Assembly: GCA_013327885.1 (NCBI GenBank)
Contig: JABUMY010000012.1
Location: 124,001 to 188,000, forward strand
DNA: 64,000 bases
Source of the DNA: Flavisolibacter longurius
Lineage (GTDB): Bacteria > Bacteroidota > Bacteroidia > Chitinophagales > Chitinophagaceae
Direction: 5' to 3'
Positions 1 to 64,000 of the stretch are shown in pieces. The notes under the pieces were generated by a model. It did not search any database. It was given only the letters and a program-made list of their open reading frames with translations, and was not told the DNA's origin. Numbering within the stretch: the first letter of the stretch is position 1; each line of letters opens with the position of its first letter. A program made the position numbers and the translations under genes.

Positions 1-700
1 TCAGTACGGTCATGCTCTCAATATCATCGGGGTTGATGCTCGACAGGGCGTCGCCACCGTCGGCGTATACACCACCACCTCTGGTGTTGATGGTGCCTTC
101 GCTGAAGTTGGTGTTATCAATAGGTACGCCATTGATAACGATCAGCGGGTTGTTCTGACCGGAAATGGACGATTGTCCGCGGATGCGGATCTTGGAGGTG
201 CCGCCCGGGCCTGTGCCCAGCGAGGAGATATTGACACCTGCAATTTTACCCTGCAGGGCATTCATTACATTCGGTGTGCGGTTCACCGTTAGTTCCTCGG
301 GTTTTACACTGGTGGCGGCATAACCCAGTCCCCTCGATTGCTTGGCAATGCCCAGCGCCGTTACCACCACGGTTCCCATGTCCTGGGAAGTAGAGTTTAG
401 TGTAACGGTCAACTGCCGGCGGCCATCTACCGGTACTTCAGTGCTGGCATAACCAATGTTGGAGAAAACAAGTGTGGCGGTGGGTGCCGCATTGATCTGG
501 AATTGCCCCGATGCATCGGTGGCAGTACCCGTAGCTGTGCCTTTAACCGTTACCGAAACACCGGCGATGCGTTTGCCTGTTTCGTCGGACACCGTGCCGG
601 AAACCGTTTGCGCCTGTGCGTGGGTAAAAAAGGAAAAAAGCAGTAACGTGAAAAGCAGTGTGAAGCCGGTTGAAAGGCCTGGCTTTGCATTTTCTTTCAT
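1..700 (-). CDS. SusC-like TonB-dependent outer-membrane receptor, N-terminal part (runs off left edge)
   Basis: About 233 codons are visible, reading from an ATG at 700 to the window edge. The product begins with a Sec signal peptide ending near THAQAQ. A carboxypeptidase-regulatory-like beta-sandwich follows (TVSGTVSDETGKRIAGVSV onward), then the TonB plug with the SusC hallmarks VVVTALGIAKQSRGLGY, LQGKIAGVN, RIRGQSS and NPLIVINGVPIDN. SusC proteins import oligosaccharides across the outer membrane with a SusD lipoprotein, which should lie beyond the left edge. The gene is divergent from the sugar-acid operon at 1214. Its promoter at 832-773 closely matches those of the FAH-family dehydratase and semialdehyde dehydrogenase genes, so it may feed the oxidative pathway. 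The substrate is unknown. Confidence 0.93.
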   Translation of the reverse strand, partial: MKENAKPGLSTGFTLLFTLLLFSFFTHAQAQTVSGTVSDETGKRIAGVSVTVKGTATGTATDASGQFQINAAPTATLVFSNIGYASTEVPVDGRRQLTVTLNSTSQDMGTVVVTALGIAKQSRGLGYAATSVKPEELTVNRTPNVMNALQGKIAGVNISSLGTGPGGTSKIRIRGQSSISGQNNPLIVINGVPIDNTNFSEGTINTRGGGVYADGGDALSSINPDDIESMTVL

Positions 701-772
701 GATAGCAAGTAGTTTGATGAATTAATAGAAAGCGATACCGAAATGACCTGTCAGGATCCCTGAAACCAACGG

Positions 773-832
773 CAAAGTATTCTCACCATAAATGAAAAAC
801 TTCCAATATAAAACGGCGGTGATTTTTGTACG
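773..832 (-). promoter_or_regulatory. Promoter/operator of left-edge SusC (motif 2, copy S)
   Basis: Read on the minus strand: CGTACAA begins at 832, TGGAAGTTTTT begins at 805 and ATACTTTG ends at 773. GTACAA, TGGAAGTTTT and ATACTTTG are shared with the promoters at 15930-15991 and 25157-25217. The 27-nt distance from the first element to TGGAAG is identical in all three. TACTTTG is taken as the -7 box, which leaves a leader of about 65 nt before the SusC ATG at 700. The remaining divergent region up to 1213 is AT-rich, and no clear promoter for the plus-strand operon could be fixed in it. Confidence 0.7.
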
Positions 833-1213
833 TCCCGGTACAATTTATTTTCTTTCTTTATGACGCTGCTGCCAAAACCTGTTTTTATATATGAGAAAGA
901 ATACCGTGGCAGGATACAATAGCAGTGCGGAAAATGCCGGAGAAAAATTCGGAAAAATTCTTTGCTGCAGAGAAGAATGTAGTGGAAAAACAGCGATGGC
1001 CGGCTAATATTTCAAGCAGAAAAGCAAAAAATTTTTTCTAAATTATTTTTTGTTTGGGTAGAAAAAAGCAACAGCATTTTAACGTACGGAGAAAAACAGG
1101 GAGTGTTGCTTTGCGGCTTAGCGAGTTGAAAATTTCATTGCCATTATGCGGATTGCTTTGCATAAAATAACGATTGTCCAACCAAACTTTTGCCAACAAA
1201 ATCGATAGGCTAT

Positions 1214-2143
1214 ATGAACAAAAAACAGATCTTCCCTTTTCTCCTGCTGCTTTGTGGCAGCCTGCCGTCAATGGCACAACAAGTTACCTTGTCTTCCGAT
1301 CAAATCAAAGCCATCACTCCTGAATGGAAAGGCGAACGGTCGCCTGACGGCCGGCCATGGGTGGCTGTCAACCTGATGGAGCGCCTCAAAAAAATTCGGC
1401 TCGAAGAAGCCTGGGGTGTGTTGCGCAACAAAGGCTATCAAAACCAGTTTGAAGGCGATTGGACCATCCTCAACCCCGACTCGGCCATGGTGGGCAGAGT
1501 GGTGACGGCTCAATACCTTCCGCTGCGGCCTGACTATGACAAGATCATTAAAGACAAAGGCAAATCCGAGGCAAGGGTAGGGGCCACCAACTCCTGGCCG
1601 ATCGATGTGCTAAAAGATGGCGACATCTATGTTGCTGACAGTTACGGCAAGGTGGTGGACGGGACGCTTATCGGCGACAACTTAGGCAATGCCATCTACG
1701 CTAAGTCCAACCGCGGCGTCATCTTCAACGGGTCGGTACGCGACATGGAAGGCCTTAGCGAGATCAAAGGTTTTAATGCCTGGATTAAAGGTTATGATCC
1801 TTCTTATATCCAGCAAATGATGCTGGGCGGCATCAATGTTCCTATTCGCATTGGCAGGGCAACGGTCCTACCCGGCGATGTGGCCTTAGCAAAAAAAGGC
1901 GGGATCGTTTTTATTCCTGCCCACCTGCTGGAAGAAGTGGTGCTGAACGCCGAATTCATTGGCCTGCGTGACCTCTTTGGCCACCAGCGGTTGCGGGAAG
2001 GGAAATACACTCCCGGCCAGATCGATACGCAATGGACCGATGACATTAAAAAGGATTTTCTTAAATGGCTTGATGAGAATCCCGGCAAGCTGCCCATGTC
2101 CCGCACCGAACTGGACCAGTTCATGAAGGCCCGGACCTGGTAA
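1214..2143 (+). CDS. Exported RraA-family protein, putative 4-hydroxy-2-oxo acid aldolase (1 of 3)
   Basis: 309 aa. The RraA/HMG-aldolase family cleaves 4-hydroxy-2-oxo acids to pyruvate plus an aldehyde or keto acid, using a divalent metal. The Arg-Asp pair that marks the active enzymes is present (GSVRD, R176-D177), as is the glycine-rich GDNLGN segment. Unlike classical RraA (about 160-240 aa, cytosolic), it has a Sec signal peptide (FPFLLLLCGSLPSMAQ), an N-terminal helical extension (WKGERSPDGRP) and a C-terminal extension rich in W and K. ATG 1214 is preferred over an upstream ATG at 1190 because the signal peptide starts there. It is first in a five-gene operon with a dehydratase. Paralogues lie at 18698-17778 and 22491-21547. 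The substrate is not known. Confidence 0.8.
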   Translation: MNKKQIFPFLLLLCGSLPSMAQQVTLSSDQIKAITPEWKGERSPDGRPWVAVNLMERLKKIRLEEAWGVLRNKGYQNQFEGDWTILNPDSAMVGRVVTAQYLPLRPDYDKIIKDKGKSEARVGATNSWPIDVLKDGDIYVADSYGKVVDGTLIGDNLGNAIYAKSNRGVIFNGSVRDMEGLSEIKGFNAWIKGYDPSYIQQMMLGGINVPIRIGRATVLPGDVALAKKGGIVFIPAHLLEEVVLNAEFIGLRDLFGHQRLREGKYTPGQIDTQWTDDIKKDFLKWLDENPGKLPMSRTELDQFMKARTW

Positions 2144-2199
2144 GCAGGCTATCACTCTTGCAAATCAATAATTCCCATTCTATTCTTAAATACACAACC

Positions 2200-3723
2200 A
2201 TGACTCCTTCCCAAAAAATTCTTCAAAAGCTTGGACTGAAAGACCCTGACGTTGTAACCGGTATTACCCCGGAAATAGAAACGAATAAACAACCACCTGT
2301 TACAGAGACCGAACCCGAAAATCCGCGCCGGTCCTTTCTGAAAAAGTCGGCACTTGGTGGCCTGGCACTAGGCAGTTCCGTGCTGCTTTCCCCCATCGAA
2401 GAGGTCATTGCGCAAAGCACACAAAAAGTAAAGCGCTTCTCGGCACCGTCTGACCTTAAAATTACCGACATGCGGTATGCCGTTACCACGGTACTGGGCC
2501 GCACGGCCATTATCCGCATCGATACCAACCAGGGTATCTATGGATTGGGAGAAGTAAGGGACGGTGCCGATGAACGTTATGCCCTGATGCTCAAAAGTCG
2601 AATCCTTGGCAAAAATCCCTGCAACGTAGAACAGATCTTTAAATCAATACGACAATTTGGTGGCCAGGCACGGCAGGCCGGTGGTGTTTGCGCAGTGGAA
2701 ATGGCTTTGTGGGATATTGTAGGAAAAGCTTACAATGTACCGGCCTGGCAATTATTGGGTGGCCGTTACCGTGATAACGTACGACTGTATGCCGACACAC
2801 CCGAAGCCAGCTCTCCCGATGAGCAAAAAAAGCTGATCAACAAACGCATCGTAGACCAAGGCTATACCTGGCTCAAAATGGACGTTTCCATAGGCGAGTT
2901 GAGGGGCAAGCCCGGTACCGTTGTCAATGGCAAATTCTGGGAAAACGAAAGAGGTGTGCTGGCCCAGTGGGGCGATCAGAACAATTACATGAGCTATGCC
3001 AATACGCTGCATCCCTTCACACAAATACAAATAACAGACAAAGGCCTGGAAGAGTTGCAAAAGGTTGTTGAGAATGTACGGAACATGGTGGGTTACGAGA
3101 TACCAATTTCAACCGATCACTACGGGCATTTTGATTACAACAATGGCATTCGCCTGGGAAGGGCCCTGGAGAAATACCGCCTGGCCTGGCTCGAAGACAT
3201 TGTGTCGTGGGAATACACCGACCAATGGCGAATGATGACGGAAGCGCTGGAAACACCTACGCTAACCGGTGAAGACATTTACCTGCTTAAAAATTTTAAA
3301 CCCCTCATCGACAACCGCGCCGTGGACATTGTGCATCCCGATCTCGCTTCTTCCGGTGGGTTGCTCGAAACAAAACGCATCGGTGATTATGCCGAAGAAT
3401 ATGGCATTGCTATGGCCATGCACCAGGCAGGCACGCCTGTTTCCTTTATGGCCAATGTGCATTGCGCTGCGGCTACGCAAAATTTCCTGGCGCTGGAACA
3501 CCATTCGGTAGACCTGCCCTGGTGGGAAGACATGGTGAAGACTGTTGAAGGCTCAAAGCTGATCACAAAAGGCTTTGCCAACCTTCCGCTGACCGCACCG
3601 GGTTTGGGAATTGAACTGAACGACGATGTGGTGAAAGCGCATCTTCACGCTTCTGATAAATCCTATTTTGCCCCCACGCCGCAATGGAACGAAAGGCGAT
3701 CGCATGACAGGATCTTCAGCTAA
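2200..3723 (+). CDS. Tat-exported enolase-superfamily (mandelate racemase/muconate lactonizing) sugar-acid dehydratase
   Basis: 507 aa. Enolase-superfamily enzymes of this type abstract the alpha proton of a sugar acid and eliminate water to give a 2-keto-3-deoxy acid. Visible active-site elements are K226 (WLKMD), the metal ligands D306 (STDHYGH), E332 (WLED) and E358 (GED), and the general base H408 (MAMHQAG). The N-terminus is unusual: about 43 residues, rich in Pro, Glu and Thr, precede a twin-arginine signal (PRRSFLKKSALGG) followed by a hydrophobic stretch and VIAQ. ATG 2200 is used; an in-frame TTG at 2158 is possible but lies 14 nt after the RraA stop. The gene lies 56 nt downstream of the aldolase and is probably co-transcribed. 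The exact aldonate is unknown. Confidence 0.87.
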   Translation: MTPSQKILQKLGLKDPDVVTGITPEIETNKQPPVTETEPENPRRSFLKKSALGGLALGSSVLLSPIEEVIAQSTQKVKRFSAPSDLKITDMRYAVTTVLGRTAIIRIDTNQGIYGLGEVRDGADERYALMLKSRILGKNPCNVEQIFKSIRQFGGQARQAGGVCAVEMALWDIVGKAYNVPAWQLLGGRYRDNVRLYADTPEASSPDEQKKLINKRIVDQGYTWLKMDVSIGELRGKPGTVVNGKFWENERGVLAQWGDQNNYMSYANTLHPFTQIQITDKGLEELQKVVENVRNMVGYEIPISTDHYGHFDYNNGIRLGRALEKYRLAWLEDIVSWEYTDQWRMMTEALETPTLTGEDIYLLKNFKPLIDNRAVDIVHPDLASSGGLLETKRIGDYAEEYGIAMAMHQAGTPVSFMANVHCAAATQNFLALEHHSVDLPWWEDMVKTVEGSKLITKGFANLPLTAPGLGIELNDDVVKAHLHASDKSYFAPTPQWNERRSHDRIFS

Positions 3724-3807
3724 CGTGACCATGCGTTTTCGAAGTAGATTAAAGTATAAAATCCACGTTCGTCATCTCTAATTTTTCATGTTAAAACGCT
3801 ATCGTTT

Positions 3808-4950
3808 ATGCCCACCGCAAAACGTTCTGTTTACACCATTTTTTACATCCTGGCAGCCGTCTTCCTGCTGGCTTATATCGTTACTTCATTAAGTGATTTG
3901 GTGCAATACGCCGGTTGGCTGCTGATGTTAAGTTTTGTCAGCCTGGCCATTGCTTTTCGTGGCCACAAAGTGTTGCGCGGCTTGTCGTACACCCTTGTCA
4001 TTTTAGGTGCGGTTAGCCTTGCCATGTATTACCCGCAGCATTTTATTTCCGTTGGTGATTTTAAATTTTCGGCGCTGATTGTTCCCTTGCTGCAGATCAT
4101 CATGTTTGGCATGGGCACAGAGTTAAGCCTGAAAGATTTTACCAACCTGATGCGCATGCCCAAAGGCATCGCTGTAGGCATCGCCTGCCAGTTTACCATC
4201 ATGCCTTTTGTGGGGTTTGCCCTGGTCAACATCTTTAGCTTTCCGCCGGAGATCGCTGCCGGCATCCTGCTGGTAGGTTGCTCTCCCAGCGGTTTGGCAT
4301 CGAATGTTATGTCTTACCTGGCCCGGGCCAACCTGGCGCTTTCGGTTTCCATCACCACCATTTGCACCCTGCTGGCGCCCTTCCTAACGCCGGCGCTTAT
4401 GCGTTTATTAGGTGGCAGCCTTATCGAGATTCATTTCCTGGATATGATGTGGGACATTACCAAAATCGTGATCCTTCCCATTGCCGGTGGCTTGGTGTTC
4501 AATTACCTGGTACGGGGTCGGTTCGGCTGGCTCGACAAAGCCATGCCGGTTCTTTCCATGGCGGGCATTGCCCTGATCATTATGGTGATCACTGCCGCGG
4601 GAAGGGACAATCTTTTAAAGGTGGGTGCCGTGCTTATCATTGCCGTATTGCTGCACAACCTGGCGGGTTATTTCCTGGGCTACTGGTCGGCCCGTGTGCT
4701 GAAGTTTCCGGAGAAAGATTGCCGGACCATTGCCCTGGAAGTGGGCATGCAGAACGCGGGACTGGCCTCAGGACTTGCACTGACCATGGGCAAGCTGGCC
4801 ACGGCGGGATTGGCACCGGCTATCTTCGGGCCTATGATGAATGTGACCGGGTCGCTGCTTTCGAGCTGGTGGCACAACCGCCTGCCGAAAGAGGACAAGG
4901 CATTGGAAGAAGAGCAAAAGCCGGAGATCAAGGTGGCACCGGTCAGTTAA
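3808..4950 (+). CDS. Bile acid:sodium symporter (BASS) family transporter
   Basis: 380 aa integral membrane protein with about ten hydrophobic helices. Family signs are FGMGTELSLKDF, the glycine-rich loop GCSPSGLASNVMSYLARAN and the later EVGMQNAGLASGLA, the two crossover regions that bind sodium in BASS proteins. Members import organic anions such as bile acids, pyruvate, 2-keto acids or pantoate with sodium. Its position between a dehydratase and two dehydrogenases suggests uptake of a keto acid or sugar acid made in the periplasm; that is inference. It starts 84 nt after the dehydratase and lies 88 nt before the Gfo/Idh gene. The tail is charged and cytosolic. Confidence 0.88.
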   Translation: MPTAKRSVYTIFYILAAVFLLAYIVTSLSDLVQYAGWLLMLSFVSLAIAFRGHKVLRGLSYTLVILGAVSLAMYYPQHFISVGDFKFSALIVPLLQIIMFGMGTELSLKDFTNLMRMPKGIAVGIACQFTIMPFVGFALVNIFSFPPEIAAGILLVGCSPSGLASNVMSYLARANLALSVSITTICTLLAPFLTPALMRLLGGSLIEIHFLDMMWDITKIVILPIAGGLVFNYLVRGRFGWLDKAMPVLSMAGIALIIMVITAAGRDNLLKVGAVLIIAVLLHNLAGYFLGYWSARVLKFPEKDCRTIALEVGMQNAGLASGLALTMGKLATAGLAPAIFGPMMNVTGSLLSSWWHNRLPKEDKALEEEQKPEIKVAPVS

Positions 4951-5038
4951 ATGCGCACTGACCAACTGGTAGGAATTTAAAGCAACACAAAAAGTTTCAC
5001 CGATCAAACCAACTATTTTCACCCGATAAATTTGGAGT

Positions 5039-6145
5039 ATGAACACACGCCGCGATTTTTTAGAAAAACTTGTTGTACCCCTGATTGCGTTGCCTGTACT
5101 AACGGGCAATAAAAAGGCCGGCAGCCAGCATCCTTATGATCAAGGACCGGTTTTACGGGTGGCCATAATGGGGTTGGGAAGTTATGGCACCAGGGTGGCC
5201 GAAGCCATGCGGGATAGCAAGCGGGCAAAGCTGGTTGGCGTTATCAGCGGCACACCGTCAAAGATCACCGACTGGCAGCAGAAGTACGGCATCCCGGAAA
5301 AAAACTGTTACAACTACCAGAATTTCGACAACATCAAAAACAATCCTGATATCGACGCGGTGTATATCATCACACCGAATTCGCAGCACAAAGACCAGGC
5401 GATCCGCGTGGCCAGGGCTGGCAAGCATGTCATTTGCGAGAAGCCCATGGCACTGAATGCGAGGGAAGGAGAAGAAATGATCGCTGCCTGTAAAAAGGCC
5501 GGTGTGCATTTGCTGGTAGGCTACCGCCTTCATTTCGAACCCAAAACGCTTGAACTGATCCGCATGCGAAATGCCGGTGAGTTTGGCAAGATCAAATTCT
5601 TCCAGGGGCTGGCAGGCTTTCGTATTGGCGACCCATCGCAATGGCGCCTGAACAAAGCCCTCGCAGGTGGCGGTTCGCTGATGGACATTGGCATTTACGC
5701 CGTGAATGGCGCCCGGTACATGGTAGGTGAAGAACCTTCCTGGGTAACCGCGCAGGAAACCAAAACCGATCCGCAAAAATTCAAGGAAGGCGTGGATGAG
5801 ACCATCCAGTTTCAATTGGGTTTTCCCAGTGGTGCCGTGGCCTCCTGCTTGTCAACCTACAGCATGAGTTACCTCGACCGGTTCTTTTTAAACGGTGAAA
5901 AAGGTTTTGGCGAATTGTACCCGGCCACCGGTTATGGTCCAATAAAAGGCCGCACAAACCAGGGCGAACTGACGCAACCGCACTTCACCCATCAAACCGT
6001 GCAAATGGACGAAATGGCTGCGATTATTCTTGAAGGAAAAAAACCGGTGGTGCCCGTGGATGGAGAAGAAGGCCTGCGTGACCTGAAGATCATGGATGCT
6101 ATTTATGCTGCGGCAAAAAGCGGGAAGAAGGTTTCCTTATCCTGA
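5039..6145 (+). CDS. Exported Gfo/Idh/MocA-family NAD(P)-dependent sugar oxidoreductase
   Basis: 368 aa. A twin-arginine leader (MNTRRDFLEKLVVPLIALPVL) precedes a Rossmann fold (VAIMGLGSYGTRVAEAM). The catalytic motif CEKPMA supplies K135, and GGGSLMDIGIYAVNGARYM is typical of the glucose-fructose oxidoreductase branch. These enzymes oxidise an aldose to the lactone; exported forms keep the NADP tightly bound and need a second substrate as electron sink. Here it would supply a lactone or aldonate to the dehydratase upstream. It sits between the BASS transporter and the zinc dehydrogenase with short gaps. Substrate (glucose, xylose, arabinose or other) cannot be told from the sequence. Confidence 0.87.
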   Translation: MNTRRDFLEKLVVPLIALPVLTGNKKAGSQHPYDQGPVLRVAIMGLGSYGTRVAEAMRDSKRAKLVGVISGTPSKITDWQQKYGIPEKNCYNYQNFDNIKNNPDIDAVYIITPNSQHKDQAIRVARAGKHVICEKPMALNAREGEEMIAACKKAGVHLLVGYRLHFEPKTLELIRMRNAGEFGKIKFFQGLAGFRIGDPSQWRLNKALAGGGSLMDIGIYAVNGARYMVGEEPSWVTAQETKTDPQKFKEGVDETIQFQLGFPSGAVASCLSTYSMSYLDRFFLNGEKGFGELYPATGYGPIKGRTNQGELTQPHFTHQTVQMDEMAAIILEGKKPVVPVDGEEGLRDLKIMDAIYAAAKSGKKVSLS

Positions 6146-6205
6146 TAGAAAAAGGCAGAGAAATTTTTTTAAAAAGAGGTGCTTTTGACAACAGGGCAAA
6201 TCACG

Positions 6206-7222
6206 ATGAGAACATTGGTGTGTACAGAGCCGGGAGCTTTTACGTATGCTGACGGTCAAAAACCTGCCGCACAAAAAGGCCGGGCTATTTTAAAGATCAA
6301 ACGCATTGGTATCTGCGGTACCGATCTTCATGCTTTTGAAGGCACACAGCCTTATTTTACTTACCCGCGTATCCTGGGCCATGAGCTCTCCGGCGAATTG
6401 GTGGCCGTTGACGATGCACCGGGGTTTGCGGTTGGCGACCCGGTGAGCTTTATTCCTTATTACCATTGCGGTCATTGCATTGCCTGTCGCAGGGGAAAGC
6501 CAAACTGCTGCGTACAAATGCAGGTCTGCGGTGTGCATGTGGACGGTGGCATGGTGGAATACCTTTCTGTACCCTCGGCTTCGCTGCTGCAGGGAAAAGG
6601 TTTAAGCTTTGATGAATTGGCCCTGCTGGAACCGCTGGCCGTTAGTGCACACGGGGTAAGGCGTGCTGCTGTAGAAAAGGACGAATTTGTATTGGTGATC
6701 GGTGCCGGGCCAATCGGTCTTGGTGCTATGCTGGCGGCACAGTTGGCAGGCGCCCGGGTGATTGCACTGGACACGAACGTACTGCGGTTACGCTTTGCCA
6801 AAGAAAATCTGCAGGTGCCGTTTGAGGTCAACGCCACAGCCGTAGATGTGTATGAACAAATCAGTGCAATTACTGGAGGCGATATGCCTACCGTGGTGAT
6901 AGATGCTACCGGCAGCCAGGCTGCTATCAACGGTGGCTTTCGGTACCTGGCGCATGGCGGCCGGTATGTGCTGATCGGTTTGCAAAATGGCGACATCAGC
7001 TTTAGCCACCCCGAATTCCATAAACGCGAAGCGGCGCTGATGAGCAGCCGCAATGCAACGCGACAGGATTTTGAAGCGGTGATGGCTGCCATCAAAGATG
7101 GGAAGATCAAACCCAAAACGTTTATCACTCACCGGGCCAGGTTTGACGAGGTAAAAGAGGTGTTTCCAGCCTGGCTCAATCCCGCTACCGGCGTGGTGAA
7201 GGCGATGGTGGAAATGCCCTGA
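6206..7222 (+). CDS. Zinc-dependent medium-chain alcohol/sugar dehydrogenase
   Basis: 338 aa, no export signal, so cytosolic. The catalytic zinc site is visible as C37 (GICGTDLH), H59-E60 (GHELSG) and the later E in LLEPLAVSAHG. The structural zinc loop is CGHCIACRRGKPNCC, and the NAD-binding motif is VIGAGPIGLGAM. The branch resembles L-threonine, galactitol-1-phosphate, L-fucose/L-rhamnose and other polyol dehydrogenases. ATG 6206 begins the conserved fold; an upstream GTG at 6179 is less likely. It is the last gene of the operon, followed 240 nt later by an intrinsic terminator. A likely job is oxidation of a sugar or of the aldehyde released by the aldolase; this is inference. Confidence 0.87.
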   Translation: MRTLVCTEPGAFTYADGQKPAAQKGRAILKIKRIGICGTDLHAFEGTQPYFTYPRILGHELSGELVAVDDAPGFAVGDPVSFIPYYHCGHCIACRRGKPNCCVQMQVCGVHVDGGMVEYLSVPSASLLQGKGLSFDELALLEPLAVSAHGVRRAAVEKDEFVLVIGAGPIGLGAMLAAQLAGARVIALDTNVLRLRFAKENLQVPFEVNATAVDVYEQISAITGGDMPTVVIDATGSQAAINGGFRYLAHGGRYVLIGLQNGDISFSHPEFHKREAALMSSRNATRQDFEAVMAAIKDGKIKPKTFITHRARFDEVKEVFPAWLNPATGVVKAMVEMP

Positions 7223-7257
7223 AAATGGAGTCCGGCGCTCTTTATAAGAAGAAAAAA

Positions 7258-7319
7258 ACATTTGTTCTATTCATTTCAACACCTGAACGGGTGTTGCCGA
7301 ATGATTGGCGGTAGTTTTA
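7258..7319 (+). promoter_or_regulatory. HTCS-type operator and promoter A (for GH43)
   Basis: The operator starts at 7258 with ACATTTGTT and continues to TTTCAACA (spacer N10 after ACATTT). The -7 box TAGTTTTA begins at 7312, exactly 54 nt from the operator start, as in the four other copies at 9451, 26479, 32509 and 41715. The right half-site is degenerate (AACACCTGA). A short inverted repeat AACACC/GGTGTT follows it. The leader to the GH43 start is about 320 nt and contains the terminator at 7463. Confidence 0.75.
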
Positions 7320-7462
7320 TGTGGAAGAAAAGTTTGCCGAAACGGAAAGTTGAGCAACCGGCAGAAAACTATTCGTAAGGCCTGCGCGGCTTTCACGCAG
7401 CAGCCAGGCAACTAACATCACGAAATCACAACTGTTTCTCATATAGCAATCAATCACATGCC

Positions 7463-7491
7463 GTCCGCTGTTTTTACAGCGGACTTTTTTT
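7463..7491 (+). terminator. Strong intrinsic terminator
   Basis: A perfect 9-bp stem GTCCGCTGT / ACAGCGGAC with a TTTT loop is followed by seven T. It lies 240 nt beyond the dehydrogenase stop and could end the sugar-acid operon. It also lies about 145 nt downstream of promoter A, inside the presumed leader of the GH43 gene, so it may work as an attenuator there. Confidence 0.88.
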
Positions 7492-7638
7492 CAAAAAAGA
7501 TAGTGCACAAACAACTTGTACTGAGTTTGCGTTTTAAGCAATAATATCGCGATGGAGGTTGGTAGGTATAATGGGAATAATGGGAGATTGTTTGAACGGA
7601 TCCTCAACACATCAACAAAAACAAACAAGCAGTACCGG

Positions 7639-9234
7639 ATGGCTCAACAAACACGTATGAAAAATTTGCTTTTGCTTTTGGCATTCTTGTTCATTCATAG
7701 CTTTTTTGCTGAATTGCAGGCGCAGGAAAAAGGCGCACAGAATCCAATTCTTTTTGCCGATGTGCCGGACGTAGCCATCATTCGTGTTGGCGAAACCTAT
7801 TACATGAGCAGCACTACCATGCACATGAGCCCGGGCTTGCCCATTATGAAATCAAAAGACCTGGTGAACTGGGAACTGGTGCGTTATGCTTACGATACCC
7901 TTGCCAATGTAGATGAGCTGAACCTGGTGAACGGCAAAAGCAGCTATGGACGAGGTTCCTGGGCAAGCAGCTTCCGGTATCACAAAGGGACTTATTATGT
8001 TTCCACCTTTGCCCAAACTACGGGCAAGACCTATGTGTTTACCACGAAAAATATTGAAAAGGGTCCCTGGAAAATGGCTTCCTTCAGTCCTTCTTACCAT
8101 GATCATTCCCTGTTCTTTGATGATGACGGCCGGGTGTACCTGTTGTATGGCGGCGGCAAGTTAAAGCTGGTTGAACTAACAGCAGATGTTTCCGCCGTCA
8201 AGCCGGGTGTGCCCGAACAGGTTGTGATTGAAAATGCCAGCCTGCCCTCCGGTGATAACGGTGGCCTGCCGGCAGAAGGCTCACAGCTTTTTAAGGTTAA
8301 TGGCAAATATTACCTTTTCAATATCACCTGGCCAAAGGGCGGCATGCGCACTGTGGTCATTCACCGTGCCGATAAGATCACCGGTCCCTGGGAAGGAAGG
8401 GTAGCCCTGCAGGACCTGGGAGTGGCCCAGGGTGGGTTGATAGACACACCGGAAGGCAAGTGGTTTGCTTACCTGTTTCGCGACTACGGCGCAGTGGGTC
8501 GCATACCCTACCTGGTGCCGGTAAAATGGCAGGACGGCTGGCCCGTACTGGGCGAGAATGGCAAAGTGCCCCAAACCCTTGCGCTGCCACCCAGCAAAGG
8601 GCTCTTGGGCAAAATCGTCGCTTCCGATGAATTTACCCGCAAAAAGGGCGAGCCTTCGCTGCCGCTATTCTGGCAGTGGAATCACAATCCTGATAACCGC
8701 CTTTGGTCGGTAACGGCACGAAAAGGATTTTTACGTCTCACCACGGGCCGCATCGACACCAGCTTTTTGCTTGCTAGGAATACCCTCACACAGCGTACCA
8801 TCGGTCCGGAAAGCACGGGCTTTACCAAGCTGGATGTGTCAAACATGAAGGCCGGTGATTTTGCAGGGCTTAGCATCCTTCAAAAAAATTACGGGCTACT
8901 GGGTGTGAGGGCAGAAGAGGACAAAAAAGTTTTGGTGATGATCAATGCAACCGGCGGTATGCCTGTTGTTGCCGAAGAGATCCCGTTGCAGCAATCAACC
9001 GTTTATTTGAAAGTGGCCTGCGACTTTACCAACAAAAAAGATGTTGGCGATTTTTATTACAGCCTGGATGGGAAAACCTGGAAGCCGGTTGGGACAACCG
9101 TGAAGATGGCCTACACGCTTCCACATTTTATGGGTTACCGGTTTGGCCTGTTCAACTATGCTACCCAAAACACCGGCGGTTTTGTTGATTTTGATTTTTT
9201 CCGCATACAAAATGCAATTGATAAAAAACCGTAA
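7639..9234 (+). CDS. GH43 (subfamily 12-like) alpha-L-arabinofuranosidase/beta-xylosidase
   Basis: 531 aa with a signal peptide (LLLLLAFLFIHSFFAELQAQ). The five-bladed GH43 propeller carries the expected acids: D44 as base (FADVPDVAI), D155 as pKa modulator (HDHSLFFDD) and E213 as acid (LPAEGSQLF). The C-terminal 190 residues form a beta-sandwich of the kind found in subfamily 12-like enzymes. It would release arabinose or xylose from xylan side chains in the periplasm or at the cell surface. Starts at 7639 and 7657 are both possible; upstream in-frame codons to 7552 lack a signal sequence. The gene follows operator A and the leader terminator, and precedes GH51, GH3 and a second GH43. Confidence 0.88.
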   Translation: MAQQTRMKNLLLLLAFLFIHSFFAELQAQEKGAQNPILFADVPDVAIIRVGETYYMSSTTMHMSPGLPIMKSKDLVNWELVRYAYDTLANVDELNLVNGKSSYGRGSWASSFRYHKGTYYVSTFAQTTGKTYVFTTKNIEKGPWKMASFSPSYHDHSLFFDDDGRVYLLYGGGKLKLVELTADVSAVKPGVPEQVVIENASLPSGDNGGLPAEGSQLFKVNGKYYLFNITWPKGGMRTVVIHRADKITGPWEGRVALQDLGVAQGGLIDTPEGKWFAYLFRDYGAVGRIPYLVPVKWQDGWPVLGENGKVPQTLALPPSKGLLGKIVASDEFTRKKGEPSLPLFWQWNHNPDNRLWSVTARKGFLRLTTGRIDTSFLLARNTLTQRTIGPESTGFTKLDVSNMKAGDFAGLSILQKNYGLLGVRAEEDKKVLVMINATGGMPVVAEEIPLQQSTVYLKVACDFTNKKDVGDFYYSLDGKTWKPVGTTVKMAYTLPHFMGYRFGLFNYATQNTGGFVDFDFFRIQNAIDKKP

Positions 9235-9450
9235 GCTGTCGGTTCTGTTTTTAAAAAAATATATAGAAGAAGCGTGAGATATGAACGGTTGATTTTTTTC
9301 GGTACGCCGGTATAAACAACAATTATTTTACAAGTATGACAAGGTTTTTCAGTTGTTCCAATTCTCTACTACAAAGCAATGTTTCGTATTTACGTTAACT
9401 GGTTACAATCGATTCAACCGGTGCTATCCGAAGCTGAACGCAGGTTCTGA

Positions 9451-9512
9451 ACATTTGTTCTACTCGTTTCAACATTCGTATCTGCACTAACTTTTGTCGC
9501 CGTTTAGTTTTG
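9451..9512 (+). promoter_or_regulatory. HTCS-type operator and promoter B (for GH51)
   Basis: The operator starts at 9451 (ACATTTGTT, spacer, TTTCAACA). The -7 box TAGTTTTG is at 9505-9512, exactly 54 nt from the operator start. The leader to the GH51 ATG is about 130 nt. An inverted repeat GTCGCC/GGCGAC (9496-9517) spans the -7 box and may be fortuitous. Confidence 0.75.
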
Positions 9513-9644
9513 GCGACAGCGGAAACGATTTTTCCAAGGCAAGTGAGGCTACAGGGAAAGTATAAAAACAGGGTTCGCAAAAAAATGAATTTTGAATAAA
9601 CAGAAAGGCCGGAAACGGTTTCTTTCCCAACCGAAAAATAACGT

Positions 9645-11183
9645 ATGAAGAAAACATTCGGATTGATCCTGATGGCAACGATGGCGTTGTCGGCACGCAG
9701 TCAAAACCTGGTTACCATCAACGCAGGCGAGGCAAAGGACACCATCAGCCGGCACATTTACGGGCATTTTGCCGAGCACCTGGGCCGCTGTATTTACGGT
9801 GGTTTTTACGTGGGGGAGAAGAACACAAAGATTCCCAACACCGCCGGTGTTCGCAACGACGTAGTGGCTGCGCTGAGAAAGCTAAAGATTCCCAACCTGC
9901 GCTGGCCGGGCGGCTGTTTTGCCGATACCTATCACTGGAAAGATGGCATTGGTCCCAAAGCCAAGCGTCCCAAAATTGTGAACGTTTGGTGGGGTGGTGT
10001 CACCGAGGATAACTCGTTTGGTACACACGATTTTTTGAATATGTGTGAGCTGCTGGGCACTGAGCCTTACCTCGCCGGCAATGTGGGCAGCGGTACGGTG
10101 CAGGAACTGGCTGATTGGGTGAACTATGTCAACTTCAGCGGCGAGAGCCCCATGTCAAACCTGCGCAAACAAAACGGCCGGGCAAAACCCTGGAATGTAA
10201 AATACTGGGGTGTGGGCAACGAAGCCTGGGGTTGCGGTGGCAACATGCGGCCCGAATATTACGCCGATATCTATCGCAAGTATGCCACGTTTATGGCCGA
10301 CTGGAACAATACCGGCGCACACTTTCGCATTGCCTCCGGCGCCAGCTCCAACGACTACAACTGGACCGAAGTGCTGATGAAAAATGTTCCGCGTTCGCTG
10401 CTGGAAGGCGTGGCACTGCACCATTACGCTGTTATCGACTGGAACAAAAAAGGGCCTTCCACTACGTTTAACGAGCAACATTATTTTACCACGATGGAAA
10501 GGGCGCTTGCCATGGATACCCTCATTGCCAACCACGCCGCCATCATGGACAAATACGACCCGGAGAAAAAAGTGGCCCTTATTGTAGATGAGTGGGGCGG
10601 TTGGTACGATGTGGAGCCCGGCACCAATCCCGGTTTTCTTTTCCAGCAGAACACCATGCGGGATGCCATGATCGCCGGCACCACGCTTAATATTTTTAAC
10701 AACCGCGCCGACAGGGTTCGCATGGCCAACCTGGCGCAAACCATCAACGTGCTGCAGGCTGTTATCTTAACGGAAGGCGAAAAGCTGTTGCTAACGCCAA
10801 CCTATCATGTAATGGAAATGTACAATGTTCACCAGGATGCCCTGCTGCTGCCCCTGGATGTAAAAAGCGACGACTACGAACTGGATGGAAAAAAACTGCC
10901 GGCCATTTCGGCATCGGCTTCAAGGGACAAGAGCGGCGCTGTTAATATTTCGCTGGTGAACATCGATGCCACTAAAGCAAAAGAGATTACGATTTCTTTG
11001 GGCGATGTTGCTGCTTCCGCGGTAAGCGGCCGCATATTGAAAGCTGCCACGCTGCAAACGCACAATACCTTTACACAGGCCAATACCATCAAGCCCGAAC
11101 CGTTCACCGGTGCGGCGCTTTCCGGCAAAACCCTGAAAGTAACGCTGCCACCGTTTTCAGTGGTGGTGCTGCAGGTGAAATAA
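9645..11183 (+). CDS. GH51 alpha-L-arabinofuranosidase, exported
   Basis: 512 aa, about the usual GH51 length. A signal peptide ends near ALSARSQ. The (beta/alpha)8 barrel contains the acid/base E193 (GVGNEAWG) and nucleophile E316 (IVDEWGGWY); the substrate-site markers LRWPGGCFADTYHW and GTHDF are also present, with a C-terminal beta-sandwich. The enzyme removes alpha-L-arabinofuranosyl groups from arabinoxylan or arabinan with retention of configuration. It has its own HTCS-type promoter (9451-9512). The next gene, GH3, follows after 245 nt without a terminator, so read-through is possible. Confidence 0.94.
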   Translation: MKKTFGLILMATMALSARSQNLVTINAGEAKDTISRHIYGHFAEHLGRCIYGGFYVGEKNTKIPNTAGVRNDVVAALRKLKIPNLRWPGGCFADTYHWKDGIGPKAKRPKIVNVWWGGVTEDNSFGTHDFLNMCELLGTEPYLAGNVGSGTVQELADWVNYVNFSGESPMSNLRKQNGRAKPWNVKYWGVGNEAWGCGGNMRPEYYADIYRKYATFMADWNNTGAHFRIASGASSNDYNWTEVLMKNVPRSLLEGVALHHYAVIDWNKKGPSTTFNEQHYFTTMERALAMDTLIANHAAIMDKYDPEKKVALIVDEWGGWYDVEPGTNPGFLFQQNTMRDAMIAGTTLNIFNNRADRVRMANLAQTINVLQAVILTEGEKLLLTPTYHVMEMYNVHQDALLLPLDVKSDDYELDGKKLPAISASASRDKSGAVNISLVNIDATKAKEITISLGDVAASAVSGRILKAATLQTHNTFTQANTIKPEPFTGAALSGKTLKVTLPPFSVVVLQVK

Positions 11184-11428
11184 GTGAGCTGAAATTGTAA
11201 TTTGAAAACAATTGGTGTTGATCGTTTTCTAACCAGGCTTATTTGAACGGATATTTAAGCAAAAGAAAAATGGGTTGGGATGAAACAAAATTTCTTCAGC
11301 AACTACCGTTTGATTCATGGGGTGAATGAAAGTGTCTCTATTTGATGCATTTTATAAACGACAACGCTAATCGGCTAAAGAAAATTTCCGAAAACGCTTC
11401 GCACTTTGTACTATAATTTCTTGCTATT

Positions 11429-14065
11429 ATGAACTGGATAAAAGATCGGCGAAAGAATTTTGTCATCTGCGTTCTGGCTGCTGTTGTTGCCACAACAAGC
11501 AGTGCCCAGGAAAATGGACGCTATCCTTTTCAAAACCCGGCGCTTTCTTTTGAGCAACGGGTGGATGACCTGGTGTCACGGCTTACGCTGGAAGAAAAAG
11601 TAGCGCAAATGCTGAACGCAGCACCCGCCATCTCCCGGTTAGGCATACCCGCATATGATTGGTGGAACGAAGTGCTGCACGGTGTGGCCCGTACGCCGTA
11701 CCGGGTAACGGTATATCCGCAGGCCATTGCCATGGCGGCCACCTTTGATACGGTTGCCCTTAACAAAATGGCGCAGTTTTCGGCTCTCGAAGGGCGGGCT
11801 GTTTTCAACAAAGCCAACCAGGACGGTCGCACCGGCCAACGTTATGTAGGTCTAACCTACTGGACACCCAACATTAACATCTTCCGCGACCCCCGGTGGG
11901 GAAGAGGCCAGGAAACCTATGGCGAAGATCCTTATCTAACCGGCATGCTGGGTTCAGCCTTCGTCAGGGGCCTGCAGGGCGATCATCCAAAATACTTAAA
12001 CGCGGCAGCCTGTGCCAAACACTACGCCGTGCACAGCGGTCCCGAACCGTTGCGCCATGTTTTTAATGTGTCACCCAGCAAGCACGACCTCTGGAATACC
12101 TACCTGCCGGCGTTTAAGCAATTGGTGACAACTACAAATGTTGCCGGTGTAATGTGCGCTTACAATGCTTACCAGGGACAGCCCTGCTGCGGCAGCGATG
12201 AATTGATGGTGGACATCCTGCGCAACCAGTGGAAATTTACCGGTTATGTTACCTCGGACTGTTGGGCAATAGACGATTTTTTTAAGAACCACAAAACCCA
12301 TCCCGATGCGGCCAGCGCTTCGGCCGATGCCGTGCTGCATGGCACCGACATCGACTGTGGCACCGATGCTTACAAATCGCTGGTGCAGGCGGTGAAAGAA
12401 GGCAAGATCACCGAAGCGCAGATCGATGTTTCGGTAAAGCGGTTATTTACCATTCGCTTCCGTTTGGGTATGTTCGATCCGCCATCGATGGTGCCGTTTG
12501 CGCAAACACCCGCATCGGTACTGGAAAGCCCCGAGCACAAAGCGCATTCGCTGCAAATGGCCCGTCAATCGATCGTGCTGCTGAAAAATGCAGCGGCGAC
12601 ATTACCCCTGAAAAAGAGCATTAAGAAGATAGCCGTGCTGGGACCCAATGCCGATAACCAGATCTCTGTTCTGGGAAACTACAACGGCATTCCGTCAAAC
12701 ATTGTTACCGCCTTGCAGGGCATCCGGAACAAACTTCCCGGTGCCGAGGTGGTGTACGAAAAAGCGGTCAACTTTACCAACGATACCTTGTTGCAATACA
12801 CCGATATCAGCATCCAGCTTTCGTGGCAGGGACAGCCCGGTTTTGGTGCGGAATATTTCAACAACCGCGACCTCAAAGGAGAACCGATTCTGCGTCGTAA
12901 CGAAAAAGCGATTGACAACAATTGGCAGGAGGGACAGATCGTGGTGGACACATTAAAGGCTTATGATTTCTCCGTTCGGTACTCAACTGATTTTACGGCT
13001 ACGGCCAACGGCACCACAACATTTGAATTGGATGCCGATGACGGCTACCGATTTTTTGTTGACGGAAAAGAAGTGGTAAATGCCTGGCTGCGCAACCGTT
13101 GGGGTGCCCGAAGCTATCGTTTGCCAACAGTGGCAGGAAAAACCTACCGGCTGGTACTGGAGTACTACCAGGGTGAGGGAAAAGCATCGGTGCATTTGCG
13201 TACTGGAAACCTGGTAAAGAGTGATTTTGCCGCTCTTGCCAGTAAATTAAAAGATGTTGATGCGATCGTTTACGTGGGTGGTATTTCGCCACAATTGGAA
13301 GGGGAAGAAATGCAGGTCAATTATCCCGGCTTTGACGGCGGCGACCGCACTTCCATTTTATTGCCTGCTGTGCAAACAAACCTGATGAAGGCCCTGAAAG
13401 CAACAGGCAAGCCGCTTGTGTTTGTGATGATGACCGGCAGTGCCATTGCCACCCCTTGGGAATCAGAAAATGTTCCCGCTATCGTTAACGCCTGGTATGG
13501 TGGACAGGACGCCGGGACGGCCCTTGCCGATGTGCTGTTTGGTGATTACAATCCCTCGGGACGGCTTCCGCTTACATTTTACAGGAGCGACAGCGACCTG
13601 CCGGACTTTGGCGATTATTCGATGCAAAACCGCACCTACCGTTATTTCAAAGGAAAACCGCTTTACCGTTTTGGACATGGCCTGAGCTATACCACTTATC
13701 GTTACAGTAAGCTGGTAGTGCCGTCAACGGCAAAAAAAGGTGAGAGTGTGTCCCTAGCCGTTACAGTATCCAATGCCGGCACCAAAGATGGTGATGAGGT
13801 GGTGCAGTTGTATGTTTCCGGTAAGGCCGCAACCAGCGCTGTTCCGCTTCGGTCCCTGCGCGGTTTTCAGAGGGTCAATCTCAAGGCAGGTGAAACAAAA
13901 ACGGTCCGGTTTACCCTAAGCCCCGAAGACCTTTCGCTTGTGGATGATGAAGGCAAACTAAAACCGTATTCCGGGCCGGTAATTGTCTCCGTTGGCGGCA
14001 GTCAGCCCGATGCCACGAGCATTCGCAACAAAACAACAATTCAGGCAAATCTTACGCTTAAATAA
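11429..14065 (+). CDS. GH3 beta-xylosidase/beta-glucosidase with PA14 insertion, exported
   Basis: 878 aa. A signal peptide ends near TTSSAQ. The GH3 barrel carries nucleophile D277 (VTSDCWAIDDFF). An (alpha/beta)6 domain follows and is interrupted by a PA14-like carbohydrate-binding insertion (about residues 470-600, GFGAEYFNNRDLKG to SVHLRTG). A fibronectin type III-like domain is at the C-terminus. This layout is typical of exo-acting beta-xylosidases and beta-glucosidases of Bacteroidota; xylan is favoured by the neighbours. The stop overlaps the next start by one base (TAATG at 14063-14067), so translation of the two is probably coupled. No operator copy was found in the 245-nt upstream gap. 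Confidence 0.92.
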   Translation: MNWIKDRRKNFVICVLAAVVATTSSAQENGRYPFQNPALSFEQRVDDLVSRLTLEEKVAQMLNAAPAISRLGIPAYDWWNEVLHGVARTPYRVTVYPQAIAMAATFDTVALNKMAQFSALEGRAVFNKANQDGRTGQRYVGLTYWTPNINIFRDPRWGRGQETYGEDPYLTGMLGSAFVRGLQGDHPKYLNAAACAKHYAVHSGPEPLRHVFNVSPSKHDLWNTYLPAFKQLVTTTNVAGVMCAYNAYQGQPCCGSDELMVDILRNQWKFTGYVTSDCWAIDDFFKNHKTHPDAASASADAVLHGTDIDCGTDAYKSLVQAVKEGKITEAQIDVSVKRLFTIRFRLGMFDPPSMVPFAQTPASVLESPEHKAHSLQMARQSIVLLKNAAATLPLKKSIKKIAVLGPNADNQISVLGNYNGIPSNIVTALQGIRNKLPGAEVVYEKAVNFTNDTLLQYTDISIQLSWQGQPGFGAEYFNNRDLKGEPILRRNEKAIDNNWQEGQIVVDTLKAYDFSVRYSTDFTATANGTTTFELDADDGYRFFVDGKEVVNAWLRNRWGARSYRLPTVAGKTYRLVLEYYQGEGKASVHLRTGNLVKSDFAALASKLKDVDAIVYVGGISPQLEGEEMQVNYPGFDGGDRTSILLPAVQTNLMKALKATGKPLVFVMMTGSAIATPWESENVPAIVNAWYGGQDAGTALADVLFGDYNPSGRLPLTFYRSDSDLPDFGDYSMQNRTYRYFKGKPLYRFGHGLSYTTYRYSKLVVPSTAKKGESVSLAVTVSNAGTKDGDEVVQLYVSGKAATSAVPLRSLRGFQRVNLKAGETKTVRFTLSPEDLSLVDDEGKLKPYSGPVIVSVGGSQPDATSIRNKTTIQANLTLK

Positions 14066-15783
14066 TGATGATGAAAAGATTTATCGTTTTCGCTTTTTTC
14101 GCTTTTGGAATCCTTCGTGCCAGTGCACAAAATGAAGGCATGTATACCAACCCGGTTTTGACAGGTTTTTATCCCGATCCCAGTATCTGCAGGGCCGGTG
14201 ATGATTATTACATCGTCAACTCTTCGTTTGCGTATTTCCCCGGTCTGCCTATTTTTCACAGTAAGGATTTGGTCAGTTGGCGGCAGATCGGTCATGCGCT
14301 GGACAGGCCCGAACAGTTGCCCCTCATCGGTGCCGGTGTTTCCCGCGGCCTTTTTGCACCGGCCATTTCGTATTACAAAGGCACCTTTTATATTGTGTGC
14401 ACGCTGATAGACCGCGGTGGCAATTTTGTGATCACGGCCACCGACCCAGCAGGTCCCTGGAGCAACCCGGTTTACCTGAAAGAAGTAAACGGCATCGATC
14501 CTTCGCTGTTCTTTGATGAGACCACCGACAAAGCTTACATTGTTTACAACAGCGAGCCGCCGGGAAACAAAACACTTTGGAACGGCCACCGCACCATCCG
14601 CCAGTACGAATTTGACTACCGCAATAAAAAAGTGGTGGGAGAAGAAAGGCTGCTGATAAATGGAGGCGTGGATACATCCAAACATCCCGTGTGGATTGAA
14701 GCACCGCATATCTATCATATCAACGACTGGTATTACCTGATGTGCGCCGAAGGCGGTACGGGTTACAATCACTCCGAAGTGATCTTCCGCAGCAAGTCGC
14801 CAGAAGGGCCTTTTATTCCCTGGGAGAAAAATCCTATTCTAACGCAACGCCACCTTGACCGTGGCCGGAAAAACCCGGTAACCACGGCGGGCCATGCCGA
14901 CCTGGTACAAACGAAAAACGGCGACTGGTACGCGGTGTACCTGGCTTGCCGCCCTTACGAAGGCGATCATTACAACATTGGCAGGGAAACCTTTTTAAAC
15001 CCGGTAACCTGGACCGAAGACGGCTGGCCGGTGATTTTGAAAGGCGACGAACAGGTGAAGTTTCAGTACCCTTTGCCACTCCCGAATGTGAACAAAAATC
15101 CTGTCAATCCCTTTAGCGGCAATTTTACGTTCCATGATGATTTCAACAACGAAAAATTAAATGTTCGTTATACGTTTTTGCGCACCGTAACCGAAAACTG
15201 GTACAATACGACATCGAACAAAGGCTGGCTCACCTTGCAACTGCGGCCCCAATCAGTAAGCGGAAGAGACAATCCTTCGTTTGTTGGTTTCCGGCAGCAA
15301 CACCACCAGGCAACGGCCACTACGCGGTTGCGGTTTACCCCGGGTGCCGACAATGAAAAAGCAGGACTGGTGATTTTTCAAAGCGAATCGTTCTTTTATT
15401 ACCTCTGCAAATCGCTGGAAGGCGGCAAACCTGTGGTGCAGCTTTACAAATCAACAAAAGATTCGATGGAACTCCTCGCTTCCAAACCCTTGCTTTCAAA
15501 AACAGGAGATGTTTACCTGCGCATCGAACCAAAGAACGCCGTGTATGCAACGTCCTTTTCTACCAATGGTAAAAACTGGACGCCATTGCAGGAAGTGGAT
15601 GGGAAATTCCTGAGTACGGCAATGGCCGGTGGATTTGTTGGCAGCGTGTTTGGCTTGTATGCGACCTCGCTTGGCAAACAAAGCCAAAACAAAGCATCCT
15701 ACGATTGGTTTACGTACAAAGGAAACGACGAGGTGTTTAAGCTGGCAGCGGATCCTGCCAAAGGCCAGGCGAAAAAGAACTAA
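14065..15783 (+). CDS. GH43 beta-xylosidase/arabinofuranosidase, exported
   Basis: 572 aa with a signal peptide (FVIFAFFAFGIL type, ending ASAQ). The propeller acids are D38 (GFYPDPSI), D145 (NGIDPSLFFDE) and E212 (WIEAPHIY). The second half is the beta-sandwich found in subfamilies 1 and 10-12 beta-xylosidases. It is translationally coupled to the GH3 gene by a one-base stop/start overlap, so the two probably act together on xylooligosaccharides. Hydrolysis of beta-1,4-xylose or terminal arabinose is the likely reaction. A terminator follows at 15836. Compared with the GH43 at 7639, the motifs belong to a different subfamily, so it is not a recent duplicate. Confidence 0.92.
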   Translation: MMMKRFIVFAFFAFGILRASAQNEGMYTNPVLTGFYPDPSICRAGDDYYIVNSSFAYFPGLPIFHSKDLVSWRQIGHALDRPEQLPLIGAGVSRGLFAPAISYYKGTFYIVCTLIDRGGNFVITATDPAGPWSNPVYLKEVNGIDPSLFFDETTDKAYIVYNSEPPGNKTLWNGHRTIRQYEFDYRNKKVVGEERLLINGGVDTSKHPVWIEAPHIYHINDWYYLMCAEGGTGYNHSEVIFRSKSPEGPFIPWEKNPILTQRHLDRGRKNPVTTAGHADLVQTKNGDWYAVYLACRPYEGDHYNIGRETFLNPVTWTEDGWPVILKGDEQVKFQYPLPLPNVNKNPVNPFSGNFTFHDDFNNEKLNVRYTFLRTVTENWYNTTSNKGWLTLQLRPQSVSGRDNPSFVGFRQQHHQATATTRLRFTPGADNEKAGLVIFQSESFFYYLCKSLEGGKPVVQLYKSTKDSMELLASKPLLSKTGDVYLRIEPKNAVYATSFSTNGKNWTPLQEVDGKFLSTAMAGGFVGSVFGLYATSLGKQSQNKASYDWFTYKGNDEVFKLAADPAKGQAKKN

Positions 15784-15835
15784 GATCGTGTCTGCAAGCG
15801 CCTGATCGATTCAGGCAATCCACTAAACATTCTCT

Positions 15836-15880
15836 AACGCCGAAAGGAAAACAACTGTTTTTCTTTTGGCGTTTTCTTTT
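15836..15880 (+). terminator. Intrinsic terminator after GH43
   Basis: The arms AACGCCGAAAGGAAAA and TTTTTCTTTTGGCGTT pair over about 16 bp with G-U wobbles and a short loop, followed by TTCTTTTT. It separates the glycosidase operon from the semialdehyde dehydrogenase gene, which has its own promoter at 15930-15991. Confidence 0.8.
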
Positions 15881-15929
15881 TACACGCCAACATTCAAAAT
15901 AGAGTTCGTTTGTTGTAGACGTTACGTTG

Positions 15930-15991
15930 TGTACAATATCCTTCACAGGCTGTTAATGGAAGTTTTTCCGGTTGCCAATTACAATACTTTG
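15930..15991 (+). promoter_or_regulatory. Promoter/operator of semialdehyde dehydrogenase (motif 2, copy K)
   Basis: TGTACAATAT starts at 15930, TGGAAGTTTTTCCG starts at 15957 and the -7 box ATACTTTG ends at 15991. The distance from the first to the second element is 27 nt, the same as in the copies at 832-773 (-) and 25157-25217 (+). The first ten bases and TGGAAGTTTT are identical to the FAH-family gene promoter. The leader to the ATG at 16104 is about 105 nt. Confidence 0.75.
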
Positions 15992-16103
15992 TGCTGGCTT
16001 GCCAGGCGCAATTGCCGCAGTAAAAAGCAATCGTGCCAAACAAGCGTAACTTGCTATTCTTTTCAGAGGGTGACCATCACCGAAAAATCAAAAAATAAAA
16101 ACC

Positions 16104-17693
16104 ATGCTTACCGGACATAATTTCATCGGCTTTGATAAAAAAGCAGCAGGCGAAAAAACACTTCAGGCTTTCAGCACCGTAAATGGCGCCAATTTGGCCG
16201 GTGATTTTGTGATTGCTACAAAAGAAGAAGTAGCCGAAGCCGTAGCCAAAGCGGCGGCGGCATTTGAAACCTACCGGCAAACCACAACCGAAGAAAGAGC
16301 CGTTTTTTTAGAAACGATTGCGAGTGAGATAGAGGCATCGGGCGATGAATTGATCCAGCGCTGCCACCTCGAATCGGGGTTGCCGGTTGCCCGCATCACG
16401 GGGGAAAGGGGGCGCACAGTAGGACAACTGCGCCTGTTTGCAGCGCTTCTCCGGGAAGGCTCTTATGTAGAAGTCATTATCGATACAGCCATGCCCGACC
16501 GGGCTCCGTTGCCACGGCCGGACCTGCGTCGGATGCAATTGCCGATTGGTCCTGTTGCCGTGTTTGCGGCCAGCAATTTTCCCCTGGCATTTTCCACAGC
16601 CGGTGGTGATACGGCTTCGGCCCTGGCAGCCGGTTGTCCGGTTGTGGTAAAAGCACACAGTTCTCACCTGGGCACTAACGAGCTGGTAGCAACAGCCATC
16701 CTGAAAGCCGCCCAAAAATGCAAGATGCCCGATGGCGTATTTTCATCGCTTGTCGGTGCCGGTGCGGAACTTGGCCAGCAACTGGTAAAACACCCGCAGG
16801 TAAAAGCCGTTGGTTTCACCGGGTCTTTCCGGGCCGGTATGGCCTTGTTGAAAGCGGCCGTCAACGAACGCGAAGAACCCATCCCTGTGTATGCAGAAAT
16901 GAGCAGTATCAATCCGGTGTTGCTATTGCCCTCCAAACTAAAACAGGACAGTGCTGTATTGGCTTCGCAACTCAGTGCGTCCATTACGCTGGGCGTTGGA
17001 CAATTTTGCACCAATCCCGGTTTGTTGTTTTTGCTGGAAGATGAAAATACCGAAAGCTTTCTGCAGTCGCTTGCACAAGCCTTACAGCAGGTAGCGCCAG
17101 CCACCATGCTGAATGAAACCATCTGCTCTACTTATCACAAAGAGCGGCAGCACCTGTTGTCCAGCCAGGGTGTAACACCAATTCTTGAGGGGGCCGCCTA
17201 CAACAACGATTTCAAAGGCAGCGCAACGCTGGCACAGGTTTCCGCCAAAAACTTTGTACAGAATAAAGACTTACAAAACGAAGTGTTTGGTCCTGCTTCA
17301 CTGGCGGTTGTTTGCGAAGATGAGGATGAGCTGAAGGAAGCCTTGCAATCGCTGCACGGCCAGCTAACGGCAACGGTTATGGGAACAGCCGAAGACATGC
17401 AACAGTTTCAACGTACAATTGATATTTTGGTGCAACGGGTAGGACGGATGATCTACAACGGTGTGCCAACCGGCGTTGAGGTGTCGCATGCCATGATGCA
17501 TGGCGGACCTTTCCCGGCCACCACCTTTGCCCATTTTACTTCTGTAGGCACGGAAGCCATCAAGCGATTCCTGCGGCCGGTTTGTTTCCAGGATTGCCCT
17601 CAGGAACTTTTGCCCCCGGCTTTGCAGGATAACAACCCGCTTAACATCATGCGGAAAGTAAATGGTGAATTTAAGCGAGATGTGGTTTCGTGA
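16104..17693 (+). CDS. Alpha-ketoglutarate semialdehyde (2,5-dioxovalerate) dehydrogenase, NADP-type
   Basis: 529 aa, cytosolic. It belongs to the aldehyde dehydrogenase branch that oxidises 2,5-dioxopentanoate to 2-oxoglutarate, the last step of the non-phosphorylating (Weimberg-type) oxidation of pentoses and hexarates. Visible: the cofactor region GPVAVFAASNFPLAFS, the GFTGS loop, general base E265 (VYAEMSS) and catalytic C302 (GVGQFCTNPG). The unusual FCTNPG context and GVPTGVEVSHAMMHGGPFPAT near the C-terminus are typical of this subgroup. It is monocistronic: terminators or convergent genes flank it, and its promoter matches that of the FAH-family dehydratase at 25359. It faces the RraA gene ending at 17778. 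Confidence 0.9.
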   Translation: MLTGHNFIGFDKKAAGEKTLQAFSTVNGANLAGDFVIATKEEVAEAVAKAAAAFETYRQTTTEERAVFLETIASEIEASGDELIQRCHLESGLPVARITGERGRTVGQLRLFAALLREGSYVEVIIDTAMPDRAPLPRPDLRRMQLPIGPVAVFAASNFPLAFSTAGGDTASALAAGCPVVVKAHSSHLGTNELVATAILKAAQKCKMPDGVFSSLVGAGAELGQQLVKHPQVKAVGFTGSFRAGMALLKAAVNEREEPIPVYAEMSSINPVLLLPSKLKQDSAVLASQLSASITLGVGQFCTNPGLLFLLEDENTESFLQSLAQALQQVAPATMLNETICSTYHKERQHLLSSQGVTPILEGAAYNNDFKGSATLAQVSAKNFVQNKDLQNEVFGPASLAVVCEDEDELKEALQSLHGQLTATVMGTAEDMQQFQRTIDILVQRVGRMIYNGVPTGVEVSHAMMHGGPFPATTFAHFTSVGTEAIKRFLRPVCFQDCPQELLPPALQDNNPLNIMRKVNGEFKRDVVS

Positions 17694-17777
17694 GTGGTGC
17701 TGGTAGTTCGTTTTTGTAGTGAAATTATTCTACTTCGGAAAAGGATTTTTATATACACAACGATAGTTGGCTACCAC

Positions 17778-18698
17778 TTACCAGGTTCGTTTGCTCATCA
17801 GTTGATCCAGTTCGGCAAGGGTCATTTTTCCCAGTTCGGGGTGCTTTTCCAGCCAGGCAAGGAAAGCTGTTTTGATATCGTCGGGCCATTGGCTGTCGAT
17901 TTGACCCGTGGTGTATTTGCCTGTGCGTACCATCTCAAATCCAAACTGGTCTTTGCGGATCACAAATTCGGCCGTGCTCACTACCTGCTCGGCCAGGTGA
18001 GCCGGCACAAACAACACACCTTCAGGTTGTGCAATCACAAGGTCGCCGGGCAGCACAATGGCCTGGCCAATGCGAATGGCTGTGTTGAGTCCCATCAGTA
18101 CCATTTCTTCTGTAAACGAAGGATGAAAGTCCCGTACAAAGGCATTAAAGCCCTTTATCTTGCTGATTTCCATCAGATCACGGGCGGCGCCATCAAACAC
18201 AACGCCGTTGCCGGATTTGGCATAGATCGAATTGGCCAGCGTGGCGCCCATTATGCTGCCACCACTGATCTTGCCAAACGCATCGGCAATATAGATGTCA
18301 CCTGTTGTCAGCACGTCTATCGGCCACGAATTGGTGTTGCCCGTTCTTCCTTGTTTGGCACCTCTTTCTTTGACAGCTTTTTCCACGTCGGGCCGGCTGG
18401 GTAAATACATCGCTGTAACAGCACGTCCCGCCATCGTAGTATCATTTACGGTTTTCCAGCCGCCTTCAAACTGGTTCAGGTAACCTTCATTTTTCAACAC
18501 GGTCCAGGCATCGTCAATATAGATCCGCTTTGCTCTTTCCAAAATGCCGTCCGGTAGTTTTGGGCGGCCATCGGCAAACCGTTCTCCTTTCCAGGCCTGG
18601 GTAAGAAATACCAGTTCTTCTTTAGAAATGGTTTGCGCCATTGCCGGTTTCGCAATGACAAGGTTTATCAAGATGAGAAAGGAAACTAAGGTTCTCAT
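17778..18698 (-). CDS. Exported RraA-family protein, putative 4-hydroxy-2-oxo acid aldolase (2 of 3)
   Basis: 306 aa. A Sec signal peptide (VSFLILINLVIAKPAMAQ) precedes the WKGERFADGRPKLPD segment shared with both paralogues. The RraA core follows, with Arg-Asp at R173-D174 (GAARDLMEI) and the loop WPIDVLTTGDIYIADAFGK. It is the last gene of the minus-strand operon that starts with the AraC regulator, 91 nt after the GntP permease. Aldol cleavage of a 2-keto-3-deoxy sugar acid is a reasonable guess from the family and context. Decarboxylation of oxaloacetate is a known side activity of the family. It was formerly often annotated as dimethylmenaquinone methyltransferase, which is not supported. 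Confidence 0.8.
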   Translation of the reverse strand: MRTLVSFLILINLVIAKPAMAQTISKEELVFLTQAWKGERFADGRPKLPDGILERAKRIYIDDAWTVLKNEGYLNQFEGGWKTVNDTTMAGRAVTAMYLPSRPDVEKAVKERGAKQGRTGNTNSWPIDVLTTGDIYIADAFGKISGGSIMGATLANSIYAKSGNGVVFDGAARDLMEISKIKGFNAFVRDFHPSFTEEMVLMGLNTAIRIGQAIVLPGDLVIAQPEGVLFVPAHLAEQVVSTAEFVIRKDQFGFEMVRTGKYTTGQIDSQWPDDIKTAFLAWLEKHPELGKMTLAELDQLMSKRTW

Positions 18699-18789
18699 GT
18701 CGTGTATAATTTAAACGGCCAGAGAAAAAGTTTTGTGTTGAAGCACTTGATTGGATCTATGTAGTAACAGGTGTGACTAAATTTCTTCT

Positions 18790-20103
18790 TTACAAAAACG
18801 CATTGATCAGGAGAACCATCAGCAAGCCGAGGATAGAGATGGTTGTTTCCATGACCGTCCAGGAGGCAAAGGTTTGCTTTAGCGTTAAGCCAAAAAATTC
18901 TTTGAACATCCAAAAGCCTGAATCGTTGATGTGCGAACCAAAAACACTGCCGGCACCAACGGCCAGTACCATCAATTCCGGCGATACAGCACCGCTGTTC
19001 ACCAGTGGTGCTACCACGCCGGCAGCAGTGATGCCGGCCACCGTTGCCGATCCCACCGTAACCCGTAACAGGGCCGTTACCACCCAGCCAAACACCAGGG
19101 GATGCATCTGCCATTTGCTGCTGAACGAAGCAATGTAGGCGCCACTGCCGCTATCGATCAGGATTTGCTTCAGCACACCGCCGGCAGTGATGATAAAAAG
19201 GATCACGGCAATACCCGAAATACCTTTGGCCAGCCAGTCCATTACCGTCGGCATCGCATGGCCGCGTTGCAACCCAAAATAAAATCCTGCCATCAGCACT
19301 GAAAATAGCAGCGCAATGGTAGGGTCTCCAAAAAATGTAGCCACCTTGCGAAAGATGCTTTGCTCCGGAAAAACAACAGAAGCAATAACGGAAAGCGTAA
19401 TGAGGATCACAGGCAGTAACGCAATCAGGAAGGAAGGTGTTACGGGTGGCAGTTTGCCGCCGTGGGCCGGCTCGTTTAACACCAGGGATTCCTTGGTCAC
19501 GGTTTTTACATTCCGTAACAATCTGCCGAGCAGGGGACCGGCGATGATCACCGTTGGTATCGTCATGATCAACCCATACAAAAGCGTTTTACCCGTGTGA
19601 GCTTTAAAGGCATTGATCAGGATAACCGGGCCGGGATGCGGGGGAAGAAAACAATGCGTTGCCGACAGCGAAGCAGCCATAGGGATGGCAATATAGAGCA
19701 GCGGTAGGCCTGACGTGCGGGCCAGTGTAAATACAAGCGGAACAAGGATCACAAAACCGGCATTGTAATAAAGCGGAATCCCCACAAGGAAGCCTGTTGT
19801 TAGCACCGCCCATTGAATATTGCTTTCACCAAAGCGCCTGATCAGCGTCACCGAAATTTGTTCGGCGGCACCACTGATCTCGAGGATCTTTCCCAAAATA
19901 GCACCCAGGCAAAGTACCAGGGCAAGCCCGCCAAGCGTACTGCCCACGCCTTTTTCAATGGAAGCCAGAACCGCTGCCGGTTCCATTCCCATTAAAAAAC
20001 CCGTTAGGATGGAAACGATAAGCAACGACAAAAACGGACTGACCTTTTTTGTCGTTAGAAAAATTTGCATGAGAATAGCAAACAGGAGGATAAGAAGCGG
20101 CAT
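18790..20103 (-). CDS. GntP-family gluconate/sugar-acid:H+ symporter
   Basis: 437 aa with about 12 membrane segments. Family signatures are GVGSTLGGLALVLCLGAILGK, the CFLPPHPGP loop and, near the C-terminus, GSVFGSHINDSGFWMFKEFFGLT. Members import gluconate, idonate, glycerate or related hydroxy acids with protons. The neighbours (gluconokinase upstream, a sugar-acid dehydratase and two RraA genes) support a sugar-acid substrate. It lies 93 nt after the dehydratase gene and 91 nt before the last RraA gene. Whether it carries gluconate or a periplasmic dehydration product cannot be told. Confidence 0.92.
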   Translation of the reverse strand: MPLLILLFAILMQIFLTTKKVSPFLSLLIVSILTGFLMGMEPAAVLASIEKGVGSTLGGLALVLCLGAILGKILEISGAAEQISVTLIRRFGESNIQWAVLTTGFLVGIPLYYNAGFVILVPLVFTLARTSGLPLLYIAIPMAASLSATHCFLPPHPGPVILINAFKAHTGKTLLYGLIMTIPTVIIAGPLLGRLLRNVKTVTKESLVLNEPAHGGKLPPVTPSFLIALLPVILITLSVIASVVFPEQSIFRKVATFFGDPTIALLFSVLMAGFYFGLQRGHAMPTVMDWLAKGISGIAVILFIITAGGVLKQILIDSGSGAYIASFSSKWQMHPLVFGWVVTALLRVTVGSATVAGITAAGVVAPLVNSGAVSPELMVLAVGAGSVFGSHINDSGFWMFKEFFGLTLKQTFASWTVMETTISILGLLMVLLINAFL

Positions 20104-20196
20104 GGGGCTTTTTTAGGGTAGCCTTAACCGGTATAACCCGGTATAAGCGTACCAATGATGGTTGAATTTAAATTGTTTTTTCGGAACAAATTCCTC

Positions 20197-21471
20197 CTAC
20201 ACAAAAAAGGGCACATTGGGAATGGCGTGTTTCTTCATGCCTTCTTCGTTCAACTCTACCCCTATACCCGGCTTGTTGGAAACAGTGATAAAGCTTTTCT
20301 CCACCCAGTCGCCATCGTATTTGACAATTTCTTTGAACATGGGATTGGTGTGGAAATACGATTGCCATTCCATTACCATAAAATTGGGTACCGATGCGCA
20401 CACATGGGCACAGGCCATGGCACCCAGGAAAGAAGCCACCATGTGCGGCGCAAAGGGAACATAATACAGGTTGGCCAGGTTGGCAATGCGTTGCCCTTCA
20501 CCAAGGCCGCCGGCTTTTTGCAGGTCGGGCATCACAATGTCCACGGCACCAATTTCGAGCAGTCGCCGAAAGCCATAAGCGAGGTAATGATTCTCGCCGG
20601 CACAAATTGGTGTGCTGGTGGAGTCGGTGATCTTTTTATAGGCTTCGGGGTTCTCGGCGGGGATCGGCTCTTCCAGCCACATCAGGTTGAGGGGCTCCAT
20701 TAGCTTGGCCACACGTTCGCCGGTAGGCGCATCATAACGGCCATGCATATCCACACAAATGTCTACATCCGGGCCAACCGCTTCTCTTGCGGCCGTCATC
20801 TGGTCCACCATGCGGCGCAGCTCCATGGGACTGGCCGTCCAGTTATAGCGGTCGTACTTACCAGGGTCGCTTGCCTGGTCAAGGTCAAACTTGATCGCAT
20901 TGAATCCCATTTCCTTTGATTTTTTGGCGGCTTCCGCAAAATCTTTTGGCTGCGGGTTGGTAGATTGGTACAAAGCCGTGTCGCAATACACTCTTACCTT
21001 ATCGCGAAATTTCCCACCCAGCAACTGGTAAACGGGAACGTTCAGCGCTTTGCCGGTAAGGTCCCAGAGTGCGGTTTCAATGGCCGATAACACCGCGATG
21101 TACATGCCTGCCTGCGCTCCCTGGAAAACACCGCCCTTGCGGAACTCTTCAAAAATGCGGTGCACATTCAGCGGGCTTCTGCCTTTAAGCCTGGCACCAA
21201 AACTTTTGACGAGGTGGTAGGTACCGGGAATAGCATCCACGCCTTCGCCCCAGCCGATAATGTCCTGGTTGGTGGTCATTTTTACAAACAGGCTGCCACG
21301 AATATAAGCGCAGGTCACTTCTTTGATGGTGAGGTCAGAAGGCGATGACGCTTTGGGTGCCTTTTCTACCGCGTCTTCCAGTCCCTGGCCAAAACCGGCT
21401 AAGGAAACAAAAGGTGTCATGCCTGCAGCGATGGCTGCTTTGCTGAGGAAAGCTCTTCTTGAACTTGACAT
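20197..21471 (-). CDS. Tat-exported enolase-superfamily sugar-acid dehydratase (galactonate/gluconate dehydratase-like)
   Basis: 424 aa. A twin-arginine leader (SSRRAFLSKAAIAAGM) is followed by the enolase-superfamily capping domain and barrel. The active-site series is KFDLD, D-x-H in CVDMHGRYD, E in WLEEPIP, E in CAGEN and H in PFAPHM. The H in the D-x-H position and the FAPH motif resemble D-mannonate and D-galactonate type dehydratases rather than the enzyme at 2200, so the two probably treat different aldonates. It sits between an exported RraA (75 nt upstream) and GntP. Product: a 2-keto-3-deoxy acid, presumably in the periplasm. Confidence 0.88.
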   Translation of the reverse strand: MSSSRRAFLSKAAIAAGMTPFVSLAGFGQGLEDAVEKAPKASSPSDLTIKEVTCAYIRGSLFVKMTTNQDIIGWGEGVDAIPGTYHLVKSFGARLKGRSPLNVHRIFEEFRKGGVFQGAQAGMYIAVLSAIETALWDLTGKALNVPVYQLLGGKFRDKVRVYCDTALYQSTNPQPKDFAEAAKKSKEMGFNAIKFDLDQASDPGKYDRYNWTASPMELRRMVDQMTAAREAVGPDVDICVDMHGRYDAPTGERVAKLMEPLNLMWLEEPIPAENPEAYKKITDSTSTPICAGENHYLAYGFRRLLEIGAVDIVMPDLQKAGGLGEGQRIANLANLYYVPFAPHMVASFLGAMACAHVCASVPNFMVMEWQSYFHTNPMFKEIVKYDGDWVEKSFITVSNKPGIGVELNEEGMKKHAIPNVPFFV

Positions 21472-21546
21472 AGCGTTGTGTTGTTCGGGTGAAAAATTAT
21501 AGCGTTGTTATTCTTGTCAATTGCCAATTGCGTATTGCTTATTGGT

Positions 21547-22491
21547 TTACCACGTCCGCTCTTTTAAAAACTGCTGAATCGTTTCTTTGGGCACGGGCAG
21601 TTTGTCCATGTGATCGTTCAGCCATCTCGAAAAATCTTTTTCAATGGCTTCGCTCCAGCGTGTATCAATTTGCCCGGCCGTATAAGTGCCTTCCCGCAGG
21701 CGCTGGTGACCAAACATATCCCGCAGGCGAACGATCTCAGAAGTAGTGGCCACCCGTTCGGCAAGATGGGGCGGAATAAAAACAACCACACCCATTTTAC
21801 CCAGCACCACATCACCCGGCATAACGGTAACGGTGCGTATGCGGGTGGGTTGATTGATGCCGACGATCATGGTCGTCAGGTCGCGGCCCGGGCCTGCACC
21901 GGGGTTGTGATAGGAAGGGTCGTAGCTGCTGTAAAAAGAGGTAAAGCCGCCGATCTCTTTTAGTCCCTCAAGGTCGCGGATGGCGCCATCGTACACAATG
22001 CCATTGCCTGTTTTGGCATAAATGGAATTGCCTACGTTATCGCCAATAGTGGGACCGTTTCGCTTGGCGCCAAACTGGTCGGCCACATACACATCACCCC
22101 TGACCAGCATCTCCACCGCCCAAACATTTTGTGCCCTTCTGCCTTGCTTTTTTCCCATCGAATCAATGGCCTGCCATACATCGGGACGACCGGGCATAAA
22201 CGTAGCCGTTACCGCACGGCCCACCAAAACACTATCAGGATTGATCACTTCCCATCCTTCGGCAATTTGGTACTTGTAGCCTGCATTGCTCATGGTTGAC
22301 CAGGCTTCCTCCACACTCACAGCCTTTATCCGCTTCAAAATTTCATCCGGAACTTTTGGCCGTCCATCGGCAAAGCGTTCGCCTTTCCATTCGGCGGTCA
22401 GGGCAAGAAGATCGGCTTTGGAGATCTGCACAGTTTGTGCATGTAGCTGTTGCAACAAGAGTGGAAGAAAAATCAGGAGCAAGCGTTTCAT
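21547..22491 (-). CDS. Exported RraA-family protein, putative 4-hydroxy-2-oxo acid aldolase (3 of 3)
   Basis: 314 aa. The signal peptide MKRLLLIFLPLLLQQLHAQ is clear. The WKGERFADGRPKVPDEIL segment and C-terminal YTAGQIDTRW match the paralogues at 1214 and 17778. Arg-Asp is at R172-D173 (GAIRDLEGL). A loop near residues 183-200 (SSYDPSYHNPGAGPGRDL) is longer than in the other two, which may alter the substrate pocket. It follows the gluconokinase gene after 171 nt, a gap holding two palindromes and possibly an internal promoter. The function is inferred from the family; no substrate is shown. Confidence 0.8.
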   Translation of the reverse strand: MKRLLLIFLPLLLQQLHAQTVQISKADLLALTAEWKGERFADGRPKVPDEILKRIKAVSVEEAWSTMSNAGYKYQIAEGWEVINPDSVLVGRAVTATFMPGRPDVWQAIDSMGKKQGRRAQNVWAVEMLVRGDVYVADQFGAKRNGPTIGDNVGNSIYAKTGNGIVYDGAIRDLEGLKEIGGFTSFYSSYDPSYHNPGAGPGRDLTTMIVGINQPTRIRTVTVMPGDVVLGKMGVVVFIPPHLAERVATTSEIVRLRDMFGHQRLREGTYTAGQIDTRWSEAIEKDFSRWLNDHMDKLPVPKETIQQFLKERTW

Positions 22492-22591
22492 CGCGGTATT
22501 CGTTTTTGTTTTTAGGAATGAACAAGGCCAGGATATTACCTGCTTTCAAAGGGCCTTTGTTGTTGTGGATTTTGATCTTTGAACGTCATTG

Positions 22592-22615
22592 GTTCTCAGC
22601 ATTACCAGAGAACCT
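22592..22615. promoter_or_regulatory. Inverted repeat between gluconokinase and RraA genes
   Basis: GGTTCTC (22592-22598) and GAGAACC (22609-22615) form a perfect 7+7 inverted repeat with a 10-nt spacer, without a T tract. A second palindrome, CAAAGGGCCTTTG, lies at 22547-22559. Both fall in the 171-nt gap inside the minus-strand operon, so an internal promoter or operator is possible. No family could be assigned. Confidence 0.35.
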
Positions 22616-22662
22616 TAAAACAGGTGCTGTTTGGTGGTCCGTCAAAACAGTCCTTCGTTTAC

Positions 22663-24189
22663 TCAATTATTTTGTTGCAATTCGGCGATGGCTTCAAACT
22701 CATCGAACAGCTTTGTGCTCAGTCTTTCAAAAATGGCAAAGTGCTTCATGTAGATCTCGTGCTTGTTCCCGTTGGGTTCAAAGCTTTCCAGCAGCTTTAC
22801 TTTTTGTGCGGCATCTTCCAGGCTGTTGTAAATGCCCATATCCGTGGCACAAAGAAGAAAGCCGCCGCAGGCCACACTGTCCGAACCCGAGTGCTGTTTT
22901 ACATGCACCGGCTTGTTAAAGATGTCGGCCATCATTTGTGTCCAAAGCGGGAAGGTGGCAAAGCTGCCATTGAACGAAAGGCTGTTGATGCTGCGGTGTT
23001 CTTCAAGCGTTTTGCCGATGCTGAAAAATGCGTAAAGGATGCCTTCGATGGTAGCGCGGATAAAATGTTTTTGTTCGTGCCGGATGTTCAGACCGAAATA
23101 AGCGCCCCTTGCATTGGCATTCCAGATGGGTGCCCGTTCGCCCTGCAGGTAAGGGAGAAAAAGAAGGCCTTCGGCACCAGCAGGTACCCGCGAGGCTTCA
23201 TCGGTTAAGTTCTCCATGCAGTCTTCCACATCAAAGGCTTTTTTGAAGTCACCAAACTGCTTGGCATACCATTCAAACACTGCGCCAGCGTTGTTGGTTG
23301 GCCCACCCGAAACGTATTGTCCTTCGTTGAGCACATAGTTAAAAAGCCGCTGCTTTTCATCCTGCAACACTTCTTTGCCCACTACCCGGACGGCACCACT
23401 TTCTTCCATCGTTACCGTTGCTTTGCCATCGTTCCAAACACCGGCACCTAACGTCGCCATACAACCGTCGCTGGAGCCTACGATCAGTTTCACCTTGTCG
23501 TGCAGTCCCAAAGAAGACTGGTATTCTTTCTTCAGCTTTGCTGGGGCGTACAACACCGGCACTATATCGGCCAGCCTTCCTTTGCTGATGCCGGCGTGCC
23601 TCAGGGCATCTTCTTCCCACTGAAGCGTATAGATGTTTAGCATGCCGGTAGCAGAGGCCACGCTGTAATCCACCACGTATTCGCCGGTGAGTTGCTGAAT
23701 GATATAGGTTTTAATGGAAAGAAATTTTTGCGTGGCGGCAAAGCGTTCTGAATCGTTGTTCTTCAGCCAGGTGATTTTATTGAGCGGCGACATGGCATGA
23801 ATTGGCGTGCCGGTTGCTTTGTACAAGGATTTGGCGAGGGGCGAATTCTTCAGTTCTTCCGCCTCTTTTTTTGCCCGGTTATCCGACCACACCATGGCGT
23901 TGCCAAGTGGCGTTCCGTATTTGTCTATCGGCAACACACTGTGCATGGCTGAACTAAAGCAGATGCTGACAACCTGTAAATTCTGTGGGTGAATCTTTTC
24001 ATTCAAAAAGTTCTTCAGCATGTAGAGCATCGTGATAAAGATCTGCTCGGGGTCTTGCTCGCTGTAGTCGGGTTTTGCATGAAAGGTGGGAAAGGCACCT
24101 TTTGAGTGACCAAGGATAGTACCCTCGGTATCAAAGGCTGCCACCCGTATGGCGCCGGTACCGATCTCTATTGTAATAATGCAATCCAT
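22663..24189 (-). CDS. gntK: Gluconokinase, FGGY carbohydrate kinase family
   Basis: 508 aa, the usual length for FGGY kinases. The N-terminal ATPase fold starts with IEIGTGAIRVAAFD. The SSAMHSVLPID and WSDNRAKKEAEEL segments are characteristic of the bacterial gluconokinase branch. The second ATP-binding half includes GSSDGCMATLGAG, TMEESGAVRV, PYLQGERAP and GGFLLCATDMGIY. Reaction: ATP plus D-gluconate to 6-phosphogluconate in the cytosol. Xylulokinase is the main alternative because the two branches are close. The start lies 10 nt after the AraC stop, so the regulator and kinase are co-transcribed. The GntP permease downstream supports an aldonate substrate. Confidence 0.82.
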   Translation of the reverse strand: MDCIITIEIGTGAIRVAAFDTEGTILGHSKGAFPTFHAKPDYSEQDPEQIFITMLYMLKNFLNEKIHPQNLQVVSICFSSAMHSVLPIDKYGTPLGNAMVWSDNRAKKEAEELKNSPLAKSLYKATGTPIHAMSPLNKITWLKNNDSERFAATQKFLSIKTYIIQQLTGEYVVDYSVASATGMLNIYTLQWEEDALRHAGISKGRLADIVPVLYAPAKLKKEYQSSLGLHDKVKLIVGSSDGCMATLGAGVWNDGKATVTMEESGAVRVVGKEVLQDEKQRLFNYVLNEGQYVSGGPTNNAGAVFEWYAKQFGDFKKAFDVEDCMENLTDEASRVPAGAEGLLFLPYLQGERAPIWNANARGAYFGLNIRHEQKHFIRATIEGILYAFFSIGKTLEEHRSINSLSFNGSFATFPLWTQMMADIFNKPVHVKQHSGSDSVACGGFLLCATDMGIYNSLEDAAQKVKLLESFEPNGNKHEIYMKHFAIFERLSTKLFDEFEAIAELQQNN

Positions 24190-24199
24190 TTAATTCTGT

Positions 24200-25090
24200 T
24201 TATTCTGTGGTGAATATGTTTTTCTTTCTGAACTCACTGGGTGTATAGCCGGTAAGTTTTTTAAACGTGGTGGCAAAATGCTGGGAGGAATAAAAGCCTA
24301 CATCCAGCGCAATGTCGGTAATGTGCACATCAGGTCTTTTCAACAGCTTGATCGCTTCGGAGATCCGGATGTTGATCAGGTAGTTCAGCGGCGAAAAGCC
24401 GGTATAGCTTTTTACTTTTTCGGAAAAAGCCGTGATGCCAAGTCCTACCAGCGCCGCCATTTCTTCCACCGTCCACTGGTGGGAGAGGTCTGTGCGAAGC
24501 GTTTGCTCCAGCTTTAAAAATGTTTGCGGGAAATCCCTGCGGGAATGGTGCTGTCTTGTCAATTGCCTTGCCACAAGAATCAGCAATTCATCAATTACCT
24601 GGTTGATGCGTGCCGTATAACCGATCTCCTGGTTCTGGAATTCGGTATAGATATGCTGAAAAAGAACACCCGCTTCTTTTAGCTTCGACAACACAGGAAA
24701 ATTGTTGGGCAGGATAATCTTCCACACCGCCCTGCATTCGCCATCGGTTAGACGGCTCCAATGTCCTTGCCCGGGAAGATCTGTTGCTTCCATTGCCGGC
24801 ACGGCCAGGTGAAGCCAGGAAACGGTGCCGATGTCAAGCAGGTCTTTTTCACCACCAAACGATTGTCCAGGCAGCACTACTGCCAGGTCGCCGGGATAAA
24901 GAATATAATGCTGCCCGTCAATCATCCAGTCAAACCGGCCGTCGATGACATAATAAAAGCGGAGGAATTGTGCTGTTTCTTTTTTTAAAGAATTGAACTG
25001 TATCGTGTTGTTCTTTTTAAAAGCAAATTCAATGATGTGCGGGAACGCATGAAGCTCTTTGCATTCATTTTTTAAAATGTATTGGTTCAT
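24200..25090 (-). CDS. AraC-family transcriptional regulator
   Basis: 296 aa. An N-terminal cupin-like sensing domain (residues 1-170, with FYYVIDGRFDWMIDG and LYPGDLAVVLPGQSF) is followed by two helix-turn-helix motifs: WTVEEMAALVGLGITAFSEK and HITDIALDVGFYSSQHFATT, then the family end TGYTPSEFRKK. It is first in the minus-strand sugar-acid operon and divergent from the FAH-family dehydratase. The shared 268-nt intergenic region holds promoter motif 2. It is the best candidate to bind the three motif-2 promoters in this window; the ligand may be a sugar acid or keto-deoxy acid. That assignment is inference. Confidence 0.92.
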   Translation of the reverse strand: MNQYILKNECKELHAFPHIIEFAFKKNNTIQFNSLKKETAQFLRFYYVIDGRFDWMIDGQHYILYPGDLAVVLPGQSFGGEKDLLDIGTVSWLHLAVPAMEATDLPGQGHWSRLTDGECRAVWKIILPNNFPVLSKLKEAGVLFQHIYTEFQNQEIGYTARINQVIDELLILVARQLTRQHHSRRDFPQTFLKLEQTLRTDLSHQWTVEEMAALVGLGITAFSEKVKSYTGFSPLNYLINIRISEAIKLLKRPDVHITDIALDVGFYSSQHFATTFKKLTGYTPSEFRKKNIFTTE

Positions 25091-25112
25091 GCAAGCCTTC
25101 GTTTCATTGTTT

Positions 25113-25124
25113 GCAATTAATTGC
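25113..25124. promoter_or_regulatory. Palindrome in the araC leader
   Basis: GCAATTAATTGC is a perfect 12-bp palindrome, flanked by TTT and (after one base) AAA. It lies 23 nt upstream of the AraC start codon. A plausible minus-strand -7 box (TATCGTTTG) precedes it. It may be an autoregulatory site. Confidence 0.4.
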
Positions 25125-25156
25125 CAAACGATATTAATAAGAAAAATGCATCGGCA

Positions 25157-25217
25157 TGTACAATATTCTTCGCTGTATATTATTGGAAGTTTTCCGCCGC
25201 GATGTAAGGATACTTTG
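25157..25217 (+). promoter_or_regulatory. Promoter/operator of FAH-family dehydratase (motif 2, copy F)
   Basis: TGTACAATAT starts at 25157, TGGAAGTTTTCCG at 25184 and the -7 box ATACTTTG ends at 25217. The 27-nt distance between the first two elements equals that in the copies at 15930 and 832(-). The predicted leader before the ATG at 25359 is about 135 nt. Confidence 0.75.
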
Positions 25218-25358
25218 TAGTTGTGAAAAAAGGTAGTCGTATATTGTTTGAAAGATAAAAACCAAACAGTTTACATTGCTGCTGCTGAAAGATGTTCAAC
25301 GTTTGCTATCATCCAAAACTTACCAACCCATCGGCACCGATTATTACAAACCAGTTAT

Positions 25359-26186
25359 ATGAAATTGTACAGAACAACATCCGGCATCCTGTTAGAAAGC
25401 AAGGGGAAATTTTTTGCGGTAGAAGGCGTTGAATGGGACTCTTTCCTGAATGATGACAGGCTTTTGGAAAATTTGCAGCGGGTTGCTGATTCGCAAACAC
25501 CTGTTGCTGATGCCAATCTGGATGCTGTACTGGCACCCATCGGTACGCAGGAGTTATGGGCTTGCGGTGTTACCTACCTGCGCAGCAAATTAGGTCGGCA
25601 GGAAGAAAGCAAGGACGCAGGCGGAGGTGATTTTTATGCGCGGGTATACGAAGCCGAAAGGCCCGAAGTATTTTTTAAAGCCACACCGCAACGGGTAGTT
25701 GGTCCCAATCAAAAAGTAAGGATCCGCAAAGACTCAACCTGGGATGTGCCCGAACCCGAACTGACGCTGGTGGTAACATCATCGGGTAAAATAGTTGGCT
25801 ATACCATTGGCAACGATATGAGCAGCCGTAGCATTGAAGGGGAGAACCCGCTCTACCTGCCGCAGGCAAAAACCTATGACGGCTGCGCCGCCGTTGGTCC
25901 TTGCATTTTTGTGACCAATCAGCCGCTGGACAGCAATACAACTATTCACCTGGAGATCAGCCGGGAAGGTTCGGCGGTATTCAACGGGTCGATCGGCATT
26001 AGCCAGATGAAACGAACACCCGAAGAACTGGTTTCTTTTGTTTTCCGGGAGTGCAGCTTTCCCACCGGTTGCCTGATCATGACAGGTACAGGGATTGTAC
26101 CCGAAAACGATTTTACGCTGAAAAGCGGCGACAAAATCAGCATCACCATTGACGGCATTGGGACGCTGGTAAACGAGGTGATGTAA
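25359..26186 (+). CDS. Fumarylacetoacetate hydrolase-family protein, probable 2-keto-3-deoxy-pentonate dehydratase
   Basis: 275 aa, cytosolic. The FAH fold shows the metal and substrate segments [53 protein letters not shown] and the closing [16 protein letters not shown]. Within this superfamily, bacterial and archaeal 2-keto-3-deoxy-D-arabinonate/xylonate dehydratases make 2,5-dioxopentanoate, the substrate of the dehydrogenase at 16104. The shared promoter supports that pairing. Alternatives are 2,4-diketo-3-deoxy acid hydrolase or acylpyruvase. The ATG at 25359 is chosen since earlier in-frame codons from 25248 lie outside the fold and overlap the promoter leader. Confidence 0.85.
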
Positions 26187-26433
26187 GCAGGCAGGGCATG
26201 GATTCTTCTATGTAAACGATTATGGAATTGGCGTTGGTCACATCATCAACCATGTCAGTGCTTACGGTGACAATCACCTGTAAAATGGTGGTGCCATAAC
26301 CGGCACCGATTTTCAATTCCTTCTCATTTGCAGGATCAATTCTGTATGGCTTTGATAAAAAATAGAACGCATGGCTTGTGTGCTTGGCTTTCATAGGTGA
26401 GGTAGAATGTCTGGCATAAAATTCAGACGCCAT
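26143..26433 (-). CDS. Possible small hypothetical protein or gene remnant
   Basis: 96-codon frame on the minus strand, antisense to the end of the FAH-family gene by 44 nt. Its middle ([21 protein letters not shown] and [16 protein letters not shown]) has a protein-like composition, unlike the usual antisense frames here, and a short YIEESM tail. I do not recognise it. It could be a degraded fragment or a chance frame. The rest of the 487-nt gap holds operator/promoter C. Confidence 0.25.
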
Positions 26434-26478
26434 TTTGTAAAATCCAGGCCACGCAAGGAATGCAAAGGAAAAGCTTCA

Positions 26479-26540
26479 ACATTTGTTGCCTTCATTTCAA
26501 CAAATGAACCGCTCAGAAAAAGGCCTTTCTTCTAGATTTA
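26479..26540 (+). promoter_or_regulatory. HTCS-type operator and promoter C (for the first esterase operon)
   Basis: The operator starts at 26479: ACATTTGTT, spacer, then TTTCAACAAATGA, a nearly perfect inverted repeat. The -7 box TAGATTTA begins at 26533, exactly 54 nt from the operator start. The leader to the esterase ATG at 26674 is about 130 nt, similar to copy B. Confidence 0.78.
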
Positions 26541-26661
26541 CGGTGTTCCGCAATGTTTGCTGCGTTGATAATTGTTTCGTCCTAGTGATGACAAATGCAA
26601 GCTAGGAAAGCAAGCATCGCTACCAAACGGCAATGCCCATCACAACCCAAAACAAATCTAA

Positions 26662-27804
<1,143 letters not shown>

Positions 27805-27857
27805 GATTTGTTTTCTTCTGCAAGTATTGGCATTTTTTGCTGTTTTATTTTTTTACA

Positions 27858-28748
27858 ATGAGATCTCACGGATTGCTTCTGCTCTTTTGCTTTTTCTTGT
27901 CGATGGTGGCCGCTTCGCAGGAAATGATCGACCTGTATCCCGGTGTCCTTCCCAATGCTAAGGCCATGGGTAAAAAAGAAAGCTATAGCGGCGGTTTGTA
28001 CCGCGGCGTTTCCCGGCCAACGCTGGAGATCTACCTGCCGCCAAAAGAAAAGAGCACGGGTATTGGTATGATCGTAATTCCGGGCGGTGGTTATGGCGTG
28101 GTGGTATATGACGGCGAAGGCATTTTAACGGCAAAAAGACTGGCAGAAAAAGGCATTGCAGCTTTTGTACTCAAATACCGCCTGCCCGATGACTCGGTGT
28201 TGCAGGACAAAACAATTGGTCCTTTGCAGGATGCCCAGCAGGCCATTAAGTTGGTAAGAGAAAAAGGGGAGCAATGGGGCGTGGCGAATAACAAGGTTGG
28301 CATTATCGGCTTTTCGGCAGGCGGCCACCTGGCGGCAACGGCGGCTACCCTTTATCAAAAGCCACTAATTGAAAATGGAAACGGCACCAGCCTGCGCCCT
28401 GATTTCCAGGTGGTGATCTACCCGGTTATCAGCATGCACGACAGCCTGACGCACAAAGATTCCCGCAGCAATTTGTTGGGGAAGGAGCCTTCGAACAAAG
28501 TAAAAGACCTGTACTCTGCCGAACGGCAGGTAACGGCAATGTCACCGCCTGCTTACATCACGCATGCAACCGACGATAAGCTGGTGGATGTTGGCAACAG
28601 CATCGCCTATTACGAAGCCTTGCGGCGATCCGGTGTACCGGTGGAAATGCACCTGGTACAGAGTGGGGGACATGGTTTTATTTTCCGGCAACCGGCCTGG
28701 ATGGACAATTTGTTTTTATGGCTGGCAAAAAATAAGTGGATGGAGTAG
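27858..28748 (+). CDS. Alpha/beta-hydrolase esterase, BD-FAE-like (acetyl/feruloyl xylan esterase), exported
   Basis: 296 aa. A signal peptide MRSHGLLLLFCFFLSMVAAS opens the protein. An oxyanion segment IPGGGYGVV, nucleophile S153 (GFSAGGHLAA), acid at D239 or D240 (HATDDKLVD) and H272 (GGHGF) outline the catalytic triad. The fold belongs to the dienelactone-hydrolase/BD-FAE group of small secreted carbohydrate esterases that deacetylate xylan or remove ferulate. ATG 27858 starts the signal peptide; the upstream TTG is rejected. It lies 53 nt after the first CE1 gene and 56 nt before the next, in one operon. Confidence 0.85.
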   Translation: MRSHGLLLLFCFFLSMVAASQEMIDLYPGVLPNAKAMGKKESYSGGLYRGVSRPTLEIYLPPKEKSTGIGMIVIPGGGYGVVVYDGEGILTAKRLAEKGIAAFVLKYRLPDDSVLQDKTIGPLQDAQQAIKLVREKGEQWGVANNKVGIIGFSAGGHLAATAATLYQKPLIENGNGTSLRPDFQVVIYPVISMHDSLTHKDSRSNLLGKEPSNKVKDLYSAERQVTAMSPPAYITHATDDKLVDVGNSIAYYEALRRSGVPVEMHLVQSGGHGFIFRQPAWMDNLFLWLAKNKWME

Positions 28749-28804
28749 GCAGCCTCCCTGCGACTGCTTTTTACGACAGCTTTTTTGACCTTAAAAATCT
28801 TCGT

Positions 28805-29929
28805 ATGAAAAATAAGTTCAACCGTTGTTTGCTATTGACGATTTTGTTTTGCGCAACTATTTTTGCCAACAGTCAGCCACCCCGCATTCCGTCGTTTCTA
28901 TCGCCGCAGGTCAATCCCGATAACACAGTTGTTTTCCGTCTGTATGCACCTACTGCAAAAGAGGTTAAGCTAACTAGCCAGTTTGAAAAAGGGCTGCAGT
29001 CCTTAACAAAAGACTCTGCCGGCGTGTGGAGCATCACACGGGGACCGGTGAGTCCCGATATCTACCCCTACAATTTTGTGGTGGATGGCACTTCGGTTGC
29101 CGACCCACGCAATGCAAACCTTTTTCCGAACGAAGGATTTCAAAGCAGCCTGTTAGAAGTCACCGGCAGCACCCCGCTTGTGCATACGCTGCAAAAAGTG
29201 CCACACGGCACAGTCTCGTACCGGTATTATACTTCGCCGGAACTGGGGGAGCGGCCGGTGGTGATCTACACCCCACCGGGATATGAAAAAGAATCCAACA
29301 AAACCTACCCGGTTCTTTACCTGCTGCACGGTACCACTGATACGGAGGAAACCTGGACCAAGGTGGGGCGTGCCCACCTTATTTTAGACAACCTTATTTC
29401 ACAGGGCAAGGCGGTTCCCATGATCGTTGTGATGCCTTACGGTAGGGCCTATCCTACGATCAGCAAGTCATCGGGCAGCCTTCGCAACTGGGACAACCTG
29501 CAGGAGATCAAAAAAGATTTTCTCTCTCACCTATTTCCTTTTGTGGAGCAACAGTACCGGGTGAAAAAAGAAGCCAACAGCAGGGCCATTGCCGGCTTTT
29601 CCGGCGGTGGCGGCACCTCGCTTTTTCTCGGGCTGAACAATCCTGACCTGTTTAAATGGGTGGTGGGTTTTGCACCCGGCATGCTGAAAGAAGAATTTGA
29701 CCGCAATAACGCGGTTGCCTTTGCTGACCCCAAACTGACTAACCAACGGCTCAGCCTTTTTTGGATCGGTGTAGGAAAAGAAGACATGCTGTACCCTGTC
29801 ATCTCCGATTATTTGGCCGTGCTGGATGCCAAAGGCATCAAACACGAAACATTTATTTCTGAAGGCGGGCATACATGGATGAACTGTAAACTTTATCTTT
29901 CAACGGTAGCACAAAAGCTTTTCCGCTAA
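28805..29929 (+). CDS. CE1-type esterase with N-terminal E-set domain, exported
   Basis: 374 aa. The signal peptide ends near IFANSQ. The E-set domain (VFRLYAPTAKEVKLT, YPYNFVVDG) precedes the esterase with [22 protein letters not shown], nucleophile S266 (AGFSGGG) and H356 (GGHTWM). The nucleophile loop GFSGGG replaces the commoner GLSMGG. Closest relatives in the window are the products at 32743 and 33915; all three share SPDIYPY/EPDIYPY, VPHGT and TDTEETW, so tandem duplication is likely. It would cleave acetyl or feruloyl esters on arabinoxylan. ATG 28805 starts the signal peptide. Confidence 0.88.
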   Translation: MKNKFNRCLLLTILFCATIFANSQPPRIPSFLSPQVNPDNTVVFRLYAPTAKEVKLTSQFEKGLQSLTKDSAGVWSITRGPVSPDIYPYNFVVDGTSVADPRNANLFPNEGFQSSLLEVTGSTPLVHTLQKVPHGTVSYRYYTSPELGERPVVIYTPPGYEKESNKTYPVLYLLHGTTDTEETWTKVGRAHLILDNLISQGKAVPMIVVMPYGRAYPTISKSSGSLRNWDNLQEIKKDFLSHLFPFVEQQYRVKKEANSRAIAGFSGGGGTSLFLGLNNPDLFKWVVGFAPGMLKEEFDRNNAVAFADPKLTNQRLSLFWIGVGKEDMLYPVISDYLAVLDAKGIKHETFISEGGHTWMNCKLYLSTVAQKLFR

Positions 29930-29962
29930 GGAAAGGTTCTTTCGTTCCGTTAAACAGTAACC

Positions 29963-32419
29963 ATGCAGAAAACCCTTTTTTTTCTCCTCCTGGTCACAGG
30001 CAATGTCTTTTCCCAGGGGCAACCCGGCCTGAAACTTTGGTACAACAAACCCTCCGGCAACACCTGGGAAAACGCCCTGCCCATCGGCAACGGCCGGCTG
30101 GGTGCCATGGTTTATGGTAACGTAGAGCAGGAGGTCATTCAGCTCAATGAACATACGGTTTGGAGCGGCAGCCCGCACCGCAACGACAACCCGCTTTCGC
30201 TTGATTCGCTTTCCCACATCCGGAACTTGATCTTCAATGGTCGCCAGAAAGAAGCCGAACGTGTGGCCAACAGGGCCATCATCAGCAAAACATCGCATGG
30301 ACAAAAATTTGAGCCGGTAGGCAGCCTGCTGCTTTCATTTGACGGGCATGATTCGTTTACGGACTACCGGCGGGAACTGGACCTTCAAAAAGCCGTTACC
30401 AAAACATCTTATACGGCCAACGGAGTAAGCTTTACCCGGGAGGCTTTTGCTTCTTTGCCAGACAGGGTAGTGGTGGTGCGGTTAACGGCCAGTCGGCCAG
30501 GAAGCATTTCATTTGCTACATCGATGACAACACCGCAGAAAAAGGCGGCGATCAAAACTGCAGGCACCAATGAATTGGCAATCACCGGCACTACCTCCGA
30601 CCACGAAGGCGTAAAAGGTTTGGTGAATTTTAAAGGCATTATCCGGATAAAACCAGAAGGCGGCACGCTAAGAAAAACCGACACGTCGGTAATTCTTCAA
30701 AATGCAAACGCCGCAACAATTTATATTTCCATTGCCACCAATTTTAACCGCTACAACGACCTGGGCGGCGATGCGGCAAAACGGGCGGCGGACTATTTGG
30801 CACTTGCCTTTTCCAAGTCCTATGCATCGCTGCTGGCGGCGCACATTGCCGCTTACCAAACTTTTTTTAACCGCGTTTCCCTGGACCTGGGCACAACGGT
30901 TGCGGCCGACCTGCCAACGGACGAAAGGTTGCGCCATTTCAGAACGGCCAATGATCCGCACCTGGCGGCCTTGTATTTTCAGTTTGGCCGCTACCTGCTG
31001 ATCTCTTCTTCACAACCGGGCGGACAACCGGCCAACCTGCAGGGCATCTGGAACCACCGGATCAACCCGCCCTGGGACAGCAAGTACACCATCAACATCA
31101 ATGCGCAGATGAATTATTGGCCGGCGGAAAAAACAGCCCTGCCCGAAATGCACCAGCCGTTTTTGGGCCTGGTAAAAGAACTGGCGCAAACAGGTAGGGA
31201 AACGGCAAAAACCATGTATGGCGCCCGGGGTTGGGCAGCCCACCACAACACCGACATCTGGCGGACAACGGGTGCCGTGGACGGCGCTACCTGGGGAATT
31301 TGGAGTGCTGCCGGCGGGTGGCTGAGCCAGCACCTTTGGGAGCATTACCTGTACAACGGCAACAAAGAATTCCTGGCCACTGTGTACCCTGTTTTAAAAG
31401 AAGCGGCTACGTTTTACGTGGATTTTTTGGTCCCGCATCCGACAAAAAACTGGCTGGTGATCAACCCTGACATGTCGCCGGAAAATGCACCCAAGGCCCA
31501 CCAGGGTTCTTCGCTGGATGCGGGCACCACCATGACCAACCAGATCGTTTTTGATATTTTCAGCACTACCATCCGGGCGGCGGAAATCCTGCAAAAGGAC
31601 AGTCGTTTTATAGATACATTAAAAAGCTTGCGGCAGCGGCTTCCACCCATGCAGATCGGGCAGCACGGGCAATTGCAGGAGTGGTTGGACGATATTGACG
31701 ATCCCGAAGACAAGCATCGCCATATTTCACACCTGTACGGGCTTTATCCTTCCAACCAGGTTTCGCCGCTTCACACACCGCAACTGGCGGCAGCGGCCAA
31801 AACCACTTTGCTGCACCGCGGCGATGTTTCCACCGGCTGGAGCATGGGCTGGAAAGTAGGGTGGTGGGCAAGGCTGCTTGATGGCAACCATGCCTATAAG
31901 CTGATACAGGATCAACTGACGCCTGTGGGCACCAACGAAGGCGGCGGCGGCACTTACAACAACCTGTTTGATGCACATCCGCCCTTCCAGATCGATGGCA
32001 ATTTTGGCTGTACGTCTGGCATAACGGAAATGCTGCTGCAAAGTGCTAACGGTGAGGTACACCTGTTACCGGCCCTGCCCGATGTTTGGCCCGATGGAAA
32101 GGTTGCCGGCATTCGTGCGGTAGGTGGTTTTTCCGTCGTGAGCATGGAGTGGAAAGAAGGTAGAATAAAAAAACTGGTGATGCGATCGAATCTGGGCGGC
32201 GACCTGCGCTTGCGCAGTCCCAACGCTTTAAAAGCCCTTTCGGGTAAGAAGCTGGAAGTAGCCAGTGGAGCCAACGGCAATTTATTTTACAAAGTAGAAA
32301 AAACACCCGACGCGGTGATTTCCGACAAGACAACGATACATTCGTTACCGGTAAATGCATCTTTTGTGTATGATCTGCCCACAAAAACCAACGAGGTGAT
32401 TACGTTGGTTGATGAATAA
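29963..32419 (+). CDS. GH95 alpha-L-fucosidase/alpha-L-galactosidase, exported
   Basis: 818 aa, the usual length for GH95. A signal peptide ([13 protein letters not shown]) is followed by the N-terminal sandwich ([29 protein letters not shown]). In the (alpha/alpha)6 barrel the expected active-site segments are [21 protein letters not shown] and FQIDGNFG. The family hydrolyses terminal alpha-1,2-L-fucose with inversion; some members in xylan-degrading Bacteroides prefer alpha-L-galactose on complex glucuronoarabinoxylan. Placement in an esterase operon suggests the galactose variant or xyloglucan/hemicellulose side chains; sequence alone does not decide. It is the last gene of operon C. Confidence 0.91.
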
Positions 32420-32508
32420 AGCGTGAAGGCAGGGCTGTAATTGGTTTTTGCACAAATTGAAGGAATGTATTGTAGTGTTTTAATTTGTTTTTCACTCCCG
32501 GAAAGAAA

Positions 32509-32570
32509 ACATTTCTGCAGGGATTTTCAACAAATAGCGCATCCGGCTTTTGACAGTAGAAATAGTTTAG
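32509..32570 (+). promoter_or_regulatory. HTCS-type operator and promoter E (for the second esterase operon)
   Basis: The operator starts at 32509: ACATTT, ten bases, then TTTCAACAAAT. The inner part of the left half-site differs from the other four copies, but both outer elements are intact. The -7 box TAGTTTAG begins at 32563, exactly 54 nt from the operator start. The leader to the ATG at 32743 is about 165 nt. The rest of the 323-nt gap shows nothing further. Confidence 0.72.
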
Positions 32571-32742
32571 CGGGGAAGTAATGGGCGGGATGTAAGTGGA
32601 CTGAATCAGGTTCTGTGTCGATAATAAACTTTTAAAAAGGTCGGCGTCTTTTCCGACAATGCAGGAGAAAAGATGGTAATGGAGGTGATTGGATTTCTAA
32701 CCAACAACATTGAATTTTTCTTTTTCAGAAAATAAAAAACAG

Positions 32743-36960
<4,218 letters not shown>

Positions 36961-36970
36961 TTTAGCAAAA

Positions 36971-37006
36971 AGAAATACCGTCACATTCACCTGTGACGGT
37001 ATTTCT
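36971..37006. terminator. Bidirectional intrinsic terminator
   Basis: A perfect 15-bp stem, AGAAATACCGTCACA (36971-36985) and TGTGACGGTATTTCT (36992-37006), with a 6-nt loop. It lies between the convergent esterase operon (+) and the hybrid sensor gene (-), with A/T-rich flanks on both sides. Confidence 0.88.
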
Positions 37007-37044
37007 ATTTTGCAATCGAATATTTTTATTTGCCTTTTAGTGGA

Positions 37045-40000
37045 TCAGGCAACCGGGTTGGACCGGTTGCTTGCTTTTTTACCTTCTTCATTTCGTTTTT
37101 TGGTGATATAATCCGAAGGCAGCATACCGTATTTCGCCTTGAATGATTTGGCAAAATAGTTGGGCGTGGAAAAGCCAACCGAGTAGGCGATCTGCGCAAT
37201 GTTCATGTCGCTTTTCTCCAGCATGACGGCCGCTTTTTCCAGCTTAACCGAACGGATATATTCCACCGGTGTTTGTCCGGTCAATTCCAATAGTTTGCTG
37301 TACAGCGAGCTTCGGCTCATGCATACATGGCGGCTTAATTCCTCCACCGACAACTGCGAGTTGGTTAGGTTTTCTTCGAGGTATTGCGCAATGGTTTGCA
37401 ACAGCTTTTCGTTTGCCGATAAAAACGAAACCTCCGGCGCCAATACTTTGATCTGCCGGCTGTAGGTAGTTTTTAATTGGTTATTGAGCTGCAGCAGGTT
37501 CCTGATCTTTACATTCAGCACTTCTACATGAAAGGGTTTTGTCACGTAATCGCTGGCGCCGGACTCTAAGCCTTTTAACTGGTTTTCTTCGCCGGTGAGC
37601 GCTGTTAACAAGATCAGTGGTATGTGCGCCGTGCGTTTGTCTGCTCTCAGTTTCCGGCTTAATTCTATACCATCCATCACCGGCATATTAATATCACTCA
37701 CCACCAGTTGCGGGTGGTTGGCCAGTGCCTTTTGCCAACCTTCTTTGCCGTTGGCCGCTTCCAGTACCCGGTAGTGGCGCTGCAGGTTGTCTTTTAAGTA
37801 ATACCTGAAATCATCATTGTCTTCCACGATCAGTACCAGTGGCTTTTCGTCACCTGCAGCCGCAACGATTCCTTCCGCGGTTTGTGCCGCCTCAATTTCC
37901 GGTTCTGCATCCACGTTAGATGGAAGTTCTGGTTCGGCTTTTTCAGTGACCGGCTCTTTGATCGCCACCAGTGGCAAATGCAGATGAAATGTAGTGCCAA
38001 CATTAGGTTGACTGTCAACTGTTATGGTACCGCCGTGCAGTTGTACAAATTCTCGGGTAATGGAAAGGCCAATGCCCGTGCCCTGGTTTAAAATGGAAGC
38101 AGGTGTATCGGTTTGGTAAAAATGCTCAAAGATTTTTTCTTTTTTATCCGCCGGGATACCAATGCCGGTATCCGACACTTTTAAATGAATTGCAGGTGGT
38201 AAGCCCCCTTCTGCATGGCAAACCTTGTCCATCTCCAGTGCAATGCGACCACCGGGCATCGTAAACTTAAAGGCATTGGAAAGAAGGTTGAACAAAATGC
38301 GTTCGATCTTGTCGTGATCAAAATGGGTGTAGTAGGAGGGCAGGCTGGTGGTAAATGAAAATTCGATCTGCTTGCGTTCCGCCATGTCTTTAAATGAATC
38401 GCAAACATCGTTTACAAACGAAACCAGTTCACCCTTGGTGGCCTGCAGGTTCAGCTCGTGTTCTTCCAGCTTGCGGAAATCCAGCAATTGGTTCACGAGG
38501 TTAAGCAGGCGCTTGCCATTGCGTTTGATCATTTGTAGGTGGCCTGCCGTTTGTTCTGTCTTTGCCTCCTGTAACAGAGTGTCAACCGGTCCCAGTATCA
38601 GCGATATCGGCGTACGGAACTCGTGGCTTAAATTGGTAAGAAACTTTATCTTCTGTAGGTCCAGCTCATGGATCCTGGCCGCTTCTTTGCGTGCTTGTTC
38701 CACCCGCATTTTTTCCTGTTCCAGCGCAAATGTCCGTTTCAGTTTGGCGATGCCTTTCTGCCGGATAAATAAGAGCAAACTTGCTGCCGTCAGCAGGTAT
38801 AACAGGTAAGCATAGGTGGTTCTCCAGAAAGGAGGATGAACCCGTATCCGGATGGAGGCACCTTCTTCGTTCCAAACGCCATCGTTGTTGCTGGCTTTTA
38901 CACGAAAAACATAAACACCGGGATCGAGGTTGGTGTAAAATGCAGTGGTGGTATTGCCTACATAATTCCAGGTTTTGTCAAAACCTTCCAGCTTGTAAGC
39001 GTATTGGTTTTGTTCGGGGGCCGTATAGCTAAGCCCTACAAACTTCAACGCAAAATTTTGCTTGTAATCGAGGTTGATCTCCTTTGCCAGGGAAATGTGT
39101 TCTCCGATAGGACCGTCTTCCGACGGCGCCACCGATTGGTTGGATATCACCAGGTCGGTGAACAGGATCTCCGGCACCGTGTTGTTTTTGGTAAACGAAG
39201 ACGGCCGGAAATAATTAAAGCCTTCCAGTCCACCGAAAAAGATATCGCCATCGGAGAGGAGCAGCCCTGATCCGTGCATAAAATTGCTTCGCTGCACGCC
39301 GTTGGGATAATTGTAGTTGGAGATCTTTTGCGTACCCGGTGCAATGCTGCTGATACCTGTGTTCAGGCTGATCCATTTCCGGCCCGTAGGGTCTTCAACA
39401 ATTTTACGCACTGTGTTGTTCTGCAAGCCGTCCTTTTCCGAAAGTACCGTAAACTGTCCGGTCTTTCGCTGGAAGATGGCAATGCCGCCACCGTGGGTGC
39501 CAGCCCAGATGTTGCCATCCCGGTCTTCGAGCAGGGTTTGAATTTTATCGTTCGGAAGCTTGCTGTTTAGCGTGTGGTAAATGGTAAAGCGGCCGGTTTC
39601 TACCTGCAGGCAGGCAATGCCGCCGCCGTGGGTGGCTATCCAGATGGCGCCTTCCTTGTCTTCCAGAATATCACGGATATAACCGTTCAGCGGCAGCAGG
39701 CTGTCGTTTGCAGCTACGGGCCTTGGTGTATACCGTACGGTTACTTCACCGGCGGCATTCAGCACATTGATGCCTTCGCCATTGGTGCCCACCCAGAGAT
39801 TGCCGGCCCGGTCTTCTTTCATGCAAAAAATATCATTTGCATTCAAGTCACCTTTGTCGGTGCCCTTTAACAATTGCCGGTAGCTTTTGGTGATGGGGTC
39901 AACCAGGAACAAACCATCGGCATAGGTTCCCACGGCAAGCCGTTTGTGCTGGCTCATTACCAGCGATAACACCGATAATTTTATTTCAGCGTCCTTTCGT

Positions 40001-41223
40001 TTTGATTTGAGCGGTATGGTTTGGAACAGCTTTGTCTGTCGGTCGAAGAGGCTTAATCCACCTTCCGTACCGACAAATACTTTTCCTTTTTCGCCTTCGG
40101 CAAATGCCGTTACGATGGGGTGGTTGAGTCCCTGGCGGTCAAAAGCGTTGCTTTGCACATATTCAAACAGGTTCAGGTTCCTGTCGTATTTGTTGACACC
40201 GCCGCGAAAAGAGCCCAGCCAGTAGGTGCCCTGGGGATCGATGTAAACATTCCGCACGGCGAAGGCGGACAAGCCAAACTTTTCCCGGCCGCCATCGGCG
40301 TACTGGCTGATGGCACCGGTGTGGCGGTTGCGGATGAGCAGGCCATTACCAGTTCCCATACACAGTTCGTCTTTGTCAAAAGCGATACTATAGATATAAT
40401 CCACGCTTCGCATATTGGGAACACTGCTGTTGTGCTGGCGATAGGTAGTAAAGGTGTTGGTGCCCCGTTTTATGCGGCTCAGGCCATTGTCGGTACCGAT
40501 CCAGATGGCGCCGTCGCTGTCTTCTGCAATGGTGTTGACCATGTAGCTTCCCAGGCTAAGGGAATCGCCAGGTTGATGGAAGTAGGCCGTTGTTTTTTTT
40601 GCCCGCACATCATGTTGCCACAGCCCATCGCTGGTGCCGATCCAGATGCGGTTTTTGCTGTCTTCAAAGATCGTCATGCCGGAAACCACCGGCGCATTCC
40701 GTCGGCTTGGTGGTTGCAGCGGAAAGGGCGTCACGGTGCCGTTGGAAGGTTTCAGGATGTCAACGCCTGCATAATGTACGATCCAGACGTTTCCGTTCAC
40801 ATCACTGCAGATGCCACGGATCACGTTGTTGACAATTTTATTTTTGCCGGTACCGGCGGGGAAAGTGGTGAACAGGTCCTTGCGACGATCGTAGCGGGCA
40901 ATGGAGCCCCCACTGGTGCCGACCCAAAGATTGCCCGACCGGTCTTCGTGCAGGGAAAGCACCTCGTTGGTAGGCAGGCTGGCCGCATCACCGGGTTTGT
41001 TTCGATAGACCGTGATGGTATTGCCGTCAAACTTGTTCAAGCCATCATCGGTGCCAAACCAAACCAGCCCATAGCTGTCTTTGATAATTACGTTCACCGT
41101 GTTGGAAGAAAGTCCCTCCTTGGTGGTAACAGCCGTGAACTTTAAGCGATCGGGCTGGCCAAAAGCTGTTGACGCCAACACCACGCAGGAGCAAAGCAGC
41201 AGGAATATTCTTTTCACAATCAT
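37045..41223 (-). CDS. Hybrid two-component system sensor-regulator (HTCS)
   Basis: 1392 aa. A signal peptide (MIVKRIFLLLCSCVVLASTAFG) starts a periplasmic part of two beta-propellers built from Reg_prop repeats (GLVWFGTDDGLNKFD type, about residues 25-690), then a Y_Y_Y domain (about 695-780). One membrane helix (YLLYLLTAASLLLFI) leads to the kinase: phosphoacceptor H867 (SHEFRTP), ATP sites NAFKF, DTGIGIP and GTGIGLS. A receiver domain with D1177 (VVSDINMPVMDG) and K in TKPF follows, then an AraC-type helix-turn-helix pair. HTCS proteins sense a specific oligosaccharide and activate the local locus. It is divergent from SusC and is the best candidate for the five ACATTT-N10-TTTCAACA operators. 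Confidence 0.95.
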   Translation of the reverse strand: MIVKRIFLLLCSCVVLASTAFGQPDRLKFTAVTTKEGLSSNTVNVIIKDSYGLVWFGTDDGLNKFDGNTITVYRNKPGDAASLPTNEVLSLHEDRSGNLWVGTSGGSIARYDRRKDLFTTFPAGTGKNKIVNNVIRGICSDVNGNVWIVHYAGVDILKPSNGTVTPFPLQPPSRRNAPVVSGMTIFEDSKNRIWIGTSDGLWQHDVRAKKTTAYFHQPGDSLSLGSYMVNTIAEDSDGAIWIGTDNGLSRIKRGTNTFTTYRQHNSSVPNMRSVDYIYSIAFDKDELCMGTGNGLLIRNRHTGAISQYADGGREKFGLSAFAVRNVYIDPQGTYWLGSFRGGVNKYDRNLNLFEYVQSNAFDRQGLNHPIVTAFAEGEKGKVFVGTEGGLSLFDRQTKLFQTIPLKSKRKDAEIKLSVLSLVMSQHKRLAVGTYADGLFLVDPITKSYRQLLKGTDKGDLNANDIFCMKEDRAGNLWVGTNGEGINVLNAAGEVTVRYTPRPVAANDSLLPLNGYIRDILEDKEGAIWIATHGGGIACLQVETGRFTIYHTLNSKLPNDKIQTLLEDRDGNIWAGTHGGGIAIFQRKTGQFTVLSEKDGLQNNTVRKIVEDPTGRKWISLNTGISSIAPGTQKISNYNYPNGVQRSNFMHGSGLLLSDGDIFFGGLEGFNYFRPSSFTKNNTVPEILFTDLVISNQSVAPSEDGPIGEHISLAKEINLDYKQNFALKFVGLSYTAPEQNQYAYKLEGFDKTWNYVGNTTTAFYTNLDPGVYVFRVKASNNDGVWNEEGASIRIRVHPPFWRTTYAYLLYLLTAASLLLFIRQKGIAKLKRTFALEQEKMRVEQARKEAARIHELDLQKIKFLTNLSHEFRTPISLILGPVDTLLQEAKTEQTAGHLQMIKRNGKRLLNLVNQLLDFRKLEEHELNLQATKGELVSFVNDVCDSFKDMAERKQIEFSFTTSLPSYYTHFDHDKIERILFNLLSNAFKFTMPGGRIALEMDKVCHAEGGLPPAIHLKVSDTGIGIPADKKEKIFEHFYQTDTPASILNQGTGIGLSITREFVQLHGGTITVDSQPNVGTTFHLHLPLVAIKEPVTEKAEPELPSNVDAEPEIEAAQTAEGIVAAAGDEKPLVLIVEDNDDFRYYLKDNLQRHYRVLEAANGKEGWQKALANHPQLVVSDINMPVMDGIELSRKLRADKRTAHIPLILLTALTGEENQLKGLESGASDYVTKPFHVEVLNVKIRNLLQLNNQLKTTYSRQIKVLAPEVSFLSANEKLLQTIAQYLEENLTNSQLSVEELSRHVCMSRSSLYSKLLELTGQTPVEYIRSVKLEKAAVMLEKSDMNIAQIAYSVGFSTPNYFAKSFKAKYGMLPSDYITKKRNEEGKKASNRSNPVA

Positions 41224-42487
41224 TAGCGTATGATAGCAAGTTATTGATTATTATGTATATCGGCTGCTGTCTTTCCAAATACCTGCAGCAGGGCAGGGCG
41301 CAGCATCAGGAGACGAAACCCTGGGCGTGAACTCAATTTTTATACAAGGCTTGTTTCTTTTCATATAGCAGGCGTACAGCGTCGGGAAAGATTTGTACGC
41401 GTTTCCGGTCATTCTGTTTCGCTTCCTGGCAAGGCTCGTCGCAACAGCAATGATAGATTTTCAGCCGCATAAAAACAAACAGGCCTTACCGGCTGCGTGT
41501 TGAAAAAAGTGGAAAACTGGTTTTGTACCGCAGTAATAAAATAGAGTAAAATGGATTTTCGATCCTGCTATTTTACAATCAAAGCAAACAAAATACCCAT
41601 CTTTTTAGAAAGTCTGCACCTTAATTATCCCTTGCTGAGAAACAGATTTTTCGGCTGTTTTTGCATAAGATGTTTTTGTAATCGGTAGATTATCAATGGG
41701 GTTGCGTACAGTAAACATTTGTTCTATCTGTTTCAACAAATGTACCAACGTGTTTTCAAGGCGGTTGGTAGATTTGGTTTATTGAGCAGTCGGCCTGTCT
41801 AACGGGTTTGTGCAAGTGAAAAAAGATGCCATGACAGCGACAGGGAGGACAGAAAAAAGCAGGTCCAGTGGTAGATCCATTCATCTCACGTTGAAGACTG
41901 GCGAAAGAAAGTGGATGCCAAAGATTGGCTGAATTCCGAACAATCGTTTACATCGTGTCTGGAAAAGGGAAAATGTGGATAAGTAGAAATTTTTTATGTA
42001 ATCGATTGCGTAATTCAAAATTTTGGTAAATTAGTAGGAACAATTGCTTTTTTCTCCTGTAAACTGTCTGACTCAAAAACGATAAAACGATGATCTGCAA
42101 GTGCGGGTCAATCTTATTTGTAGCCTCTTTTTTACCCGTACTGATGAAATAAAAACCGAACCTTTTCGACCCTGAATTAGAACAAAGGCGATTTGTGGCT
42201 GTATGCTCTGTAGGAGTCGCAGCCAATCATCGATAAAAACGAGTGTTAAACATCAATTATGAGAGAACGTAAAGTGGTTTGAAACGGCACTGTACCGCTC
42301 TTCCGCTTTACACCTTTAAATCGACTTGCTATGCTTGCAATGAATAACCTTGCGCAACGAAGCCATGCCTTGCTGTTTCCTTCCTGTCTTTTTGGTTTAC
42401 CCAACTGATCACCACCCGGAAATAGCCGCATGCAATTTTCTCCTGTTCTCAAATCAACTGTATCAACTTTAAAAATTTATCCTGCTT
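41224..42487. other. 1.26-kb intergenic region between HTCS and SusC
   Basis: No gene is supported here. The region holds operator/promoter D (41715-41776) and then about 710 nt of presumed SusC leader. A hairpin with a 9-bp stem (GTAAAGTGG 42269-42277, CCGCTTTAC 42303-42311, one G-U pair) with a small inner CGG/CCG stem lies in the leader. Short minus-strand frames at 41948-42226 and 42246-42452 look non-coding. A promoter for the HTCS gene itself was not identified. Confidence 0.6.
41715..41776 (+). promoter_or_regulatory. HTCS-type operator and promoter D (for SusC/SusD), best copy
   Basis: The operator is a perfect 9+9 inverted repeat, ACATTTGTT (41715-41723) and AACAAATGT (41735-41743), spacer 11 nt ending in TTTC. 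The -7 box TAGATTTG begins at 41769, exactly 54 nt from the operator start, and fits the Bacteroidetes consensus TAnnTTTG fully. The right half-site falls at about -33, where a bound activator would contact RNA polymerase. Confidence 0.82.
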
Positions 42488-45400
42488 ATGTGTACCAAAA
42501 AAGGTTTCACGTTAAAAGCGTTTCGTTTTCTCCTGCTGTTGCTTGCCTTTAGCAGCACTGTATTTGCCCAGAACCGTGTTACGGGGCGGATTATTAACCA
42601 GGCAGATAACCAGCCCGTTATCGGGGCTACGGTCCAGGAAAAGGGAACTTCCAATGCTACCCAAACGGGCAGCGACGGCAGCTTTACCATCAATGCAGCC
42701 GGAACGTCTACACTTATTATTACAGCCATTGGTTACAATGCACAAGAAGTGCTGGTAAACAACCGATCCACGCTTTCTGTAACCATGCAGGCTTCTGCCG
42801 GTGGTTTGGACGAAGTGGTGGTAGTGGGTTATGGTACCCAGCGCCGCACAAGAGTAACTGGCGCCATTTCTTCTGTTAACGGCAAAACACTGAGCGAACT
42901 GCCGGTACCGAGTGTATCGCAGGCCCTGCAGGGCCGGGTGGCCGGTGTACAGGTTACCAATAACGGTAGTCCGGGTGCGCAGCCCATTGTGCGTATCCGC
43001 GGTATCAGTTCTATCAGTTTTGCTTCCAACCCGCTTTACGTGGTCGATGGATTTCCAACAGGCGATCTTTCGGCTATTGATACCCGTGATATCGAGTCGG
43101 TGGATGTGCTGAAAGATGCCAGCGCCGCCGCCATCTATGGTTCCCGTGCTACCAGCGGTGTGATCATCATTACCACCCGCAAAGGGCGCCGGGAAGGAAA
43201 GATCCGGGTAACCCTGGATTCGTACGTGGGTACGCAAACCATCACCAAGCGGCTTGACCTCCTGAACACAGCCCAGTATGTGCAGTATGCCACGGCACTT
43301 ACCGGTGGTACGCTGCCGCCACGGCTGCAGGCGGCCAATTTCAACCAGCCGGTAAACAGCACGACATCGCAAACCTATGCGCAGACCAATACCGACTGGC
43401 AGGACGAATACTTCCGCAGCGGTATGCTGACGCAGCACAACGTTGGTTTGTCGGGTGGCAACAATATCTCCCGCTTCTATGCCTCTGCGGGTTATTTCAA
43501 GCAGGAAGGCACGTCGCCTGCCGTAGGGTACGAGCGGTTCAACTTCCGCTTAAATTCCGATCACCAGATCAGCAAAGTGTTCACCTTTGGGCAGAACCTT
43601 TATGTAGCCCACGGCGACCAGGCTTATGATAACAACGAAGAGCAGGCACGTACCAACCTGGTGAACGTAATCCGCCACATGCCTTACATGCCGGTGTACG
43701 ATCCTACCACCTCCAGTGGCTACCGCAGTGCCAACAACAGCTTCGACGGATCGGATCCTACCAATCCAATCCTTGATGCCGAAGTGCGTAACCCCGGCAA
43801 CCGTAAAACACTGAAAGTACTGGGTACGGCCTTCCTGGAAGTTAATTTCACAAGCTGGCTCCGGTTCCGCTCCACGTTTGGTGTAGACCATGCCAACACA
43901 CACGATTACAGGTTCTCACCCATATTTGAATCGGGTGGTACAGTAGCGGGCAGCAGCGCCACCGTTGCGTCTATCGTTAACAACCGCTCTGTATCTACCG
44001 TGCGCCTGTTTACCGAGCAACTGACGTTTGATAAATCCTTTGGCCGTCACCATGTAAATGTCATCGGTGTTTACGAGCAGCAGGAGCAGGATTTTCGCAC
44101 CGAGAATATCAGCGGTCAGCAGCCGTCCAACGAGATCAGGACCCTGTTGAACGCAAGCAATATTGCCGCCTCAACCCGCCGGGAAGGCAACTACCTGATG
44201 TCGATCCTTGGTCGTGTTAACTATGACTTTGCCGGTAAGTACCTGGTAAGCGTGGCGGCCCGTCGCGATGGTTTGTCGGTATGGGCACCGGGTCGCAAAT
44301 GGGCAACCTTCCCCTCAGCTTCTGTGGGCTGGCGTATCGACCAGGAAGAGTTCATGAAAAGCCAAAGCATGATCTCTGAACTGAAAGTGCGTGCCGGTTA
44401 CGGCGTTACGGGTTTAGCAGGTACAGTACTGGGCAACTTCCCCTGGCTGGTAGCTGTTGATGCCAACAACACCGTTTACCCCTTCAATAACGTAAATGCC
44501 GGTTCTACCACCACACAGGGCTCTTCTATCAATGCGTTAGGAAACAATGAGCTGGAGTGGGAAAAAACAAACCAGTTGAACATTGGTCTTGACCTGGGAC
44601 TCTTCCGCAACAAGCTCACGCTGTCTGCCGAATATTTTGTTCGGAACACCGATAACCTTTTGCTGAATGTTCCCATCCCGCCGTCCTTTGGTTATCCCAA
44701 TGCCAGCGTGTTGCAGAACATTGCCGAAATGGAGAACAAGGGATTTGAATTGCAACTGGGTTATACCAGCTCCCTCAGCCGGGATTTCCGCTGGAATGTA
44801 TTGGGCAACCTCAGCGCCATCCGCAACAAGGTGAAAGACCTGGCTCCCGGTGTTCCCAATATTGAAGCCGGTGGTAACCAGGATTTCGGTACCTATAACA
44901 TCACCCGTACCGAAGCCGGCCAGGCTGTACAGTCTTTCTATGGCTGGATCGTTGATGGCATTTTCCAGTCGCAGGCAGAAGTGAACAGCTCTGCCGCCCA
45001 GGTAAATCCAACAGCCGGCCAGACCTATGATCCTACGAAGCATACCTCTCCTGGTGACATCAAATTCCGCGACATAAACAACGATGGTGTGATCAACGAG
45101 GCCGACCGTGTTTTCCTCGGCAGCTTTTTACCCAAATTCACCTATGCGCTGAATGCCTCGGCAAGCTACAAGAACTTTGATCTTTCGGTATTCTTCCAGG
45201 GCATCCAGGGCAACAAAGTGTTCAATGCTTCCCGGATCATTTCAGAAGGCATGGTGCGCCTGTTTAACTCCAGCACAGAAGTACTGAACGCCTGGGCGCC
45301 GGGCAAAACCACTACCACGGTGCCAAGGGCCATCAACGGCGATCCTAACCAGAATGTGCGGCCCTCCGACCGCTGGATCGAAGACGGTTCTTACCTGCGG

Positions 45401-45643
45401 CTGAAGAACGTGATGCTGGCTTACAATGTTCCATCAGCGGCCTTGTCGCGTATCGGCAGGGGTGTTGTGAATAGTTTCCGCATCTACGTTTCATCGCAAA
45501 ACCTGCTCACTTTTACAAAGTACAAAGGTTTCGATCCGGAAGTGGGTAACCGTACGCCAGGATCATCGCTGACCAACGGTATCGATTACGCTACGTACCC
45601 GCAGCCGCGTTCTTTCCAGGTAGGCATCCAGGCTACGTTCTAA
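42488..45643 (+). CDS. SusC/RagA-family TonB-dependent outer-membrane receptor
   Basis: 1051 aa. Signal peptide ending VFAQ, a carboxypeptidase-regulatory-like domain (about 30-105, NRVTGRIINQADNQPVIGA), the plug (about 115-235, EVVVVGYGTQRRTRVTGA, RIRGISS, NPLYVVDGFPTG, GSRATSGVIIITT) and a 22-strand barrel ending PRSFQVGIQATF. SusC proteins use TonB energy to import oligosaccharides held by SusD. SusD follows 36 nt downstream. The start ATG has no strong ribosome-binding site, as usual in this phylum. Expression probably comes from promoter D, some 710 nt upstream. Substrate is inferred to be arabinoxylan oligosaccharides from the co-regulated enzymes. Confidence 0.96.
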   Translation: MCTKKGFTLKAFRFLLLLLAFSSTVFAQNRVTGRIINQADNQPVIGATVQEKGTSNATQTGSDGSFTINAAGTSTLIITAIGYNAQEVLVNNRSTLSVTMQASAGGLDEVVVVGYGTQRRTRVTGAISSVNGKTLSELPVPSVSQALQGRVAGVQVTNNGSPGAQPIVRIRGISSISFASNPLYVVDGFPTGDLSAIDTRDIESVDVLKDASAAAIYGSRATSGVIIITTRKGRREGKIRVTLDSYVGTQTITKRLDLLNTAQYVQYATALTGGTLPPRLQAANFNQPVNSTTSQTYAQTNTDWQDEYFRSGMLTQHNVGLSGGNNISRFYASAGYFKQEGTSPAVGYERFNFRLNSDHQISKVFTFGQNLYVAHGDQAYDNNEEQARTNLVNVIRHMPYMPVYDPTTSSGYRSANNSFDGSDPTNPILDAEVRNPGNRKTLKVLGTAFLEVNFTSWLRFRSTFGVDHANTHDYRFSPIFESGGTVAGSSATVASIVNNRSVSTVRLFTEQLTFDKSFGRHHVNVIGVYEQQEQDFRTENISGQQPSNEIRTLLNASNIAASTRREGNYLMSILGRVNYDFAGKYLVSVAARRDGLSVWAPGRKWATFPSASVGWRIDQEEFMKSQSMISELKVRAGYGVTGLAGTVLGNFPWLVAVDANNTVYPFNNVNAGSTTTQGSSINALGNNELEWEKTNQLNIGLDLGLFRNKLTLSAEYFVRNTDNLLLNVPIPPSFGYPNASVLQNIAEMENKGFELQLGYTSSLSRDFRWNVLGNLSAIRNKVKDLAPGVPNIEAGGNQDFGTYNITRTEAGQAVQSFYGWIVDGIFQSQAEVNSSAAQVNPTAGQTYDPTKHTSPGDIKFRDINNDGVINEADRVFLGSFLPKFTYALNASASYKNFDLSVFFQGIQGNKVFNASRIISEGMVRLFNSSTEVLNAWAPGKTTTTVPRAINGDPNQNVRPSDRWIEDGSYLRLKNVMLAYNVPSAALSRIGRGVVNSFRIYVSSQNLLTFTKYKGFDPEVGNRTPGSSLTNGIDYATYPQPRSFQVGIQATF

Positions 45644-45679
45644 AACAACATTTGTTAGTAAGCAATAACTTCTTTCAAT

Positions 45680-47173
45680 ATGAAACGAAATACGATCAAA
45701 ATACTTTTTATCATCGCTCTTTCTGTTTGGGGGTTCACCCAATGCACGAAAAAGCTTGACCAGACAGATGCCAACAGGCCGACCACCGAGAGCTATTTTA
45801 AAACAGCCGAAGAATTGTTAGCCGGGGTGAATGGCATCTACTCTACCTTGCGTTCGCCGGGACTGGTAGGCCGTGAGTGGTTTTTCCTGCACGCTACCCG
45901 TGGCGATGAAAATGCATCGGGTGGTGGTCACCTGGAAGCACCCCGCCGGGAGCTCCTGACACAAAGCACGCCGGCAACTTCCAATTCGGTTATGACCGAT
46001 GTTTGGCGCTCATCTTATATCATGATCAACCGCGCCAATACGGTAATTCAGCAAGCCCCCAACGTAACCAACAATACGGCCCTGCGTGACCGCATTGTGG
46101 GTGAGGCAAAATTCCTGCGGGCATGGGCTTATTATGAGTTGGTATCGCAGTGGGGCGAAGTGCCGCTGTACACAGAGCCGGTTAATTCGCCTACTGGCTT
46201 TAAAGGCAAGTCGCCCGAGGCTGAGATTTACGCATTGATCATCAGCGATTTGACAGATGCAGCTTCCAAGCTGCCCGAGTCTTATGACAATGCCAACCGT
46301 GGCCGCGCCACCAAGGGGGCAGCCAACGCCATGATGGGCCGTGTGCAAATGCAAAAAGGCGATTACGCCGCTGCTAAAACGGCTTTGCTGGCTGTTGTCA
46401 ATTCCAACGTGTACCGGCTTGTACCGGAATACATGGATAATTTCCTGGAAGAAACGGAGTTCAATGCCGAATCGGTTTTTGAAGTGGCCTTTTTTGACCG
46501 TGGCGATGCCAACTTTAACTGGGGTGGCTACAGCACCGGCGATGGCGCTGCTGTACCTGTCAGTACCGTTCGCAACCAGGAGTTTGCACCCATTGCCTGG
46601 CGTAACCTGATTCCCTCAAACTTTTACCTCAATAAGTTCGAGGCCAACGATCCACGGTATAAAAAATCGATTTACGAAACCGGTGATACCTATCTCAACG
46701 GAACCAAAACACTTACGGCTGCCGATCAAAACGGCGAGTCATCCGTGGTGGGTGGTGTGACGAAAAAAATAAGCTGGCGCAAGTACATGCTGATTTACAA
46801 AAGCGACAACACCTTTCTGCCGGGTGGTATCAACCAGCGCCTGATCCGTTATGCGGATGTGCTGTTGATGCTGGCCGAGTGTGAAGCAGAAGCGGGAACG
46901 GTGGCTGCCGGCGTTGGTTATATCAACCAGGTGCGGGCCCGTCCGAGTGTGAACATGCCTGCCATTTCCGCCGCCAATAAAAACGACCTGCTGCGTGCCA
47001 TTATGCACGAGCGGATGGTGGAACTGGGTGGTGAAGAAGTACGCAACATCGACATCCTGCGGTGGCGGAAAAAAGGCTACTATCCCAGCATAGCACCCGA
47101 TCCCAAACCCGGACAGGTTGACAAACTTCCGATACCGTTTGCCGAAACATCGGCCAATCCAAACATCAATTAA
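45680..47173 (+). CDS. SusD/RagB-family nutrient-binding lipoprotein
   Basis: 497 aa. A lipoprotein signal ends at C22 (WGFTQC), so the protein is anchored at the outer membrane, facing outward as SusD proteins do. SusD features: TTESYFKTAEELLAGVNGIY, TPR-like helices (AKFLRAWAYYELVSQWGEVPL) and the C-terminal RYADVLLMLAECEAEAG and HERMVELGGEEVRNIDILRW. It forms the lid of the SusC transporter at 42488. An intrinsic terminator follows 17 nt after the stop, which ends the SusCD transcript. Confidence 0.95.
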   Translation: MKRNTIKILFIIALSVWGFTQCTKKLDQTDANRPTTESYFKTAEELLAGVNGIYSTLRSPGLVGREWFFLHATRGDENASGGGHLEAPRRELLTQSTPATSNSVMTDVWRSSYIMINRANTVIQQAPNVTNNTALRDRIVGEAKFLRAWAYYELVSQWGEVPLYTEPVNSPTGFKGKSPEAEIYALIISDLTDAASKLPESYDNANRGRATKGAANAMMGRVQMQKGDYAAAKTALLAVVNSNVYRLVPEYMDNFLEETEFNAESVFEVAFFDRGDANFNWGGYSTGDGAAVPVSTVRNQEFAPIAWRNLIPSNFYLNKFEANDPRYKKSIYETGDTYLNGTKTLTAADQNGESSVVGGVTKKISWRKYMLIYKSDNTFLPGGINQRLIRYADVLLMLAECEAEAGTVAAGVGYINQVRARPSVNMPAISAANKNDLLRAIMHERMVELGGEEVRNIDILRWRKKGYYPSIAPDPKPGQVDKLPIPFAETSANPNIN

Positions 47174-47190
47174 AGCAGAACAAAAGCAGG

Positions 47191-47220
47191 AAAAAGCCAT
47201 TGCAACTGTAATGGCTTTTT
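47191..47220 (+). terminator. Intrinsic terminator after SusD
   Basis: An 11-bp perfect stem, AAAAAGCCATT (47191-47201) and AATGGCTTTTT (47210-47220), with an 8-nt loop; the T run is part of the stem and CATTTTC follows. It separates SusCD from the FG-GAP gene. Confidence 0.85.
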
Positions 47221-47338
47221 CATTTTCAAATCCTCGGCAAATACTATTAAGTTCACAAGAGTTTCCGAATTGCAATAACAGGATATTTAAATTGTTCTAT
47301 TCCATTTTGACGATTGCTTACCGAACAACTATAACTGC

Positions 47339-50300
47339 ATGAAGCGCACATCATTCTTTTTCGTTGGCCTTGCCAGTTCATTACTGCTCATATTCTTCGC
47401 GGGGTGCCGCGGCGAAAAAAAAGGCGGGCATTTTTCAAAACTGTCCTCTTCTGAAACCGGCATCCGTTTCCGTAACGACATCCGCGACAATGATTCATCC
47501 AATTCTTTTATCAACGAATTTGGCTACATGGGGGGCGGCGTAGGGATCGGCGATTTTAACAACGACGGGAAAAAAGATGTGTTTTTTACCGCCAACCAAA
47601 CCAGCAGCCGGCTCTACCTCAACGAGGGTAACATGCAGTTCAAAGACATTACAGAAGCCGCCGGACTGACCACCAGCGATTGGGCAACCGGCGTTAGCAT
47701 CGTAGACATCAACAACGATGGCTACGACGATATTTATATCTGCACCTATGGCAAAAACCTGCTTCGCCGTTCACCCAATCTTTTGTACATCAACCAAAAA
47801 AACCTTACGTTCAAAGAGCAGGCAGCCGAATATGGCTTAGCCGATACAAGCTATTCATCGCAAGCTACTTTTCTGGATTACGACCGCGATGGCGACCTTG
47901 ACATGTTCCTGGTGAACTATTCGTTCAACAACAGCAATGTCAACGCAAACAACATTGTTACCAAAGACCTTTCCGGCCACTCCACTGCCAACGACAGGCT
48001 GTACAGAAATGATGGTAACGGGCAGGGACACCCAGTTTTTATCGATGTTAGCCTGGAAGCGGGCATCAAGGAAGATGGGTATGGGCTGGGTGTTACGGTA
48101 AGCGATTTTAACGGTGATGGCTGGCCGGATATTTACGTGGCCAATGATTTTGTATCGAACGATAATCTTTGGCAGAATAACGGTGATGGTACGTTCACAA
48201 ACCGCATTGCCACCGCCTTGCGGCACCAAAGTTATTCGAGCATGGGGGTGGATGCGGCCGACATGAACAACGATGGCCTTTCCGACATTGTAACGCTTGA
48301 CATGCTGCCGGAATACAATGAACGAAAAAAGACCTCGTTCTTTTTTATGAACTACGAACGCTACCAGGCCGAACGTTTTAAAGGCTACGAACCAGAGTTT
48401 ATGCGGAACATGCTGCAACTTAATAATGGCAACCGCTTCAGGGGCGACACCGCTGTTCCTTTTTTCAGCGAGATCGGTCAGCTTGCCGGCATATCGGCCA
48501 CCGACTGGAGCTGGAGTGTACTGCTGGCGGATTTTGATAACGATGGCTGGAAAGACATGCACATCACCAACGGTGTGGGACGGGATTTTATTCACGCCGA
48601 TTTTCTTGAGTTCAGCAGCCAGGTGGCCAGCACTATCGCCGACAAGGCCGAAAGGCAAAAAGCCATCAAGCAAAAACTGGCCAGCCTCGAACATGTAAAG
48701 CTGGCCAACTACCTCTATATCAATAACCGCGACTATACCTACACAAATGCAGCAACCGGCGCCGGTATCGACGAGCCATCCTTATCGAATGGTGCCGCCT
48801 ATACCGACTTGGACAACGATGGTGACCTGGACCTGGTAGTCAACAACATCAACGACGAAGCCTTTTTGTTTTTGAACAACAGCCGGCAGCCGGCAAAAGA
48901 GCCCACAAATCATTTTCTCAAATTCGTTTTGCAGGGGCCGGACAAGAACCGCAGTGGCATTGGCACAAAGCTTTTTTTGTATAACAAAGGCGAGGTACAA
49001 CAGGCCGAGCAAAACCCTGTGCGGGGCTATTACTCCAGCGTGGACAGGGACATTGTTTTTGGGACGGGTACTGCCACGCAGGTAGATTCGGTGGTTGTCC
49101 TTTGGCCGGATGGGAAGAGAGAGACGAGGCGATCCCTGCCAACAGATTCTGCTTACACACTACAGTATGCAAATGCAGCAACGGCGCCAACGGAAACATC
49201 GCCTGGTTCACCTGCTTTTTTCGAGGCGATGAGCGAAGAAGCGGGTATCTATTACCGTCATACGGAGTACGAATTCAATGATTTTGCCAACCAGCGCCTG
49301 CTGCCGCAAAAGTTCTCGCAAATGGGCCCCTACCTGGCAATTGGTGATGTGAACGGCGATGACAATACTGATTTTTTTGTAGGCGGTGGTTCCGGTTTCC
49401 AGGGAAAGCTTTTTCTGCAGAATTCAAATGCTTCATTTGCCGCGAGGGAAGTAGGTAGTGGTCCTAAACCCGAAGAAGACATGGACTGCCTTTTGTTTGA
49501 TGCGGATGGCGACAAAGACCTTGATCTCCTGCTTACTGCAGGCGATGTGCAGCAGCCACCCGGCAGCACGGCTTACCGGCCAAGGCTTTACCGCAACGAT
49601 GGCAAAGGCAATTTTGCGTTGGACGAAAAAGCCATTCCTGCTTCCGTGCAAACCATTGCCGGAACGGTTACGGCGGCCGACTGGGACAATGATGGTGATC
49701 AGGACATTTTTATTGGTGGCAGGGTTTCTCACCGCTACCCGGAAATCCCCCAAAGTTTCCTGCTGCAAAACAATGGCGGGACCTTTACCGATGTTACGGC
49801 AACGGTTTGCCCTGCGCTGCAAAAAGCCGGCATGCTAACATCAGCCGCTTGGGTTGATTTTGACAAAGATGGGCAAAAGGATCTCGTGATAGCAGGCGAA
49901 TGGATGCCTTTGCGGTTTTTTAAAAATGAAAAGGGATCGCTGAAAGAAGTTACAACGGCAACAGGCCTGTCGGCAAACGAAGGTATGTGGCGGAGCCTTG
50001 TCGCGGCCGATATTGACAACGACGGCGATATGGACCTGGTGGCCGGCAACCTGGGAGCAAACTGCACCTACCAGGTTAGTCCCGAACAACCTATGCAGCT
50101 CTATGCAAAAGACATTGACAACAACGGCAGCATGGACCCGGTTTCGTTCTATTACATCAAGGATAAAAGCGGCGATAAAAAGCTTTACCCAGCCATAAGC
50201 CGTGCCCAGTTTGCCGACCAGGTGCCCGCCATTAAAAAACAATTCCTGTTTGCAAAAGATTATACCGCTGCGTCATTCGACAACATATTTTCCAAAACAC

Positions 50301-50734
50301 AAAAAGAAGGCATGCTGCAATTCACCTGCAGGGAAACCCGCAGTTGTTATTTTGAAAACCTGGGTGGTGGTCGCTTTCAGAAGCATGCACTGCCGGCCGA
50401 AGCGCAGTTTGCCCCGGTAAATGCTATCCTTGCTGAAGATTTTGACGGTGACGGTTACCCCGACCTTTTGCTCGCAGGAAATGAATACCAGGCCGAAGTG
50501 ATCACCGGACGTTATGATGCTTCGTATGGAAGTTTTTTAAAAGGAAGCCAATCAGGGTTCCGCTACATTCCCAATGTGAAGAGTGGCTTTTTTGTTGATG
50601 GCGATGTAAAAGACATGGCGGTAGTGCCGGTATCACAAAACGAAAAAATGATTGTGGTTGCACTGAACAACGATTCGTTGAAAGTCTTCCGTGTTCGAAA
50701 AGAAGAAGCAAAGCTGACCGCGGGTAAGCGGTAG
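47339..50734 (+). CDS. FG-GAP/VCBS-repeat lipoprotein with UnbV (ASPIC) domain
   Basis: 1131 aa. A lipobox (LLIFFAGC) marks it as a lipoprotein. Two propellers of calcium-binding FG-GAP repeats are seen, with repeated D-x-N/D-x-D-G-x-x-D motifs (DFNNDGKKDVFF, DINNDGYDDIYI, DYDRDGDLDMF, DFDGDGYPDLLL and about ten more). Between them lies an UnbV/ASPIC domain (GIGTKLFLY, VVVLWPDGKRET). Such CRTAC1-like proteins are often encoded near SusCD or cytochrome clusters; their molecular function is unknown, and carbohydrate or protein binding at the surface is plausible. It lies after the SusD terminator and 348 nt before the cytochrome cluster. Confidence 0.88.
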   Translation: MKRTSFFFVGLASSLLLIFFAGCRGEKKGGHFSKLSSSETGIRFRNDIRDNDSSNSFINEFGYMGGGVGIGDFNNDGKKDVFFTANQTSSRLYLNEGNMQFKDITEAAGLTTSDWATGVSIVDINNDGYDDIYICTYGKNLLRRSPNLLYINQKNLTFKEQAAEYGLADTSYSSQATFLDYDRDGDLDMFLVNYSFNNSNVNANNIVTKDLSGHSTANDRLYRNDGNGQGHPVFIDVSLEAGIKEDGYGLGVTVSDFNGDGWPDIYVANDFVSNDNLWQNNGDGTFTNRIATALRHQSYSSMGVDAADMNNDGLSDIVTLDMLPEYNERKKTSFFFMNYERYQAERFKGYEPEFMRNMLQLNNGNRFRGDTAVPFFSEIGQLAGISATDWSWSVLLADFDNDGWKDMHITNGVGRDFIHADFLEFSSQVASTIADKAERQKAIKQKLASLEHVKLANYLYINNRDYTYTNAATGAGIDEPSLSNGAAYTDLDNDGDLDLVVNNINDEAFLFLNNSRQPAKEPTNHFLKFVLQGPDKNRSGIGTKLFLYNKGEVQQAEQNPVRGYYSSVDRDIVFGTGTATQVDSVVVLWPDGKRETRRSLPTDSAYTLQYANAATAPTETSPGSPAFFEAMSEEAGIYYRHTEYEFNDFANQRLLPQKFSQMGPYLAIGDVNGDDNTDFFVGGGSGFQGKLFLQNSNASFAAREVGSGPKPEEDMDCLLFDADGDKDLDLLLTAGDVQQPPGSTAYRPRLYRNDGKGNFALDEKAIPASVQTIAGTVTAADWDNDGDQDIFIGGRVSHRYPEIPQSFLLQNNGGTFTDVTATVCPALQKAGMLTSAAWVDFDKDGQKDLVIAGEWMPLRFFKNEKGSLKEVTTATGLSANEGMWRSLVAADIDNDGDMDLVAGNLGANCTYQVSPEQPMQLYAKDIDNNGSMDPVSFYYIKDKSGDKKLYPAISRAQFADQVPAIKKQFLFAKDYTAASFDNIFSKTQKEGMLQFTCRETRSCYFENLGGGRFQKHALPAEAQFAPVNAILAEDFDGDGYPDLLLAGNEYQAEVITGRYDASYGSFLKGSQSGFRYIPNVKSGFFVDGDVKDMAVVPVSQNEKMIVVALNNDSLKVFRVRKEEAKLTAGKR

Positions 50735-51082
50735 CAGCTAATGTTAGCTACATGTCTTTTAGATGGCAACAACCAAAAAATTTTTTGACCGCTTCACTAT
50801 GCATGGCTATGGTTTAAGCCAGTAGCCTTCATTATTTCCATGAGAGAGGGAAAGCATTGGCTTCGGCAATTGCACCACAAATTGCATGGCCAGAAATGGA
50901 AGTCGCTCCCCTTGGTGTCCTCGACAACACCATGATTGAGGTGAAACCGATAAAGAAAAACACGTTGCCACGGACGCTAACCTGGGCAAAAGTGTAATCT
51001 GTCATACACATTTCGGCGCTGCTTCCAGCGATATTGCCAGAAAATTGTACCTTCTGAGCCAAAATCACACAACAGAACTGCC
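50735..51082. other. 348-nt gap before the cytochrome cluster
   Basis: No promoter, operator or terminator could be fixed. A 78-codon minus-strand frame (50832-51068) has a protein-like run (SRTPRGATSISGHAICGAI) that I do not recognise; it may be a decayed fragment. A short imperfect inverted repeat lies just after the preceding stop. Confidence 0.3.
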
Positions 51083-53401
51083 ATGCGCTTAAAGCAATTC
51101 TGGATCATCGCTTGCTTGCTGCTTTGCTCCTTTGCCTGGAATGCTTGTCTGCACTCTGCAGAGGAAGAGACCCCGTTGCCGGAAGTAGTAAGCTATAACT
51201 TTCACATACGGCCCATCCTGTCGGACAAATGCTTTAAATGCCACGGTCCCGATGTGAGCAAGCTGGAAGCAGGTCTGCGTCTCGACCTGCCCGAACATGC
51301 CTTTGCCCCGTTGAAAGAAACAAAAGGCGCCTATGCGCTGGTTCCCGGTAAGCCCGGCGAATCGGAACTCTACAAACGGGTTGCTTCCACCGACTCTTCT
51401 TACATGATGCCGGTGCCGGAATCGCACCTCGGTGCACTGACGGCTTACGAGATCAAACTGGTGGAAAAATGGATAAAGCAAGGAGCCAAATACGAACCGC
51501 ATTGGGCTTTTATCAAACCTGTAAAAATGGCCTTGCCCCAGGTGGAGAAAAAGGAGTGGCCCAGGAATGCGATTGATTATTTTATCCTGAAAAAGCTGCA
51601 GGAAACAGGGCTGGCGCAAAACGAGATTGCCTCAAATGACCACCTGCTCAAACGGCTTTCTTTTGACCTCACCGGCCTGCCGCCAACCGAAGAAATGATG
51701 GACCGGTTTGTTAAGGATACCAGCAGCAAGAATTATGAAAAGGTGGTGGATGCCTTGCTGCAGTCGAAGCGATACGGTGAAAAAATGGCCGTTCACTGGC
51801 TGGATGTGGCCCGCTATGCAGACAGCTATGGCTACCAGGATGACAATGTGCGGACGCAGTGGGCCTGGCGTGATTGGGTCATTCATGCCTTTAACCAAAA
51901 CATGCCTTACGACCAGTTTCTTACCTGGCAGATCGCCGGCGATCTACTGCCCAACGCCACCAAAGAGCAGGTGCTGGCAACGGCTTTTTTCCGTAACCAT
52001 AAATACACCGAAGAAGGTGGCGTGGTGCCTGAAGAATACCGCGTGGAATACATCATTGATAAAACCAAAACCTACAGCAAAGGACTCCTGGGCTTAACGG
52101 CCGAATGTGCGCAGTGCCACGACCATAAGTACGACCCGATCTCGCAAAAAGAATATTTCCAGTTGTATGCTTTTTTCAACAATACAAAAGAGGTAGGCTA
52201 CGAAGGGGATGTCACCGCATCAAAACCGGCCAAGATGCCGGTGCTGACCATCAGCCAGGCGGAGGTTAGATCAGTGATGAATTATCTAAACCCGAAAGAT
52301 ACCGGCAGCATCCAGGTTTCGGTGATGGGTGACCAGGATACGATACGAAAAACGTATTTGCTTGACCGTGGCTTGTATGACCAGCCGACAGTGGAAGTAA
52401 GGCCGGCCGCCCTGCAAGCGGTGATGACCTTTGACACGGTAAGGCAAAAACGAAACCGGCTGGGACTGGCAGAATGGACCGTGAGCCGCGACAACCCGTT
52501 AACTGCAAGGGTTTTTGTGAACCAGGTGTGGCAGGAGATCTTTGGCCGCGGACTGGTGAAGACAGCAGGTGATTTTGGAATGCAGGGCGAGTTGCCAACA
52601 CACCCCGAACTGCTCGACTGGCTGGCCGTGGATTTTATGGAAAACGGCTGGAACACGAAGCGGTTGATAAAAACCATCGTGATGTCATCAACCTACCGGC
52701 AATCGGCCCGAGTCACGGAAAAAAGCCTGAAAAAAGACCCGGAAAACAAATACCTCTCCCGGGCACCAAGGCTGCGCTTGAAAGCAGAATTTATACGCGA
52801 TATGGTGCTGGGCAGCAGCGGCCTATTAGTAGGAACGATCGGAGGTCCCAGCGTAAAGCCTTACCAGCCCAAAGGCATTTGGGAAGCGGCAACATCGGGC
52901 AGGGGCGAACTGGCTACGTACAAACAAGATAAAGGGGAAGACCTGTACCGGCGCGGCATGTACACGTTTATCAAACTCACAGTGCCGCCACCAGGCATGA
53001 TGCTGTTTGATGCCAGCAACCGCGACCAGTGCGAGGTCAAACGCCTGCAAACCAACACACCGCTCCAGGCCCTTGTGATGATGAATGACCCAACGGTGAT
53101 GGAAGCCTCCCGTGTGCTGGCGCAATCGCTGCTGGAGGAAAAAACAAGCATAGACCAAAAGCTGGCGAAAGCCTTCCGGCGGATACTGTGCAGGCTTCCC
53201 GGCGAAAAGGAAAAACAAATTATCACCACTTATTTTGAAGAGCAGTTGGCCCTTTTCCGGCAGGGAAAGCTCGATGCGGCAACAACACTGAAGGTTGGTG
53301 AATTTCCCCCAAACAATTCCCTTGACAAAGTCACAACAGCGGCGCTGATGAAAACGATCACCCTGCTTTACAACAAGGAAGAAGCCATCATCAAATCCTA
53401 A
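51083..53401 (+). CDS. Planctomycete-type cytochrome c/DUF1549/DUF1553 protein, exported
   Basis: 772 aa. An export signal ends around C22 (SFAWNAC), which might also be a lipidation site. The PSCyt1 heme domain carries C50-F-K-C53-H54. DUF1549 follows, with a second CxxCH at C342-A-Q-C345-H346 (CAQCHDHKYDP), and then DUF1553, which fills the C-terminal half. The family is abundant in Planctomycetes and found in some Bacteroidota; its reaction is unknown, and a periplasmic redox role on carbohydrates is suggested by heme motifs and company. The next gene begins 3 nt after the stop, so the two are co-transcribed. Confidence 0.9.
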   Translation: MRLKQFWIIACLLLCSFAWNACLHSAEEETPLPEVVSYNFHIRPILSDKCFKCHGPDVSKLEAGLRLDLPEHAFAPLKETKGAYALVPGKPGESELYKRVASTDSSYMMPVPESHLGALTAYEIKLVEKWIKQGAKYEPHWAFIKPVKMALPQVEKKEWPRNAIDYFILKKLQETGLAQNEIASNDHLLKRLSFDLTGLPPTEEMMDRFVKDTSSKNYEKVVDALLQSKRYGEKMAVHWLDVARYADSYGYQDDNVRTQWAWRDWVIHAFNQNMPYDQFLTWQIAGDLLPNATKEQVLATAFFRNHKYTEEGGVVPEEYRVEYIIDKTKTYSKGLLGLTAECAQCHDHKYDPISQKEYFQLYAFFNNTKEVGYEGDVTASKPAKMPVLTISQAEVRSVMNYLNPKDTGSIQVSVMGDQDTIRKTYLLDRGLYDQPTVEVRPAALQAVMTFDTVRQKRNRLGLAEWTVSRDNPLTARVFVNQVWQEIFGRGLVKTAGDFGMQGELPTHPELLDWLAVDFMENGWNTKRLIKTIVMSSTYRQSARVTEKSLKKDPENKYLSRAPRLRLKAEFIRDMVLGSSGLLVGTIGGPSVKPYQPKGIWEAATSGRGELATYKQDKGEDLYRRGMYTFIKLTVPPPGMMLFDASNRDQCEVKRLQTNTPLQALVMMNDPTVMEASRVLAQSLLEEKTSIDQKLAKAFRRILCRLPGEKEKQIITTYFEEQLALFRQGKLDAATTLKVGEFPPNNSLDKVTTAALMKTITLLYNKEEAIIKS

Positions 53402-53404
53402 GCC

Positions 53405-54853
53405 ATGGAAAAAGAAGTTTTCGAGCACCACCTCAATATGAACCGGCGGCGGTTTTTATCCCGGTTGAGCCTCGGCATTGGCAGCGTGGCCCTTGGTTCC
53501 CTGCTCATTCCCGACCTGTTCAGCGGAAAACCGGACGAAGAGGCCTTACTCACCGGCTTGCCACATTTTGCCCCAAAGGCAAAACGCATCATTTACCTGT
53601 TTCAAAACGGTGCTCCCTCACAACTCGATCTTTTCGATTACAAGCCAAAACTGCAGGCGATGTTTGGCGAGGACCTGCCGGCTTCCATACGCATGGGTCA
53701 GCGGCTCACCGGCATGACGTCGGAACAAAAGAAATTTCCACTTGCCGGCACTATGTTCAAGTTCGACCAATACGGCCAGTCGAGGGCCTGGTTAAGCGAA
53801 CTCCTGCCCCATACTTCGCGGGTAGTGGATGACCTGTGCTTTATTAAAACCATGTACACGGAAGCCATCAACCACGACCCGGCGCTGACGTTTTTTCAAA
53901 CCGGTGCCCAGGTGGGTAACCGTCCCAGCATGGGCGCCTGGCTCAGTTACGGGCTCGGTAGCGAAAACAAAAATCTGCCGGCTTATTGCGTCCTGCTTTC
54001 CAAAGGAAAAGGAAACGGCCAGGGTGTTTATTCAAAGCTGTGGACAAACGGGTTCCTGGATTCGGTTCACCAGGGCGTACAGTTCAGCAGCGGCGAAAAC
54101 CCGGTGCTTTACCTGGGCAACCACGAAAGCATCGACCAAACCGATCGCCGCAAAATGCTCGATCACCTGGCGGCCCTGAACAACGAAACCTATCAGGAAT
54201 TTGGCGACCCGGAGATCAATGCCAAAGTGCAGCAATACGAGATGGCTTACCGCATGCAAACGGCCGTGCCCGAGATCACGGACCTGCGCAAAGAGCCCGA
54301 GGATATCATCAAATTATACGGACCGGATTGCCTGGTGCCGGGAACCTATGCGGCCAACTGCCTGCTGGCCCGCAAGCTGTCGGAGAACGGTGTTCGCTTT
54401 GTACAACTTTACCACCAGGGTTGGGATGGGCATGGCAACCTGCCGGGTGAAATAAAGGGACAGTGCCTTGATACCGACCAGGCTTCAGCAGCCCTGATAA
54501 CCGACCTCAAACAACGTGGCATGCTGGATGAAACGCTGGTGATCTGGGGCGGTGAATTTGGTCGCACCAACTACTGCCAGGGACCACTGGCCAAAGACAA
54601 TTATGGCAGGGACCACCATCCCCGCTGCTTTACCATCTGGATGGCTGGTGGTGGCATAAAACCCGGCGTGTACGGGGAGACCGATGAATTTGGTTACAAC
54701 ATCGTACAGGATGGCGTACACGTAAATGATTTCCATGCAACGGTTTTACACCTGATGGGATTGGACCATGAAAAGCTAACCTTCAAGCATCTGGGCCGCC
54801 GCTACCGGCTGACTGATGTAGCAGGTAACGTAGTAAAAAAGATCATTGCCTGA
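53405..54853 (+). CDS. DUF1501 protein, Tat-exported, alkaline phosphatase/sulfatase-like fold
   Basis: 482 aa. A twin-arginine signal (MNRRRFLSRLSLGIGSVALGS) starts at residue 12; initiation at 53438 is therefore also possible. The DUF1501 domain belongs to the alkaline phosphatase-like superfamily: YLFQNGAPSQLDLFDYKP, YHQGWDGHGN, LVIWGGEFGRTNY, GRDHHPRCFTIWMAGGGIKPG. These proteins are nearly always encoded beside DUF1549/DUF1553 cytochromes, as here, with a 3-nt gap. No enzyme activity is established for the family. The metal-like ligands (D, H, H) appear intact. Confidence 0.9.
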   Translation: MEKEVFEHHLNMNRRRFLSRLSLGIGSVALGSLLIPDLFSGKPDEEALLTGLPHFAPKAKRIIYLFQNGAPSQLDLFDYKPKLQAMFGEDLPASIRMGQRLTGMTSEQKKFPLAGTMFKFDQYGQSRAWLSELLPHTSRVVDDLCFIKTMYTEAINHDPALTFFQTGAQVGNRPSMGAWLSYGLGSENKNLPAYCVLLSKGKGNGQGVYSKLWTNGFLDSVHQGVQFSSGENPVLYLGNHESIDQTDRRKMLDHLAALNNETYQEFGDPEINAKVQQYEMAYRMQTAVPEITDLRKEPEDIIKLYGPDCLVPGTYAANCLLARKLSENGVRFVQLYHQGWDGHGNLPGEIKGQCLDTDQASAALITDLKQRGMLDETLVIWGGEFGRTNYCQGPLAKDNYGRDHHPRCFTIWMAGGGIKPGVYGETDEFGYNIVQDGVHVNDFHATVLHLMGLDHEKLTFKHLGRRYRLTDVAGNVVKKIIA

Positions 54854-54872
54854 CGAACCCAAAAATAGATAT

Positions 54873-55901
54873 ATGCACCGCCGCCATTTTCTGAAAAACA
54901 CCACCATGGGATTAACCGGCTTTCTGCTGTCGCCCCATGCCTTTTTAAAAGAAGACATTGTATTAGGACACAATAAAAAGCGCTACCGCCTTGACAAGGA
55001 GTGGAGCAAGGCCGATGTAGCCCGTTACCCCGTAAAGGATTGCCACGAGATGGTGCAGGACCAAAAAGGCCGTATTCTTTTGCTGACAAACGAAGCAAAG
55101 AACAATGTATTGATCTACGATAAAAAGGGCCGCCTCTTGCAAACCTGGGGAACAGACTATCCCGGTGCACACGGCCTGACTTTGTTCAATGAGAACGGTA
55201 CCGATGTGTTGTTCATTAGCGACAATGAACGTCACCAGGTGATCAAAACAACCATCGATGGCAAAGTGTTATTAACGCTGAACTATCCCAAAGAAACAGG
55301 GCAGTACACAAAAGCGGAAGAATTTGTTCCTACGGAAACAAGCATTGCCTCCAATGGCGACATTTACGTAGTAGATGGCTATGGCAAGGACTTCGTGATC
55401 CAGTATGATGCGCAGGGTCGGTATATCCGGCATTTTGGTGGCCGGGGAGAAGGCGATGCCTTCCTGCACAACGCCCATGGTATTTGTGTGGATACCCGCA
55501 ACAAAGAAAAGCCGTCGCTGGTGGTTACCTCCCGCATGCAGAATGCTTTTAAGCGCTACACCATGACGGGTGACTATATCGAAACCATTGCCATGCCCGG
55601 CGCATGGGTTTGCCGTCCGGTGATCAGGGGCGATCATTTGTATGCGGCCGTGCTGCAAAGCCAGTCTTCACAATGGAAGCAGTCCGGTTTTGTTACTATC
55701 CTTGACAAAGATTTTAAGGTTATCTCAAACCTTGGCGGTTCTGTTCCTGATTACAGCTCCGGTAGTCTTGGCGAAATGCAACAGGCGGAAAAAGTATTTG
55801 CCTACCCTCACGACGTTTGTGTTGACGACGAAGAGTGCCTTTACGTAGCGCAATGGAACTCCGGCAAGGTGTATCCGTATAAATTAACCCCGGTTGTTTA
55901 A
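54873..55901 (+). CDS. Exported NHL-type six-bladed beta-propeller protein
   Basis: 342 aa. A twin-arginine leader (MHRRHFLKNTTMGLTGFLLS) comes first. Six propeller blades follow, with repeats such as GAHGLTLFNENGTDVLFISD, IASNGDIYVVDGYG, HNAHGICVDTRN and YPHDVCVDDEECLYVAQWN. Related propellers include peptidylglycine alpha-amidating lyase-like and SMP-30-like folds, but no catalytic set can be assigned. ATG 54873 is chosen; an in-frame TTG at 54846 overlaps the previous gene. It is part of the four-gene cytochrome cluster, 19 nt after DUF1501 and 29 nt before the membrane cytochrome. Confidence 0.85.
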   Translation: MHRRHFLKNTTMGLTGFLLSPHAFLKEDIVLGHNKKRYRLDKEWSKADVARYPVKDCHEMVQDQKGRILLLTNEAKNNVLIYDKKGRLLQTWGTDYPGAHGLTLFNENGTDVLFISDNERHQVIKTTIDGKVLLTLNYPKETGQYTKAEEFVPTETSIASNGDIYVVDGYGKDFVIQYDAQGRYIRHFGGRGEGDAFLHNAHGICVDTRNKEKPSLVVTSRMQNAFKRYTMTGDYIETIAMPGAWVCRPVIRGDHLYAAVLQSQSSQWKQSGFVTILDKDFKVISNLGGSVPDYSSGSLGEMQQAEKVFAYPHDVCVDDEECLYVAQWNSGKVYPYKLTPVV

Positions 55902-55930
55902 TCCTTTTTTCGTTTACGAATTGAACCTAC

Positions 55931-58078
55931 ATGCAGCGCTGGAAGACCATTCTTTTTAATGTTAGTTTTTCGCTGAATTGCCTGCTACTTTTCCTGGTGC
56001 TTTTTGAGCAGCACTTGCAGGTGCCGGTATGGCTGCAGGTGGTGGGCCGCATGCATCCCCTTATCCTGCATTTTCCCATCGTGTTATTGGTGCTTGCCGT
56101 GTTTTGGGAGTTGCTGCCACGCAGGCAAAAAGCAGAATCAACAGAGACTGCCAGCATTGGCGACCCCCTTTTGCTAGCCGCTGCGCTTTCTTCGGTGCTA
56201 ACCTCTCTTATCGGCCTGTTTCTTTCCCGCGAAGATGGCTACGAGCCCACCGTTCTTCTCTGGCACAAATGGGGTGGTGTATTGATCTCTTTCCTGGCCC
56301 TGGTATGGTTTGCCTTTCGCCGGCAGGTGCGCCAGGTAAAAGGCTTGATGGTAACAACCGCCATGCTTGGCCTGTCCGGCATTGTTATAACCGGTCACCA
56401 GGGCGCCAACATCACCCATGGCGAAAATTTCCTGCTGGCGCCGTTGTCGACCGAAGCAGAAAAACCAACTGTGTTGCTCGACGATGCCGCAGTGTTTACT
56501 CACATGGTCAAACCGATTTTGGAAGCCAAATGCACCGGTTGTCATAACCAGCAAAAAGCCAAAGGTGAGCTCCTGATGGAAACGGAAGCCGCCTTGTTAA
56601 AAGGAGGCAAATCCGGCGTTTTGTGGGATACGTCCGAAAAAGATTTGGGCCTGTTATTTCAACGGCTGCACCTGCCGCTGGAAAATAAAAAGCACATGCC
56701 GCCAAAAGGCAAACCACAACTGACAGAAGAAGAAATTTTCATTCTTACCCATTGGGTGAGACGTGGTGCTGATTTCAAACAAAAAGTGCGGGACCTGCCG
56801 GAAGGGGATACGCTGCGGGCAGTGGCGGCTTCTCTTTTTTCCACCATCGAAACCGATAACTATGCCTTTGCCCCGGCGGATGAATCCCTGGTGAAAAAAT
56901 TAAACACACCGTATTGTGTCATCACACCTTTGTCGGCCGGGTCGCCGGCGCTGAATGTAGAATTTTTCAGCGCAATGAAATTTGATGTAGCGAAACTAAT
57001 AGACCTGTTGGAAATAAAAGAACAGGTGGTGGCACTGAACCTGAATAAAATGCCGCTGAAAGATGCCGACCTGGCCATTGTTTCGCAATTCAAAAACCTG
57101 CGCAAGCTAAATCTTTCTTTTACGTCCATCACCGGCGCTAACCTTTCGCAACTAGCGGCCTTGCCCGAGCTCCGGCAACTTTCGCTTGCCGGCACGGCGG
57201 TAAAGTGGACGCAGCTTCAACCATTGTTGGCAATGCCAAAGTTGTCAAAACTTTTTCTTTGGAATACGGCTATCGGTCCAACGGAAATGGCAAAAGCTGC
57301 TGTGCAATTCAAGAACATTTCGTTTGATGCCGGTTACAAAGGCGACACCGTTGTCCTGAAACTAAACCCGCCACTCCTCGAAAACGAAGAGCAGATCATT
57401 ACAGAGCCGGTTGCCTTAAAACTCAAACACTATGTAAAAGATGTTTCGATACGGTACACCACCGATGGTTCGGAACCCGACAGCCTTTCTTCGCCGGTGT
57501 ACAAGGATGATTTTGTGATTGACAAAAACGTATTCATAAAAGCCAAAGCCTTTAAAAAGGGCTGGCTTAGCAGTGATGTAACAGAACGCCGCTTCTTTAA
57601 AACAGGCTTTAAGCCGGACACCATCCTGTTGACAAAAGCGCCGGACCCTTTGTACAAAGGCGATGGTGGAAAAACCCTGATCGATGCGCAAAAAGGCGAC
57701 ATGAATTTCAGAAGCGGCCGCTGGATCGGATTTAAAGATGATCCGCTTACGGCGACCCTGCAGTATAAAAAGCCGGTTACTGTTTCGTCCGTCAGTATCA
57801 GTTCACTGGTTGATATTGGTTCGTACATCATGCCACCGGCGCAGGTGGAGGTATGGGGCGGTAACACAGCTTCAAATCTACGCTTGCTGAAAAGTTTAAG
57901 CCCCGACCAACCAAAAGAACAAATGCCGAACGCCATCCGCGATTACGAGGTGAGGTTTGATCCCGCTACGGTACAAGTAGTAAAAATTGTGGTGACCCCG
58001 GTGCCAAAGCTTCCCGCCTGGCATCCCGGAAAAGGGGAGAAGGCCTGGATATTTTTGGATGAGATTTTTCTGAATTAA
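55931..58078 (+). CDS. Membrane protein with cytochrome c, leucine-rich repeat, chitobiase-like and C-terminal sandwich domains
   Basis: 715 aa. The first 155 residues hold about four membrane helices (DUF2231-like, MHPLILHFPIVLLVLAVFWEL). A PSCyt1 heme domain carries C201-T-G-C204-H205 and the closing ILTHWVRRGADF. A short leucine-rich region (about 350-450, LRKLNLSFTSITGANLSQL) follows. Next comes a chitobiase/hexosaminidase C-terminal-like domain (VSIRYTTDGSEPDSLSSPVY). A last beta-sandwich resembles discoidin-type binding domains (GRWIGFKDDPLTATLQYKK). It probably anchors the cluster's redox chain in the inner membrane while presenting a carbohydrate-facing periplasmic part; this is inference. 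A terminator follows. Confidence 0.87.
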   Translation: MQRWKTILFNVSFSLNCLLLFLVLFEQHLQVPVWLQVVGRMHPLILHFPIVLLVLAVFWELLPRRQKAESTETASIGDPLLLAAALSSVLTSLIGLFLSREDGYEPTVLLWHKWGGVLISFLALVWFAFRRQVRQVKGLMVTTAMLGLSGIVITGHQGANITHGENFLLAPLSTEAEKPTVLLDDAAVFTHMVKPILEAKCTGCHNQQKAKGELLMETEAALLKGGKSGVLWDTSEKDLGLLFQRLHLPLENKKHMPPKGKPQLTEEEIFILTHWVRRGADFKQKVRDLPEGDTLRAVAASLFSTIETDNYAFAPADESLVKKLNTPYCVITPLSAGSPALNVEFFSAMKFDVAKLIDLLEIKEQVVALNLNKMPLKDADLAIVSQFKNLRKLNLSFTSITGANLSQLAALPELRQLSLAGTAVKWTQLQPLLAMPKLSKLFLWNTAIGPTEMAKAAVQFKNISFDAGYKGDTVVLKLNPPLLENEEQIITEPVALKLKHYVKDVSIRYTTDGSEPDSLSSPVYKDDFVIDKNVFIKAKAFKKGWLSSDVTERRFFKTGFKPDTILLTKAPDPLYKGDGGKTLIDAQKGDMNFRSGRWIGFKDDPLTATLQYKKPVTVSSVSISSLVDIGSYIMPPAQVEVWGGNTASNLRLLKSLSPDQPKEQMPNAIRDYEVRFDPATVQVVKIVVTPVPKLPAWHPGKGEKAWIFLDEIFLN

Positions 58079-58199
58079 AAGGGTTTAATGAAATGGGAAA
58101 TGCATGATCGTGAAAATGATTTGTTGCAGATGTAAATGCTTATTCAACGCAGCAATTGCCGTTACTTTTTTAAGAAACAATCATTGTGAAAAAATATAA

Positions 58200-58236
58200 A
58201 AGGCCCCGATGATCTTTCACAGGGGCCTTATTTTTT
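58200..58236. terminator. Bidirectional intrinsic terminator
   Basis: Stem AAGGCCCC (58200-58207) and GGGGCCTT (58222-58229), loop 14 nt, then A and six T. It lies between the convergent cytochrome gene (+) and the GlcG-like gene (-). Confidence 0.85.
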
Positions 58237-58277
58237 ACCATATTTCGGAAACGAAACTTCTTTATTGGTTTGAACTT

Positions 58278-58679
58278 TTAGCCAAGTGCCTCAACACCGG
58301 CCATGGCAACGGTGTGGTCATTTTCTACCGTGCTTCCCGATACGCCAATGGCGCCGACGATGGTTCCTTCGCTGTTTTTGATGGGCACACCGCCGGGGAA
58401 AGTGATCAGTCCTGTATTAGAATGTTCAATGTTATACAAAGAACCACCGGGCTGCGACAGCTTGCCGATTTCGCCTGTGTTCATATCAAAAAAGCGGGCT
58501 GTTTTTGCTTTGCGTATGGCAATGTCCACAGAGCCCAGCCAGGCACCGTCCATGCGGGCAAATCCTACGAGGTTGGCACCGGCATCCACCACGGCGATAT
58601 TCATTTTTAATCCTAGTTCCGTTGATTTTTCAATTGCTGCTTTAATGGCGCTTTGTGCCTGGTTAAGTGTAACGTTCAT
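58278..58679 (-). CDS. GlcG/HbpS-like (PduO C-terminal-type) protein
   Basis: 133 aa, the whole length of the GlcG/HbpS family domain. Typical segments are [55 protein letters not shown] and [20 protein letters not shown]. Members bind heme or cobalamin-related ligands, or are accessory proteins of glycolate and diol catabolism; no signal peptide is present. It may be co-transcribed with the LacI regulator 134 nt upstream. Its role here is unclear. Confidence 0.9.
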
Positions 58680-58813
58680 CTTCTTACAATTTTAGTAACT
58701 AAAGATAGGCAACAAGACCGTGAGTAGTTCGGTAAGAAAACGTCTGTCTTTTATACAAGTGATTTCATGAATAGCAGCAAAATAAGCTTCTTGCTTATGT
58801 TATTCCTGCATTG

Positions 58814-59827
58814 TTACAAACCCGTTGATAAGCGGCAGTGCAGTTCAGACGGCAACACAATGTCTTCTTCCTGCCACTGGTAATTTTGCTTGCCCAACGC
58901 ATGGAATAGAACGGTAGCCGCCTTTTTGCCCATGGCAAAAGCCGGTTGGGTGATGGTGGTAAGGGCCGGATTTAAAACGGGTGCAGTGGAAAGGTTGGAG
59001 AAGGCAATGACCTTTACATCACCGGGCATCGTTACTCCCAGTTCGGCACAAACAAGGTAAAAAGGGGTGATGAGCTTCTCAACCGAGGCAATCACGCCGT
59101 CGGGTCGTTGTGGCCCTTTCATAAGGGCGGAAAGAATCGTTCTGTTTTCTTCTGCCTGATCGGTACAGGGAACCACCAGGCGTTGCTGTTCGGCTGTTTG
59201 CGAAGCTCCCAGGGCGGCTTTGTAGCCATTCAGCCGGTTGACGTTGATATCGAGTTCTTGCGAGATGGAAAGAAAAGCAATGCGGCGGCAACCTTGCGCC
59301 AACAGGTGTTGCGTGGCCAGGTAACCGCATTCAAAATCATTTGTTCGCACTTTGGCCGATTGAATACCGGCAAGGGCACGGTCGAAAAAAACAACGGGGA
59401 CATGGGCCGCCTGCAGTTCCTCTATCGATTCGGTGGAACAGGAGGTTGCCGACACGGATAGCAACACGCCGTCCACTCTTCCGTTCTTGCATTCTTCCAG
59501 GATCTTTTTTTCTTTTTCCGCGCTTTCATAGGTCAGGTAGATCAATACGTGGTAGCCTTTCTGCTGCGCAACTTCTTCAATGCCTTTGATGGCTTGCGAA
59601 AAAAACGAATCGGCTACTTCGGGAATCACCACGGCAATGGTGTTGCTCTTTTTTCGCCGCAGGCTGCTGGCATACGGGTTGGGTGTGTAGTGCAGCTTTT
59701 TTGCCAGGGCCAATACTCTTTCCTTTGTTTCGCCGCTGATCTCGTAGCTGTCTTTCAGGGCTTTTGATACCGTCCCGATTGACAGGTTAAGCTCGTTGGC
59801 AAGCAGGCGAATGGTGACAGGGTTCAT
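58814..59827 (-). CDS. LacI-family transcriptional regulator
   Basis: 337 aa. The N-terminal helix-turn-helix and hinge are typical (TIRLLANELNLSIGTVSKAL, YTPNPYASSLRRKKSN). A periplasmic-binding-protein-like sensor domain follows (IAVVIPEVADSFFSQAIKGI, GVIASVEKLITPFY). The gene is divergent from myo-inositol oxygenase, and a LacI-type operator lies 33 nt upstream of its start (59860-59873), so it may repress itself and perhaps the oxygenase. Ligand unknown; inositol, glucuronate or a related sugar is a guess from the neighbour. Confidence 0.92.
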   Translation of the reverse strand: MNPVTIRLLANELNLSIGTVSKALKDSYEISGETKERVLALAKKLHYTPNPYASSLRRKKSNTIAVVIPEVADSFFSQAIKGIEEVAQQKGYHVLIYLTYESAEKEKKILEECKNGRVDGVLLSVSATSCSTESIEELQAAHVPVVFFDRALAGIQSAKVRTNDFECGYLATQHLLAQGCRRIAFLSISQELDINVNRLNGYKAALGASQTAEQQRLVVPCTDQAEENRTILSALMKGPQRPDGVIASVEKLITPFYLVCAELGVTMPGDVKVIAFSNLSTAPVLNPALTTITQPAFAMGKKAATVLFHALGKQNYQWQEEDIVLPSELHCRLSTGL

Positions 59828-59859
59828 ACAGCAGCGTATCTTTTTTTAGAAGGTCTTTT

Positions 59860-59873
59860 CGAAAACGGTTTCG
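59860..59873. promoter_or_regulatory. LacI-family operator
   Basis: CGAAAACGGTTTCG is palindromic at 12 of 14 positions with the central CG typical of LacI/GalR operators. It lies 33 nt upstream of the LacI start codon. Confidence 0.65.
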
Positions 59874-59893
59874 TGAATAAAGTTTTGTCCCTT

Positions 59894-59929
59894 GACTCTA
59901 GTCTGGCCAAAAAAGATGACTTTAGTCAT
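59894..59929. promoter_or_regulatory. Tandem palindromes GACT(C/T)TAGTC in the lacI-MIOX intergenic region
   Basis: GACTCTAGTC (59894-59903) and GACTTTAGTC (59918-59927, extended to ATGACTTTAGTCAT) are inverted repeats with centres 24 bp apart, a little over two helical turns. They are about 143-178 nt upstream of the oxygenase ATG. The binding protein is unknown. Confidence 0.45.
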
Positions 59930-60071
59930 GTTATTACCGCACAGATTTCGACATTGCTTGTTATGTATTTGCCGCTTATTATCGCCACTAAAAATGACCG
60001 TGTAAGTCTCTGCCGGCAACATCGCTTTTGTGCGTTCGTTTTTTATTCAGGAACAATTTAAAACTTTTTTT

Positions 60072-60947
60072 ATGGTTGAATCAACTGCCGCAAATGCTCC
60101 TTTAAAAAGCCTTGACGAATGGGAAGAGGACCTGCTAAAACGCTATCCCGATCCGCAGAACATTGCCAAAGAAAAAGAAACAGAAGCCTACCGCAATTAT
60201 GAAAGTCCTGAACGGGATACGGTAAAAGAATTTTATCGCCTGAATCATACGTACCAAACCTATGCGTTTGTACAGCAAAAGCGGGAAGAGTTCCTGGCCT
60301 TCAACAAAAAAGAAATGACGGTTTGGGATGCCTTTGAATTCCTGAACCAGTTGGTGGATGACTCGGACCCGGATACGGACCTGAGCCAGATGCAACACCT
60401 TTTGCAAACATCAGAAGCTATCAGGGCCGATGGTCACCCCGACTGGATGGTGCTGGCCGGCCTGATGCACGATATGGGAAAGGTACTTTGTTTGTTTGGT
60501 GAGCCCCAGTGGGCCGTGGTAGGAGATACCTACCCGGTGGGTTGCGCTTATTCCGATAAGATTGTGTACCCAGAATTTTTCAAAGACTGTACAGATTATT
60601 CCGACCCGCGGTACAATACCAAGTATGGTGTGTATTCGCCCAACTGCGGGTTGAAAAATGTGACCATGACCTGGGGGCATGACGAATACATCTACCAGAT
60701 GATGAAAGACTATCTTCCCGAGCCGGCTTTGTATATGTTACGCTACCATTCCTTTTATGCGCAGCACAAAGAAAATGCTTACGACCACCTCCTTGATGAC
60801 CACGACCGCAAAATGTTTGAATGGGTAAAACTCTTTAACCCTTATGATCTTTATTCCAAAAGCCCAACGGCGCCCGACTGGAATAAGCTGCAGCCATATT
60901 ATGAAAGCCTGGTTCAAAAATACCTGCCGGCGACATTAAAGTTTTAA
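60072..60947 (+). CDS. myo-Inositol oxygenase
   Basis: 291 aa. It has the HD-domain di-iron fold that converts myo-inositol and oxygen to D-glucuronate. The iron ligands are visible: H109 (MQHLLQTSEAIR), H133-D134 (AGLMHDMGK), H203 (WGHDEY), H226 (RYHSFY) and D259 (FNPYDLYSK). In RYHSFYAQH a Gln stands where many eukaryotic enzymes have Trp. ATG 60072 is used; an upstream ATG at 60030 would add 14 residues without support. It is cytosolic. Bacterial members are known in several Bacteroidota. The product glucuronate would link to sugar-acid catabolism elsewhere in this window. Confidence 0.93.
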   Translation: MVESTAANAPLKSLDEWEEDLLKRYPDPQNIAKEKETEAYRNYESPERDTVKEFYRLNHTYQTYAFVQQKREEFLAFNKKEMTVWDAFEFLNQLVDDSDPDTDLSQMQHLLQTSEAIRADGHPDWMVLAGLMHDMGKVLCLFGEPQWAVVGDTYPVGCAYSDKIVYPEFFKDCTDYSDPRYNTKYGVYSPNCGLKNVTMTWGHDEYIYQMMKDYLPEPALYMLRYHSFYAQHKENAYDHLLDDHDRKMFEWVKLFNPYDLYSKSPTAPDWNKLQPYYESLVQKYLPATLKF

Positions 60948-61430
60948 GCAGCACAGGGTAGCAGCGGTTAGTTACATGGAATAACAAGAATTACTGAGCG
61001 AATGCATCATGCAAATTCGAATCATGCCTGTTATTGAAGATTGCCGTCACGATGAATGGTGTTTCTTGCTGCTGCCTTTCCGATGATTTTGTGTCAATTT
61101 TATTTGTGTGTAGCTATATGCCTGCTTGCGATCGTGGCATTTGTGATAGGAGCGTTGCAGTGAGTAACTGCCTGTATCTGTAACTGACTGTCACCTGTTT
61201 TTAATGGAGATAACCGTTGTGTTCTGTTCAGAATCCTGGCCTGACAACAGCTGCCGTTTGCCCATCATTGCTCACAATAATTTTTTTCATCAACACTTTT
61301 CAATGTGATTATCCTGTGGACAAGACCCGCTCATCTTCGCGTAAGCAATCCTTAATAAATCAATAATATTGCGAAGCGTCTTCAACAATTCTTTCTCTCA
61401 ACCTTTGTCACTCTCTAATTGCCATCGAAA
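60948..61430. other. 483-nt gap before the right-edge SusC
   Basis: No gene, terminator or known operator was found. Neither the ACATTT-N10-TTTCAACA operator nor the GTACAA/TGGAAG promoter occurs here, so the downstream SusC seems to answer to another regulator. Confidence 0.5.
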
Positions 61431-64000
61431 ATGAAACAAAGCTTCATGTGGAAAAACCTCTTCCCGCTACTTACGTTTATTTTTTTCGCCGGTTATGCAG
61501 TGGCGCAATCAAATGCCCCTGTAACCGGCACCGTGCGAAATGAAAAAGCAGAACCAATGCCCAATGTATCGGTGACGGCTACCCGCGAAGGAAGCAATTT
61601 TCGCAGTGCCACGCAAACCGGGGCAAACGGAAGCTTTCGGCTGGAGCTTCCGACTGCCGGCCGGTACCGCATTGTGTTTTCGCATGTGGGCTTTGCCGAA
61701 AAAGCAGAGACCATCAATTTTACCGGACAGGCCGTTGCGCTTGAGGTGGCCATGGAGCCGGGCCTCGGCAGCGTGAACGAAGAAGTGGTGGTGGTAGGCT
61801 ACGGCCGTGCCGCCCGTCGTGATGTAACCGGCGCCGTTAAGTCCATTAAAAGCTCGGAGTTCAACCGGGGCATTATTAACTCACCGGAGGAATTACTCCA
61901 GGGAAAGGTTTCCGGTGTGAACGTTGTTTCTGCCAGCGGCGAACCGGGAGCTGTGCAAAATATTACTGTGCGTGGTCCTGGTGGTATCAGAACCGGCAGT
62001 ACGCCACTTTTTGTGGTAGATGGTGTGGCGCTTGACAACGCCACGGCAGGCGGTGCTACCAATCCCTTAAGTTTTATCAACCCACAGGACATTGAATCGA
62101 TCGATGTATTAAAAGACGCTTCGGCCACCGCTATCTATGGTTCCCGTGGTGCTAACGGTGTAGTGCTCGTTACCACCAAACGTGGCCGGGTGGGTTTTTC
62201 AAACATGACCTACACCTTTACCGGTGGCCGCAGTTCGCTGGCCCGTGCTTTACCGGTTTTTGGCGCGGATGCTTACCGGAGCGAAGTGGTAAAGCTGGGT
62301 GGCACCTTGCAGGATTTTGGTGCCAATACCGACTGGCAGGAAGAAGTAACCCGCAAGGCATTTACCCAAAACCATAACCTTTCGCTTTCCGGTGGTGCCA
62401 ACAAGTTTTCTTACTACGGTTCGTTTAGCATGCAGTTGCAGGAAGGTATCCTAAAAGGAAATGACATGAAGCGCTACACCGGCCGTCTCAACCTTACGCA
62501 AAAACTGCTGGACGACAGGCTGACCATCGATGCCAACCTGAGTGCTGCCAACACGGTCAACCTTCGTCCCGATATTGGTGGCCTGATCGGTGGCGCCATT
62601 TCTAATAACCCGACGCTACCGGCACGTGATGCTGAGGGCAATCCTTACCGGTTTGAAAACGGCATCAATCCCCTGACCTTGCTGGCATTGGAAAAAGATA
62701 TCACCACCATCAACCGGGTGCTGGGTAACCTTTCCGGGTCGCTCACCATTACCAAAGGACTGGTGTACCGGCTCAATTTTGGTGTGGATAATTCTACTGC
62801 CGACAGGGATGTGCAGTCGCTTCCCAACCAGGTGCCCTTACGGTTAGGCAGACTCGTAAATCTGACCAACCAAAACCGGAACTACCTGGTAGAAAATTAC
62901 ATTACTTACAGCGGTGCCGCCGGCGATCACCGGTTTACGTTGCTCGGTGGTCATTCCTACCAAAAATTCACGCTTCGCGGCCGTGGCTGGAGCATCAACA
63001 ATTTTCCAATTTCGGGAATTGAGCCGATCTATAATCCCGGTATCGGCCAGGAGTTGACCCTTGCCAACAACAGGCCCACGGGTTATGCTACCATCAACGA
63101 ACTGCAGTCGTTTTTCTCCCGCCTGAATTACCAGTTCAGGGACCGGTATCTTTTTACTGCCACGGTCAGAGCGGACGGTTCGTCCAAGTTTGGCGAGAAC
63201 AACAAGTACGGCATCTTCCCTTCTTTCTCGGCCGCCTGGGTACTAACAAAAGAATCGTTCATGCAGCAATCGATTTTCTCCAGCCTCAAGCTGCGGGCTG
63301 GATGGGGCCAAACCGGTAACCAGGAGATCCCATCCAAGATCACCCAGCCCTTGTTTACCTCCCAGGTATCAAGTGGTACCAGTTACCCGCTGTACCCTGC
63401 AGGCGCTTTCCCGGCCGGAACTTCTTATACACGTCTGGCCAACCCCGATATCCAGTGGGAAGTTTCCACGCAATCCAATATCGGGCTTGATTTTGAAATG
63501 TTCCGCGGCCGGCTATCGGGTACGATAGACCTGTTCCGCAAAGTGTCGAACAACATTTTGCTGGAAGTGATCCCTGCCGACCCTGTGCAGCCGGCATCCA
63601 CCGTTTGGACAAATGTTAAGGATATGCACATCATCAACAAAGGGCTGGAACTTGAACTGGCCTGGCGACAGCAGTTAAGCAGGGATGTGAACTGGACCAT
63701 CGGCGGCAACGCTACCTTTATCAACAACGTGGTCGAAAATTCGCCGTATACGGTCATCCCCTCCGGTTCTGCTTCAGGTTCGGGACTGACCTCTGCTACC
63801 ATCAACGGTTATGTCAACGGGCAGCCGATCGGGACCTTCTTTTTGCAGGAGTTTATTGGGTTCGACAACAACGGGCTTAGCCAATACAGTGACATCAACA
63901 AAGACGGCATTGTAAACGACAAGGACCGTGTAGCACTTGGCTCGGCCCTGCCGACAAAGACCTATAATTTTTATACAACGTTCTCATACAAACGTTTTGA
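61431..64000 (+). CDS. SusC/RagA-family TonB-dependent receptor, N-terminal part (runs off right edge)
   Basis: At least 856 aa are visible. Signal peptide (LFPLLTFIFFAGYAVAQ), carboxypeptidase-regulatory-like domain (VTGTVRNEKAEPMPNVSV), plug with EEVVVVGYGRAARRDVTGA, TVRGPGGIRTGSTPLFVVDG and GSRGANGVVLVTT, then most of the barrel (FLQEFIGFDNNGLSQYSDIN). A SusD partner is expected beyond the edge. The sequence is clearly different from the SusC at 42488, so it probably serves another glycan. It starts 483 nt after myo-inositol oxygenase on the same strand. Confidence 0.95.
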   Translation, partial: MKQSFMWKNLFPLLTFIFFAGYAVAQSNAPVTGTVRNEKAEPMPNVSVTATREGSNFRSATQTGANGSFRLELPTAGRYRIVFSHVGFAEKAETINFTGQAVALEVAMEPGLGSVNEEVVVVGYGRAARRDVTGAVKSIKSSEFNRGIINSPEELLQGKVSGVNVVSASGEPGAVQNITVRGPGGIRTGSTPLFVVDGVALDNATAGGATNPLSFINPQDIESIDVLKDASATAIYGSRGANGVVLVTTKRGRVGFSNMTYTFTGGRSSLARALPVFGADAYRSEVVKLGGTLQDFGANTDWQEEVTRKAFTQNHNLSLSGGANKFSYYGSFSMQLQEGILKGNDMKRYTGRLNLTQKLLDDRLTIDANLSAANTVNLRPDIGGLIGGAISNNPTLPARDAEGNPYRFENGINPLTLLALEKDITTINRVLGNLSGSLTITKGLVYRLNFGVDNSTADRDVQSLPNQVPLRLGRLVNLTNQNRNYLVENYITYSGAAGDHRFTLLGGHSYQKFTLRGRGWSINNFPISGIEPIYNPGIGQELTLANNRPTGYATINELQSFFSRLNYQFRDRYLFTATVRADGSSKFGENNKYGIFPSFSAAWVLTKESFMQQSIFSSLKLRAGWGQTGNQEIPSKITQPLFTSQVSSGTSYPLYPAGAFPAGTSYTRLANPDIQWEVSTQSNIGLDFEMFRGRLSGTIDLFRKVSNNILLEVIPADPVQPASTVWTNVKDMHIINKGLELELAWRQQLSRDVNWTIGGNATFINNVVENSPYTVIPSGSASGSGLTSATINGYVNGQPIGTFFLQEFIGFDNNGLSQYSDINKDGIVNDKDRVALGSALPTKTYNFYTTFSYKRF

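Follow-up and report, generated by a model that had tools for sequence, protein, structure and literature searches.

Repeated operators at a fixed promoter distance as the probable signature of one HTCS regulon in an esterase-rich arabinoxylan-type PUL of Flavisolibacter longurius

Which regulator reads the promoters of an esterase-rich glycan locus in Flavisolibacter longurius, and which genes does it control? The locus lies in the 64,000-nt stretch of DNA analysed here (the window), where the sequence ACATTT-N10-TTTCAACA recurs ahead of genes encoding glycan enzymes. The original prediction took its copies as operators of a single HTCS regulon.

Operator copies and target genes

The five predicted copies were all found on the plus strand with 0 mismatches (Table 1). 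A -7-like box lies 54 nt from the operator start in every one of them, although the sequence foreseen for it, TAG(A/T)TTT, is read in four, the box at 32563 departing from it (TAGTTTA). A scoring matrix combining operator, 54-nt spacing and box, trained solely on 42 sites from other genomes, assigned 32-50 bits to the five sites; they were the sole window matches at or above 8 bits, and none of 20 mononucleotide-shuffled windows exceeded 10.8 bits. An Rfam search of the window gave no match, and looking for repeats in the susC leader returned one short pair.

Table 1. Operators, boxes and genes of the locus (window positions)
Feature	Coordinates	Strand	Details
Operator copy 1	7258..7291	+	13-bp units 7258-7270 and 7279-7291, 21 bp apart; matrix 40.8 bits
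-7-like box of copy 1	7312..7319	+	TAGTTTTA; 54 nt from operator start
GH43 with GH43_C2	7552..9234	+	putative target of copy 1
Operator copy 2	9451..9484	+	matrix 33.7 bits
-7-like box of copy 2	9505..9512	+	TAGTTTTG
GH51-type alpha-L-arabinofuranosidase	9645..11183	+	putative target of copy 2; Pfam/NCBIfam
GH3	11429..14065	+	no own operator found
Second GH43	14065..15783	+	no own operator found
Operator copy 3	26479..26512	+	matrix 46.0 bits
-7-like box of copy 3	26533..26540	+	TAGATTTA
Operon: feruloyl-esterase-like, BD-FAE, CBM48-esterase, GH95	26674..32419	+	putative target of copy 3
Operator copy 4	32509..32542	+	weakest; matrix 32.2 bits
-7-like box of copy 4	32563..32570	+	TAGTTTAG; one departure from TAG(A/T)TTT
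Operon of three esterase-domain proteins	32710..36960	+	putative target of copy 4
HTCS regulator, 1392 aa	37045..41223	-	proposed binder; Reg_prop propeller, Y_Y_Y, HisKA, HATPase_c, receiver, AraC-type HTH
Operator copy 5	41715..41748	+	between divergent HTCS and susC genes; matrix 49.5 bits
-7-like box of copy 5	41769..41776	+	TAGATTTG
susC (42488-45643) and susD (45680-47173)	42488..47173	+	putative target of copy 5

The targets first named (GH43, GH51, two esterase operons and SusC/SusD) agree with Pfam and NCBIfam, and the copy-3 operon matched the esterase half of NF041944 (NCBIfam) below the model cut-off. The matrix scan of the window found no operator before GH3 and the second GH43, which is compatible with read-through. 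Six esterase-type genes lie between 26674 and 36960, so that the locus falls under the esterase-enriched PULs, defined in the available text of PMC7815789 as PULs with more than two esterase genes.

Genome-wide specificity was assessed by pattern searches of the 5.75 Mb genome. The exact sequence occurs at five places, all in the window, and at 14 places (the exact ones included) if one mismatch is allowed. Scanning with the 54-nt rule recovered the five sites and a sixth combination of operator, spacing and box with one mismatch on contig C5, ahead of carbohydrate-type genes (an alpha/beta-hydrolase and a GH9-like gene); after it came eight 3-mismatch places, similar to the 5 of a reversed control pattern. 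Since the C5 site is unlinked to the HTCS locus, its control by the HTCS is read from sequence alone, and we regard it as a putative member of the same regulon as the window sites.

Repeat structure and distance to the promoter

The 41715 copy reads literally ACATTTGTT-N11-AACAAATGT, and had been described as a perfect inverted repeat, a structure that would call for a symmetric dimer as reader. As literal sequence the description stands: the window's own sites fit an inverted repeat better than a direct one (9/9 versus 8/13 at 41715), and inverted-repeat identity reaches 8/9 both at 26479 and at the C5 site. As operator structure it is not supported across species, where a 21-bp direct repeat, ACATTTGTKCYAT-N8-ACAAATGWRCYAT, describes the operator better. 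In a column test on 45 sites near HTCS orthologs, the columns left free in the search followed the direct-repeat prediction at C30 (26/45), A32 (30/45) and T33 (28/45) but not at T28 (13/45), whereas the mirror prediction matched at T17 (38/45) and broke at A16 (2/45) and G19 (3/45). The right unit of two orthologs is ACATTTGTGCCAT, with a direct-repeat identity of 10/13 against an inverted-repeat identity of 5/9, and at the ortholog loci L262 and L264 the right side is ACATTTG instead of ACAAATG. The published Bacteroides HTCS motifs are also direct repeats, according to the accessible parts of PMC3878776. A direct repeat with a period of about 21 bp, as in HTCS-type operators, was thus found across species, a matter that the window's own sites alone cannot decide, and we consider a true inverted repeat unlikely.

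In the window sites, the distance to the T of TAnnTTT is 33 nt from the first base of the downstream repeat unit and 54 nt from that of the upstream unit. An operator-only scan of 732 kb of loci (partly overlapping, duplicate sites removed) returned 34 sites at <=3 mismatches, with TAnnTTT at offset 54 in 25 and at the other 53 offsets combined in 8. With TAnnTTTG centred at -7, as taken from the available text of PMC7366714, the right repeat unit is estimated to span about -44 to -32; the earlier placing of the right half-site at about -33 was therefore loose, while the activator-like position beside the -33 region is supported. The fixed 33/54-nt spacing might reflect class II AraC-type activation, in which the downstream unit adjoins or overlaps the -33/-35 element at a set distance from the -10/-7 element; the transcription start is here deduced from the -7 consensus.

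The HTCS of an esterase-rich arabinoxylan locus has been described as bound to DNA and blocking transcription (accessible part of PMC7815789), and the sites might likewise be repressor operators at which the HTCS blocks transcription until glycan is present. We find this improbable: about 20 nt, a constant distance, separate the end of the operator from the -7 box downstream, and the operator extends to the -33 region, which would fit an activator; a repressor would presumably not need the exact 54-nt spacing.

The HTCS as probable binder

The proposed binder, encoded among the target genes, combines periplasmic sensor, kinase, receiver and AraC-type HTH in a single polypeptide and adjoins susC/susD and glycan enzymes, as is typical of the HTCS class (PDB relatives: 4a2l, 3v9f, 12aw). 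Of the 8 Y_Y_Y matches in its genome, two fall in frames longer than 1300 aa, each of which also carries HTCS domains, so that the genome encodes only two HTCSs of the Y_Y_Y kind. The receiver motif is AHIP, and in 36 HTCS ortholog loci (own included) we read SHIP or CHIP in 17 and another first residue in 18, the motif not being found in one. According to the available text of PMC11253607, the (S/C)HIP motif is present in most HTCSs; we do not take it as a strict requirement.

The family survey covered 294 genomes (own included), 40 with and 254 without an HTCS ortholog. A 19-base composite pattern, run with 3 mismatches on 58 relatives, was discarded as too loose (at least 53 of the 58 genomes matched, and the reversed control was similarly high in many), and its place was taken by a longer family pattern consisting of operator, 54 nt and -7 box, the spacing being fixed by the pattern. 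At <=2 mismatches all 32 sites of the 294 genomes fell in those with an HTCS ortholog; the operator-bearing genomes (24/40 with the ortholog versus 0/254 without) span 13 genera, and the Fisher p-value of 6e-25 is too small, since sites of related species are not independent. At <=3 mismatches, 56 of 67 sites were in HTCS-ortholog genomes, 45 were no more than 50 kb away from the ortholog gene, 22 no more than 600 bp, and the reversed control gave 3 places.

Among the HTCS-ortholog genomes, 16/40 had no site at <=2 mismatches and 11/40 none at <=3, and the longer pattern at 3 mismatches misses the window sites 9451 and 32509. When five ortholog loci from the 11 site-less genomes were rescanned, two showed a good site followed by its box at 54 nt (L258, L269), two the repeat with an imperfect box (L262, L264) and one no site (L256); of nine further loci, four (L266, L120, L113, L128) had no site within 1.5 kb on each side, although the genomes G324, G031 and G006 carry sites elsewhere. 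A scan of named genomes kept 80 loci, most of them matching the kinase and receiver part only, and the operator (<=1 mismatch) was present in one, that of a distant MAG (L015, HTCS 49% identical), at 54 nt before GH115-GH10.

Direct repeats can be bound by AraC-type proteins, and a one-component regulator of this family (cupin + AraC HTH) is encoded inside the locus, at 24200-25090; genomes with both this protein and the HTCS have the operator in 18 of 27 cases (<=2 mismatches). At the same stringency the operator was present in 0/17 genomes with the AraC protein without the HTCS, but in 6/13 with the HTCS without the AraC protein, and at <=3 mismatches in 3/17 and 10/13, respectively, versus 8/237 with neither gene. 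The closeness of the 22 sites to an HTCS gene likewise speaks against the AraC protein, as does the grouping of its gene with sugar-acid genes (permease, FGGY kinase, enolase-type, RraA-type), all without operator. Having failed the co-occurrence test, this regulator was rejected as binder, a role that we hold to be very improbable for it. The same test backs the HTCS as likely binder, and with it the original proposal of one operator and one regulon. The operator is, with strong support, very probably bound by the HTCS encoded among its target genes, and hence these targets become readable from sequence.

Proposed mechanism, generality and known systems

We consider it highly likely that the five window sites and the C5 site are operators of one HTCS regulon, in an esterase-rich arabinoxylan-type PUL, with the HTCS as a tandem-dimer activator. 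The sites, their spacing, the repeat structure across species and the co-occurrence with the HTCS ortholog are directly observed, and from them we infer binding, dimer geometry, activation and ligand as follows. An oligosaccharide in the periplasm would be sensed by the HTCS, which would phosphorylate its own receiver domain; the AraC-type DNA-binding domains may then form a tandem dimer on the 13-bp units ACATTTGTKCYAT and ACAAATGWRCYAT, whose offset of 21 bp, or two helical turns, puts them on one DNA face. Given the 33-nt and 54-nt distances of the two units from the -7 box, the downstream monomer would lie over or beside the -33 region and could bring RNA polymerase to promoters that lack a -33 box.

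The generality of this arrangement was explored in Bacteroides. B. cellulosilyticus shows an enrichment of 21-bp direct repeats ahead of -7 boxes at this register, and the 54-nt spacing may thus be a general promoter rule. The lag-21 repeat occurred at 17/805 boxes in HTCS regions versus 6/393 in control regions; the control regions were therefore not clean. Four control matches had a frame downstream, which was GH97, GH31 and GH3 in three cases and a catalase gene in the fourth, so that the signal need not be specific to HTCSs. Taken alone, Bacteroides sp. GM023 gave no significant effect (5/383, p 0.09), and its top lag/register cells stood at other lags or registers. A search for TTGTCCAT pairs in Bacteroides found just 3 promoters at exactly 54 nt (2/18 in B. 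cellulosilyticus HTCS regions, 0/7 in its control regions, 1/12 in GM023). These data are suggestive only, and we give about even chances to the wider rule that in Bacteroidota glycan loci generally a 21-bp direct repeat of any sequence places its upstream unit about 54 nt before TAnnTTTG.

For the present regulon, one operator, a likely regulator, six putative targets and an exact promoter distance can be named from the DNA and checked in many genera. Were the distance general, a search for 21-bp direct repeats placed at a constant register ahead of the -7 box would make testable regulons of unknown PULs and fix the contact point of the activator on RNA polymerase; PUL promoters and their regulators could then be decoded without expression data. 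In the literature searched (most subscription journals lay outside it) we did not find such an operator-promoter distance stated.

E. coli AraC occupies tandem half-sites 21 bp apart at araI1-araI2, the downstream one beside or overlapping the -35/-33 element. The operator described here shares this layout, whereas sensor, ligand signalling and sigma factor are different. Closer are the Bacteroides HTCS regulons (available text of PMC3878776), with their Reg_prop/Y_Y_Y sensor, kinase, receiver and AraC HTH, their 21-bp direct repeat and their susCD and glycan enzyme targets; here, by contrast, the operator differs (published logos were not compared), the family lies outside Bacteroides, and the operator is tied to the -7 box by exactly 54 nt, no promoter distance being given for the Bacteroides motifs in that text. 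Of the theta regulators treated in PMC6874557, three are described with gel shifts, BT4124 and BT4663 in the accessible part of PMC11253607 and BT0366 in that of PMC5061871. The esterase-enriched arabinoxylan PUL of B. intestinalis and B. cellulosilyticus (accessible part of PMC7815789) resembles the present locus in its HTCS, susCD, GH43s and several feruloyl/acetyl esterases. The DNA sequence bound by its HTCS is there called 'yet to be determined', whereas the present analysis puts forward an operator for a locus of similar make-up, one that adds GH51, GH3 and GH95.

Operator copies and their gene surroundings

The five copies of ACATTT-N10-TTTCAACA that the original prediction placed on the plus strand of the window were all found there without mismatch, and they are the 5 exact occurrences among the 14 places that match with at most one mismatch in the whole genome (5,747,514 bases). 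The claimed distance of 54 nt from the operator start to the first base of a -7-like box holds for all five, and the proposed box sequence, TAG(A/T)TTT, for four, the box at 32563 reading TAGTTTA. By scanning the genome with operator, 54-nt rule and box as one composite pattern (19 fixed bases, <=3 mismatches), we obtained 14 places (four with 0, two with 1 and eight with 3 mismatches), while the same pattern read backwards gave five. One of the two single-mismatch places is a new site, TAGTTTTG, on contig C5, with an alpha/beta-hydrolase gene and a GH9-like gene downstream.

Operator sites, regulator genes and paired operator-like stretches (bare coordinates refer to the window; G, genome, G000 being the source genome; L, locus from a genome)
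Feature	Position	Strand	Target or remark
Copy 1	7258	+	GH43
Copy 2	9451	+	GH51-type arabinofuranosidase
Copy 3	26479	+	operon: feruloyl-esterase-like, BD-FAE, CBM48-esterase, GH95 proteins
Copy 4	32509	+	operon of esterase-domain proteins
Copy 5	41715	+	susC/susD
Sixth regulon site	L095:9400-9339 = G000 contig C5:172399-172339	-	54-nt spacing, unlinked to PUL
HTCS gene	37045-41223	-	proposed operator binder
Cupin-AraC gene	24200-25090		alternative regulator
41-bp pair	L176 1123/1164		
41-bp pair	L250 1141/1100		
41-bp pair	L167 11545/11586		
41-bp pair	G147:C11 707390/707349		

The locus is an esterase-rich polysaccharide utilization locus (PUL), of the arabinoxylan type judging from its enzymes. 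A matrix built from 42 sites, all in other genomes, scored the window's five sites at 32-50 bits and no others at >=8 bits (best score in 20 shuffled windows, 10.8 bits); at this threshold it found no operator for the GH3 gene at 11429 or for the other GH43 gene at 14065, and none of the regulon type in 47339-58078. The latter region adjoins the PUL and encodes an FG-GAP/ASPIC protein followed by PSCyt1/PSD1/DUF1501 genes (domain names that refer to planctomycetes). The susC promoter box (41769) lies 719 nt ahead of the start codon (42488), the distance being 140-240 nt for the other four targets. This leader gave no Rfam match and one short repeat pair only; it includes a LacI-like palindrome (TGTAATCGATTGCG, 41997-42010), at a count no higher than chance, and a LacI-family gene is located at 58814-59827.

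Co-occurrence of operator and proposed regulator

The proposed binder, a hybrid two-component system (HTCS) regulator, carries the full HTCS domain set. Eight Y_Y_Y matches were found in the genome, two of them in frames >1300 aa, both HTCSs (the count being limited to Y_Y_Y-bearing HTCSs). Receiver residues 1199-1202 read AHIP, and the residue before HIP varies among orthologs (S, C, N, G, A, M, R, T); most HTCS receivers are described as having SHIP or CHIP, a motif tied to DNA-binding inhibition (PMC11253607).

Of the 294 family genomes, counting the source genome, 40 carried an ortholog (E <=1e-280, a threshold of our choosing, with two candidates scored per genome). A longer operator pattern with the 54-nt spacing and -7 box, which recovers four of the six own-genome sites (9451 and 32509 are missed), was searched in the same genomes. 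With <=3 mismatches it matched 67 places, spread over 40 genomes, and its reversed control matched 3. At <=2 mismatches all 32 places fell in ortholog-bearing genomes (24/40, from 13 genera, vs 0/254 without ortholog; Fisher 6e-25). At <=3 mismatches 29/40 ortholog-bearing genomes had a site vs 11/254 of the others, and 56 of the 67 places were in the former, 45 lying <=50 kb from the ortholog and 22 within 600 bp; every one of the 11 places in genomes lacking it had 3 mismatches. Beyond the 294, the 54-nt spacing between operator and box also occurs in three closer relatives (G005, G006, G009) and in a MAG locus (L015).

An unlikely alternative reader of the operator is the cupin-AraC protein, the sole other AraC-type gene found in 39 distinct scanned frames of the window, with relatives (E <=1e-50) in 44/294 genomes. 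Operators at <=2 mismatches occurred in 18/27 genomes with both regulators, 6/13 with the HTCS only, 0/17 with the AraC protein only and 0/237 with neither; at <=3 mismatches the figures were 19/27, 10/13, 3/17 and 8/237.

Beside the HTCS ortholog of locus L118, back-to-back operator-like sites (5769, minus; 5814, plus) have 54-nt boxes facing both ways, and one reads towards the HTCS gene, making autoregulation possible in that species.

Repeat architecture and box spacing

The operator had been described as an inverted repeat, and the sites at 41715, 26479 and on C5 do fit this reading better than a direct one. Comparison across species speaks instead for a direct repeat. In 45 places near an HTCS ortholog, columns 28-33, unconstrained in the longer pattern, gave the consensus W-R-C-Y-A-T; the direct-repeat prediction held at C30 (26/45, p 7e-5), A32 (30/45, p 5e-11) and T33 (28/45, p 3e-7), p-values that are too small as the species are related, and gave no significant agreement at column 28 (T in 13/45) or column 29 (G or T in 26/45). 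Of the mirror-predicted bases, A at column 16 was seen in 2/45 places and G at column 19 in 3/45, whereas T at column 17 and A or C at column 20 were each seen in 38/45. L262 and L264 have ACATTTGTGCCAT as their right unit, again favouring the direct form, and published HTCS motifs are direct repeats with a mean of 21 bp (PMC3878776). Four genomes (G025, G218, G006, G147) each show a further operator-like stretch that begins 41 bp ahead of the operator, and therefore unit arrays may occur.

Because selection on the box was to be avoided, we scanned for the repeat only, in 732 kb of partly overlapping loci around ortholog genes plus the window. At <=3 mismatches, with identical sites removed, 34 sites were found (at least 2 being the reverse of a near-palindromic site), and TAnnTTT stood at offset 54 in 25 of them, the other 53 offsets totalling 8 (two at 55). 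At <=5 mismatches it stood at 54 in 32/72 sites and elsewhere in 12 (background, 0.0015 per position).

Spacing in Bacteroides and a proposed promoter mechanism

In B. cellulosilyticus (the genome behind L064) we took 40 regions around some, not all, HTCS-sized genes (793,500 bases; 809 TAnnTTTG boxes after removal of 6 with N, duplicates and low-complexity) and tested self-similarity upstream of the boxes over 1,755 lag x register combinations. At 9/12 identities the top six cells were lag 21, registers 53-58; in 20 control regions from this genome the top two were also lag 21 (registers 61-62), and in Bacteroides sp. GM023 the top cells were not lag 21 at registers 53-58. A second count (160 nt upstream required; lag 21, registers 50-58) gave 17/805 boxes in HTCS regions vs 3.0 on average at the remaining lags, 6/393 vs 1.8 in control regions, 5/383 vs 2.3 in GM023 and 28/1581 vs 7.2 pooled. 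The lag-21 count was highest at registers 54-62 (31; other non-overlapping intervals, 7-21).

Downstream frames were scanned for 20 of the 28 hits (12/17 in HTCS regions, 4/6 in control regions and 4/5 in GM023); for the remainder a frame was either lacking or 147-594 nt distant. HTCS-region and GM023 hits precede four SusC-type receptors, GH43, GH28, pectinesterase, GH95, GH127, NAGLU, an esterase, a Sde182-like protein, a laminin-G protein and an HTCS gene; control-region hits precede GH97, GH31, GH3 and catalase, and two of the 20 frames had no family. Three promoters have a TTTGTCCA-type unit at exactly 54. These results suggest a wider rule, though they fall short of proving control by an HTCS. 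A supplementary figure of PMC5061871 marks predicted HTCS sites together with -7 boxes; for some promoters this figure may already display the spacing.

If the -7 box is taken as centred at -7, with -33 as the second promoter element (PMC7366714), the downstream unit would span roughly -44 to -32 and the upstream one roughly -65 to -53. A dimer occupying the two units in tandem would then substitute for a missing -33 contact, as AraC does at araBAD.
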